Below are positions 1 to 46,131 of a stretch of DNA of 46,131 bases, one piece after another. The stretch covers positions 1-46,131 of the forward strand of contig SIAQ01000029.1 of assembly GCA_009697105.1 (NCBI GenBank), in the 5' to 3' direction. The DNA is from Gemmataceae bacterium (GTDB lineage Bacteria > Planctomycetota > Planctomycetia > Gemmatales > Gemmataceae). Positions within the stretch are counted from its first letter, which is position 1. Each line of letters starts with the position of its first letter. The position numbers were made by a program, and so were the translations under genes. The notes below the pieces were generated by a model that made no database searches, had not been told where the DNA came from, and saw only the letters and a program-made list of their open reading frames with translations.

Positions 1-90
1 GGCTGGCTGGCGACGTGTTTGTCGCTACTTGGCGCCCTAATGCGCGTCTACCGCCCCTGGTGCCGCGACCCGAACGCTAACGCCGCCTAA
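1..90 (+). CDS. Possible 3' end of a gene entering from the left edge
   Basis: A reading frame open from base 1 ends at TAA 88-90. It would encode a hydrophobic stretch (WLATCLSLLGALM) followed by a basic tail, like the C-terminus of a membrane protein, and its third codon positions are GC-rich like real genes here. A second frame is also open to base 80, so the choice is uncertain. If real, it converges on hslU. Bases 91-191 show nothing recognisable. Confidence 0.3.
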   Translation, partial: GWLATCLSLLGALMRVYRPWCRDPNANAA

Positions 91-191
91 CCTCGAACAC
101 GCCGAAAATCAACGCGATTCTGAATCGCAACTTTTGAGGGGCGCGTCATGATTGTCTCCGACCAGCACGCGCGAGCGCTAAACGTAAACGA

Positions 192-1517
192 TTAGAGGAT
201 AAACTTCGACAGATCCTCTTTCTCCAAAATCTCGTTCAAGCGATCGCGCACGTATTTGCCGTCGATTGTAACGTTTTTGTCCACGAGGTCCGGCCCTTCG
301 TAGCTGATCTCTTCCACCACGCGCTCGAGGATCGTGTGCAGTCGTCGGGCACCGATGTTCTGCGTCGTGCGGTTGACCTCGAACGCGATGTCCGCCAACG
401 CTTCGATACCGTCCGGCGTGTACGTCAACTTCACGCCTTCCGTGGCGAGGAGCTCGGCGTATTGCTTCGTCAGTGCGTGCTTTGGCTCCGTCAGAATGCG
501 CAGAAAATCTTCCTTCTTCAAATCGGTCAGCTCGACGCGGATCGGGAATCGTCCCTGCAACTCCGGCATCAAATCCGACGGCTTCGACAAATGAAACGCA
601 CCCGCGGCGATGAAAAGAATGTGGTCCGTTTTCACCGGCCCGTGCCTCGTGTTGACTGTCGTGCCCTCGACGACAGGCAACAAATCGCGCTGCACGCCCT
701 GGCGTGAAACATCCGGCCCATGCGACGACGACGGCCCGCACACCTTGTCAAGCTCGTCGATGAAAATGATCCCCTGATTCTCCACCAGAGCGACCGCCTT
801 CTCCGCGAGGGTCTGCCTATCGATCAGCGCTTCGATTTCTTGCTCCATGAGAATCTTGCGTGCGTCTTTGATGGTCACCTGACGATTCTGATTGTTCTTC
901 GGCATGATCTTTTCAAACATGTTCTGGAAATCGACATCCATGTTCTCCATGCCGAGATTGGAAAATATCTGCACGGGGACGGCTTTTTGCTCGACGTTCA
1001 ACTCGACCTTGGAATCCTCGAGTTCGCCGTTTAACAGGCGAACTTTCATTTTGTCGCGCGTGCGTTTTTGGCGATCGTTCTCCTCGGTGTTGTCGGGATC
1101 CCACGAGTTGGAGCCTGGCAGAAGCAGATCGAGCAAGCGTTCATTGGTGCGCTCGGCGGCGTCAGTCTCGACCAGCCGACGTTGCTCCGCTTTGACGATG
1201 CCGATGCCCGCGTCGGTGATGTCGCGGATCATGCTCTCGACGTCGCGACCGACGTAGCCGACTTCGGTGTACTTGGTCGCTTCGATTTTGAGGAATGGCG
1301 CGCCGATCAGCTGCGCGAGCCGGCGGGCGATTTCCGTTTTTCCGACTCCGGTCGGGCCGATCATGATAATGTTCTTCGGCGTGACATCCTTGCGCAACTC
1401 CACCGGCAACTGTTGACGACGCCACCGATTGCGAATGGCGATCGCAACAGCACGCTTGGCGGCGTTCTGGCCGACGATGTACTTATCCAACTCCGCGACG
1501 ATTTCACGAGGGGTCAT
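192..1517 (-). CDS. hslU: ATP-dependent protease ATPase subunit HslU
   Basis: AAA+ unfoldase of the HslUV (ClpYQ) protease, which unfolds cytoplasmic substrates and feeds them into HslV. The 441-residue protein has the family's usual length. It shows Walker A (GPTGVGKT), Walker B (IIFIDELDK), an intervening charged I-domain, and a C-terminus ending LSKFIL, the tail that docks into HslV. The frame opens at a GTG at 1523, but ATG 1517 is chosen because it gives the family N-terminus MTPREIVAELDKYIVGQ and has GGAG five bases upstream. It lies directly downstream of hslV in the usual order. A perfect 35-bp inverted repeat fills the gap and ends at the hslU ribosome site. Confidence 0.97.
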   Translation of the reverse strand: MTPREIVAELDKYIVGQNAAKRAVAIAIRNRWRRQQLPVELRKDVTPKNIIMIGPTGVGKTEIARRLAQLIGAPFLKIEATKYTEVGYVGRDVESMIRDITDAGIGIVKAEQRRLVETDAAERTNERLLDLLLPGSNSWDPDNTEENDRQKRTRDKMKVRLLNGELEDSKVELNVEQKAVPVQIFSNLGMENMDVDFQNMFEKIMPKNNQNRQVTIKDARKILMEQEIEALIDRQTLAEKAVALVENQGIIFIDELDKVCGPSSSHGPDVSRQGVQRDLLPVVEGTTVNTRHGPVKTDHILFIAAGAFHLSKPSDLMPELQGRFPIRVELTDLKKEDFLRILTEPKHALTKQYAELLATEGVKLTYTPDGIEALADIAFEVNRTTQNIGARRLHTILERVVEEISYEGPDLVDKNVTIDGKYVRDRLNEILEKEDLSKFIL

Positions 1518-1525
1518 ATTCACTC

Positions 1526-1607
1526 CAAGCCCCAGGATGAGCGCAGCGATTCCTGGGGGTTCGGGCGGTGCTACCCCCAGGAATCGCTGCGCTCATCCTG
1601 GGGCTTG
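1526..1607. repeat. Palindromic element A1 (REPIN-like), between hslV and hslU
   Basis: Arms 1526-1560 and 1573-1607 are perfect 35-bp inverted copies around a 12-base spacer. Each arm is also a hairpin, with CCCCAGGA pairing TCCTGGGG across a 13-base loop. Other copies are at 13256-13338 (two arms) and 36067-36101 (one arm, inside ileS). It starts six bases after the hslV stop codon and ends at the first base of the hslU Shine-Dalgarno, so the hslVU mRNA would carry a long hairpin there. Confidence 0.95.
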
Positions 1608-1613
1608 CCTGTT

Positions 1614-2150
1614 TTATTCAATCACTTCAACTTCGATATTCCGATTGGTATAGATGCACAGATCGCCCGCAATATCCAGCGACGTCTTGACGATCTCGCT
1701 GGCCTTCAGCGTCGAATGCATCGTCAGGGCCTTCGCGGCGGCCAAGGCATACGCACCGCCCGAACCAATGGCGGCGATGCCGTCGGTCGGTTGAATGACG
1801 TCGCCTGTGCCCGACACGAGCAGCATATGCTCGCGATCGACGGCGATCATCATCGCTTCGAGTCGGCGCAGGGCGCGATCGAGCCGCCAATCTTTTGCAA
1901 GTTCCGTGGCGGCACGAGGCACGCTGCCCTGGAAATCTTTAAGTTTCGCCTCAAAGCGCTCCATCAAGGCAAACGCATCCGCCGAGGAACCGGCGAATCC
2001 GACGAGCACCTTGCCGCCGTGCAGGCGACGGATTTTGTGGGCATCGCTCTTCATCACGATCTGCCCGAGCGTGACCTGACCATCGCCGCCAATGGCCGTG
2101 ACACCCTGATGCCTGACGGCGAGGATAGTAGTAGAGCGCATACGTTGCAT
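1614..2150 (-). CDS. hslV: ATP-dependent protease proteolytic subunit HslV
   Basis: Threonine peptidase that forms the double-ring chamber of HslUV in the cytoplasm. The protein has the usual length of about 178 residues. It contains TTILAVRH, whose first Thr would become the N-terminal nucleophile after a short leader is removed, followed by GGDGQVTLG and [10 protein letters not shown], all HslV signatures. ATG 2150 and ATG 2141 are both possible starts; 2141 would give the leader MRS seen in related proteins. It precedes hslU and is presumably co-transcribed, with element A1 between them. Confidence 0.97.
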
Positions 2151-2179
2151 GAAGTGCTACCTGTTCTTTTGTGCACATG

Positions 2180-2205
2180 CCGCTTGCGGCTTAGCGCTCG
2201 CAAGC
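2180..2205. repeat. Palindromic element C1, single arm
   Basis: One arm of family C. The arm is itself a hairpin, with GCTTGCG pairing CGCAAGC around a TTAGCG-type loop. Full two-arm copies are at 6143-6200, 8272-8328 and 32042-32098, and another single arm at 10224-10242. It lies in the divergent region between hslV and the TPM-domain gene; the rest of that 246-base gap shows no motif I can name. Confidence 0.85.
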
Positions 2206-2396
2206 ACCAATCCGCATGAAAATTCAACGCAGGAACAACCGTCCAATTGCGTTCCGGGACGCTTCCATTGTATAGGACAATTTCGGCAATTGGACTCGTT
2301 TGCCCTTTTCAATTGTGGTTTTCGCGCGAATAATAGAGTATCATGAACGAATAATAGGACGAGTGATTGAGAAACCCGTTCACCCGGAGATATCCC

Positions 2397-3512
2397 ATGT
2401 TCCATGCAGCATACAAAGTCGGACTGGCCGCGTTGCTTGTAGGAGCGTTTCTCGTTACGAGCGATGCCCAAGCCCAGGACAAGCACCGGCAGGTGCAGGA
2501 CGATGCAGGCCTATTCAGTAAGGAAGCCAAGGACCAGGCGAACAAGGTCATTGCCGATATATTTGCCAAGCACAACAAAGAATTGGTTATCGAAACGGTG
2601 AAGACATCGCCCGTAGCGCCAGAAGTAAACAAAGAAGAACGCGATAAATGGGCCATGGAGCGATTCAATAAACGCGGGGTTGACGGGGTATACGTCGTGT
2701 TCTGCAAGGAACCTTCGTTTTACCGAATTCGCGTTGGCAACGAGACGCGGAAAACCTATTTCACGAAACAGGAAATTTCTGAGCTCGAGACGATTATCAA
2801 CGAACATCTCAAGAAGGACCATGATCTCACCTTGACGAAGATGGTCGGTTACGTGGGAGACACGATTACTACGAACGCGCCCGCAAAGGTTGCGAAGCAG
2901 CCCAAAGCAGTGGGGAACCCCGTACAACAAAAAGCGCCTGGCGCACCGGTGCATAATCCCGTGCGAGCGAAAAACGTGGAGGAGAAAGGTATGCCATCCT
3001 GGGTAGGTTGGGTCTGTCTGATCGTCGGCGTTCTGGTCGTCGTTTGGGTGATCTTCGCGATCATCCGCTCCATGACGGGCATGATGGGCGGCGGCGGTTA
3101 TGCCGGCGGTGGCGGCGGCGGCGGCATGATGGGCGGTGGCGGTGGTGGCTTCCTCACCGGCATGCTCGGCGGTATGTTCGGCGCCATGGCCGGCATGTGG
3201 ATGTACAACAACTTCTTCGGCGGACATGCCAACTATTCCACCGGCGACTGGGGCGGCGGCCATAACCAGGGCGATAAGCAAGGCGATTTCGGCGATAAAG
3301 AAGGTGGCGAAAAAGGCGACTACAAAGGCGACACCGATAACGACGCCGGCGGTGGTGGTGACGACGACGCGGGTGGCGGCGGCGGTGGTGGTGATTGGGG
3401 TGACGCTGGCGGCGGTGGAGCCGGTGATGCCGGCGGTGGAGGTGGTGACGCCGGCGGTGGTGGCGGCAGCGGGTGCGGCGGCGCCGGCTGTGGCGGTGGT
3501 GGTGGCGACTGA
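2397..3512 (+). CDS. TPM-domain membrane protein with Gly-rich tail
   Basis: The start is ATG 2397, with GGAGA seven bases upstream, rather than the earlier ATG of the same frame. The 371-residue protein has a signal peptide (cleavage likely after AQA, near residue 26) and a TPM (DUF477, YgcG-type) domain of about 120 residues. A variable linker leads to a transmembrane segment (WVCLIVGVLVVVWVIF). The last third is glycine-rich, interrupted by a GDKQGDFGDKEGG-type stretch, and ends in a CGGAGCGGGGGD tail with two cysteines. TPM proteins are envelope proteins linked to photosystem repair in plants and of unclear role in bacteria. The Gly-rich tail is common in YgcG relatives. No functional partner is adjacent. 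Confidence 0.85.
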   Translation: MFHAAYKVGLAALLVGAFLVTSDAQAQDKHRQVQDDAGLFSKEAKDQANKVIADIFAKHNKELVIETVKTSPVAPEVNKEERDKWAMERFNKRGVDGVYVVFCKEPSFYRIRVGNETRKTYFTKQEISELETIINEHLKKDHDLTLTKMVGYVGDTITTNAPAKVAKQPKAVGNPVQQKAPGAPVHNPVRAKNVEEKGMPSWVGWVCLIVGVLVVVWVIFAIIRSMTGMMGGGGYAGGGGGGGMMGGGGGGFLTGMLGGMFGAMAGMWMYNNFFGGHANYSTGDWGGGHNQGDKQGDFGDKEGGEKGDYKGDTDNDAGGGGDDDAGGGGGGGDWGDAGGGGAGDAGGGGGDAGGGGGSGCGGAGCGGGGGD

Positions 3513-3523
3513 CGAAACTTCCT

Positions 3524-3613
3524 CAAGCCCAGGGGTGAGGTGCTCCGAACCCCTCGGATGAACGTATCCTGGAATTGATCCCAGGGGTTCGGGGTGCCTC
3601 ACCCCTGGGCTTT
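3524..3613. repeat. Palindromic element B1 (two arms)
   Basis: Family B element, 12 bases after the TPM gene stop and 13 before the HIT start. The consensus arm is CAAG, then CCCAGGGG pairing CCCCTGGG around a 14-base loop TGAGGTACTCCGAA. This copy has several arm mismatches, so it looks older than the others. Confidence 0.9.
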
Positions 3614-3625
3614 TGATTTACTCCC

Positions 3626-4102
3626 ATGACTCCCGCGTGCCCGCTTTGCGATAAACTGATTCGGTTAAGCGAACTGCCAAGCGAGGACATCGTTTGGCAG
3701 TTCCCGCATTCCGTCGCCTTTCTTGGCCCCTGGCAGTTTTTCACCGGTTACTGCGTTCTCGTTTCCCGCAGCCACCATTGCGAAATCCACCGCATCCCGA
3801 AGCCCGACCGCGATGCGTTTCTCGACGAGATGCTCCTTCTCTCGCAAGCCATCGAAATCGCCTTTCAGCCACGCAAGCTTAACTGCGAATCGCTCGGCAA
3901 CCAGGTGCCTCATGTCCATTGGCATCTCTTCCCACGTCGGGACGATGACCCCGATACGCTCAAACCCACATGGATCGCTCTGGATCGTGCCGAGCGCGAC
4001 GACGCCGAGCGCCGCCGACTGCAAACCGCTCCGTTTTCTCGCGCGGACATCGCTGGCCGCATTCGCATGACTCTTCACCAATTGCAGGCGCCAACCGCAT
4101 GA
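3626..4102 (+). CDS. HIT family hydrolase/transferase
   Basis: Histidine-triad protein, 158 residues, acting on nucleotide phosphoesters in the cytoplasm. The triad is H96-V-H98-W-H100, in NQVPHVHWHLFPR. The N-terminus CPLCDK has a Cys pair seen in some HIT proteins. Substrates of the family include AppppA and AMP-lysine, and the sequence does not tell which applies here. Its stop overlaps the hemC start (ATGA at 4099-4102), so the two are very probably translationally coupled. Confidence 0.9.
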   Translation: MTPACPLCDKLIRLSELPSEDIVWQFPHSVAFLGPWQFFTGYCVLVSRSHHCEIHRIPKPDRDAFLDEMLLLSQAIEIAFQPRKLNCESLGNQVPHVHWHLFPRRDDDPDTLKPTWIALDRAERDDAERRRLQTAPFSRADIAGRIRMTLHQLQAPTA

Positions 4103-5007
4103 AATCGTTTCGCATCGGCACTCGCGGCAGTCCGCTTGCGCTCTGGCAGGCCCACCACGTCACGGCTCTATTGCACGCCGTCGAACCGCGCCTCGCCATC
4201 GAACTCGTCGAAATCGAGACCGTCGGCGACCAGGTGCTCAATGTCCCACTCACGCAGCTCGGCGGCGATGGCGCGTTCACGAAAGCGATCCAGCATGCCC
4301 TTCTGGAAAATCGAGTCGATCTCGCCGTGCACAGCCTGAAGGATCTGCCGACATTCAAAGTTGAAGGTTTGACGCTCGCCGCCGTGCCATCGCGTGGCCC
4401 AACCGGCGATGCCCTGGTTTCCAAGAAACACCGCGCCTTCGCCGACCTGCCGATCGGAGCGGTCGTCGCCACGAGCAGCCTGCGTCGCAAAGCCCAGTTG
4501 CTGCATCAACGGCCCGATCTGAAGTTGATCGATATGCGAGGCAATGTTGGCACCCGCTTGCAAAAACTCGTCGGGCAAGATTTAGACGCGACCATCCTCG
4601 CGCAGGCGGGCCTGATTCGGCTCGGCCTGGAACGTGAGATCACGGAGGTGCTCGATGCGGCCTGGATGTTTCCCGCCGTCGGCCAAGGCGCTCTGGGCCT
4701 GGAGTGCCGAGTGAGCGATGCCGAGACCCTGGCGATCGTGACGCGGCTCAACGATGCGCCGGTGCGTGCGGCAGTGCTCGCCGAACGGGCGATGTTGCGC
4801 GGCCTGGGCGGTGGCTGCCAGGTGCCGATCGGCGCACGCACGGCCTTCGTCGATGGCATGTTGAAACTGCAAGGTGTGGTCCTGTCGCCCGATGGCAAAC
4901 AGCGCATCGCCGCTGAGGGCGCTATGCCACCCGATCAGGCGGAAACGCTCGGCGAGCATGTCGCATCCCGACTACGCGAACAGGGCGCGGAGGCACTGCT
5001 TGCTTAG
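4099..5007 (+). CDS. hemC: Hydroxymethylbilane synthase (porphobilinogen deaminase)
   Basis: Joins four porphobilinogens into hydroxymethylbilane in tetrapyrrole synthesis. The protein has 302 residues, close to the family norm. It opens with RIGTRGSPLALWQA. It also contains GGDGAFTKAIQ, DLAVHSLKDLPT, ATSSLRRKAQLL, RGNVGTRLQKL and GQGALGLECR. Cys240 in GLGGGCQVPIGA is the expected attachment site of the dipyrromethane cofactor. The frame is open further upstream, but ATG 4099 gives the family N-terminus and overlaps the HIT stop. No other haem gene is next to it. Confidence 0.97.
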   Translation: MKSFRIGTRGSPLALWQAHHVTALLHAVEPRLAIELVEIETVGDQVLNVPLTQLGGDGAFTKAIQHALLENRVDLAVHSLKDLPTFKVEGLTLAAVPSRGPTGDALVSKKHRAFADLPIGAVVATSSLRRKAQLLHQRPDLKLIDMRGNVGTRLQKLVGQDLDATILAQAGLIRLGLEREITEVLDAAWMFPAVGQGALGLECRVSDAETLAIVTRLNDAPVRAAVLAERAMLRGLGGGCQVPIGARTAFVDGMLKLQGVVLSPDGKQRIAAEGAMPPDQAETLGEHVASRLREQGAEALLA

Positions 5008-5019
5008 CCGCGCGGTGGA

Positions 5020-6096
5020 TTACCGTTTCGGATGAAACCGTTGATTGAAGTGCGTGCTGTCGTAGGGGTCCAACGGCATCGACGATGACCTCAGGCCGTC
5101 GCCTTGTTTCGGCATTGATGGCCTTATGTTGAAATCATCGCGCCGTGGGAACCCGGCGTTGGTCGTGCCGCCAATCGCCGTGGCCGTGGCTTGCGTGGCG
5201 AAGCCCGTGGCGTTCGGGCCGATCGGCGTCTTGCTGGCGACGACGGGTCTCGTGGCGTCGCGCTGCTCCTTCAGATGCGGGTTGCGGGCGATCATCTGCT
5301 CGATCCATTGTTGAATCGCCTGGAACGGCTTGGCGTCGCGGTTCTTGATCGGCGCGTGCGGTGCGTCGCCGTGGGCAGTGATCGCTTTGAGCAACAGCGG
5401 ACTGACGGCAGGGCGGTCGAAATCGATGTACGACATGATGGCGGCGAGGTTGTGCTGCGCCGCCGCCTGTTGCCGCGTCGTCGATGCGCGATCCAGATGC
5501 AGCTTGCCGCCGTGACCTGAAGCATGGCAAGTTACGCAGGCGTTGAACAGGATCGGCTGCACGCGCGATTGAAACCCGATCAGCGTGTCGGTCGTCACAT
5601 CGACGAACGGCGGCGCCTTGATGGGCTCCTGTTTGGCCGCTAATTTGGCTGGATTTGGTCTGTTCGGCTCGTTCAATTCGCGTTCCAGATACGTAATGAT
5701 TTGTTTGGCGTCGCTATTGCTCGGATCAAGATTGAGCGCAATGCGAGCTTCGAGCAGCGACTTTTCGTGCAGATTGTGCAGTTGGCACCAACGCGCCAAT
5801 CGGACGCGGTCGACTGCGCTGTCCTGCTTGATGAATTTCTGGGCATAAGTGTAGGCGTCTTCCCAATCCGCACAAAGTTGCGTGATCTTGTCCGCAGCGA
5901 TCCAGACTTCGCTTTTTCCCTTGCGCAAACAATACTGGCCGCCGACTTTCTCGATATTGCCTTCCATGACGTTGCCATTCTTGAGGATCAACACCTGCCC
6001 CTTGGTGCGTTCCTTCTCCGTATCCTGGGCGTGGAGGAGAGGCCCGAACCCGATGGCAATGGCGACGGTCAACGCGAGACGGATAAATGTTGTCAT
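5020..6096 (-). CDS. Secreted protein with a CxxCH motif (c-type haem-like segment)
   Basis: The 358-residue protein has a clear signal peptide ending near LLHAQ. Residues about 30-75 form a small domain (GQVLILKNGNVMEGNIEKVG) reminiscent of planctomycete repeat proteins. A segment starting IGFQSRVQPILFNACVTCH follows, typical of planctomycete cytochrome-like domains (PSCyt type) that bind haem covalently at CxxCH. A downstream helix resembles the region after such sites. GTG 6117 is possible, but ATG 6096 puts the hydrophobic segment at the right place. It lies downstream of the M50 gene across element C2. Its function is unknown; a periplasmic electron-transfer or haem-binding role is inferred. 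Confidence 0.75.
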   Translation of the reverse strand: MTTFIRLALTVAIAIGFGPLLHAQDTEKERTKGQVLILKNGNVMEGNIEKVGGQYCLRKGKSEVWIAADKITQLCADWEDAYTYAQKFIKQDSAVDRVRLARWCQLHNLHEKSLLEARIALNLDPSNSDAKQIITYLERELNEPNRPNPAKLAAKQEPIKAPPFVDVTTDTLIGFQSRVQPILFNACVTCHASGHGGKLHLDRASTTRQQAAAQHNLAAIMSYIDFDRPAVSPLLLKAITAHGDAPHAPIKNRDAKPFQAIQQWIEQMIARNPHLKEQRDATRPVVASKTPIGPNATGFATQATATAIGGTTNAGFPRRDDFNIRPSMPKQGDGLRSSSMPLDPYDSTHFNQRFHPKR

Positions 6097-6142
6097 AGTG
6101 GGCGAAGGAGATAACACGCGAAGCGCGATGCGTCAAGGGGAG

Positions 6143-6200
6143 TTCCGCTTGCGGCTTAGCGCTCGCAAGCCGCCTTGCGAGCGCTAAGCCGCAAGCGGAA
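6143..6200. repeat. Palindromic element C2 (perfect two-arm copy)
   Basis: Arms 6143-6169 and 6174-6200 are perfect 27-bp inverted copies around four bases. Each arm is a hairpin (GCTTGCG with CGCAAGC). It begins three bases beyond the stop codon of the M50 gene. Confidence 0.95.
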
Positions 6201-6203
6201 AGG

Positions 6204-7082
6204 CTAATCGCGTTCCATGTAATGCGAATGATGCGTCGCTGACGCCAACTCGCGAAACGATGCGTAGGAGCGATACGCCATCACCGCGAATGCGAACAGC
6301 GATAACTCGGGAAGCAGGAATGGATAAACGAAATAAGTCGGCAACACGCGATAGTTGATCAATACGACGACCAAATAAAATGACGCCGCTCCGATGGCCC
6401 AAAACATCGACCAGATAAACGCAATCATCAGTCCGGTGCGTGGAAAGATCAGGCAGCAGAATTCCTTGAAGATCATGCCGCCGTCGAGCGGAATGATTGG
6501 CAAGAGATTGAGGATGTTTGAGAATAGCGTGAAGATCAGCAGGATCGCGAGTATCAGGGGATACATCCGCGACGCGCCCATGCGCATCAGCGGATCAATC
6601 TGATCAATGATGCACCACTCCAGTTTCCATTTCGGCCGATTGAATTCGTCGGCAAGCCTGTTCCATCCGGTTGTATACGGATCGAAGAATACCAAGAATA
6701 CGACAAGTCCAAATCCGGCGGCGGGCCCGGCGGCGTAGAATAGGATCCGCTGCCAAACGCGCAGTTGTTCGTACTCGCCTGTCGTCTGTCCGCCGAAACC
6801 CGCCAGCGTGACGTTGCCCGGCTGGCCGAAAATGCGTCCCGTGATCACGTGACCCATCTCATGGATCAAGACCGAAACGAATGTGCAGATCAACCAAACC
6901 AGGATGTAATTCAGCAGATCGGCACGGATCTGCAGAAAACCAGTGACATAACCATAAATCAGCCACGCAAAGATTGCGTTGACGATCCAGAACGACGGCT
7001 GAATACGAAACTGCATGCCAAAAATGCGCCAGCGGATGTCGAACATGCCGCCCTGAGGCGCGGCAGTGGAGGCGGGATTCAT
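6204..7082 (-). CDS. M50 family membrane metalloprotease
   Basis: Site-2-protease-like peptidase, 292 residues. Zinc ligands H74-E-x-x-H78 (HEMGH) lie in a membrane helix, and NLLPIIPLDGG supplies the third ligand (Asp) of the family. At least five hydrophobic helices are visible. There is no PDZ or CBS domain, so it belongs to the short M50 forms seen in many bacteria. M50 enzymes cut membrane-embedded substrates, often signalling proteins, but no candidate substrate is adjacent. The start region abuts a single-arm family B element, and no ribosome site is visible before ATG 7082. Confidence 0.88.
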   Translation of the reverse strand: MNPASTAAPQGGMFDIRWRIFGMQFRIQPSFWIVNAIFAWLIYGYVTGFLQIRADLLNYILVWLICTFVSVLIHEMGHVITGRIFGQPGNVTLAGFGGQTTGEYEQLRVWQRILFYAAGPAAGFGLVVFLVFFDPYTTGWNRLADEFNRPKWKLEWCIIDQIDPLMRMGASRMYPLILAILLIFTLFSNILNLLPIIPLDGGMIFKEFCCLIFPRTGLMIAFIWSMFWAIGAASFYLVVVLINYRVLPTYFVYPFLLPELSLFAFAVMAYRSYASFRELASATHHSHYMERD

Positions 7083-7103
7083 TTGCGGAGGCTCCGAAAT
7101 TCG

Positions 7104-7139
7104 ATCCCAGGGGTTCGGAGTACCTCACCCCTGGGCTTG
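7104..7139. repeat. Palindromic element B2 (right arm; left arm decayed)
   Basis: One intact family B arm just upstream of the M50 gene. A degraded remnant of the other arm (GAGGCTCCGAA at about 7088-7098) lies beside it. The next 30 bases hold a short direct repeat of CAATCnGCAATCAT. Confidence 0.85.
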
Positions 7140-7173
7140 GCATTGTCAATCTGCAATCATCAATCCGCAATCA

Positions 7174-8247
7174 TCAATTCGTTCGCAGCCATTTCTCGAA
7201 CCAGTCCAGCGCCGCGGCTCGTTGCGTCGGCGTAACGGTATGGCCGACTTCCTCGACCATGACGCGCAGGCGGTCCGTCGCGTTCGCTTCCTTGTAAGCA
7301 CGCTCGACGGAAGCGATGGCAATCTTGGCCCCGCCGTAGGGGCAGTTGCCGTCCTTGGTTCCGCTGAGGATCAGGAGCGGCCGCGAGGCGAAGAGTCGCA
7401 GCATGCTCGGGCAGTCGTAGTCGTCGAGAATGCCGGGGATGATCTTGTTCCACAGCGATCGACAAACCTTCTGGTTGATCACGGATTCGCCGATGTCTTT
7501 CGCCGCTTCGGTATGCGCAAGCTTGATCGTATTCGCGCGGCCTTGCCATTGGTCGTTCTCCAAACTCCAGCGGAAACTCTGCACGCCGATGGCGGGGACT
7601 GACACTTTAACGCGTTCATCGACCGAGGCGGCCAGGTAGGTTTGAATGCCGCCCATGCTGAAGCCGATCATGCCGATGTTCTTGGCATCGATGTCGGGCC
7701 GCGTTTCGAGATAGTCCACAAGGCGCCAAAGATCCCAGACGGTGTCATAGTAAAAGGGATGCTCCATCGGCTCGCCGGGCTTGGTCTTCCAGGCTTTAAG
7801 GATCGCCTGATTGTACGCAGCCGCGCCTTTGGCCCCGCCGGATCGCTGACCGTGATAGCGGGCGTCAATGGCGACAGCGATGATGTTGCGTTTAACGAGT
7901 TCGTTCATGAACCCCATCTGCCCCTCGGCACTGCCGCCGGTGCCGTGCAGGACGATGACGGCGGGTAGTTTGCCCTTCGCCTTTGCGGGGGCTTTGACGA
8001 TCGTCGGCACGCGCTCGATGGACCCGTCGGCCTTCTTCTCGGACGCGAAGGTGAGATGCTCGATGGTCGTGCCATCGGGCGCCGATTTGCTGGATGAGAC
8101 TTTGACATCGAGCGCAACCTTCGGTCGATCGAGCAGCTTTTTGAACGATGCACGCACGTCAGCCGGGGCGGCGTATTTCGGCGATTCCTGGGCGTGGGCG
8201 TGGATGCTGAGGACGAGAATTGAGAACAATGGAAAAAAGAGCCGCAT
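7174..8247 (-). CDS. Secreted alpha/beta hydrolase (dienelactone hydrolase-like)
   Basis: The frame is open upstream, but ATG 8247 is chosen: GGAG stands nine bases before it and it opens a signal peptide ending HAHAQ. The 357-residue protein has the oxyanion segment VIVLHGTGG, a nucleophile elbow GFSMGG, an acid loop GTKDGNCP, and a His in EEVGHTVTP, which together make a Ser-Asp-His triad. It resembles planctomycete acetyl-xylan esterase or dienelactone hydrolase-type proteins. The substrate cannot be told; a carbohydrate ester is a reasonable guess given the secretion signal. Confidence 0.85.
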   Translation of the reverse strand: MRLFFPLFSILVLSIHAHAQESPKYAAPADVRASFKKLLDRPKVALDVKVSSSKSAPDGTTIEHLTFASEKKADGSIERVPTIVKAPAKAKGKLPAVIVLHGTGGSAEGQMGFMNELVKRNIIAVAIDARYHGQRSGGAKGAAAYNQAILKAWKTKPGEPMEHPFYYDTVWDLWRLVDYLETRPDIDAKNIGMIGFSMGGIQTYLAASVDERVKVSVPAIGVQSFRWSLENDQWQGRANTIKLAHTEAAKDIGESVINQKVCRSLWNKIIPGILDDYDCPSMLRLFASRPLLILSGTKDGNCPYGGAKIAIASVERAYKEANATDRLRVMVEEVGHTVTPTQRAAALDWFEKWLRTN

Positions 8248-8271
8248 CGGAAAAATCTCCAGGCAGACGTT

Positions 8272-8328
8272 TTCCGCTTGCGGCTTAGCGCTCAGAGTGT
8301 TCCACGCGAACGCTAAGCCGCAAGCGGC
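8272..8328. repeat. Palindromic element C3 (two arms)
   Basis: Family C element between the thioredoxin-like gene stop (8337) and the hydrolase start. The outer 20 or so bases of each arm pair well and the centre has diverged. Confidence 0.9.
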
Positions 8329-8336
8329 AGGTCTGG

Positions 8337-8897
8337 TCAATCGTTGTGAATTTTGCGAAGCCGTGGCGACAGGCGCAGCATCCATTGCACGCGTTCGAAT
8401 TCGTTGAGCCAATCTTGGGAGACCTGGGCGAGCAGCGGATCGGCACCGACGGTGATGCCGGTGGGGCAGCTGGCGCCGGCCTGTTCCCGCATCATTGCGC
8501 GGAATTTGCTGAGCGTGCGTTCGCCGTAGCGTGCGACTTCGGTCCCGTCTTCGCTGAGGAAGACGACGACGGGCACGCGATTGCCGCCGTTGATTTGCAA
8601 CAAGGCCTGCACGTCGGCATGTTCGTCACGGTCGAGAAAGTGCATCTGAATGCATGGCGCGACGCTGGCGAATTGTTCGAAGATCGGGCATTGATTGGCG
8701 CAATCGCCGCACCACGCGCCGGCCAGGCAGAGCGCGGGCATTTTGCGTTTGAACTGCTTGAGCAACGCCGTCTGTGCGTCGGTCAGCGCTACCTGCGCGA
8801 GCACCTGTTGCCAGCGTGACCGATGTGCCTCGGTGCCGTACTTTTGGAGAAAGTCGTTGTAGGGCAGACCGAGTTTGTATTTGTCGAAGAGGTTCAT
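8337..8897 (-). CDS. Thioredoxin-family protein
   Basis: Predicted cytoplasmic protein of 186 residues with a thioredoxin fold. The active-site motif is AWCGDC, followed by a second Cys (NQCPIF), and the cis-proline strand is NRVPVVVFL. The WCGDC form is typical of YbbN-like thioredoxin-family proteins, many of uncertain redox role. ATG 8897 has AAGGAG at good spacing. The frame is open further upstream, but that part is read from element D. No redox partner is nearby. Confidence 0.85.
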   Translation of the reverse strand: MNLFDKYKLGLPYNDFLQKYGTEAHRSRWQQVLAQVALTDAQTALLKQFKRKMPALCLAGAWCGDCANQCPIFEQFASVAPCIQMHFLDRDEHADVQALLQINGGNRVPVVVFLSEDGTEVARYGERTLSKFRAMMREQAGASCPTGITVGADPLLAQVSQDWLNEFERVQWMLRLSPRLRKIHND

Positions 8898-8939
8898 GGG
8901 TATCTCCTTGGGAATCATTTTATTGGACGCGACGCTTTT

Positions 8940-9034
8940 GTTTAGCCGCTCGCCTTGGGCGAGCGCGGAATTTTGTGTGTCGTCATCGTCCGCCAATCGC
9001 CAGGTTCACACTCGCCAAAGGCGAGCGGCTAAAC
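8940..9034. repeat. Palindromic element D (two arms)
   Basis: The outer arms GTTTAGCCGCTCGCCTT (from 8940) and AAGGCGAGCGGCTAAAC (9018-9034) are inverted copies. Each arm carries its own short hairpin, GCTCGCC/GGCGAGC on the left and CTCGCC/GGCGAG on the right, with three-base loops. The thiolase stop codon (TAG, 9029-9031) lies inside the right arm. Confidence 0.85.
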
Positions 9035-10207
9035 AAGCTCGACAAGCATCGCCACGGCGTTGCCACCGCCGAGACACAGCGATGCCAGACCACGGCGGAG
9101 GCCGCGTTGTTGCAGAGCGTGAACGAGCGTCACCAGCACGCGCGTGCCGGACGCGCCGATCGGATGGCCGAGCGCGATGGCGCCGCCGTTGACGTTGAGT
9201 TTCGCTTCGTCGATGGCGAGGTCTTTGTTGCAGGCGAGCATCTGCGCGGCGAAGGCTTCGTTTAACTCGAAGAGGTCGATGTCGGCGATCGCGAGCTTGG
9301 CTTTGTCGAGCACCTTGCGAACGGCTCCGACTGGTGCGAGGAAGATGTCCTTCGGCGCGATGCCGCTCGTGGCGTAGGCGACGATGCGTGCCAATGGCTT
9401 GACGCCAAGTTTGTCGAGGCCGTGTGCCGACACCACCGCAACGGATGCGGCGCCATCGGAGAGCGTGGAGGCATTGCCTGCGGTGACTGTGCCGTCGGGT
9501 CGAAACGCCGGCCTCAGTTTCGCCAGCGTATCGGTTGTCGTATCGGCACGGAAGCCTTCGTCCTGCGCGACCGTCTTCGCCTTCGCTCCAGTGCCAATCG
9601 TGATCGGCAGCACTTCGGCATTGAACGCGCCGGACTGCCAGGCCTTTGCCGCACGCTGTTGGCTGGCGGCGGCGAAGCGATCTTGCTCGCCGCGCGGGAT
9701 GCCGCATTTGGTCGCAATGTGTTCCGCCGCCTCGCCCATGTGCCAATTTTCGATCGCGCACCAAAGACCGTCGTGGATCATCGCATCGACGGCTTTTTGG
9801 TCGCCGATTTTCCACCCGCCGCGTGTGCCGAGCAAGAGGTGTGGTGCCCGGCTCATCGATTCCATGCCGCCGGCGAGAATGACATCGGCATCGCCCGCGC
9901 GGATCGCCTGAGCCGCCAGCATCACCGCTTTCAAGCCGGAACCGCAGACCTTGTTGATGGTCAGTGCAGCGATTGTGTCGGGCAGTCCCGCCTTGAGCGC
10001 GGCTTGGCGTGCGGGATTTTGGCCCAGGCCGGCTTGCAACACCGCACCCATGATGACTTCATCAACTACCGATGGCGCGATGCCGGCTCGTTTCATCGTC
10101 TCGGCCAACACGCGCCCGCCGAGCTCCGGCGCGGACATGTCAGCGAGGGCGCCAAGATACTTGCCGATCGGCGTGCGAACCGCGGAGGCGACATATGCTT
10201 CCGACAT
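9029..10207 (-). CDS. Acetyl-CoA acetyltransferase (thiolase)
   Basis: Condenses two acetyl-CoA to acetoacetyl-CoA, or cleaves 3-ketoacyl-CoA. The protein has 392 residues with the canonical catalytic set: Cys88 in NKVCGSG, His348 in GHPIGASG and Cys378 in CLGGG. MSRAPHLL and LINKVCGSGLKA-type segments match the biosynthetic (PhaA/AtoB) type. There is no beta-oxidation or PHB gene beside it, so its pathway is open. It ends inside repeat D, which supplies its stop codon. Confidence 0.95.
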   Translation of the reverse strand: MSEAYVASAVRTPIGKYLGALADMSAPELGGRVLAETMKRAGIAPSVVDEVIMGAVLQAGLGQNPARQAALKAGLPDTIAALTINKVCGSGLKAVMLAAQAIRAGDADVILAGGMESMSRAPHLLLGTRGGWKIGDQKAVDAMIHDGLWCAIENWHMGEAAEHIATKCGIPRGEQDRFAAASQQRAAKAWQSGAFNAEVLPITIGTGAKAKTVAQDEGFRADTTTDTLAKLRPAFRPDGTVTAGNASTLSDGAASVAVVSAHGLDKLGVKPLARIVAYATSGIAPKDIFLAPVGAVRKVLDKAKLAIADIDLFELNEAFAAQMLACNKDLAIDEAKLNVNGGAIALGHPIGASGTRVLVTLVHALQQRGLRRGLASLCLGGGNAVAMLVELV

Positions 10208-10223
10208 GGTGCGTGCTCCTTAT

Positions 10224-10242
10224 TTCCGCTTGCGGCTTAGCG
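10224..10242. repeat. Palindromic element C4, partial single arm
   Basis: The first 19 or so bases of a family C arm. The MFS gene stop codon (TAA, 10237-10239) lies inside it. Confidence 0.8.
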
Positions 10243-11556
10243 ATCGCCCTCACGGCGCCGCGGCCAAAAGAACACAATCGCACAGCACGCGATCGCCGGC
10301 AGGAGACCCGCGATAATCACAGGTCCCTGGTAGGATCCCGTCGTGTCGATGATACGGCCCACGAAGATCTGCATCGTCCCTGAGCCGATCCAGGCGATCA
10401 TGCCGAGCATGCCGGATATCTTGCCTTGATGCTTGGGCGACAATTCCTGCGAGAACGAATAGTAGTTGGGAAACAAACCCAGCGTACCGGCGGCAACGAA
10501 GAGGAGCAGCGCGAGGATGGTCATCGAGCCGACGGAAAAAAATCCATTCTCCGACACATTCGCCGACGGCAAGCACGCCACGATCACCGCAAGCAACGTC
10601 ATACCTGCGCAGGCCGAAAACGTCAACACGCGGGCAGTGTGAACGCCCCAGCCTCGCCTCGTCATGTCGGTCACCCAGAACCCGACGCCAAGACAACCGA
10701 TGTCGGTGGCAACATAGTACGCCGACGTAAACCACGCCATGCCTTGATCGTCGTAGCCGTGTTTCTCTTGCAAGAACAACGGGAGCCAAACGCGAAAATA
10801 TTGCCAGGTCAGATTGATGCAGATTACGGTGGCGATCAGCACGCCAAGCATCCGAAGAAAGTCACCGCTCCAGATTACCGGTGACCCATCAACGGAGGTC
10901 TCGCTTCCCGCTACGTCGGCTGTCCGCTGCAGATCGGTACGGCCAATCAACAGGAACCACGGCACGACCCAAAGGATCCCGATACAGCCAATGACGGCGA
11001 ACGGTGGACGCCAACCTCCAGGTTCGGCCGACGTCGTGTAGAGCACAATGATCGGCGTGAGAATCGAACCGAGGGCGGCTCCGCTTTGCAGCAAGCTATT
11101 GCCTAGCGACCGGTCGGCTCGCGAAAGCATCACCTGCGTCGTGACCAGAGCACAAGGCCAATGGCCCGATTCAAAGAAACCAAGCGAGATTCGGCAGAGC
11201 ATGAAGCCGAGGTAGGTTTGATCCGCGAGCGACGCTTCGGGCCTAAACCAGGCGCCGATCGAATCGGAATAGGCGGTCGCCAATCCGGCGAGCGACCAAA
11301 GGACCAGAACGCCGGGATACAACCAGCGCGGGCCGATGCGATCCACGAGAAAGCCGAAGAAGAAAGCGCCGCCTGCGAAGGCGTAGCTCAGGCCGGCGTC
11401 AAGCCCGCCGTACTGTTCGTTGCTGAAACCATATTCGTCCTTGATGCGCTTCGCCAGCACCGATAGCGTGAGGCGATCCATGTACAGCAACATGGTGGCG
11501 CACAGCAACAATCCGCAAACGCTGTAGCGCCATGTCGTGGATCGTTCATTTTGCAT
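10237..11556 (-). CDS. MFS transporter (anion:cation symporter-like)
   Basis: Inner-membrane transporter, 439 residues with about 12 hydrophobic helices. The N-terminal pattern (LLYMDRLTLSVLAKRIKDEYGFSNEQYG) and CRISLGFFESGHWPCA resemble the ACS family, whose members carry hexuronates, tartrate, phthalate or similar organic anions. The substrate is not predictable here. It starts 21 bases after the FG-GAP gene stop, suggesting co-transcription. The stop codon is drawn from repeat C4. Confidence 0.9.
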   Translation of the reverse strand: MQNERSTTWRYSVCGLLLCATMLLYMDRLTLSVLAKRIKDEYGFSNEQYGGLDAGLSYAFAGGAFFFGFLVDRIGPRWLYPGVLVLWSLAGLATAYSDSIGAWFRPEASLADQTYLGFMLCRISLGFFESGHWPCALVTTQVMLSRADRSLGNSLLQSGAALGSILTPIIVLYTTSAEPGGWRPPFAVIGCIGILWVVPWFLLIGRTDLQRTADVAGSETSVDGSPVIWSGDFLRMLGVLIATVICINLTWQYFRVWLPLFLQEKHGYDDQGMAWFTSAYYVATDIGCLGVGFWVTDMTRRGWGVHTARVLTFSACAGMTLLAVIVACLPSANVSENGFFSVGSMTILALLLFVAAGTLGLFPNYYSFSQELSPKHQGKISGMLGMIAWIGSGTMQIFVGRIIDTTGSYQGPVIIAGLLPAIACCAIVFFWPRRREGDR

Positions 11557-11577
11557 GAAGGTCTCGATTGCTCCGCG

Positions 11578-13224
11578 TCACCGGCTCACGCTGACGCGCT
11601 GGTTGACTTCGACGTTCTTGCGTGTGACGACGCCCTTGCCGTGCGGCAATGTCACTTCGACATCGACGCGTTTTTCGTTACCGAGGCCGAAATGGGCGAT
11701 CGCTTCTTGGCCGGAGCAATACCCGTAGCCGATGGCGATCTCGCGATAGCCGAGGAGGGCGGAAGCGTCGCCGAGTTTGCCTGCCGGGAAGACGCGAATC
11801 TTGCTGCCGACGCCCATGCGGTTGACACCGTCCGAGCCGACGACGTTGACCATGAGCCAATTGCCCGCGGGCGTCTCGTTGCGCAGCAGCAGTGATCGGC
11901 TTTCGATCCACCAGTTGGGCAGGAAGATGTCGATTCGGCCATCGCGGTCGAAATCGGCGGTCGGGCCGGGGGCCATGTAGATGATCTGCTTGTCCTTGAC
12001 GATCTTGTCGAAGAACGGGCCGGTTCCTTTGACGGCGAGATTCTCCTTGGTCGGGAATTCGTTGATGCCCCAGGCGTCGGCCCGAAACTGCGGGATGCCG
12101 TTTTTGTTGCCGAGGTTCTTGAAAATGATCGGGTGCGGCTGTCCATCCTTGAACTTGACGATGCTGACGAGGATGTCGGGCTTGCCATCGTTGTCGAAAT
12201 CGTGGACCTCGACATGCGGCGCTTTCATCGTCAGCGCGATGAGGCCGGCGGCTTCGGTCACGTCTTCAAATTTGGGGACGCCGGCTTTGACGCCCTTGTT
12301 GAGATAGAGGCGAATCGGCACAGGCGTCTTCCAGGGTGTTTTCGTGTGATGCCCGATGATGATGTCGGGCAGCCCGTCGTTGTTGACATCGCCGATGCAG
12401 ACGCCGGCGGGCGTGTCTTCCTTGCCTAGGCCTTTCCATTGCAGCACCTCACGGCTCCCCGGCGCTTCGGCGAACTTGCCTTTGCCGTCGTTGAGGTAAA
12501 GCCGATGGCTGCCATCGCCATCGGTCAGGATAAAATCAGGCCAACCATCGCCATTGAGATCGGCGACGGCCGTGCCCAGCCCGGAGAACAACGGCGGCAG
12601 ACCGGTTTCCTTCGAGACGTTGGCGAACTGGTGTTTGCCGAGGTTACGAAAGAGAACCGGGCCATGCTTGACGGCGCCGTAATAGCGTTCGCATGTGAGT
12701 AGATCGAGTAGACCATCGCCATCGACGTCGAGCGCGGAGAGCCCCCGGCCGGCGTAGAGGGGGAGGATGGCGCCGCTGTCTTTCGACACATCGGTGAATT
12801 TACCGTCGCCGTCGTTGCGGAAGAGGGAGCTGGGGATTTTGCGAACGGGGTTTTTGTTCTCCATAGCGCAGTTGGAGGAATAAAGATCGAGCTTGCCGTT
12901 GTTGGTCAGATCGACGAATAGCGCGCCGCTGCCCATTCCCGATGTTCGCACATGTTCTTGCGGCTCGAGCGTGAACTTGCCCTTGGTGTTGCGAAAGAGC
13001 ATGGCGGCTTTCGAGCCGGCGTCGTGAAAAGCGTTCACGAAGAGGGCGGGATAGCCGGAGCCGTCGATGTCGCCCCACGCCGCCCCATGGCCACGAATCC
13101 CGCCGATATGCGGGAACAACCCCGCCTCGTCGCCGACATCGCGGAAGATGAAGGGTTGCTTGGGTTGGGCGGCAGCGGAACAGGTAAGGAATAGGATTGA
13201 GATCGTCGAAAGGAGGTATCGCAT
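11578..13224 (-). CDS. Secreted FG-GAP/VCBS repeat protein with ASPIC/UnbV-like C-terminus
   Basis: 548 residues. A signal peptide (ending CSAAAQ) precedes multiple calcium-binding FG-GAP repeats with D-x-D-x-D-G loops (WGDIDGSGYP, ALDVDGDGLLDL, VADLNGDGWPDF, DVNNDGLPDI, DFDRDGRIDIF). The last 110 or so residues (LLRNETPAGNWLMVNV, then MGVGSKIRVF) match the ASPIC/UnbV domain seen in CRTAC1-like proteins. It is presumably an extracytoplasmic seven-bladed propeller. Such proteins are abundant in planctomycetes with unknown substrates. ATG 13224 is preferred to the upstream TTG because it opens the signal peptide. Confidence 0.9.
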   Translation of the reverse strand: MRYLLSTISILFLTCSAAAQPKQPFIFRDVGDEAGLFPHIGGIRGHGAAWGDIDGSGYPALFVNAFHDAGSKAAMLFRNTKGKFTLEPQEHVRTSGMGSGALFVDLTNNGKLDLYSSNCAMENKNPVRKIPSSLFRNDGDGKFTDVSKDSGAILPLYAGRGLSALDVDGDGLLDLLTCERYYGAVKHGPVLFRNLGKHQFANVSKETGLPPLFSGLGTAVADLNGDGWPDFILTDGDGSHRLYLNDGKGKFAEAPGSREVLQWKGLGKEDTPAGVCIGDVNNDGLPDIIIGHHTKTPWKTPVPIRLYLNKGVKAGVPKFEDVTEAAGLIALTMKAPHVEVHDFDNDGKPDILVSIVKFKDGQPHPIIFKNLGNKNGIPQFRADAWGINEFPTKENLAVKGTGPFFDKIVKDKQIIYMAPGPTADFDRDGRIDIFLPNWWIESRSLLLRNETPAGNWLMVNVVGSDGVNRMGVGSKIRVFPAGKLGDASALLGYREIAIGYGYCSGQEAIAHFGLGNEKRVDVEVTLPHGKGVVTRKNVEVNQRVSVSR

Positions 13225-13255
13225 GGAATTATCCAAGTAGGAGTGAAACTCGGTT

Positions 13256-13338
13256 CAAGCCCCAGGATGAGCGCAGCGATTCCTGGGGGTTCGGCGTATT
13301 CTCACCCCCAGGAATCGCTGCGCTCATCCTAGGGCTTG
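13256..13338. repeat. Palindromic element A2 (two arms)
   Basis: Arms 13256-13290 and 13304-13338 are 35-bp inverted copies with one mismatch. The left arm is identical to that of A1. It lies between the PQQ propeller stop and the FG-GAP gene start. Confidence 0.95.
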
Positions 13339-13348
13339 AGTGGTTTGC

Positions 13349-14581
13349 CTATTTGTTCCCGCCAATGCAATACAAATGGCGAAACGTGCGGATGAAGATG
13401 TCGCCGTTGGACACTGCCAACGATGAATTCGTCTGTTCGCCTTTGCCAAGGTGGTTGATTCCGACGACGTTGTACTTCGGGCTGGCGTCGAGAATGAGCG
13501 TTTCGCCGGTACGCATCAGGATGTACAGTCGTCCCTCAGCGTGGATCATTGAGCCCCAGGTGTTCCCGGCGCTGGGGCGTTTTTCTACTTTCCAGATTTC
13601 CTCGCCGGTCTTGGCGATATAGCAGCGCGGTGTGCCGTTCTCGTCAACCATGTAGACGTGATCACCGATGAGCATGCCTGAGCCGACGCGTTGGGTGTTC
13701 TTGGGATGGCGCCAAAGTTGGTCCTTGGTGATGTCGTCCGAACCGCCGAGCTTGACGCCGATGGCCGCCCCGCCGTACCCCGACATACCAACCGCGATGC
13801 CGTTGGCGTAAAGTGGCGCGGCATAGCAGTAGCTGGTCATGCCTTTGCAATGCCAGAATTCGTCGCCGGTCTTGGGGTCGAAGCTCTTGAGGGTTTCGCC
13901 CATGGCGAGGAGCATCTGGTCCTTGCCGTCAATTTTGAAGATTACAGGAGTGTTCCATGAGCCGGCTTTCTGTTCTTTTTCCCAAACAGTTTTTCCGGTC
14001 TTCTTGTCAACGGCGAGCAGGATGTTTTTCCCCTTGCCGTCGTTCGGGCCACACCATTGGATGGCGAGATCGCCGTAGAGCAGGGGCGAGGCGGCGTTGC
14101 CGAAGGAGTGTTCCCACGTGCCGAGATCGGTGCGTTTCCAAAGTTCCTTGCCGGTTACATCATAGCAGTAAACGCCTGCGGACCCGAAGCTGACGACGAT
14201 GCGTTCGCCATCGGTCGTGGGTGAGGCGTTGGCGTACCAGAGAGGCGTCCAGTTGCGTTCTTTATCGGGATAGGCGACGTCGTTCTGCCACAGTTTTTTG
14301 CCGTCGGCGCGATCGAAACACATGATGCTGCGGACGTGCCCGCCTTTGTTCGCTTGGGTCAGGAAGATGCGCTCACCCCAAACGACGGGCGTGGAATTGC
14401 CCTGATCGGCAAGCGTGATCTTCCACTTGACGTTTTCCTTTTCGCTCCACTTGACGGGCACGTTCTTTTCTTCGCAGAAGCCCTGCCCGGAGGGGCCACG
14501 CCAGGCGGGCCAATTGTCGGCAACCGCAAGCGGCGCGACGAACAATGCCAATACACAAACCGATACTATTTGCCGAACCAT
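13349..14581 (-). CDS. Secreted PQQ-like beta-propeller protein
   Basis: 410 residues with a signal peptide ending near PLAVA. NWPAWRGPSGQGFCEEKNVP is the standard opening of planctomycete PQQ-repeat (BamB-like) proteins. Repeats of the CFDRADGKKLW and AVDKKTGKTVWEKE type follow. No PQQ-dehydrogenase catalytic set is evident, so a structural or binding propeller is more likely than an enzyme. ATG 14581 is chosen as the start of the signal peptide. It is in the same run as the FG-GAP gene, and the two may be co-expressed. Confidence 0.88.
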   Translation of the reverse strand: MVRQIVSVCVLALFVAPLAVADNWPAWRGPSGQGFCEEKNVPVKWSEKENVKWKITLADQGNSTPVVWGERIFLTQANKGGHVRSIMCFDRADGKKLWQNDVAYPDKERNWTPLWYANASPTTDGERIVVSFGSAGVYCYDVTGKELWKRTDLGTWEHSFGNAASPLLYGDLAIQWCGPNDGKGKNILLAVDKKTGKTVWEKEQKAGSWNTPVIFKIDGKDQMLLAMGETLKSFDPKTGDEFWHCKGMTSYCYAAPLYANGIAVGMSGYGGAAIGVKLGGSDDITKDQLWRHPKNTQRVGSGMLIGDHVYMVDENGTPRCYIAKTGEEIWKVEKRPSAGNTWGSMIHAEGRLYILMRTGETLILDASPKYNVVGINHLGKGEQTNSSLAVSNGDIFIRTFRHLYCIGGNK

Positions 14582-14630
14582 GTGAAACTCCGGTATGTGG
14601 CTCTGCGCCACCGATGTGGAAATGGGCAGG

Positions 14631-14713
14631 CAAGCCCAGGGGTGAGGTACTCCGAACCTCTGGGATTTTACGGAATCATCCCAGGGGTTCGGAGTACCTC
14701 ACCCCTGGGCTTG
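14631..14713. repeat. Palindromic element B3 (two arms)
   Basis: Near-perfect family B element between the VWA gene stop and the PQQ gene start. Confidence 0.93.
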
Positions 14714-14748
14714 CCTCAACATCCACAACTTTGGCGGCTAAACAGGGA

Positions 14749-16149
14749 CTAAAAATCGATATCCTGGGCAACGATCTGTTCGTCGACGCGCGATGATGCC
14801 GCCAGCGAACGATTGAGCATGTCCTGCGAGATCGTGCCTTTGCGCAAGAACTCCTCTTTCATCGAGCGATACTGATTCGCGGTGGCCTGGTCGCCGAAAT
14901 CCTCGAACTTCTTCACGAGGGCGTCGAGCATCCGCGCGACGATCTCGCGATCGCGCAGCGTGCCGGCGGCGGAGGTCAACATATCGATCTTGCCTTGCAG
15001 AAACAGCACCTGGCGCTGCACCTCGGCTCGCGCGAGCACTTTACGCACGTCGCCGGATCGCTCGGCGGCGCGGTTGGCGTCGGCGGTGACTTCGACGATG
15101 ATATTCGCTTCCAGTCTCTCCTGTGTCTTGTTCAGGCTCGGCACGTCATACGTGACGCTCGCCTTGGCGATACGGAAACGCTGGGCGGTAGGCCGTGCGG
15201 GAATGCTGCAGCGAAACAGGAACTCGTAGGCTTTGCCTCGCTCCATCTGTTCGATCTGCAGATTTACGTGCTGACTGGCGTCGGGTTGCAGATCGCCGAC
15301 GAAAAGAATCTCGGGCTTGCTGCGATAAAGCTCACGCACCTGCAACTCGGGCGACAGCCAAAGCTGAAGCTGCACGTTCGTCGCCTGGATGTTCTTTTGA
15401 TTGCTCACAGCCTGGCCGAATAACAGCTGCGCCGCGATTTCGTCACGAATGTGGTTGAACGCACCGGCGAGACTTGTCTTGGCGAGATCAGTGAGAAAGG
15501 CGACTTTGCATTCGCCCGTGCCGAACGCTACGATCGGCAGCTTATAATCCCAGCCGACCGATTTGGCGGCGGCCAGCGCGGCATCCGGATCGGGGTCTTC
15601 GCCATCGGTGAGCAGCACCAGTTTGCGAGTGCGTGGCACATCGTTAATGCCGGCGAGAACGTCGCGCACGGCCTGGAACGCGCCGCCCAGCGCCGTGCCC
15701 CCGCCTCCGACCGTGTGAAGTTGCTGGATCGCAGTCCACATGACGTCCATATCGTTCGGACTGTTGGCACGCAGAAGCACATGAGCCGAGTCGTCGAAGC
15801 CGATCAGGGTAATCAAATCTTCGCTGCCGAGCCGTTCGACCATTTTCTGAACGACATTCGCCGCCATCTCACGGCGACTGGGCACATCGGAAACGACGCG
15901 CTGCGCTGCTTTGCCCTCGGCAGAACCGGCGCCGATCTTCTGAGCGTTCGGATCACGGCGGACGAGCACGTCCATCGATTCGGAGACATCGACCAACAGG
16001 ATGAGATGCGTCGGAATCGACGCCGACGGCGCCGCCCCGATCACCGCGGCATTTGGCTCGATCGTCAACAGGGCGTAGACATCGCCCGGCGTATTCAGCT
16101 CCAAATACGGTCGATCGAGTTTCCATTTTAGTGTGAATGCATCTGCCAT
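14749..16149 (-). CDS. Cytoplasmic von Willebrand factor A (VWA) domain protein
   Basis: 466 residues with no signal peptide or membrane helix. The VWA domain spans about 45-230, with a complete MIDAS site: D54-x-S56-x-S58 (DVSESM), Thr in GGGGTALGGAF, and Asp in LLTDGED. The rest (about 230-466) is a beta-rich region followed by a helical C-terminus. It lies downstream of the pseudokinase-PP2C gene on the same strand, 170 bases away across palindrome E. VWA, kinase and PP2C proteins are known to work as a phosphorylation-signalling triad around TerY-type VWA proteins; a similar role here is inferred from proximity only. Confidence 0.88.
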   Translation of the reverse strand: MADAFTLKWKLDRPYLELNTPGDVYALLTIEPNAAVIGAAPSASIPTHLILLVDVSESMDVLVRRDPNAQKIGAGSAEGKAAQRVVSDVPSRREMAANVVQKMVERLGSEDLITLIGFDDSAHVLLRANSPNDMDVMWTAIQQLHTVGGGGTALGGAFQAVRDVLAGINDVPRTRKLVLLTDGEDPDPDAALAAAKSVGWDYKLPIVAFGTGECKVAFLTDLAKTSLAGAFNHIRDEIAAQLLFGQAVSNQKNIQATNVQLQLWLSPELQVRELYRSKPEILFVGDLQPDASQHVNLQIEQMERGKAYEFLFRCSIPARPTAQRFRIAKASVTYDVPSLNKTQERLEANIIVEVTADANRAAERSGDVRKVLARAEVQRQVLFLQGKIDMLTSAAGTLRDREIVARMLDALVKKFEDFGDQATANQYRSMKEEFLRKGTISQDMLNRSLAASSRVDEQIVAQDIDF

Positions 16150-16219
16150 CTTTTTGAATCGAATCCGTTATACTTCGCAGGGTAGAAATTGTCTTTTTTT
16201 CCGAACCGATCAGAACATT

Positions 16220-16300
16220 TCCGAGCCGCGACCGTAAGGGAGCGGCCGACAGGATGCCGTGCGGATTATGTCGGCCGCTCCCTTACGGTCGCGGCTCGGA
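16220..16300. repeat. Palindromic element E (perfect arms)
   Basis: Arms 16220-16249 and 16271-16300 are perfect 30-bp inverted copies around 21 bases. Each arm contains a GCCGC/GCGGC stem around a loop with CCGTAAGGG. It lies in the gap between the PP2C fusion gene stop and the VWA gene start, 20 bases from the former. No other copy is in the window. Confidence 0.93.
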
Positions 16301-16319
16301 AAAGCGTCAAACTCACCCG

Positions 16320-18128
16320 TCAAAGGTACACCTTGATAATCACACACGAGATATTGTCGCCGAATCCGTCCGGCTCCAACACGCTAGGCAAACGCTGCAT
16401 GGCGTCGGCGGCGTTGACGAGCGACAACGCAATATCAGCGGCTTTCGCGGATTGCATGTTGCGCACCATGGCGGCGGCGTTGTGAGGCTCCAGGAAGTAA
16501 CCCTCCTCGATCAAGCCATCCGAGCACAACATTACCACATCGCCCGGCAGCAGTGGCCAGCGTGATACCTTCGGCTTGCAGTATTCGGCGAGAATCGCGA
16601 GTTCGCCTCGTTCATTCACGATGCAGCCGCCGACGCATTCACGCAAGGAACGCGAGACGCTACCGAGTTCGTGAATCTCCTCCGGCGATGCTCCGTTGGC
16701 CAGCAGATCGGAGGCGACATCGCCGTCCACTGTCAGCTGCTCGATCGCGTCCTTCGTGATGAGATACGCTCGGCTATCGCCCAAATTCGCGATGCTGAGT
16801 TCGTGTCCCTGCAACCAGGCGATTGTGAGCGTCGTGCCCATCAGGTTTTCGCCCGCGCGAAGCTCATCGCCGCTCCCGTGCGCGAGCGCCCATTCGAGCA
16901 AGCCCTGGGAGCTTTGTCGGGCGGCATCGCTCACGAGCCTCGCGAACGTTTCATGGGTACAGCCCTCGATAAACGCGTTCTCGACGACGATCGACGTTAT
17001 CATGCTCGCCAACCCGCCCGATCCGACGTCACATGTGGAGACTCCGTCGGCAACGACCGCCAGCAGGCCGCGCTCGTCCGCTTTGACGAGAATGGCGTCC
17101 TCGTTGTTGCGCTGGAGTTCCGTCTTCGATCGGCCCGTGCGGGTATGTCCGTCGGCATCCGAACGCAGCGTTCCCGAAAACGTTCGCCGACGATTCACGC
17201 CGACAATCGCCTCGTCGAAGGCCTGAGCGAACGCCAGGGGCGTGGGAAATCGTAGCCCTGGGTTCAATGCCGTGCCACGCTGTATCACCGGAATGATGCC
17301 CGTTGGCAGGCGTGGCGTGAAGATACGCAGCGGCGGAATCTCGTACCGAAACGCCTCCAGCCCGTTGCCAGGGAACCCACCGGGAATCAGGCCTGCGAGC
17401 CAATAATACGCAAGCATCGCCAGGTGGAACACGTCTGTCGCCGGGCCGATCTCATTCCCCAAAAATTGTACGATCTCCGGAGCGGCGTAATGCGGGTGAA
17501 TGCGCACACGTTCGGGCATCATTCGCGATGGGAAGAGTTCGAGGTCAAGGTTCGTGATTCGCAGCCAGCGCCAGTCCGCCGAGGTCGAATCATTCACCGA
17601 GGGCGACAGCGGGCCTATATCCTCCATCATCGACGGATTGAAGTTCAGCCAGACCAACCCGCGTTCATGGAGCAAGGAAAGGGCATGGGCGACGGAGTGG
17701 ACGCATGCCGAAAGCCTCTGAAGCTCGGCGAGGTCGTCCTTCGCTTTCGGGAGTTGCCAGGGCAGTGGCGTGGACAGATTGGTATCGAAGATTAACCAGC
17801 GGCCCTGACTATCGTCCACCACGCGGCCTTTCGGCAGGCACGCAGCTTGGGTCGCCAGGCGTTCCTCCAGCAATGCGACACGCTCGGCGGGCAACTTGTC
17901 AGGCAGCCAATGCACGCGCCAGCTTTGACCTTCGGCGGTAAGCGTCAGAGCCGACTCCGGAAAAGCCAACGCTTGCCGTTGTTCCGTGGACAGCGCGAGA
18001 CCTGCGGACGTAACCGGGCAAACCGCCGGCGGCGGACTCGGCGCCGCCGACGCCAATTCGGCATTGCAATGATCGCAGAACTCATGATCCTGCGACATCT
18101 CGCCACATACGTTGCACTGGATGCTCAT
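16320..18128 (-). CDS. Zinc ribbon-pseudokinase-PP2C phosphatase fusion
   Basis: 602 residues, cytoplasmic. Residues 1-25 form a zinc ribbon (C5xxC8, C18xxC21). Residues about 60-310 look like a protein-kinase fold whose catalytic loop has decayed. LHERGLVWLNFNP at 153-165 replaces HRDLKP with WLNFNP, DFG is replaced by LDLE near 194, and no VAIK lysine or glycine loop is clear. The structural APE (A216-P-E218) and the helix-F Asp (TDVF, D232) remain. Residues about 335-602 form a PP2C phosphatase with its metal-binding motifs intact: NNEDAILV, VADGVS (D361-G362), GDSRAY, LCSDGL and GDNIS. It probably dephosphorylates Ser/Thr, with the dead kinase as a sensing or scaffolding domain. The VWA gene lies next downstream. 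Confidence 0.88.
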   Translation of the reverse strand: MSIQCNVCGEMSQDHEFCDHCNAELASAAPSPPPAVCPVTSAGLALSTEQRQALAFPESALTLTAEGQSWRVHWLPDKLPAERVALLEERLATQAACLPKGRVVDDSQGRWLIFDTNLSTPLPWQLPKAKDDLAELQRLSACVHSVAHALSLLHERGLVWLNFNPSMMEDIGPLSPSVNDSTSADWRWLRITNLDLELFPSRMMPERVRIHPHYAAPEIVQFLGNEIGPATDVFHLAMLAYYWLAGLIPGGFPGNGLEAFRYEIPPLRIFTPRLPTGIIPVIQRGTALNPGLRFPTPLAFAQAFDEAIVGVNRRRTFSGTLRSDADGHTRTGRSKTELQRNNEDAILVKADERGLLAVVADGVSTCDVGSGGLASMITSIVVENAFIEGCTHETFARLVSDAARQSSQGLLEWALAHGSGDELRAGENLMGTTLTIAWLQGHELSIANLGDSRAYLITKDAIEQLTVDGDVASDLLANGASPEEIHELGSVSRSLRECVGGCIVNERGELAILAEYCKPKVSRWPLLPGDVVMLCSDGLIEEGYFLEPHNAAAMVRNMQSAKAADIALSLVNAADAMQRLPSVLEPDGFGDNISCVIIKVYL

Positions 18129-18225
18129 CGCGGAGGTTCGCCTCGCAGATTGGGTGTGGGATTAGTGTATGTTGCGAAAGGGGAGAGTTGGAAGAAAAAA
18201 CGCCGCGCGGTTGTGGAAAAAAACT

Positions 18226-18294
18226 CAAGCCCAGTGGTGAGGTACTCCGAAACCTTGGGATCCCAGCGGTTCGGAGTACCTCACCAATGGGCTT
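18226..18294. repeat. Palindromic element B4 (two arms, shortened)
   Basis: Family B element with the central spacer nearly gone and some outer mismatches (CCAGTGG/CCAATGG). It lies upstream of the PP2C fusion gene. Confidence 0.9.
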
Positions 18295-18332
18295 TCATCA
18301 AATTCCACAACTCTGGCGCACTGCTTAATTTT

Positions 18333-18458
18333 TTAGTGATCCTCTTTCGTGATTCGCATTCTGAATTTGCCGCACGCTTCAACACCGATACCACACTCAA
18401 CGCCAGCGTGACGCCGGATGGGCCGAACACGTTCGATTTCGAGGTGAAGTCGCGGTGA
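18333..18458 (+). pseudogene. Possible 3' remnant of a lost gene
   Basis: In the 380-base gap 18129-18508, one plus-strand frame reads like the end of a real protein (EFAARFNTDTTLN, then DFEVKSR and TGA 18456-18458). It has no recognisable start or upstream portion, since element B4 and unrelated sequence precede it. It may be a gene truncated by rearrangement. The remainder of the gap shows nothing else. Confidence 0.3.
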
Positions 18459-18508
18459 GATGTTGGACCCGGCCATGGCGATCCTGCAAGCGACCTCTGC
18501 GCGACTTG

Positions 18509-18934
18509 TCAATTCAACCAGTTCTCGACGCGCAGGCCAGGAACCTGCTGGAAATCCTGCAAATTGGCGGTGAGTACCAACGCATTGTGAGCCTGGGCAA
18601 TCGATGCGATCTTGAGGTCTATGGTACCGATGCGCACGCCATCCGCGCGAAGCTGCTCAAACTGGTCGGCAGCCCGGTCGTCGAACGGCATGATGCTCCA
18701 ATCGCTCAAGAAAGCGTGAAGTTCTACCAATTCTTCATACGCCTTCACCTGACGCCGCACATTGCGATGACGTGCAACCACCGCGAACCAACCGCGCCAT
18801 TGCTCCTCCACGCTAACGATGGTCGTGCCGATATCCTGATCGGGTGACGCTCGGATGCGCGCAAGCAGCGCCTGAAAGCGTGGGCTCGCCGTGTATTTCA
18901 TTTGCGTCAGGTGATCGGTGTCCAATAGAATCAT
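18509..18934 (-). CDS. PIN-domain toxin (VapC-like)
   Basis: Predicted RNase toxin, 141 residues. Acidic positions of the PIN active site are visible: LLDTDHL near the N-terminus, VSVEE, GTIDLKIASIA, and TANLQDF near the C-terminus. Its ATG overlaps the antitoxin stop (ATGA at 18931-18934), the classic type II arrangement. The RNA target is unknown. Confidence 0.9.
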   Translation of the reverse strand: MILLDTDHLTQMKYTASPRFQALLARIRASPDQDIGTTIVSVEEQWRGWFAVVARHRNVRRQVKAYEELVELHAFLSDWSIMPFDDRAADQFEQLRADGVRIGTIDLKIASIAQAHNALVLTANLQDFQQVPGLRVENWLN

Positions 18935-19140
18935 GAACCGGCCTTGCGCCGATCCGCTTCGCGAATTTTTCGTCCGGCGGCGTCGACTGCTTCGGACAGT
19001 TCCGTTCTTTTGTATTTTCCGACCGCCAGGCGCCAGTCCTTAAACTTGCCGGGTTTCGGTTGCGATTGCAGGGCCTGCGCCAGACTCAATTCAAGTGCCT
19101 CGACGCGTTTTTCCAGGCTTTCAAGGGTAGTTTGTTTCAT
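18931..19140 (-). CDS. Putative antitoxin of the PIN toxin
   Basis: 69 residues. The longer frame reaches 19227, but ATG 19140 has GGAGGA at ideal spacing. The sequence is highly charged with an N-terminal heptad-like helix (LESLEKRVEALELSLAQAL), then KFKDWRLAVGKYKR. It is not a standard VapB that I recognise by name. The assignment rests on size, charge and the four-base overlap with the PIN gene. Confidence 0.75.
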   Translation of the reverse strand: MKQTTLESLEKRVEALELSLAQALQSQPKPGKFKDWRLAVGKYKRTELSEAVDAAGRKIREADRRKAGS

Positions 19141-19195
19141 CAGTTCCTCCGTGGGAATTGTATCACATTCACAAGGCGTAGCGTCGAGCCAACTT

Positions 19196-20119
19196 CTAAT
19201 CAGGAACCTCGGCAGGCTTCCCGTCATTACGTACGATCATCGCTCGCAACACTTCCTCGGAAATATTTGCTCGCAGAAATCGCACGCTGCCATCGGCCAT
19301 GCAGGCGAAGGCGCCGGGATCGGATACGTAGCCGCGGAAGGGCAAGCCGCCTTCCTTGCTATATTTGTGCGTAAACGCGGGCAAGCGGTGATTCGGTCCA
19401 TACACGATATCGGCCGGCTTGGTCCATGGCACCGATGTTTCGCCTTCGACGATCAGGAGCGTCGTAGCGAGTCCGTCCGGAAAATCACGTTCGACGTTAA
19501 GCCGTTTGCCCGGTTCAAATGCCGTGCCTGGCCCGACGAATCCTTGCCAGAGAGTATGTGTCGGCTCAACATCGGTGACATTACTGCCGTAGATCGAGGG
19601 TTTCTTGTCAAGATGCTGACCATTCTCCCGGCTGTCCCAGGGTTGCTTGAAGTTGAACTGATTATGAAGCGGCGCCTGATCGAGATAAGGTAGAATGCTC
19701 ACACGCCAACTCAACAGTGCCCCACCGGCGGGATCACGAACATCCGTGGTGACATGTTTGGCCGAGTTGGGATCGGGAACCAAACCCAAGCCGATATTTT
19801 TACAGTTGTTGTGCATTTGTGTTTTGGAATAGTTCCTGTGACAGCCGCGCTCGACGTTCAGCGTGAGAAAACCCCACAAACTGGCTAACGGCAAGACCCC
19901 GACCATGGCAATGCCGAATCGTTTGAGCGCATCCTCTCGAGCGCTCCTTTTGAAGAGTACGACAAAGTAGGCGGAGAAGGTCGCAATCGAAAACGCGATA
20001 AATGCTGCTTCCATCCACGAGCGAAAGGACCAGGCAATCATTCCGAGGAGCGTCGTGAAGAGCCCGAGCCAACACGTCAGGCGAGGCAGCCAGTGTGTGA
20101 CGCGATCGTAGCGTGACAT
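19196..20119 (-). CDS. DUF1559 domain membrane protein
   Basis: 307 residues. Three hydrophobic segments lie in the first 100 residues instead of the pilin-like leader usual for DUF1559. The DUF1559 body follows: SWRVSILPYLDQAPLHNQF, QGFVGPGTAFEPGKR, DGLATTLLIVEGE, and the C-terminal FACMADGSVRFLRANISEE. DUF1559 proteins are greatly expanded in planctomycetes and of unknown function. It is a close paralogue of the broken gene just upstream (20189-21117), and the two share the ending RNDGKPAE-PD. Confidence 0.85.
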   Translation of the reverse strand: MSRYDRVTHWLPRLTCWLGLFTTLLGMIAWSFRSWMEAAFIAFSIATFSAYFVVLFKRSAREDALKRFGIAMVGVLPLASLWGFLTLNVERGCHRNYSKTQMHNNCKNIGLGLVPDPNSAKHVTTDVRDPAGGALLSWRVSILPYLDQAPLHNQFNFKQPWDSRENGQHLDKKPSIYGSNVTDVEPTHTLWQGFVGPGTAFEPGKRLNVERDFPDGLATTLLIVEGETSVPWTKPADIVYGPNHRLPAFTHKYSKEGGLPFRGYVSDPGAFACMADGSVRFLRANISEEVLRAMIVRNDGKPAEVPD

Positions 20120-20188
20120 GCGAGGCTCACTTTCCAGACTCGCGGCAATGATCTTCTACAAGGTTTAACATCACCGCACTACCGCCAT

Positions 20189-21117
20189 TTAATCAGGAAT
20201 CTCGGCAGGTTTCCCATCGTTGCGCACGATCATCGCTCGCAACACTGTTTCAGATATGTCCGCTGACATCCCGCGTACGGTGCCGTCGGCCATGCATGCA
20301 AGGAAAACTTGCGCCCCTGAAACAGGACAACAGAACGGCCATTCGCCCCTTTTGGGGTAGTTCTGCCCGAGTTCCGGCAACGGGATGCCCGGCCCATATC
20401 GGCCGGTTTGGACCACGGCACTTGCTGTTGCGCTTCTACGAAGAAAATCGTATTGCTCGGGCCGTCGGGGAAATCACGGGCTAAAGTGAGTACGCCGTCT
20501 ACAGGTTCGAACGCCGTTCCCGGACCGACGAAGCCCTGCCACGGCGTGTTGCCCGGCGAGTCCGGAAACAAAACGCTGCGGAACGTGAAAGGCATCTTAT
20601 CTACGAGGGGCCGATTGCCGGGACTGTCCCAGGCCTTCGTCAGATCAAACTGCTTATAGAGTGGCATCTGTTCGACGTAAGGGCAGAGGCTGACGCGCCA
20701 GCTTAGTGTTGGGCCACCCGCATTGCGAAGGTCAGCGGGGAAACCTCTGTGCTGATCATCAAACTCGTGCATCGCAAAGCCGATGCTCTTGCCATTGAGG
20801 CCCATCAGGCCACGCCCGCTCATTTCACGAATTTGCCCCTGAGCAAAAAGTAGAAAAAGAAGAAAGAGCCAGAAAAGCCCGAGTGGAACAAGCCCAATCG
20901 CAAGTCCCGTTGCGAGGCGTTTAGGCACCGGCGAATAGGTTCTGCTCACAAAGGAGCCTAATGCACAAACTACCGTCGCGCCGGAAAAGTAAAGAAAAGC
21001 ACGTTGCAAAATCAGCGATTCCAGTGGGCAGGCGCAGATTCCGATAATGATCGTGAGCGCACTCAGCCCGATCGTGTTGTAGAGAAGTCCATTTGCAAGC
21101 GAGGTTGAGATACGCAT
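20189..21117 (-). pseudogene. DUF1559 membrane protein gene broken by a frameshift
   Basis: The frame from ATG 21117 encodes the same design as its neighbour: hydrophobic N-terminus, SWRVSLCPYVEQMPLYKQF and QGFVGPGTAFEP. It leaves frame after VPWSKPAD at about 20393-20400. The true C-terminus (FLACMADGTVR, then RNDGKPAEIPD) continues in another frame to TAA 20189-20191. Compared with the paralogue at 19196-20119, seven bases are missing in the codons after KPAD, between two AT dinucleotides. A seven-base loss gives exactly the observed frame change. The truncated product would still be made to 20230 with a foreign tail. A sequencing error is possible. Confidence 0.8.
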
Positions 21118-21127
21118 GTTTATTCTC

Positions 21128-21203
21128 AGGATTCCTCCAGTCGCTTACGCTCCTGGCTCGCCGGATCATCCCAGCCCCTCCACCACGTCGCCGTACACGT
21201 CAA
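21128..21203. repeat. Single-arm palindrome G' with a duplicated gene-end fragment
   Basis: A repeat arm (TCCAGTCGCTTACGCTCCTG, from about 21137) is followed about 15 bases later by CTCCACCACGTCGCCGTACA. The same pair occurs at 21928-22003, where the second part is the 3' end of the DUF1501 gene. On the minus strand it would read DVYGDVVEGLG and a stop, compared with DVHGDVVEAVLI. It may be a remnant of a second DUF1501-type gene or of a shared mobile segment. Confidence 0.6.
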
Positions 21204-21241
21204 GCGGAACGCTCGGCTCTGGTCGTGCAACGCGGTTCGTG

Positions 21242-21655
21242 TCAAGCAATATCAATCAACAACTCAAACGCTCGGTTCCGGCCCCAGCGATAGATTTTGA
21301 AGTCGCTGTCGAGCGTGAGAATTCGCCCGCTGCCGGTTTGCGTCGCCAAATCCACCAAGCAGGCATCGGCCAAGTCCATCGGCACGTCGGCGTATTTCCT
21401 GAGAAGCACTCCGACCTCGGCGGAACGGCTTGTAAGCGCGTACGGAATTTGCAGGATTCCCTGACGGATATTTTCGAGAATGGCGTCTCTGGTTCCTGCC
21501 ACGTGACGAAGGAGATAGCAACTCTCCACGATCACGGCCTCGCAAGTTATCATGCGGTCGTCGAGACTATCTAAAGCTTCGAGGCATTCGGCGTGATACT
21601 GCTCTCGTCGATCCAGACGCGCGACAATAAATCCTGTATCGACGAGTACCGGCAT
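21242..21655 (-). CDS. PIN-domain toxin (VapC-like), second pair
   Basis: 137 residues. PIN motifs are visible: LVDTGFIVA, an acidic residue in VIVESCYLL, LADACLVDLA, and the C-terminal LTLDSDF. The start overlaps the antitoxin stop by one base (TAATG at 21653-21657). It is unrelated at sequence level to the toxin at 18509-18934. Confidence 0.9.
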   Translation of the reverse strand: MPVLVDTGFIVARLDRREQYHAECLEALDSLDDRMITCEAVIVESCYLLRHVAGTRDAILENIRQGILQIPYALTSRSAEVGVLLRKYADVPMDLADACLVDLATQTGSGRILTLDSDFKIYRWGRNRAFELLIDIA

Positions 21656-21885
21656 TATTTCCCCCCCAATCCTTCCAAGTGTTTCTTATTCGATCCCAGA
21701 TCCGGAATTCCGGAGTCGAACTGTCCCGTGCCGATGAACTGAGCTTGCCTATCGATTTTCTTCCCACTCTTTTTGGGCGCATCTACCGTGATTTGAATGC
21801 GCAATTGCTTCCCAACCGGCAGCTTCAATGGCTTGTCCGGCACGATGACTTTGCCGTCGAAATGACCGGTGATCGTTTGGCTCAT
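21655..21885 (-). CDS. Antitoxin of the second PIN pair (DUF104-like)
   Basis: 76 residues. The N-terminus (TITGHFDGKVIVPDKPLKLP followed by GKQLRIQI) has the pattern of AF2212/DUF104-type antitoxins, in which a short beta-rich domain binds DNA and a flexible tail wraps the toxin. A linker with GKKIDRQAQ precedes the C-terminal toxin-binding part. It overlaps the PIN gene by one base. Confidence 0.85.
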   Translation of the reverse strand: MSQTITGHFDGKVIVPDKPLKLPVGKQLRIQITVDAPKKSGKKIDRQAQFIGTGQFDSGIPDLGSNKKHLEGLGGK

Positions 21886-21927
21886 GGTTTTTGCCTCCTA
21901 TGTTTGTGTCGCATTCATTGTACACCA

Positions 21928-21961
21928 GGGTTCCTCCAGTCGCTTACGCTCCTGGCTCGCC
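21928..21961. repeat. Palindromic element G', single arm
   Basis: One arm with the stem CCAG/CTGG around TCGCTTACGCT-type bases. It ends three bases before the DUF1501 stop codon. It is related in sequence to elements F (27601-27661) and G (42911-42995). Confidence 0.8.
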
Positions 21962-21964
21962 GAA

Positions 21965-23446
21965 TCAGATTAGCACCGCCTCCACCACGTCGCCGTGCAC
22001 GTCGGTTAGCCGATACGCCCGGCCCTGGAAGCGATACGTCAAGCGCGTGTGGTCGATGCCGAGCAAGTGCAGGATCGTCGCCTGGAAGTCGTAGGCACTG
22101 ACCGGGTTCTCGACGACGTTGTACGCGAAGTCGTCGGTGCGGCCATAGCTCATGCCGGGCTTGATGCCGCCGCCGGCCATCCACAGGCTGAAGCAGCGGC
22201 CATGATGATCGCGGCCGAACCTTGGCTGCGTGTAGTCGCCTTGCACGAACACCGTGCGGCCAAACTCGCCGCCCCAGATGACGAGCGTGTCATCGAGCAT
22301 GCCGCGTTGCTTCAGGTCCTTCACCAGCGCCGCCGACGGTTGATCGGTATCGCGGCACTGGATCGCGAGTTGTGTCGGCAGGTTGTTGTGCTGGTCCCAG
22401 CCGGCGTGCATCAGGTGTACGAAACGCACGCCGCGCTCCGCCATGCGGCGAGCCATCAGGCAGTTCCACGCGAAGCTGCCGCGCCGCTCAACATCGGGGC
22501 CGTACATTTCGAGCACTCGGCGAGGCTCGTTGGAGAAGTCGGTCAACTCAGGAACCGATGTCTGCATGCGGTACGCCATCTCGTACTGCGAGATGCGTGT
22601 CTGGATTTCAGGATCGCCGGTCTCCTGGTGCCGCATGCGATTCAGCTCCGCGAGATCATCAAGTTGGCTGCGGCGAACCTGCGGCGTCACGCCCTGCGGG
22701 TTCGAGAGATAGAGCACCGGATCGCCGTTCGAGCGCAGCTTGACGCCTTGATAGCTCGAGGGCAGGAAGCCGGAACCCCAGTAATAGTCGTAAAAGATCT
22801 GCCCGCACGAAAGCTCGCGATCTTGCGATGTCATGACGACAAACGTCGGCAGATCGCGATTCATGCTGCCCAGGCCATAGCTCAGCCAGGCACCCATGCT
22901 CGGCCTGCCCGGCTGCTCGGCGCCGGTAAGGAACAGCGTGACAGCGGGAGCGTGGTTGATCGCATCGGTGTGCATCGAGCGGATGACGCAGATATCGTCG
23001 GCGATCGACCCCGTGTGCGGCAGGAAATCGCACAGCCACTGCCCGCTGCGGCCCCACTGCCGAAACGGCGCGATGCCAGGCAGCACGAGTTGCCTTTGGT
23101 TCGTCGTCATGGTCGTGAGGCGCTGCCCCATTTGCACGGAAGGCGGCAGCAGTTCGCCCCGCCAGCGATAGATGTTGGGTTTGTAGTCAAACAGATCGAC
23201 ATGCGTCGGCGCCCCGGTCTGCATGAGATAGATGACGCGCCGAGCCTTCGCAGGGTGGTGCATCCCGTCCGAGCCTGATCGCCAGCGAAGGGCATCTGTG
23301 GGCCCCGCTTGCCCTTCGCTGGCGATCAGGCTCGGACTCCCATCGTTCAGCAGCGACGACAGCGCCGCCAATCCAAGCGTGCCACTAACGCCAGTGAGAA
23401 ACTGGCGACGGGTTTGGTTGAGAGCGTACTGGAGGTTGGGATTCAA
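21965..23446 (-). CDS. DUF1501 (sulfatase-like) Tat-exported protein carrying an inserted palindrome
   Basis: 493 residues. The chosen start is TTG 23446, with AAGGA about eight bases upstream; it gives MNPNLQYALNQTRRQFLTG, the usual DUF1501 opening with a twin-arginine signal. Family landmarks follow: HHPAKARRVIYLMQTGAPTHVDLFDYKP, then GGGIKPGMSYGRTDDFAY and ILHLLGIDHTRLTYRFQGR. DUF1501 proteins are alkaline-phosphatase-fold proteins typical of planctomycetes, usually beside a DUF1549/DUF1553 cytochrome gene, which is absent here. Residues about 37-60 (GSPSLIASEGQAG and neighbours) are encoded by a perfect palindrome and look like an in-frame insertion. Confidence 0.9.
   Translation of the reverse strand: MNPNLQYALNQTRRQFLTGVSGTLGLAALSSLLNDGSPSLIASEGQAGPTDALRWRSGSDGMHHPAKARRVIYLMQTGAPTHVDLFDYKPNIYRWRGELLPPSVQMGQRLTTMTTNQRQLVLPGIAPFRQWGRSGQWLCDFLPHTGSIADDICVIRSMHTDAINHAPAVTLFLTGAEQPGRPSMGAWLSYGLGSMNRDLPTFVVMTSQDRELSCGQIFYDYYWGSGFLPSSYQGVKLRSNGDPVLYLSNPQGVTPQVRRSQLDDLAELNRMRHQETGDPEIQTRISQYEMAYRMQTSVPELTDFSNEPRRVLEMYGPDVERRGSFAWNCLMARRMAERGVRFVHLMHAGWDQHNNLPTQLAIQCRDTDQPSAALVKDLKQRGMLDDTLVIWGGEFGRTVFVQGDYTQPRFGRDHHGRCFSLWMAGGGIKPGMSYGRTDDFAYNVVENPVSAYDFQATILHLLGIDHTRLTYRFQGRAYRLTDVHGDVVEAVLI
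23268..23338. repeat. Palindromic element H inside the DUF1501 gene
   Basis: Arms 23268-23295 and 23311-23338 are perfect 28-bp inverted copies around 15 bases, wholly within the reading frame. The 71 bases plus one flanking base equal 24 codons, which keeps the frame open. It lies after the Tat signal and before the conserved HHPAKARR segment. Confidence 0.93.
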
Positions 23447-23485
23447 TTCAATATCCTTCCGGTTTAACAAGCAGAAAATGCAATC

Positions 23486-24202
23486 TTATTTGATGTTAAT
23501 GTCATACCATGGTATCACTTCATGCTCGACAAGGGCATCTACGACCAACTGTGAGACACCAATGTCTGCCGGGCTCACACCCAGAGTTCGTTTGAACATC
23601 TGCTTTCGGTACTTTTTCACTGCTTTGCCTTCCTTAGTGTGCTTAACCAAACGGACTGTCCGCTCCTTGCCATCCCATTTGGCCATTGCAAGAAAAGCCG
23701 GTTCGCCATTGGATCGCTTCGCGTTTTTTGCCTTCCAAAGCAATTCAACTTGTAGGTTGGCCGACAACCATTCGTCGTCGCTGTTTGGGTAGGCTCCCAG
23801 AATTGCATCAATGATGTCCAATTGCCTTCCTGGCATGAAATCAAGCAACTGGTCTTCGTCCTTCGGCGGCGTTAGTTTGGCATTGGATTCCGCTTTCTCA
23901 CGACGAAGTTTAGCGGGAATTTCATTTACGAAAGCTTCGATCCCTTTCCGCATGGACTGCTCAGCCACTTCCGCTCTGACAATAGCGGCAATAGTTCGCC
24001 GAATTTCTTCTGGCTGAGTGGCTGCGAGTTTTTCGAGTTCTTTCTGCTGCTTGTCTGGCGATTCTTCTTTTTTCCACCACGCCCAAATATCTTTGGCAAT
24101 GGAGGGAATGACCTCAACTGCTAAATCGCCTGCAATGCCCCCACCCATTGCGTTGCCAAGTTTTTGGGCAACAATCTTCAAAAGCAAGAAGGGTGTATCC
24201 AT
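23486..24202 (-). CDS. Unrecognised protein, AT-richer than neighbours
   Basis: 238 residues; I do not recognise the family. The N-terminus (FLLLKIVAQKLGNAMGGGIA followed by GDLAVEVIPSIAKDIWAWW) forms amphipathic or hydrophobic helices. The middle is charged and helical. The C-terminal half looks globular (LLWKAKNAKRSNGEPAFLAM, and an ending VEHEVIPWYDINIK). GGAGG lies about 12 bases before ATG 24202. Its DNA is visibly less GC-rich than the surrounding genes, which suggests transfer. It lies between a broken Rpn nuclease gene and the DUF1501 gene, in an accessory region rich in toxin-antitoxin pairs. Confidence 0.75.
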   Translation of the reverse strand: MDTPFLLLKIVAQKLGNAMGGGIAGDLAVEVIPSIAKDIWAWWKKEESPDKQQKELEKLAATQPEEIRRTIAAIVRAEVAEQSMRKGIEAFVNEIPAKLRREKAESNAKLTPPKDEDQLLDFMPGRQLDIIDAILGAYPNSDDEWLSANLQVELLWKAKNAKRSNGEPAFLAMAKWDGKERTVRLVKHTKEGKAVKKYRKQMFKRTLGVSPADIGVSQLVVDALVEHEVIPWYDINIK

Positions 24203-24254
24203 TGAACCGCAGAGCCTCCTAGGTTTGCTTGGTTATCGCATATCTGCCGACATG

Positions 24255-25126
24255 CTAAACATCTTGGGGTAGGAGCAACTCCCCCCACGTCGTCGCGTCC
24301 AGAATCCGCTCGCTCAGTGCGATCAACCGTCGTTCGTCGGTGATCCCACTGATCTCGGCCAAAACCTCTGGGCTTGGCTTGCGGAATTTCTTTCTGCCCA
24401 GGCGCAGAATCGTCTCGCGCAAGCTTTTGATCTCTCCTCTTGCCTCGCCTTTTGCGACGATTTTCTGATACGACAGTGAGTGTTCGAGATCGAGCATGGT
24501 ATCCATCTCCTTCAAAATAATGCTGAGTAACGGGTCCTGAAAACGCAGGCCCAGCAACGTCTCGGTAACGGTCCATATCGTCTTGGCCTCGGCTTGATCG
24601 GGATACTCGCGGATCAGGCGTTCGCCCATCCGCTGGATCAGACCGGGCATCAGTGCTTTCGCATCATCGCACAGTGGTGCCAGCGGGAATAAACCCCAGC
24701 TTCCCATAGCTAACTGTTCCGCGTGCAGGTCCCAGACGCGCACGACCTGGTAGCGAAGATAGCGATACGGCGGTTCGCCCTCGAACTGTCGTATCCATTC
24801 TCCCGTCATGCCGGGCGTCTCGGCTTCGCGCGTAGTAGCACGACCAAACTGTGAACCAGGCACTTGTGCTTGTACTCCAGAATGGCATTATACCACGGTA
24901 CACGCCACTCCAATGAGGGATCACGATTCGATTGGAATTCGGAATGCAATATCCAGGGTCGTGGATCATCGACGAACACGATCTTGTCGGCCAACACGGT
25001 CACCGTTGCCAGGTCCGAGTCGATGATACGCACCGCTCCGCGCGGATTCCGCGGGACCAGCGTCAGCCAATCGGGCAGATGCTGGTCCCACATTACCTTG
25101 ACGCTCACGTCATACGGCTTGCTCAT
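24255..25126 (-). pseudogene. Rpn-type PD-(D/E)XK nuclease gene broken by a frameshift
   Basis: The 5' part (ATG 25126) encodes KIVFVDDPRPWILHSEFQS, the D...ExQ core of Rpn/recombination-promoting nucleases. It runs off frame after LVVLLR at about 24825-24835. The 3' part continues in another frame from about EAETPGMTG to LLLPQDV and a stop at 24255, with the family's helical C-terminal region (EYPDQAEAKTIWTVTETLLG). The break lies in a CGCGCG run; gain of one CG pair, or loss of one base, explains it. It begins 12 bases after the dipeptidase stop, with GAGG overlapping that stop, as in an operon. Rpn genes are often mobile and often decayed. Confidence 0.8.
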
Positions 25127-25138
25127 GGCCGATTTTCC

Positions 25139-26218
25139 TCACTTCCCTTTGCTCCACGCCTTCTCGAAGAACCGCAGCCAGTTGGTGTGCATGATGCCTT
25201 CGATGTCGGCATCGCTGTAGCCGCGTTTCTTGAGGTAGCCGGGGATACGTTGTAGGTCGGCGATGGTGTCGAGATCGGCAGGCGATTGCTCACGGCCGAA
25301 ACCGCCGTCGAGGTCGGTGCCAATGGCAGCGTGTTTGGCGTTGCCGGCGAGTTGGCAGACGCGGTCGATGTGGTCGCAGACTTTTTCGAGTGGCACAGCC
25401 GTCTTGGTTTCGCCGCGAACCCAGTTCGGGATCATCATCCAGGTATCGAGGGCATGGCCGATGACGGCGCCGCGTTCGATCAGGCGTTTGGTTTGTTCGT
25501 CGGTAAGCTGGCGTTGGTTCGGCGTCAGCGTGCGGTTGTTGTGATGGCTGGCGAGGACGGGGCCGTGATAGATGTCGAGGGCTTCGTCGAAGCATTGATC
25601 GGAGAGATGGGTGACGTCGAGAATCATGCCGACGCGTTCCATTTCGCGGAGCAGGGCCGGGCCTTGCTCGAAGAGGCCGCCTTCGGTCGCCGTGCCATGG
25701 GCATACGGGCTAACGCCGTAGTGGGCTGGGCCGACGATGCGCAGGCCGGCGTCGAACCATTCTTGCACCTGATCGGGCCGCAGGATCGAGTCGGCGCCTT
25801 CCATGCTCAGGATGAAGCCGATTGGCAGCGTTTTCGAGTCCTCGTCCGCCTTCCATTCCTTGACGTGCGAATCAAGCTCGGGATAGTTCTTGATCCAGCG
25901 CATGTAGCCCGATTGGCACATGCCGCGGTAGTAGCCCATCTGGCCCATCGCGCAACCGTAGGCGGCTTCCATGTGCGAGTAACGCTGAATGGCGGGCATG
26001 GCGCCGATGCGCAAGAGCCGAGGCAGAAGTGTCGCGATAACGATGATGATCTTGCCACGACGCAGATCAGGCAGCGAGACGGTATTGCAGCCGCGGCCCT
26101 TGTCGGTCATGCCGGCGTCGTTCTCGAATCGGCGAATCTCTTCGCACGATTTCGTCAGGTCGCGGTTCCAGTCAATGGCGTTCCAGGCGAGGTCAAGGTG
26201 TGCATCGAAGACAATCAT
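25139..26218 (-). CDS. Membrane dipeptidase (peptidase M19)
   Basis: 359 residues. Zinc-binding H-x-D (FDAHLDLAWN) stands at the N-terminus. The bridging Glu region (LSMEGADS), LDVTHLSDQCFDEAL, VLASHHNNR, and IGTDLDGGFG near the end are all M19 landmarks. It hydrolyses dipeptides, possibly including peptidoglycan-derived D-amino acid dipeptides. ATG 26218 is chosen because the longer frame to 26362 is read through palindrome J. No signal peptide is seen, so it is probably cytoplasmic. Confidence 0.92.
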   Translation of the reverse strand: MIVFDAHLDLAWNAIDWNRDLTKSCEEIRRFENDAGMTDKGRGCNTVSLPDLRRGKIIIVIATLLPRLLRIGAMPAIQRYSHMEAAYGCAMGQMGYYRGMCQSGYMRWIKNYPELDSHVKEWKADEDSKTLPIGFILSMEGADSILRPDQVQEWFDAGLRIVGPAHYGVSPYAHGTATEGGLFEQGPALLREMERVGMILDVTHLSDQCFDEALDIYHGPVLASHHNNRTLTPNQRQLTDEQTKRLIERGAVIGHALDTWMMIPNWVRGETKTAVPLEKVCDHIDRVCQLAGNAKHAAIGTDLDGGFGREQSPADLDTIADLQRIPGYLKKRGYSDADIEGIMHTNWLRFFEKAWSKGK

Positions 26219-26309
26219 AGTGCGTGTCCAGGAAAAATGAGGAATACGGCAGGAATAGGTCCACGTGGTTCGTTCTACACGGCGGAACGCGAATTGGTAT
26301 GCTGATCGG

Positions 26310-26388
26310 TCAGAGCCACGCACGAAGTATGTGGTTTGATCGCACGGTGTTTTCAAATTCAAACCGCTTACTTCGTGCGAGGCTCTGA
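26310..26388. repeat. Palindromic element J (two arms)
   Basis: Arms 26310-26339 and 26359-26388 are inverted copies of about 30 bases with a few mismatches. Each arm contains a short stem, such as CCAC/GTGG in the left arm. The right arm encodes the last six codons and the TAA stop of the ribbon-helix-helix gene. Confidence 0.88.
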
Positions 26389-26553
26389 TTTCTCTTTAGC
26401 TGCGTCCTCGGCTTTTCGTCGCCGAGCGACGGCCTCCTTCAGCAAGTATTCGATTTGTCCATTGAGACTGCGCAATTCCTGCTGAGCCCAAGCTTCGAGC
26501 GACTCGAAGAGAGCAGGATCCATCCGTAACAGAAATGGCTTCCGAGGTTTCAT
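26368..26553 (-). CDS. Arc-type ribbon-helix-helix protein
   Basis: 61 residues. KPFLLRMDPALFESLEAWAQ followed by RSLNGQIEYLLKEAV fits the Arc/MetJ fold: a beta strand, then two helices, with N-G-Q-I as the typical second-helix start. It probably binds DNA as a dimer and may repress its own operon. ATG 26553 is chosen over the upstream start, whose codons come from palindrome K. The last six codons and the stop come from palindrome J. It is next to the SPFH gene, a pairing I recall from other bacteria. Confidence 0.82.
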   Translation of the reverse strand: MKPRKPFLLRMDPALFESLEAWAQQELRSLNGQIEYLLKEAVARRRKAEDAAKEKSEPRTK

Positions 26554-26572
26554 CACATTTGTCCGTAGTCCG

Positions 26573-26613
26573 TAGTCCGTAGCCACAACCGTGTTTCCAC
26601 GGGCTACGGACTA
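26573..26613. repeat. Palindromic element K with 7-bp tandem repeat
   Basis: TAGTCCGTAGCC (26573-26584) pairs with GGCTACGGACTA (26602-26613). Immediately upstream and overlapping, GTCCGTA is repeated three times (26561-26581). The SPFH gene stop (TAG, 26611-26613) is the last three bases of the right arm. Confidence 0.85.
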
Positions 26614-27501
26614 ATTGTAAAGCGTCCCGGCGTTGATGACGGGATGCACTTCGCTCTCGCCACAGAGGACGACGAGGAGGTTGCTGACCATGGCGGCCTT
26701 GCGTTCCTCGTCGAGGTGGACGACGTTTTTGTCGCTGAGTTCCTGCAGGGCCATTTGGACCATGGTGACGGCTCCGTGCACGATCTTTTGGCGGGCTGCG
26801 ATGACCGCCTCGGCCTGCTGACGGCGTAGCATGGCCTGGGCGATTTCCGGCGCGTAAGCGAGATGGGTCAAGCGTGCTTCCTCAACGTGGATGCCGGCTT
26901 TCGACAAGCGCTCGTGCAGCTCTTTTCGCAGCGCCACGGAAACCTCGTCCATGCCGGACCGGAGGGTAGTTTCATTTTCCTCGCCGTGATCGTAGGCGTA
27001 GGAGTTGGCGAGGTGGCGCACGGCCGATTCGCTCTGCACGCGGACGAACGCCTCGAAGTCTTCCACATCGAAGCATGCCTGGGCGGTGTTCTCAACACGC
27101 CAAACGACGACGGCGGCGATCTCGATCGGGTTCCCTTGCTTGTCGTTGACCTTGAGCTTGGCGCCTTCGAGGCTGCGCAACCGCTGCGAAATCTTGCGTT
27201 TGGACATGAACGGATTGGTCCAGTAGAACCCGCTTGCCTTGACCGTGCCCGAATAGGAACCGAATAGTGTCAGGACGCAGGCCTCGTTCGGCAGTAGCGT
27301 GAAGAATCCGTTGAGCGAGACGAGCGTGCAGGCAAACAGGAGAATGCCCGCGACGATGCCGACAACCCCGAACGGGTTGTTCGTCTTTTCGAGGACGACG
27401 GCACCGGCGACGAAAATCCCGATAGAGACCAGTCCGGCGATAATGACGCCGACTAGCATGGCGTAGCCGCGGGACGGATGCTGGTTCGTTTCGTTGCTCA
27501 T
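26611..27501 (-). CDS. SPFH/Band 7 domain membrane protein
   Basis: 296 residues. Two N-terminal hydrophobic segments (residues about 14-36 and 43-66) are followed by an SPFH domain. It runs from NGFFTLLPNEACVLTLFG through WRVENTAQACFDVEDFEAFV to LRKELHERLSKAGIHVEEARLTHLAYAPEIAQAMLRRQQAEAV. A C-terminal segment mentions conserved LSDKNVVHLDEERKAAMVSNLLVVLC. SPFH proteins form large membrane-bound cages or scaffolds. It is probably co-transcribed with the small ribbon-helix-helix gene that follows. The stop codon is contributed by palindrome K. Confidence 0.92.
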   Translation of the reverse strand: MSNETNQHPSRGYAMLVGVIIAGLVSIGIFVAGAVVLEKTNNPFGVVGIVAGILLFACTLVSLNGFFTLLPNEACVLTLFGSYSGTVKASGFYWTNPFMSKRKISQRLRSLEGAKLKVNDKQGNPIEIAAVVVWRVENTAQACFDVEDFEAFVRVQSESAVRHLANSYAYDHGEENETTLRSGMDEVSVALRKELHERLSKAGIHVEEARLTHLAYAPEIAQAMLRRQQAEAVIAARQKIVHGAVTMVQMALQELSDKNVVHLDEERKAAMVSNLLVVLCGESEVHPVINAGTLYN

Positions 27502-27600
27502 AGCAGCCCCTTTTAAATTGGAATCGATTCGATATGTTTATGATATCGCTTTGGTATCTCGAAGTCAAGCGCGTCTTCCTCGTTCCCCAACAGGCCGCTT

Positions 27601-27661
27601 AACGAGCCGGAAGCGTAAGCGACGGATTGGCGAAATCCGTCGCTTACGCTTCCGACTCGTT
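27601..27661. repeat. Palindromic element F (two arms)
   Basis: Arms 27601-27628 and 27634-27661 are 28-bp inverted copies with one mismatch and a five-base spacer. The sequence AGCGTAAGCGAC relates it to elements G and G'. It lies between the divergent SPFH and WD40 genes. Confidence 0.92.
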
Positions 27662-27741
27662 ATTTTGTTGTCCACGCAATCCTCCAGCGTCTATACTCAG
27701 GAGTAGGTTTCGGGATTCGCGAACTCAACGTGAGGACCAAC

Positions 27742-30700
27742 ATGATCGCACAACGATTCACAACGGCGACTCGGCATCTCATCACGGCCATGGTGATTGG
27801 CGCGTTCGCAATCCCGCCTCTCCATGGGCAGCCGACCAAAGCTCCGAACGCGGATGATGTCAAAGCGTTGCAGGCGAAATTCGGAGCCGAGCGCGATGTC
27901 GTGGTAAAGGCCGGGATCGCGAAGAAGTATCTGCCGGCGATTATGGACAAAGCCGACGAACTCGCCAAGAAATCCGAGGAAGCCCTGGCGGGCGGGCGAT
28001 TGTCGCAAGCCACCGAAGCGATTCGCCAGGCGCGTTGGCAGCTCCCCTACCAGCCCAATGGCGTGCCGGACCATGTCGCGCGGATTATCGGTAACTTGCG
28101 GTTGCGCCATAGCCGCGAGATCAAGGCCGTCGCCTACAGTCCGGATGGCACGCTGCTCGCCAGCGCCAGCAGCGATCGGACGGTCAAGATTTGGGATCTG
28201 GGCAACGGGCACGAAATCCTCAGCTACACCGGGCACACCGATGCAGTGCGCTGTCTCGTCTGGAGCGCGGACAGCTCGTTCATCGCCTCGGCGGGCGGCG
28301 AAAAGAATATCAAAATCTGGGATCCGAAAACCGGCAAAGACAAGCAGAGTATCGTCGGCGCCGGCGCCAACGTCAGTGCGCTCGCCATTTCCAAGGATGG
28401 CAAACATCTCTTCGTCGGACAATTTGAGATTCCCGGCAATCCGCCGAACGGACTATTCGTGTATGAGACCCAGACCGGCAAGCTCGTCCGCGAAGTTCGC
28501 GATTTCCCCAACCGCATCAGCTCCATCAACGTTAGCCCCGACGGTACAACTCTGGCCACCGGCGACGAGAACGGCAACACCCGGCTTTGGCAGTACCCGA
28601 CCTTCGTAGACAACGTCAATCAGCCCGCCTACTGGGCCGTGCAGGATCCCAGTGGTGCCGCCTACCAAGTCGTATTCAACGCCGATGGCAGGACGCTGGC
28701 CCGCGTCGGTCAACAGGGCGTAAAGTTCTACAACGTGCCATTGCCCGGCACGCCGTTTCAGATCGCCGCGCCGCGCATGAAGATTGATGTCCTCGGCGCA
28801 CAACGGGCCATCTACAGCAAAGACGGCAAGTCGATCTTTGTCGGCGACGACAAGGGCAACATCTCGTTCTGGGATCCCGATTCAGGCCAAATCCTGGGTA
28901 GCTACAAGAACGCCCACGCTGGCGCGATTCATGGCTTGACCTTCAACACGGACGGGAATCAGCTGGCATCGTGCTCCTACGGCTTCAACATCCGCCTGTG
29001 GGATTTCGATGTTGTTCTGCAATCGCGCGATGTTGAGATTCATGGCGGTTCGGTTTGGCTAGCCACCTTCAGCCCCGATGCAACACGAATATTGTCCGCC
29101 AGTGCCGACAAAACCGCGAAAGTGTGGGAACGTGTCTCGGGTGAGGTCCTGTTCACGCTTAGCGACCATAAGGCGCCGGTCACCGTCGCTCAGTTCAGCC
29201 CCGATGGCAAGTTCATCGCCACGGCAGGCGGCGATAAGATTCTCCGCATCTGGGACGCCAAAGCCGGCAAACTCTTGAACACCGGCGAAGGCCATCAGGG
29301 CACGATTACGTTCCTCGATTTCTCCAGCAGCAGCACGCGAATCGTCACAGGCAGCGCCGATCGCCGCGCCAAAATTTGGGACGCCGACACCGGCAAGGAA
29401 ATCTTGAGCATCGACGACAACCCGTCGATCATCTCCAGCGTCGCGTTCTCTCCGAACGCCAAGCAGATAGCCGTGGGCAACATCGACCAGACGATCCGCC
29501 TCTATGATGCAGCGACGGGCAAACTCCAACAGAGCTGGCAGGCGCATGGTGTGGCAGTCAGCGGCGTCGCCTACAGTCCAGATGGCACGTATCTAGCGTC
29601 GTGCGGGGCGGACACCGTTGTCGCCGTCTGGCCTCTCAGTACGCCCGGCCAAAACGCCATCCGCCTTTCGGGACACTCTGGGCCGGTGAGCATGGTGGCG
29701 TTTCGTAACGACAGCCAGCACCTCGTCTCCTGCGGGGCCGACCAGCTCATCAAACTGTGGAAGATCGAGAACGGCATGGGCAAGGAGATGCAGACCTATC
29801 GCGGGCACAAAGATTGGGTGACCTCGGTCGCCTTTTCGAAAGACGGGCACCACGTCGTCTCGGCAAGCGTCGATCGCCGCGTGAAGATTTGGGAGATCAC
29901 GAACAAGGAAATCCCGCTGCTCGCCGAACATACTAGCGCCGTGGAGTCGGTCGCGGTCAGTCCGAACGGAAAGATCATCGCCACGGGCTCGTCGGATCGC
30001 ACGATCAAGTTCTGGGATCGCGAAACCGGCGCCGAGATTGCGTCGTTGCCCGCGCATGACATCGCCATCTATGCGCTCGCCTTCACGCCGGACAGCAAAC
30101 GGTTGCTCTCTAGCGGCAGTGATTTCATTCCAGCGTCGAATACCACGCGGGCGAACATACGCCACTGGGAAATCAACCCGCCGCGAGCGCTGCCGTTGAC
30201 CCAGCAACAGACAAATGTCTTCGGCAGGTTGCTGCAATACTCGCCGTACATGTTCGTTGAGCCCGAGGGCAAGAGCGTCTATATCTGGATGCCTATCAAT
30301 AGCGCCAGCGAAAGCACCTATGTCGAGGCGTTCGATATCGACGCGGGCACGATCGCGTTTACTTTCAAGGAGACGACGCGCAAGGTCAATTCGCTCGCCT
30401 TTTGCGCGAACGGAAAATTAGCCGTCACCGGAGCGAAGGACGGCAGCGTCTTGTTCTGGGATCTGAGCAAAACGGACGCCAAACAAGACAAGGCGGGCGT
30501 GTGGAACCTCTTCGATAAAGTCGGCGTCGCCGATCTTGCCATCACGCCCGACGGCGCGACGCTCGTCGCCACCAGCGACACCGGCGAGATCAAAGTCGGC
30601 AAGGTCGCGGGTCGCCAGGTCGTCAAGTCGTTCAAGGGCCATGAGGGGCGTATCCTAACGTGCCTGGTCAGTCCCGATGGCAAACGCTTTGTCACCATGG

Positions 30701-30870
30701 GCGCGGACAACATCGTCAAGGTATGGGACCTCGACGGCAACGAGCTTCGCCGCTGGAACATGGGAAAACACCATGAATCGTTTGTCATCAGTCTCGCCTT
30801 CACGCCCGATGGTCGCCAAATCGTGACCGCCAACGCCAACACGACGGTTTACGTGCTCGATTTGCCGTGA
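27742..30870 (+). CDS. Exported WD40-repeat protein, 1042 residues
   Basis: ATG 27742 is used because GAGG lies six bases upstream and it opens the signal peptide (ending PPLHGQ). A helical N-terminal region is followed by about a dozen or more WD40 repeats, with AYSPDGTLLASASSDRTVKI, SPDGKFIATAGGDKILRIWD and VAFSKDGHHVVSASVDRRVK being typical. There are enough blades for two propellers. No enzyme domain is seen, so it is probably a protein-binding scaffold in the periplasm. Exported WD40 proteins without a kinase are frequent in planctomycetes. A -10-like TATACT is at 27692-27697. Confidence 0.92.
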   Translation: MIAQRFTTATRHLITAMVIGAFAIPPLHGQPTKAPNADDVKALQAKFGAERDVVVKAGIAKKYLPAIMDKADELAKKSEEALAGGRLSQATEAIRQARWQLPYQPNGVPDHVARIIGNLRLRHSREIKAVAYSPDGTLLASASSDRTVKIWDLGNGHEILSYTGHTDAVRCLVWSADSSFIASAGGEKNIKIWDPKTGKDKQSIVGAGANVSALAISKDGKHLFVGQFEIPGNPPNGLFVYETQTGKLVREVRDFPNRISSINVSPDGTTLATGDENGNTRLWQYPTFVDNVNQPAYWAVQDPSGAAYQVVFNADGRTLARVGQQGVKFYNVPLPGTPFQIAAPRMKIDVLGAQRAIYSKDGKSIFVGDDKGNISFWDPDSGQILGSYKNAHAGAIHGLTFNTDGNQLASCSYGFNIRLWDFDVVLQSRDVEIHGGSVWLATFSPDATRILSASADKTAKVWERVSGEVLFTLSDHKAPVTVAQFSPDGKFIATAGGDKILRIWDAKAGKLLNTGEGHQGTITFLDFSSSSTRIVTGSADRRAKIWDADTGKEILSIDDNPSIISSVAFSPNAKQIAVGNIDQTIRLYDAATGKLQQSWQAHGVAVSGVAYSPDGTYLASCGADTVVAVWPLSTPGQNAIRLSGHSGPVSMVAFRNDSQHLVSCGADQLIKLWKIENGMGKEMQTYRGHKDWVTSVAFSKDGHHVVSASVDRRVKIWEITNKEIPLLAEHTSAVESVAVSPNGKIIATGSSDRTIKFWDRETGAEIASLPAHDIAIYALAFTPDSKRLLSSGSDFIPASNTTRANIRHWEINPPRALPLTQQQTNVFGRLLQYSPYMFVEPEGKSVYIWMPINSASESTYVEAFDIDAGTIAFTFKETTRKVNSLAFCANGKLAVTGAKDGSVLFWDLSKTDAKQDKAGVWNLFDKVGVADLAITPDGATLVATSDTGEIKVGKVAGRQVVKSFKGHEGRILTCLVSPDGKRFVTMGADNIVKVWDLDGNELRRWNMGKHHESFVISLAFTPDGRQIVTANANTTVYVLDLP

Positions 30871-31334
30871 GGTATGATTTCCCCAGATAGCTCGTCATTT
30901 ATGGCGGGTATGTAGCCGAACCCGCCATATACGGCGGGCCCTAAGAGGGGCCATGGATTGCCGACTTCCCAAGAACGGCCCTCATGAGGTATACTGCGAT
31001 AGGAAATACTTTCGGTTCAGGTGAGGAATGATGGCAACGAAAATCACCACCGAAATGCGCCAGCGAGTCTCTTGGCCTATTCGCTGACGCTTGTGCTTGA
31101 CAAGTTGGCCGTCGCGACCGATCGTGGCATATCGAAGCCATCTCGCTCTGTTTGATGGTTTCTCATCGGCACGATGCGATAAACTGAGAGTTCGTTGCAA
31201 TCGATCCATGCAGAGCGAAATGGCTACGGTGGCTGGGTGCGCCAATTGGGGGAACGATTCGCCATCGATTTGCGTCCAAAGTGCAGTCAAATGATTCGAT
31301 CTTGATCTGATTCCCTATTGCGAGGTAGTTCACC
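30871..31334. other. 464-base gap between the WD40 and TRASH-like genes
   Basis: TGGCGGG (30902-30908) can pair with CCCGCCA (30921-30927), which can also pair with GGCGGG (30933-30938): overlapping alternative hairpins just past the WD40 stop, possibly a terminator. A tiny ORF at 31031-31087 (MATKITTEMRQ, with GTGAGG before it) resembles the start of a small planctomycete antitoxin but stops after 18 codons, so it may be a remnant. I recognise nothing else here. Confidence 0.45.
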
Positions 31335-32033
31335 ATGCATAAATGGTTCCTGTCGGCGTTTGTCCTGTCGCTCGGTATTTTTCTCCCGGTTGCCGACGCC
31401 GGCAAAAAAGGCGGCGGCGAAACCAAGGAGGCATTACAGGTTTTTCAGGAGTTCATCGGCGGCTGGAAAGGCACCGCCAACGAGAAGAAACTCGGCTTCT
31501 GGACCGAGAAGTCCAACTGGAGCTGGCGCTTCAAGGGCAAAGATATTTGGCTGACCTTCGACCTCGAAAACAGCAAACTCTACAAGGGTGGAGAAGTTCG
31601 TTTTTTGCCCGATAAAGAGCAATACCAAATCACCGTGACTGATAAGGGTGGGAAAAAAGCAGTTTACGCAGGCGAGTTCAAAAAGAACATGCTCATCGTT
31701 GACCGTAAGAATCCCGACACCAACGACACCGAGCAGATCAGGATGAACATCGCCGGCGGCGGCGATCGTTTGGTCTACGAAGTCTGGATCAGGCCCGATG
31801 GCCGAACCCAGTTCGCCAAACAACTCCAGGTAGGCTACACCCGCGAAGGTGTTACGTTCGGGGTCGATGCAGGCGGCAAGAAGCCCGAGTGCTGCGTTAC
31901 CGGCGGGTTGGGCACGTCCACTGTCTCCTTTGGAGGCGCGACCTACTATGTCTGCTGCTCTGGTTGCCGAGATGCGTTCAACGAGAATCCCGCCAAGGTC
32001 ATCGCGGAGTTCTTGAAGAAGAAGAAGCGGTGA
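31335..32033 (+). CDS. Secreted protein with C-terminal TRASH/YHS-like metal-binding domain
   Basis: 232 residues. A signal peptide ends near VADAGKK. The middle (about 35-170) is beta-rich and lipocalin-like in feel (GWKGTANEKKLGFWTEKSNW, then FLPDKEQYQITVTD), as in planctomycete TIGR03067-type proteins. The last 45 residues contain ECCVTGG, then YYVCCSGCRDAFNENP, the Cys arrangement of TRASH/YHS metal-binding domains, which bind copper, zinc or similar ions. GAGG precedes the ATG. An envelope metal-binding role is inferred; no metal transporter is adjacent. Confidence 0.78.
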   Translation: MHKWFLSAFVLSLGIFLPVADAGKKGGGETKEALQVFQEFIGGWKGTANEKKLGFWTEKSNWSWRFKGKDIWLTFDLENSKLYKGGEVRFLPDKEQYQITVTDKGGKKAVYAGEFKKNMLIVDRKNPDTNDTEQIRMNIAGGGDRLVYEVWIRPDGRTQFAKQLQVGYTREGVTFGVDAGGKKPECCVTGGLGTSTVSFGGATYYVCCSGCRDAFNENPAKVIAEFLKKKKR

Positions 32034-32041
32034 GACCTGAT

Positions 32042-32098
32042 TTCCGCTTGCGGCTTAGCACTCGGAACATCCCGCTCGAGCGCTAAGCCGCAAGCGGA
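32042..32098. repeat. Palindromic element C5 (two arms)
   Basis: Family C element between two converging genes, 8 bases after the TRASH-like gene stop and 4 bases before the stop codon of the FHA gene. It could terminate both transcripts. Confidence 0.92.
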
Positions 32099-32102
32099 GT
32101 AC

Positions 32103-34379
32103 CTACGCCGCTCGCTCGATGTGCAAGTCCGGTTCCTCGTAGACGGCCTTCGCCATGGTGTCCACCTCATCTTGCAAGCGGAGATGGGCTTCGTTCGCGT
32201 TGCGGCCCTGGGCCGACAGGTCTTTCGCTTGCCGCTCGATCTTCATTTGCCGATGGTTGAGCTGTAACTCGCGTTCGTCAAGATGGTTTTTGTTTTCCGT
32301 CAACGAGGCCTCGGCGCTGAGCACTTGACGGATTTTCTTTGTCAACTCGTCGCGTTGCGTTTCGATTTGCGCGATTTCTTGGATCGCCGCCTCGCGTTCC
32401 GCCGTAGCCGAGCGAATCAGGGCCGCGTTGGTACCCAACCAGCGGCGGCGCAAGCGTTCGACGCGTTTTACGGCGGCGGGGTCGTTGGCGCGATCGAACA
32501 CTTCCTGCCGATATTGCTCCAGAGCCAACGCTTTCTCGGATAGGATTCGCCGTTCCTCGTCGAGCTTCCGCGATTTCTCGAAAGCCGCCTGGCGATGCTG
32601 CACGACCTCGCGGTGTTCGTTGTCGAGTTGCACACGGTGACTGTGCAGGCGTTCGGTCTCTTCCTGGCGGCGGCGACTCCAACGCTGTTTCACCAACGTG
32701 ACCGCGGAATGCTGTTCCTGCAACCGCGTCTCCAGATTCTTTATCGCTTGCAAGCGTTTGTGGTTCTCCTGTTCGACCGTTTGTTCGCGGGACCGCAACT
32801 GGGCACGCCAGACCATCAATTCCTTACGCAGCGCTTCGAGGTCGGCCTGCCGTTTCTCCAACGCCTGCTCGGTGCTCGTGGCATGAGCGTCGCGATGGGC
32901 AATTTGCTGCTCCAGGGCAATCATGCGTTGCGCCATTGCCTCGAGTTCGTCGGCGGCGCGATTGCGTTGCTTCTGCCAAACGTCTTGGATCTCGGCCAAC
33001 TGATGGTACTGTTCGAGCAAATGCACCCGCTGGTCGGCCAATTCGATTGCGAGGTGATTGAGCCCGTCAAGCCGTGCCGAGGCTTCGCCGGTCACCGTGC
33101 CGGTGGGACTGTCGGCCAAGACTTCGACCTCACCCGCGAACGCGATCTCCTCCACCCTGGGCATCGTGTGCTCATTCGCCGGGTTGCCTGATTCCTTTCG
33201 ACGTTCCCGCAAGGTGCGGTCGAGTCGCGCGAGTTCAGCGTTCTGTCTGGAAATGGTATTGCGTTGGTTTACGATCCGGCGATCTAGGCCGATCAATTCT
33301 TTATGTAATGCTTCGAATTGATTGGCCCAGGCGTTTTTCTCATCGACCAACAAATTTCGGGCCTCGCGCAGCTTGATGTGGGCTTCGTCGACCTCGCGTT
33401 TCTTGGCCTTGAGTACGGTGAATTCGTTGGTGCGCCGTTCCCTCCAGCGCTCCTGATCGAGGCTCAGTTCACGCTGTCCGTCGCGCAACAACCGCATCCC
33501 CAGTTCACGCTCGGTGTTGAACTTTGTGATCTGCTCGGAAAGTGACGACTCCTGCGTACGCAGCGCGGCATGACGTTCTTGCAGTGCGGCGATGTCGGCC
33601 TGCAGCACGCCGGTTTGCTTGTGGTGCCTCTCCTTCTCCTGCGCCCATTGTCGATGCCAACGTGCGCGCAAACGTTGATGCAGTTTTTGAATGCGTTGGC
33701 GATCATGGGCGAGCTTCCGTTGCTCCTCGAGCAAGCTTTGTTTGCTCACGCCGAGTTCTCGCTCAAGCTTCGCCAATTCGCGTTTATGCTCGAGCTTTTC
33801 CGTGCGCAGTGCCTCGCGTTCGGATTTCGCGTATGCGCTCCATACCTGAATTTGGTTTTGCTTCTCCGCCAAATGAGCGGCAAGTTGATCTTCTTGCTGC
33901 ACGAGATCGCCCTTGCGCTGTTCCAAGCGAGCCTCTTGCTCCTCCAACGCGATCTGTTGGGCAACCACGGCAGCGACTTGAATTTCCACGCTGCTACGAT
34001 CGGCCATGTCCCCGATGATTAGCCGAAACCTCGGCAGTGGGTGCGGCAGTTCAACGCGGAACTGGAATGGGCCGACTTTGAGAAGATCCCCGCTCTGGAG
34101 TTTCGAATCATCGATTCGCGTGCCGTTGACATAGGTTCCGTGAACGCTGTTGAGGTCGCGAATCTCAAGCCCGTCTTCGCGAAAAACCAGCAGGCAGTGC
34201 AACGGATCGACGCCGTCCACATTGAGTCGCATTTCGCAGCCGGGATTGCGTCCGATAAATGTGGTCGGCAATCCCAGCGGTCTGCGAGCGCCGGCCTGGC
34301 GTCCATTCTGAAGGATCAATTCGCCCACATAGGCCACTTCGCCCGCATTGGCTGTTGTTTCTGTATTTGCGGCTTCCAT
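32103..34379 (-). CDS. FHA domain-coiled coil protein
   Basis: 758 residues. An FHA domain occupies about 20-125: FIGRNPGCEMRLNVDGVDPL, HCLLVFREDG and DLNSVHGTYVNG hold the Arg, Ser/His and Asn positions that read phosphothreonine. Almost all the rest is charged coiled coil rich in Glu, Arg, Gln and His (for example LEQRKGDLVQQEDQLAAHLA). There is no signal peptide or membrane helix. It is probably a cytoplasmic scaffold that recruits a Thr-phosphorylated partner along a long rod. ATG 34379 is preferred over ATG 34421 because GAGGG lies eight bases upstream of it. Confidence 0.88.
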   Translation of the reverse strand: MEAANTETTANAGEVAYVGELILQNGRQAGARRPLGLPTTFIGRNPGCEMRLNVDGVDPLHCLLVFREDGLEIRDLNSVHGTYVNGTRIDDSKLQSGDLLKVGPFQFRVELPHPLPRFRLIIGDMADRSSVEIQVAAVVAQQIALEEQEARLEQRKGDLVQQEDQLAAHLAEKQNQIQVWSAYAKSEREALRTEKLEHKRELAKLERELGVSKQSLLEEQRKLAHDRQRIQKLHQRLRARWHRQWAQEKERHHKQTGVLQADIAALQERHAALRTQESSLSEQITKFNTERELGMRLLRDGQRELSLDQERWRERRTNEFTVLKAKKREVDEAHIKLREARNLLVDEKNAWANQFEALHKELIGLDRRIVNQRNTISRQNAELARLDRTLRERRKESGNPANEHTMPRVEEIAFAGEVEVLADSPTGTVTGEASARLDGLNHLAIELADQRVHLLEQYHQLAEIQDVWQKQRNRAADELEAMAQRMIALEQQIAHRDAHATSTEQALEKRQADLEALRKELMVWRAQLRSREQTVEQENHKRLQAIKNLETRLQEQHSAVTLVKQRWSRRRQEETERLHSHRVQLDNEHREVVQHRQAAFEKSRKLDEERRILSEKALALEQYRQEVFDRANDPAAVKRVERLRRRWLGTNAALIRSATAEREAAIQEIAQIETQRDELTKKIRQVLSAEASLTENKNHLDERELQLNHRQMKIERQAKDLSAQGRNANEAHLRLQDEVDTMAKAVYEEPDLHIERAA

Positions 34380-34590
34380 CCCAATACCCTCTTTCGCCGA
34401 GCTTATTCGTATACGATTCATTCATCGGCGAAAATCGGTAGGTCGGTTGAACCAGGAAAAAAAATTGGCAAAGCTGGTAAAGTCAGCCCATTCGTCTTAT
34501 CCGAAAAGGCAAGCGGGGCAGATTGGGAGATTCGTCACAAAGGCTTGCAGAACGGCATTTGGACGGCTACGTTCTATTGCATGGAATCGA

Positions 34591-34671
34591 AAGCCCAGAG
34601 GTGAGGTACTCCGAACCTCTGGAATGATTCCGTAAGATCCAGCGGTTCGGAGTACCTCACCCCTGGGCTTG
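34591..34671. repeat. Palindromic element B5 (two arms)
   Basis: Family B element between the small membrane-protein gene stop and the FHA gene start. The flanking 34380-34590 shows no ORF I trust. Confidence 0.93.
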
Positions 34672-34711
34672 CTTGTCGATCGAAACGTGACGCTGCTTCG
34701 TCATGCACACC

Positions 34712-35122
34712 TCAACCGCCGCCGATGGCGACACCCATGCAAACCATTCCGCCCACGCCTAACAAGATCAAACTATTGAACACGATGCCGAGGATCGCGC
34801 AGATTGGACTCGTGTTCGGCTGCATCGAGCCGAGGATGCCGAGGATCAAGCCGACCAAGGCACTGCCGATGCCGCCGAGGAACATCAGTCCCGCCGTCAC
34901 CATGCGCGGATCGTTGTTATTGGGCTGCTGCCCGCCCTGATCGACCACCATCATCGTAATACCTACAAAAGTGCCAACCAAAGCGATGGCGACGAGGATC
35001 GAGATCACCAGGGACGTGATGCCCAGCCCGGACTGTCGGAACGGCCCGGCGGGTGGCGGCTCGCTGCGCGACTTGGGTACACGGATATCGATGTCGTCAA
35101 CGTTGTCGTCACGCCAGCCCAT
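34712..35122 (-). CDS. Small polytopic membrane protein
   Basis: 136 residues. A charged N-terminus (DDNVDDIDIRVPKSRSEPPP) lies before three or four hydrophobic helices (LGITSLVISILVAIALVGTF; LMFLGGIGSALVGLILGILG; AILGIVFNSLILLGVGGMVC). It resembles the DUF4190-type small membrane proteins common in planctomycetes but I cannot name it firmly. A strong GGAGGA precedes ATG 35122. Confidence 0.75.
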   Translation of the reverse strand: MGWRDDNVDDIDIRVPKSRSEPPPAGPFRQSGLGITSLVISILVAIALVGTFVGITMMVVDQGGQQPNNNDPRMVTAGLMFLGGIGSALVGLILGILGSMQPNTSPICAILGIVFNSLILLGVGGMVCMGVAIGGG

Positions 35123-35149
35123 GCGGTCCTCCTCGTGTCATGAGATAAT

Positions 35150-35178
35150 ATTATGTGTTGAGTCGCATGGCGAATCAA
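35150..35178 (-). promoter_or_regulatory. Candidate sigma-70 promoter of the small membrane-protein gene
   Basis: On the minus strand TTGATT (35178-35173) and CATAAT (35155-35150) are 17 bases apart, about 28 bases before the start codon. It is divergent from the ileS promoter. Confidence 0.4.
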
Positions 35179-35211
35179 GTGCCGCCTAGAAATCGCCGCG
35201 GTTCTTTGCCG

Positions 35212-35239
35212 TTGCACGCGCACGCAAGTAATCTATACT
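35212..35239 (+). promoter_or_regulatory. Candidate sigma-70 promoter of ileS
   Basis: TTGCAC (35212-35217) and TATACT (35234-35239) are 16 bases apart. Transcription would start near 35246, leaving a leader of about 100 bases that contains palindrome I. Confidence 0.5.
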
Positions 35240-35262
35240 TCGCGCGATCCTGAATGATTTCC

Positions 35263-35329
35263 AAGCCCGCGGGCGACGAAGGAGCCTGCGCGGGTCGTAC
35301 CCCGCAGGCTCCTTGTCGCCTGCGGGCTT
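35263..35329. repeat. Palindromic element I in the ileS leader
   Basis: Left arm 35263-35294 pairs with right arm 35301-35329 with a few mismatches. The right arm alone forms a strong hairpin, CCCGCAGGC with GCCTGCGGG around eight bases. It lies between the likely promoter and the ileS start (17 bases from the ATG). No T-box motif is seen. Confidence 0.88.
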
Positions 35330-35345
35330 ACCTCGAGGTTGCACG

Positions 35346-38927
<3,582 letters not shown>

Positions 38928-38942
<15 letters not shown>

Positions 38943-39018
38943 GGTAATCCGAACCCCTGGGATCATTCATCGGCAGATGTCTATCCCAAGGGTTCGGATT
39001 ACCTCACCCCTGGGCTTG
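38928..39018. repeat. Palindromic element B6 (two arms), supplies ileS stop
   Basis: Family B element overlapping the ileS 3' end. The CAAGCCCAGGGGTGA start encodes the terminal QAQG and the TGA stop. Both arms differ from the family consensus at the same paired position (GTAATCC / GGATTAC rather than GTACTCC / GGAGTAC). Confidence 0.93.
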
Positions 39019-39036
39019 CATTGGAGCAATCCAATC

Positions 39037-39516
39037 ATGAACCTGCTCGACGAATTCCTGGCCATCATCACGCAGCTGGGCGACGCCAAAATCCCCTACG
39101 CCATCTGCGGCGGTTGGGCGTTGGCGATCCACGGCGTGCCACGATTCACGATGGACATCGATTTGCTGGTCAGGCCGGAGGATTTTCAAAATGTGCTCGC
39201 CATCGCTGTTAAATCCGGATTCGATGCCGCGGTTGAATCGTTGTCGCTCGTGCAAATCGATGGCTCGCGCTGCGAAGTTCGCCGTCTGAACAAATTCGAC
39301 GGCAATGACCATACCGTGTTCGACGTGATCCTGGCCCAAGATTCGCTCGAACCCATTTGGGCGAGCCGTGAGATTTTTGCGTGGCAAGGTCGGCAGCTTC
39401 CGGTCTGCTCGGCCATCGGTTTGGCGCGCATGAAACGCCTCGCCAGCCGGCCACAGGACCTGGTCGATATTCAATCCTTGGGCTTCGACATCAATGACCC
39501 CGCCATCCAACCCTGA
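39037..39516 (+). CDS. Nucleotidyltransferase-fold protein (MNT/AbiEii-like)
   Basis: 159 residues. The nucleotidyltransferase core is visible: ICGGWALAIHG near the N-terminus, then RFTMDIDLLV carrying the paired Asp residues, and VFDVILAQ with a third Asp. A helical tail contains LARMKRLASRPQDLVDIQSL, typical of these stand-alone enzymes. Some relatives are toxins or antitoxins that add nucleotides to RNA or protein. ATG 39037 is chosen because the longer frame comes from palindrome B6. A small ORF follows and may be a partner. Confidence 0.85.
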   Translation: MNLLDEFLAIITQLGDAKIPYAICGGWALAIHGVPRFTMDIDLLVRPEDFQNVLAIAVKSGFDAAVESLSLVQIDGSRCEVRRLNKFDGNDHTVFDVILAQDSLEPIWASREIFAWQGRQLPVCSAIGLARMKRLASRPQDLVDIQSLGFDINDPAIQP

Positions 39517-39550
39517 GACGCCTCTCATCTGTCGCGCGATTGTCGTTGAC

Positions 39551-39688
39551 ATGTCGTCGGCCGCGATAGATCGTCGGCTCCGTGAAGTGGCGGCACTGTG
39601 GGACGCCTGGCGGTTCCTGCGAAACTTTCGACCTGTCGAGCCGAGCGATCCAAGAAATTTGAAAAAAACGGTTGCGTCAAGACCGTGA
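39551..39688 (+). CDS. Small ORF, possible partner of the nucleotidyltransferase
   Basis: 45 residues (MSSAAIDRRLREVAALWDAW, then RFLRNFRPVEP) with a helical, arginine-rich composition. I recall similar short planctomycete proteins beginning AIDRRLREV, often near small enzyme genes. An ATG at 39494 in the same frame, overlapping the previous gene, is an alternative start. Expression and partnership are unproven. Confidence 0.45.
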   Translation: MSSAAIDRRLREVAALWDAWRFLRNFRPVEPSDPRNLKKTVASRP

Positions 39689-39736
39689 ACATGGTTAGAT
39701 ATTCTCCAACTACCATTTCTGAATCGGAGAACTTTC

Positions 39737-41638
39737 ATGCGCATATTCCTCTCGTTCCGCGCCGTCCTTGGCATTGGCCTCACCCTTGCGCTGTCGGTGA
39801 GTGTCGCCCGTGCCCAACAGCTTCCCGACGGCTTACGCCACATGCCGCCCGATGCCATTGGGTTCGTGCATATCCGCGTCGGCGATTTGCTCAATTCACC
39901 CTTCGGCGCCAATCTGCTTGACATGATTAAGAAAGATCGCGAAGCCGCCAAGGGTCAGAAGGAGATCGAGAAGACCATCGGCATCACGCCGTCGGACATC
40001 GACACCGTCACGCTGGTGATGCTGCCGTTACCCAAGCGAATGCCAGGCCAGGAGGGCTTCGATCCCTTTATGGACGGCCCGAGGCCAAATCGATATTACG
40101 GGAAAAAGACTAAGCCGGCGTTCGACAGAGACATGAAAAGGGAGTTTTTCCCAGAGAAATTTGAAGAGAAATTTGAGAAGAGGCGGGACCCCGAAGAGAA
40201 GGCAATTCCCGATCCAAAGATCGAGGGAAAGAAGGCCGACGTCAATCGTCTCGCGGATGGCACGTACTTCGCGAGCGCCGAGGTTTCTCAGGAATTTCTG
40301 GGCGGCCCCGACAGCATCATGATGTTGGATGGCCCGCTGGCGTTCCAACCGATCATTATCATCTCCGCGACGAAGGACTTCGACCGCAAGGCGATTCTGC
40401 GGAAGCAATTCTTCGGTCAGCGCCGTGGCGATCCGTATGGCGGACATTTCGATGGCGGCCCGTCGGTGCAGTTTCTGAGCGATCGCTGCGTGGCGGTCGG
40501 CATGGGCTTTCAGCTGGCGCGCTTCAACGATTTGCTGGCCCGCGATCCGCAACCGAAGACTGACGCGCTAAAGTCGGCTCTTGCATTGGCCTCGGGCAAG
40601 CACCTGATTTCGGGCGGCGGGCAGGTCCCTGCCGAAATTCGCCAGCTGATGAATTCGCCCTACGGCGGCCCCGATACCAAGCTACTCGAACTGGTGTCGC
40701 CGCTGTTGGCGACACGCTCGGGAGCCGCGCTCGATTTCGACAAGGGCATCTCTCTGACGTTGCAATTTGACGCCGCCAACGCCAATGCCGCATCCAACGC
40801 GTATCAGGCGCTCAAGACGCTGCGCACGCTTGGCCAACTCGCACTCGAACAAGGCGGCAACGGCGGCGAAGTGGGCGGTTGGATGCTCGACTTGCAAAAA
40901 GCCGCCGCGAAGGCGCTCGACACTGCCAAGATTGAACAGAAAGACAATCAAGTTGGCGCCAATATCCAGTTCGACATCAGCCCATCGCTGATGAAGAAAC
41001 TTAGCAACGAACTCGTCGCCTCGGTGCGTTCTCGCGGCGACCGCACGCAAAGCATGAACAACCTCAAGAACATCGCTCTGTCGATGCACGGCTATCACGA
41101 CGCGAACAAGCGCCTGCCCGCCGCCGGGATGACCAATGTCAACGACCCAAACGGCAAGCCGTTGCTGAGCTGGCGTGTCAGTATCTTGCCGTATATCGAT
41201 CAAGGGGCGCTCTATCAGCAATTCGACCTGACGCAACCGTGGGATCATCCGACGAACAAACGGTTGATCGCGAATATGCCGCACATCTATATTGTGCCCG
41301 GTTCGGACGAAAAGAAAGGCATGACGCACTATCGCGTGCTGGTTGGGCCGACGACGATGTTTGAAGCGAATCAAAAAATTTCGCTGGTCAGCGTCACGGA
41401 TGGCTCATCGAACACGCTCATGGTTGTCGAGGCGGCGGAAGCGACGATCTGGACGCGGCCTGACGATCTGCCCTACAACCCGAATGGGCCGCTGCCAAAG
41501 TTCGGTTTGACGCCGGACGGATTCTTGGCCGCGTTCGGCGATGGCACCGTGCGATTCATTCGGGCGAATGTGCCGGAAAATGTGATTCGCGCTTTGATTA
41601 CACGCAACGGCGGCGAAGCGGTGACCATTCCTGATTAG
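39737..41638 (+). CDS. Large exported DUF1559 protein
   Basis: 633 residues. A signal peptide ends near VARAQQ. Residues about 30-420 are a planctomycete N-terminal region (HMPPDAIGFVHIRVGDLLNS at its start) with a charged insert near 115-155. The C-terminal DUF1559 domain runs from SMNNLKNIALSMHGYHDANK through SWRVSILPYIDQGALYQQF and VGPTTMFE to GDGTVRFIRANVPENVIRAL. DUF1559 is normally attached to a pilin-like leader, but here it follows another domain and a Sec signal. It is probably a periplasmic or envelope protein of unknown function. Confidence 0.88.
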   Translation: MRIFLSFRAVLGIGLTLALSVSVARAQQLPDGLRHMPPDAIGFVHIRVGDLLNSPFGANLLDMIKKDREAAKGQKEIEKTIGITPSDIDTVTLVMLPLPKRMPGQEGFDPFMDGPRPNRYYGKKTKPAFDRDMKREFFPEKFEEKFEKRRDPEEKAIPDPKIEGKKADVNRLADGTYFASAEVSQEFLGGPDSIMMLDGPLAFQPIIIISATKDFDRKAILRKQFFGQRRGDPYGGHFDGGPSVQFLSDRCVAVGMGFQLARFNDLLARDPQPKTDALKSALALASGKHLISGGGQVPAEIRQLMNSPYGGPDTKLLELVSPLLATRSGAALDFDKGISLTLQFDAANANAASNAYQALKTLRTLGQLALEQGGNGGEVGGWMLDLQKAAAKALDTAKIEQKDNQVGANIQFDISPSLMKKLSNELVASVRSRGDRTQSMNNLKNIALSMHGYHDANKRLPAAGMTNVNDPNGKPLLSWRVSILPYIDQGALYQQFDLTQPWDHPTNKRLIANMPHIYIVPGSDEKKGMTHYRVLVGPTTMFEANQKISLVSVTDGSSNTLMVVEAAEATIWTRPDDLPYNPNGPLPKFGLTPDGFLAAFGDGTVRFIRANVPENVIRALITRNGGEAVTIPD

Positions 41639-41667
41639 TTCGATCGACGGCGCTGATTTGTTAACCA

Positions 41668-41749
41668 AAGCCCAGGGGTGAGGTACTCCGAACCCCTGGG
41701 ATATGCCGCAACATCCCAAGGGGTTCGGAGTACCTCACCCTTGGGCTTG
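41668..41749. repeat. Palindromic element B7 (two arms)
   Basis: Near-perfect family B element between the converging DUF1559 and aldolase genes, 6 bases from the aldolase stop. It is a plausible bidirectional terminator. Confidence 0.94.
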
Positions 41750-41755
41750 AATGGC

Positions 41756-42826
41756 TTACGCCACCGTCACTTCTTTCGACAAATACACATCCTGAATTCC
41801 GTTCAAGAGGGCGATGCCTTCCTTGAGCGGTTTCTGAAACGCCTTGCGGCCCGAAATCAAGCCCATGCCGCCGGCGCGTTTGTTGACGACCGCCGTCAGC
41901 ACCGCCTCGGCCAAGTCGCTCGCGCCTTTCGATTCGCCGCCGGAGTTAATCAAACCAGCGCGGCCCATGTAGCAATTGGCGACCTGGTAGCGCGTCAGGT
42001 CGATCGGGTGATCGGAGCAAAGGTCGGTGTACATCTTCTCGTTCATTTTACCGTAGGGGTTTTCTTTCGATGCGATCGCTTTATACCCGCCGTTGTTCAC
42101 AGGCAGCTTCTGCTTGATGATGTCGGCCGCGATCGTCACGCCGAGGTGGTTGGCCTGCCCGGTGAGGTCGGCGGAGGCGTGGTAGTCCGTGCCTGCGACC
42201 TTGAAGCCGTTGTTGCGCAGGTAGCACCACAGGACGGTGAACATGCCGAGTTCATGCGCCTGCTGAAAGGCCTGGGAGACTTCGACGATTTGGCGTTTCG
42301 ACTCTTCCGAGCCGAAGTAGATCGTCGCGCCGATGCCGACCGCGCCCATGTCGAACGCTTGCTCGATGTTGGCGAACATGATTTGGTCGTAGCTATTGGG
42401 GTACGACAGGAACTCGTTGTGGTTGACCTTCAGGATGAACGGAATCTTGTGGGCGTATTTGCGCGATACCGCGCCAAGTACGCCGAGCGTCGAGGCGACG
42501 GCATTGCAGCCGCCTTCGATGCCGAGCTTGACGATGTTCTCTGGATCGAAGTAGTCGGCATTCGGCGCGAAGCTGGCGCCGGCAGAGTGCTCGATGCCCT
42601 GATCGACAGGAAGAATCGAGACATAGCCCGATCCGCCGAGCCGACCGGAATTGAACAGCGTCTGCATATTGCGCAAAACGTTCGGCGAGCGGTCGGAGTT
42701 CAGCCAAACGCGATCGACAAAGTCCGGCCCTGGAACGTGCAGCCGTTCCTTGGCGATCTTCGGTTTGTGTGAAAGCAGCGCTTCGGCATCGGCGCCGAGG
42801 TGTTGCTGGATGTCACGAATATTCAT
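41756..42826 (-). CDS. fbaB: Class I fructose-bisphosphate aldolase (FbaB/DhnA type)
   Basis: Cleaves fructose 1,6-bisphosphate to triose phosphates through a Schiff base, in glycolysis and gluconeogenesis. 356 residues. The archaeal-type class I landmarks are present: [75 protein letters not shown] and the phosphate loop [13 protein letters not shown] with [17 protein letters not shown] precedes ATG 42826. A -10-like TATAAT on the minus strand is at 42867-42862, about 35 bases upstream, with no good -35. Confidence 0.95.
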
Positions 42827-42910
42827 TGCAAAATCCTTAAGAAAGTTGTTGATTTTTGAAGATTATAGTGATTTCCCACTTCTTTTCTCGTTTGGCGTGC
42901 GTGCGTTTTG

Positions 42911-42995
42911 GTGAGCCGAGAGCGTCAGCGACTGAAGCGTGCGCGACCTTTCACGTCGGGTGATGTCCTCCCGTCGCTGACGCTCCCGGCTTGCC
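42911..42995. repeat. Palindromic element G (two arms)
   Basis: GAGCCGAGAGCGTCAGCGA (from about 42913) pairs with TCGCTGACGCTCCCGGCTTG (42974-42993), with mismatches and a spacer of about 40 bases. It lies between the divergent aldolase and recD2 genes, 15 bases before the recD2 ATG. Confidence 0.85.
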
Positions 42996-43010
42996 AGATA
43001 CAATGCCGCC

Positions 43011-45176
43011 ATGAGCGCCTCCCTTTCCGGTACCATTGATCGCGTTACGTTTCACAATCCTGAGAACGGCTACGTCGTCTTGCGCGTCGAGGTCAAGGGG
43101 CTGCGCATGCCGGTCACCGTCGTTGGGCAGACGCCAAGGGCGAATGCGGGGGAGTTTGTCGAAGCGGTCGGCACGTGGGTGGACGATCCCGATTTTGGCA
43201 AGCAGTTCAAGGCCGACACAATACGCGTGCTGCCGCCGAGCACGGTTGAAGGCATCGAGAAATATCTTGGCTCCGGGCTGATCAAAGGTATCGGGCCGAC
43301 CTATGCTCGCAAGATCGTCGAGGTCTTCGGTGCTCGCACGCTTGACGTGATCGACGAAAGCCCGACCTATCTGAAAGAGATCAAAGGCATCGGCTCGCGG
43401 CGCATCCAACAGATTCGCGAAAGCTGGCGACGGCAGAAGGCCGTGCGCGACATCATGGTGTTTCTCCAGTCGCATGGCGTCGGCACGGGGCATGCCTTTC
43501 GCATCTGGCGGACGTATGGCGATCGGGCACTCGAAGTCGTCAAAGCGAATCCGTACACGCTCGCTGCGGAGGTCTGGGGCATCGGCTTCCCGACGGCGGA
43601 TCAACTCGCACTCAAGCTCGGCTTCGCGCCGGACGCCCAACCGCGTGCTCAGGCGGTCGTTCGGCATCTGCTCGGCGAGAAGTCCGGCGAAGGCCATGTC
43701 GCCTTCCCGGAGGCTGCGCTGTTGCACGATTGCGTGCAAGCGACTGGCATCGCGGAGCCGATCCTGCGTGAGGCGGCGGCGGCGCTGGTGCAAGCGGGCG
43801 AGATCATCCGCGAGTCGGCGCTGACGCCCGAACCGTGGCTGTATCTGCGAGAGATGCACGCCGCCGAGGTGCAGATCGCAATACGATTGCAGGAGCTGGC
43901 ATGTGGTGAGCATCCGCTGCCGGCGTTCGATCTCGACAAGGCGTTGACCTGGGTCGAAGGCAAGATCGGCCTGGCCCTGGCTCACAACCAGCGAGAGGCA
44001 ATTCGGCAAGCGTGCACTGCCAAGGTGCTCGTCATCACCGGCGGGCCGGGCGTGGGCAAGACGACGCTGGTGCGCGGCATTCTCGAAATCTTCGCCGTCA
44101 AGGAGCTGCGCTGCGCCTTGGCCGCGCCGACCGGGCGAGCCGCCAAGCGCTTGAGCGAATCGACCGGGCGTGAGGCGAAGACGATCCACCGCTTGCTCGA
44201 ATACGATCACGGCGGCCCGAAGCGCAACGCGAACAACCCGCTCGATGTCGATCTGCTGATCATCGATGAGACATCGATGGTCGATGTGCCGTTGATGCAG
44301 CGATTGACGAGCGCCCTGCCCGCGAAGACGTGTTTGATCCTCGTGGGCGATGCCGATCAACTTCCGTCGGTCGGCCCCGGCTCCGTGCTGGCGGATGTTA
44401 TCGCGTCCAAGGCTGTGCCCGTCGTGCGATTGACGGAGATCTTCCGCCAAGCCCAGCAGAGCGGCATCGTGCGGGCGGCGTATCGCGTCCACGATGGCGA
44501 AATGCCCGAAACGACGCCGGCGGGCGCACTGGGCGACTTCTACATCATCGAAGCCGAGACGCCCGCCGCCATCCTTGAACGTGTGCTGACATTGGTGCGC
44601 GAGCGCATCCCCTCTCGCTTCAAGCTCGATCCGTTCCGCGACGTTCAAGTCCTCGCGCCGATGAATCGCGGTGACCTTGGCGTACGCAATCTCAACCTTC
44701 GACTGCAAGCCGTGCTCAACGCACCCGACGCTCAGGAGTCACCGGAGGTCGCGCGGTTCGGCTGGTCGTTCCGCGTGGGCGACAAGGTGCTGCAAACGCG
44801 CAACGACTATCAAAAGGAAGTCTTCAACGGCGACGTGGGCCGAATCAGCAAGATCGATGTCGATGAGCAAGAGATGACCGTTGAGTTCGATGGCCGAGCG
44901 GTGACGTATGAGTTTGACGATCTCGACGAGCTATCGCTGGCCTATGCGCTCACCGTGCACAAATCGCAAGGCAGCGAGTATCCCGCCGTCGTGATTCCGT
45001 TGCACACGCAGCATTACCTCTTACTCCAGCGGAACGTGCTCTACACCGCCCTGACGCGAGGCCGCAAGCTCGTCGTGCTCGTCGGCAACCGCAAGGCGAT
45101 CCAGATGGCGATTAGTCGAGCGGATGTGGCGCGGCGGTATTCGGCACTGAAGCAGCGATTGCAAGCCCAAGGGTGA
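43011..45176 (+). CDS. recD2: RecD2-type ATP-dependent DNA helicase
   Basis: 5'-3' superfamily 1B helicase acting in DNA repair, independent of RecBC. 721 residues. An N-terminal OB-like domain is followed by tandem helix-hairpin-helix-like segments (GLIKGIGPTYARKIVEVFG, EIKGIGSRRIQQI). Motor motifs then follow: Walker A GGPGVGKTT (near 344), IIDETSMVD, a QLPSVGPG loop, and a UvrD-type C-terminal piece YALTVHKSQGSEYP. Full length for the family. The terminal QAQG and TGA are contributed by palindrome B8, giving the same C-terminus as IleRS. Confidence 0.96.
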   Translation: MSASLSGTIDRVTFHNPENGYVVLRVEVKGLRMPVTVVGQTPRANAGEFVEAVGTWVDDPDFGKQFKADTIRVLPPSTVEGIEKYLGSGLIKGIGPTYARKIVEVFGARTLDVIDESPTYLKEIKGIGSRRIQQIRESWRRQKAVRDIMVFLQSHGVGTGHAFRIWRTYGDRALEVVKANPYTLAAEVWGIGFPTADQLALKLGFAPDAQPRAQAVVRHLLGEKSGEGHVAFPEAALLHDCVQATGIAEPILREAAAALVQAGEIIRESALTPEPWLYLREMHAAEVQIAIRLQELACGEHPLPAFDLDKALTWVEGKIGLALAHNQREAIRQACTAKVLVITGGPGVGKTTLVRGILEIFAVKELRCALAAPTGRAAKRLSESTGREAKTIHRLLEYDHGGPKRNANNPLDVDLLIIDETSMVDVPLMQRLTSALPAKTCLILVGDADQLPSVGPGSVLADVIASKAVPVVRLTEIFRQAQQSGIVRAAYRVHDGEMPETTPAGALGDFYIIEAETPAAILERVLTLVRERIPSRFKLDPFRDVQVLAPMNRGDLGVRNLNLRLQAVLNAPDAQESPEVARFGWSFRVGDKVLQTRNDYQKEVFNGDVGRISKIDVDEQEMTVEFDGRAVTYEFDDLDELSLAYALTVHKSQGSEYPAVVIPLHTQHYLLLQRNVLYTALTRGRKLVVLVGNRKAIQMAISRADVARRYSALKQRLQAQG

Positions 45177-45198
45177 GGTACTCCGAACCCTTGGGATC
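45162..45198. repeat. Palindromic element B8, single arm
   Basis: The left arm of family B, overlapping the recD2 end and providing its stop codon. The matching right arm is missing; unrelated sequence follows from about 45199. Confidence 0.9.
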
Positions 45199-45356
45199 AT
45201 AGTTGAAGTCAAAGTCAACGGCTCAAAACTAAGGTCGATCGAGGCGAGAGAATTCATGGCGTCGTTATGCGGTTTGACTGGGCGTCGAAACCAGGCACGC
45301 TGATCGAAAAGATCAGCCTGTGGTTACGTAAGATCTAATAACGTAAAGGAAATCTA

Positions 45357-46131
45357 ATGGCGAAAAAAAAACGTGAATGGTCCTTTGACAAAGTAGTTGC
45401 GAAGGCCAAACAGGCACTGCTCGAAACCGATTCACTGGAAATTCATCTTGGACGTTTTCACGAATGGAGTTCCGAGCTTGGTTATACTCCGCAGCAATAC
45501 GGCGGTTTGTTTCGGATGACTGTTTCATTGGCGCGCTGGAGCGAGGCGCTGATCTTAGCGGCGGCAAACAACCAGGACGCCTGGCTCAAAATTCATTTGG
45601 TGTGGCGCTACTATGCATTTGGGGAGCGTGTATATATCGATCGCGCCACTCAACTCGCTGGGGAGTCCCCCGAATTAGCGAAACGCCGGCAACTGAAAAT
45701 TGGGATTATCGAATACCAGCATCTAGCAGGTTTATTGATGACCATGGCATTTTCAGCCGTCCTGGGAGAGGATGAGGTAGCACACTGGTTAGGGAACCGA
45801 TGCCTAAAGATGGTGCGTGAAAAGGAACTATTCGTCAGTGCTGACGCTCTCACCGAGGGCCCGACACAGGGCTATTTGCTGCGACTATTTTGTTTGTGGC
45901 AAAACATTGCCATCGATTTTGTTCAACTGGGGGTGAAGAATCATGGTCCATTCGAGGGAATCTTCGCAAACTGGACAAACGCTGATACCGAGCAAGAAAA
46001 GAGAGCCAGTTGCGAGCGTTTGGAGAGGGCCAAGCGCTTGCTGTTTCCTTCAATGGTCTCCTTGGCGAAGCCTTTCTCAAACTGTTTCCTTCACGGTCTG
46101 ATTCACGTTTCCTTGTCGTCTTCTTGGCGAC
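45357..46131 (+). CDS. Unrecognised protein, 3' end beyond the window
   Basis: An ATG at 45357, with AAGGA nine bases upstream, opens a frame that stays open to the window edge (258 codons). The product starts MAKKKREWSFDKVVAKAKQA and is mostly helical and soluble in appearance, with no motif I recognise. Codon use is plainly AT-richer than in recD2. The break in element B8 just upstream suggests that this gene arrived with a rearrangement. A small hairpin (CTGATC/GATCAG, 45300-45315) precedes it. Truncated by the window end. Confidence 0.75.
   Translation, partial: MAKKKREWSFDKVVAKAKQALLETDSLEIHLGRFHEWSSELGYTPQQYGGLFRMTVSLARWSEALILAAANNQDAWLKIHLVWRYYAFGERVYIDRATQLAGESPELAKRRQLKIGIIEYQHLAGLLMTMAFSAVLGEDEVAHWLGNRCLKMVREKELFVSADALTEGPTQGYLLRLFCLWQNIAIDFVQLGVKNHGPFEGIFANWTNADTEQEKRASCERLERAKRLLFPSMVSLAKPFSNCFLHGLIHVSLSSSWR

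What the first reader, a model, noticed from the sequence alone, without database searches (positions are those of the whole stretch)
1526..45198. At least ten families of REPIN-like nested palindromes in 46 kb
Families A to K differ in sequence but most share one design: two arms of about 20-35 bases in inverted orientation, each arm itself a hairpin (for example CCCCAGGA/TCCTGGGG in A, CCCAGGGG/CCCCTGGG in B, GCTTGCG/CGCAAGC in C, GCTCGCC/GGCGAGC in D). Arms are often perfectly matched, which implies recent spread or arm correction. Several loops share an AGCG(T/C)(A)AGCGA-like core (A, F, G, G'). This fits REP doublets mobilised in trans by a RAYT (Y1 transposase), but none is encoded here. 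So many families side by side is unusual.
Basis: partly seen in the sequence, partly recalled or inferred. Interest (0 to 1): 0.85.

Follow-up and report, generated by a model that had tools for sequence, protein, structure and literature searches.

The report
Swarm of REPIN families in Gemmataceae
This bacterial genome is crowded with about a dozen families of tiny hairpin-shaped mobile repeats, many of them tied to their own kind of small transposase in this species or its relatives, and different families have taken over the same spots in sister species, even inside an essential gene.

Summary
The window carries 43 repeat arms of 11 families, mostly head-out inverted pairs whose arms are hairpins. 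They are genome-wide: 609 arms of 16 families in 831 kb; the window is typical. None is in the window, but the same genome has a RAYT between family B arms and one between family E arms. RAYTs beside A, C, D, G or I arms occur in relatives.

New points. (1) Most feet are not GTAG but NNAG, sometimes NNCG; the second base follows RAYT clade. (2) A, C, D and the CGAG-type families have no detectable RAYT in this assembly: orphans, or a gap in a 92%-complete genome. (3) Different families occupy the same place in sister genomes: two sites with both flanks, a third at its left edge only. One is in frame in ileS, where 29 of 34 fetched genomes outside the genus have the short unoccupied loop. (4) Family G is the core of a 161-nt element.

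New variant of a known kind.

The parts
1526..1607 (.). REPIN, family A (CAAG|CCCCAGGATGAGCGCAGCGATTCCTGGGG), between genes read as hslU and hslV; same family at the same place in sister genome G066
2178..2205 (+). single REP, family C; same in G066
3524..3613 (.). REPIN, family B (CAAG|CCCAGGGGTGAGGTACTCCGAACCCCTGGG); same in G066
6143..6200 (.). REPIN, family C; a family D REPIN stands at the same site in G066
7104..7139 (-). single REP, family B
8272..8329 (.). REPIN, family C
8938..9036 (.). REPIN, family D (TTTAG|CCGCTCGCC..GGCGAGCG)
10224..10247 (+). single REP, family C; same in G066
13255..13339 (.). REPIN, family A; same in G066
14628..14716 (.). REPIN, family B; no REPIN at this site in G066
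16168..16328 (+). about 161-nt repeated element (TATACTTCG...AAGGTATA) that carries the family G REPIN (16218-16302, CCGAG|CCGCGACCGTAAGGGAGCGG) in its middle
18226..18295 (.). REPIN, family B
21131..21162 (-). single REP, family J (GCGAG|CCAGGAGCGTAAGCGACTGG)
21930..21961 (-). single REP, family J
23267..23337 (.). REPIN, family H (CCGAG|CCTGAGCGCCAGCGAAGGG), inside the reading frame 21965-23470
26310..26388 (.). REPIN, family I (CAGAG|CCGCGCACGAAGTAAGCGG)
27600..27662 (.). REPIN, family F (ACGAG|CCGGAAGCGTAAGCGACGG)
30886..30943 (.). weak REPIN, family P (ATAG|CCCGCCATTTATGGCGGG; 4 mismatches in each arm)
32042..32099 (.). REPIN, family C; same in G066
34590..34671 (.). REPIN, family B; site rearranged in G066
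35262..35335 (.). REPIN, family E (CAAG|CCCGCAGGCGACGAAGGAGCCTGCGCGGG; the model detects the left arm, the right arm was read by eye); same in G066
36067..36101 (+). single REP, family A, in frame inside the frame read as ileS (35313-38942); G066 has a family C REPIN at this place
38928..39018 (.). REPIN, family B, at the 3' end of ileS and supplying its stop codon; G066 has a TTTAGCCGCGACGCG REPIN at the same left edge, but its right flank differs
41667..41749 (.). REPIN, family B
42909..42996 (.). REPIN, F/J-like
45162..45197 (+). single REP, family B, overlapping the end of the reading frame 43011-45176 and supplying its stop codon

Best explanation
The palindromes are REP sequences, mostly as REPINs (head-out inverted REP pairs), of many separate families living together in a planctomycete genome of the family Gemmataceae. 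Each REP is a hairpin preceded by an unpaired tetranucleotide, most often ending in AG, sometimes in CG. Y1 HUH transposases (RAYTs) of several clades each recognise one family, cut single-stranded DNA at the foot of the hairpin, and move or copy the doublet in trans. Shown: the families, their copy number, the RAYT-arm association, shared arm families of sister RAYTs across species, absence of several RAYTs from this assembly, and turnover at single sites between sister genomes. Inferred: that the RAYTs catalyse the movement, that the foot is the guide choosing the cut site, and that orphan families are leftovers of lost RAYTs rather than an assembly gap.
For: Copy number and doublets. Fixed spacer length within families (10 nt in 54 of 62 C pairs, 17 nt in 13 of 16 G pairs). 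At 12 of 26 window sites no other copy in the sample matches more than 15 nt beyond the arms. RAYTs with HUH and Y motifs. Matching arms beside RAYTs. Sister RAYTs from different species carry the same arm family (B: L041/L044; E: L015/L043; D: L102/L104; C: L115/L116). Feet of 54 RAYT-linked families: last base G in 54, third base A in 47 and C in 7; second base T in 24 of 25 of clade N, A in 16 of 16 of clade Q4, G in 8 of 13 of clade c3. Mobility: occupied against unoccupied ileS loop and site comparison with G066.
Against: No RAYT tied to A, C, D, F, G, H, I, J or N arms was found in this assembly. If feet select a CT cut site, CT might stand at a fixed place beside AG-footed repeats; it does not do so consistently (best values G 0.44 upstream, H 0.34 downstream, F 0.26 upstream). 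F, H, J, N and P have no RAYT with identical arms in any genome examined. 6 of 66 RAYT loci have no nearby inverted repeat. At 14 of 26 window sites between 1 and 15 other hits run past the arms, in part coding similarity by eye. No excision or insertion was observed. Feet were read by eye by me; in clade c3 the stem start can be parsed in two ways (CCGA|G or CGAG|), and the tree program warned that the long branches of N and Q4 may join falsely.
Confidence: 0.87

Rival explanations
1. The palindromes are host regulatory or structural hairpins (transcription terminators, mRNA stabilisers) kept by selection, not mobile elements.
For: Most lie between reading frames; several sit immediately at 3' ends (window 38928, 41667, 45162).
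Against: Some lie between divergent frames (27600, 42909) or inside frames (23267, 36067). Arms match the transposase gene they lie beside. Sister genomes carry different families at the same site.
Confidence: 0.06
2. They are MITEs of ordinary DDE transposons.
Against: At 12 of 26 window sites nothing longer than the doublet is repeated, and HUH Y1 genes lie between matching arms. No parent transposon of the 161-nt element was looked for.
Confidence: 0.05
3. The many families and swapped sites are artefacts of metagenome assembly or binning.
For: The genome is a 187-contig assembly, 91.9% complete; repeats break assemblies.
Against: Arm families A, B and an A-like one stand beside their RAYTs on contigs of three separately deposited assemblies (JACPZP010000036, SHZY01000079, CAMAUE010000078), whose contig lengths equal those of G029, G062 and G066. 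The two clean swapped sites lie between flanks 94-97% (36067) and 85-96% (6143) identical to G066.
Confidence: 0.03

Closest known systems
REPINs and RAYTs of Pseudomonas (Bertels and Rainey 2011, PMC3116915; seen in search listings only, features recalled)
   Same: Short palindromic arms in inverted doublets, high copy, a HUH Y1 gene per family lying between its own arms.
   Different: Most feet are NNAG or NNCG instead of GTAG; 16 families were modelled in one genome; several have no RAYT in the same assembly.
TnpAY1 class 3 (Quentin et al. 2018, PMC6006769; passages read)
   Same: Found mainly in Planctomycetes, Acidobacteria and Proteobacteria; Y----Q motif; flanking hairpins with foot CnGA, up to about 600 copies. 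The c3 genes read here have Gln five residues after the Tyr and feet such as CCGA|G and CAGA|G.
   Different: That paper enlarged class 3 to 24 proteins; here feet within the clade also read CCAG, TGAG, GGAG, TTAG and CAAG, and two further clades (N and Q4) with other feet coexist in the genus. Its profile was not available, so membership is by motif.
GTAG- and CGTC-tagged palindromic repeats, intragenic REPs and TIRYTs (PMC3733652, 2013; abstract passage and other passages read)
   Same: Several families per genome, GTAG degenerate at positions 2 and 3 in some families, REPs inside genes including tRNA synthetases, a 'plethora' of such transposases in Rhodopirellula baltica.
   Different: The foot here also varies at position 1, and its second base goes with RAYT clade; one ileS site holds different families in different species. 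Whether the Q4 genes are TIRYTs was not tested.
TnpAREP recognition determinants (PMC8266576, 2021; passages read)
   Same: That work proposes that A3G4 of the foot choose a CT cut, and for one enzyme only the last two foot positions were strongly selected on a CT substrate; a natural NNAG pattern would fit.
   Different: The E. coli enzyme tolerates no change of GTAG there. No bench data exist for the RAYTs here, and no fixed CT was found beside the repeats.

Membership tests
REPIN (REP doublet) | multi-copy short hairpin arms in inverted, head-out pairs with short spacer | tested here: met
REPIN (REP doublet) | cognate RAYT lying beside or between the same arms | tested here: met
   own genome for B, E and a D-like family; relatives for A, C, D, G, I; not found for F, H, J, N, P
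Canonical GTAG REP | 5' GTAG or GTGG foot | tested here: not met
   main families have CAAG, TTAG, CGAG, AGAG feet; minor families V, T, U in the genome begin GTAG or GTGG
RAYT / TnpAY1 | HUH motif and catalytic Tyr in a Y1_Tnp (PF01797) core | tested here: met
   L016 scores 19.3 bits, below Pfam's cut-off of 23, but is 57-58% identical to L013, which scores 23.4. All three own genes score far below the cut-off of NCBIfam's RAYT model (18-31 bits against 80)
RAYT / TnpAY1 | single copy per genome, not moving as an IS | tested here: met
   own-genome searches return one copy each of the B, E and C41 genes
RAYT / TnpAY1 | cuts and rejoins its own REP as single-stranded DNA | not testable with these tools
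   needs protein
TnpAY1 class 3 (Quentin 2018) | Y----Q motif and flanking hairpins with foot CnGA | tested here: inconclusive
   L188-L190 (the genes of L088, L072, L074) and L071, L073 have Gln at Tyr+5 and feet CCGA|G, CAGA|G or GCGAG; not compared with that paper's profile; other members of the clade have other feet
MITE (family G element only) | terminal inverted repeats, target-site duplication, parent transposon | tested here: inconclusive
   161-nt unit with short imperfect inverted ends TATAC/GTATA; duplication ambiguous; no parent searched
Rickettsia palindromic elements | CGTC foot | tested here: not met
   no CGTC foot in the main families; one small local repeat pair begins CGTC (L023)

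The most novel reading that the evidence does not exclude
RAYT-driven REPINs in this lineage exchange families at fixed places: a new REPIN lands on, or replaces, a resident hairpin of another family rather than a random site, so that permissive slots (including a loop of essential IleRS) are handed from family to family, while the guide foot NNAG/NNCG diversifies with RAYT clade and helps keep the families from cross-mobilising.
Probability: 0.3. Interest if true: 0.82.

Novelty: new variant of a known kind. Interest (0 to 1): 0.62.

Why it matters
REP feet have mostly been described as GTAG or close to it. Here dozens of RAYTs in one bacterial family stand beside repeats with different feet, arranged by clade, which makes the guide-sequence model of cut-site choice testable on natural variants. 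The sister-genome comparisons show REP turnover at single sites, including in-frame exchange inside ileS, and a way to ask whether RAYTs target existing hairpins. The apparent orphan families let one ask how long REPINs persist without their transposase.

Tried and rejected
AGCC as a universal four-letter tag: rejected in favour of NNAG (or NNCG) before the stem, because family C arms do not begin with it and seven of the 54 feet read end in CG.

Strong arm correction: within-pair divergence is only slightly lower than between-pair in most families. In four of the six same-family orthologous REPINs (those of equal length in G066), two columns changed in both arms and ended complementary (B at 3524, G at 16218) and six changed in one arm only. 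Undecided.

Fixed CT cut site beside AG feet: not found.

B REPIN nested in a larger repeat with empty copies (window 14.6 and 18.3 kb): only those two copies matched the flank pattern, no empty copy.

The search for related loci with two RAYT rows found only 3 loci; genome searches replaced it. Structure prediction was not run.

Rows dropped. One search took 66 loci by hand out of the Y1-type loci fetched; left out were duplicates, IS200-like or unclassified genes (L009-L011, L063-L067, L069, L070, L075-L077, L081-L083, L085, L086, L199), a decayed C-type copy (L079) and truncated or partial ones (L049, L057, L058). RAYT hits beyond the locus caps were not read. The tree dropped 12 of the 66: two canonical GTAG types and ten whose foot I could not or did not read. 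L103 was labelled TTAG although one side reads ATAG.

Full report
What is there. The window is contig C90 of a 5.44-Mb, 187-contig, 91.9% complete genome. Relatives in the named collection are planctomycete assemblies, one named Gemmataceae; contig lengths of SHZY01000079 and CAMAUE010000078 equal those of contigs of congeners G062 and G066. Gene names below (ileS, hslU, recD and so on) are my reading of the translations; no family search was run on them. With arm models for 16 families the window has 43 arms of 11 families. In 831,200 bp (window plus 40 stretches) there are 609 arms: C 170, B 102, D 52, F 47, H 40, G 33, A 30, I 29, T 21, N 21, P 17, U 15, V 10, E 9, L12 9, J 4. Scaled to the genome this is about 4,000 arms (inference; the sample is not random). 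Tight inverted repeats number 292 against 1-3 in five Markov-1 shuffles. The 24-nt B core has 395 genome-wide matches, reversed control 0. Thirty-seven overlapping 46-kb windows from six other contigs have 6-12 families, median 9, so the window is ordinary for its genome.

Anatomy. Each arm is an unpaired foot, then a hairpin: for example CAAG|CCCAGGGG...CCCCTGGG in B, TTTAG|CCGCTCGCC in D, CCGAG|CCGCGACC in G. In the sample, tail-tail neighbours number 1 in A and 0 in the other 11 families tested. Spacer length is family-specific (10 nt in 54 of 62 C pairs, 17 nt in 13 of 16 G pairs, 11-12 nt in 18 of 29 B pairs) and spacer sequence partly conserved in B, C, F, G and N. So the doublet looks like the unit. 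At 12 of 26 window sites no other copy matches more than 15 nt beyond the arms; at 14 sites between 1 and 15 hits do, in part coding similarity by eye, with G the clear case (14 of 36 hits). G is the middle of a 161-nt element with 15 matches over 110 nt in the sample and at least 39 copies in G066 besides the orthologous one (capped).

Transposases. PF01797 finds five Y1 genes in the genome at E <= 0.001. Two weak ones, at C41 and C33, have REPINs on both sides: TTTAG|CCGCGACGCGC at C41 and CAAG|CCCGCAGGC, the family of window 35262, at C33. A search with the C33 protein found a relative at C38 (58% identical) that lies between family B REPINs. In congeners and other genomes of the family, RAYTs lie beside A (L046, one side), C (L115, L116, one side), D (L104, both), G (L190, both) and I (L192, decayed, one side) arms and several others. 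Of 66 RAYT loci taken by hand, 60 have an inverted repeat within 260 nt on at least one side and 34 on both, 32 of those 34 of one family; random places have both in 6 of 300. AGCC stands within 14 nt of an arm end in 44 of 60 against 13 of 60 for reversed arms.

Clades and feet. A tree of 54 of the 66 RAYTs has three groups: N (Asn at Tyr+4 in 27 of 28 looked at), Q4 (Gln at Tyr+4 in 10 of 17 looked at) and c3 (Gln at Tyr+5 in the five genes read, like class 3 of PMC6006769); N and Q4 are each one side of a branch with SH-aLRT support 99, c3 with 35, and the program warns that the long branches may join falsely. The fourth foot base is G in 54 of 54, the third A in 47 and C in 7, the second T in 24 of 25 (N), A in 16 of 16 (Q4), G in 8 of 13 (c3). 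Feet were read by eye. Sister RAYTs of different species keep the same arm family in B, C, D and E. PMC8266576 (passages read) proposes that A3G4 of the foot select a CT cut and shows it for one enzyme by mutation; the natural NNAG pattern fits, and NNCG feet would predict another cut. Against this, no fixed CT was found beside the repeats.

Orphans. Searches with the A/B/E-type alignment (E up to 10), the C41 protein (E up to 1) and the c3 alignment (E up to 1e-5) find in this genome only the C33, C38 and C41 genes and a chance match. The six congeners give 2-7 matches each to the c3 alignment, 9 of the 20 rows with stops; three of the 20 are Q4 genes. C- and D-type RAYTs of congeners were picked up by the C41 protein. 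So A, C, D, F, G, H, I, J and N have no detectable RAYT here. Their between-copy divergence (0.075-0.163, eight families with pairs) overlaps that of B (0.134), E (0.081) and L12 (0.122), so they do not look older. An 8% assembly gap, with RAYTs embedded in repeats, remains a real alternative.

Turnover at fixed sites. REP A at 36067 is in frame in ileS. Among 34 fetched genomes outside the genus, 29 have one invariant 11-residue loop there (28 of 28 best-matching loci and G035), two hold a REPIN (G029, G043), and three have longer loops in which no repeat was detected (G028, G017, G002). By my count of the listing, 56 of 73 matched genomes have the unoccupied match length. All six genomes of the genus with a match (own included; G064 gave none) carry an insert at the same codon: A in G000, C in G066 and, decayed, G062, a CGAG-type REPIN in G063, and a CCCCTCCCC-type palindrome, by eye, in G065 and G061; outside the genus, C in G043 and an F-like REPIN in G029. 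Seven of these eight are in frame; G061 is not. G066 is close enough to compare window sites: of 18 tried (of 26), eight carry the same family (1526, 2178, 3524, 10224, 13255, 16218, 32042, 35262), two a different family with both flanks aligned (6143 C against D; 36067 A against C), one a different family at its left edge only, because the gene to its right in G000 is missing in G066 (38928, B against TTTAGCCGCGACGCG), one has no REPIN (14628), one is rearranged (34590), and five could not be compared (7104, 8272, 8938, 18226, 41667). Flank identities run from 80 to 99%. At 38928 both genomes use the REPIN for the ileS stop codon. Coincidence of different families argues for preferred or pre-occupied sites; whether by insertion into the resident hairpin, replacement, or a few permissive slots I cannot tell.

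Literature. In the rows listed by searches (20 of 63; 15 of 157; 11 of 11; 6 of 6; 5 of 5), of PMC open-licence papers only, I saw none on Gemmataceae REPINs, NNAG feet or family exchange at fixed sites. REPs inside genes, including tRNA synthetases, and many such transposases in Rhodopirellula baltica are in print (PMC3733652, passages read).

Verdict. It is a new variant of REPIN-RAYT systems, with foot diversity and turnover at fixed sites as the parts worth following.

Noticed in passing
16168-16328: Family G REPIN sits in a 161-nt element with TATAC...GTATA ends, at least 39 further copies in G066; looks like a MITE carrying a REPIN. Parent transposase not sought.
   Followed up: partly
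L018-L137, cluster starting AACCACAGAGGCACAGAG: A separate inverted-repeat family AACCACAGAG...CACAGAGAAAA (15 pairs in 831 kb), unlike the REPs in design, in the same genome.
   Followed up: no
L086 (G062:C37) and G061:C47: RAYT-like genes lie near ileS on the same contig in two congeners, one of them with stops; an inverted repeat GCTCGCTCGGCGGTTTCGCGCACAGCG lies upstream of ileS in G062, and similar ones in G061 and G065.
   Followed up: no
G000:C174 (L011): Decayed IS200-like tnpA with three stops, between AGCCCAGGG..CCCTGGG repeats.
   Followed up: no
14598-14737 and 18210-18320: Two B REPINs share flanking sequence ending TCCACAACTNTGGCG beyond their arms, as if inserted in or carried with another repeat; no empty copy found.
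   Followed up: partly
L015, L043 and L046, REPINs beside the RAYT: The REPINs next to E-type RAYTs and one A-type RAYT are head-in, although copies elsewhere in the genome are head-out.
   Followed up: no
21965-23470: A family H REPIN lies inside a reading frame, by eye between a signal region and the conserved part of a DUF1501-like protein (name recalled, no search).
   Followed up: no
38928-39516: The reading frame after the ileS-terminal REPIN (39037-39516) is missing at this place in G066, so a gene gain or loss has its edge at a REPIN.
   Followed up: no
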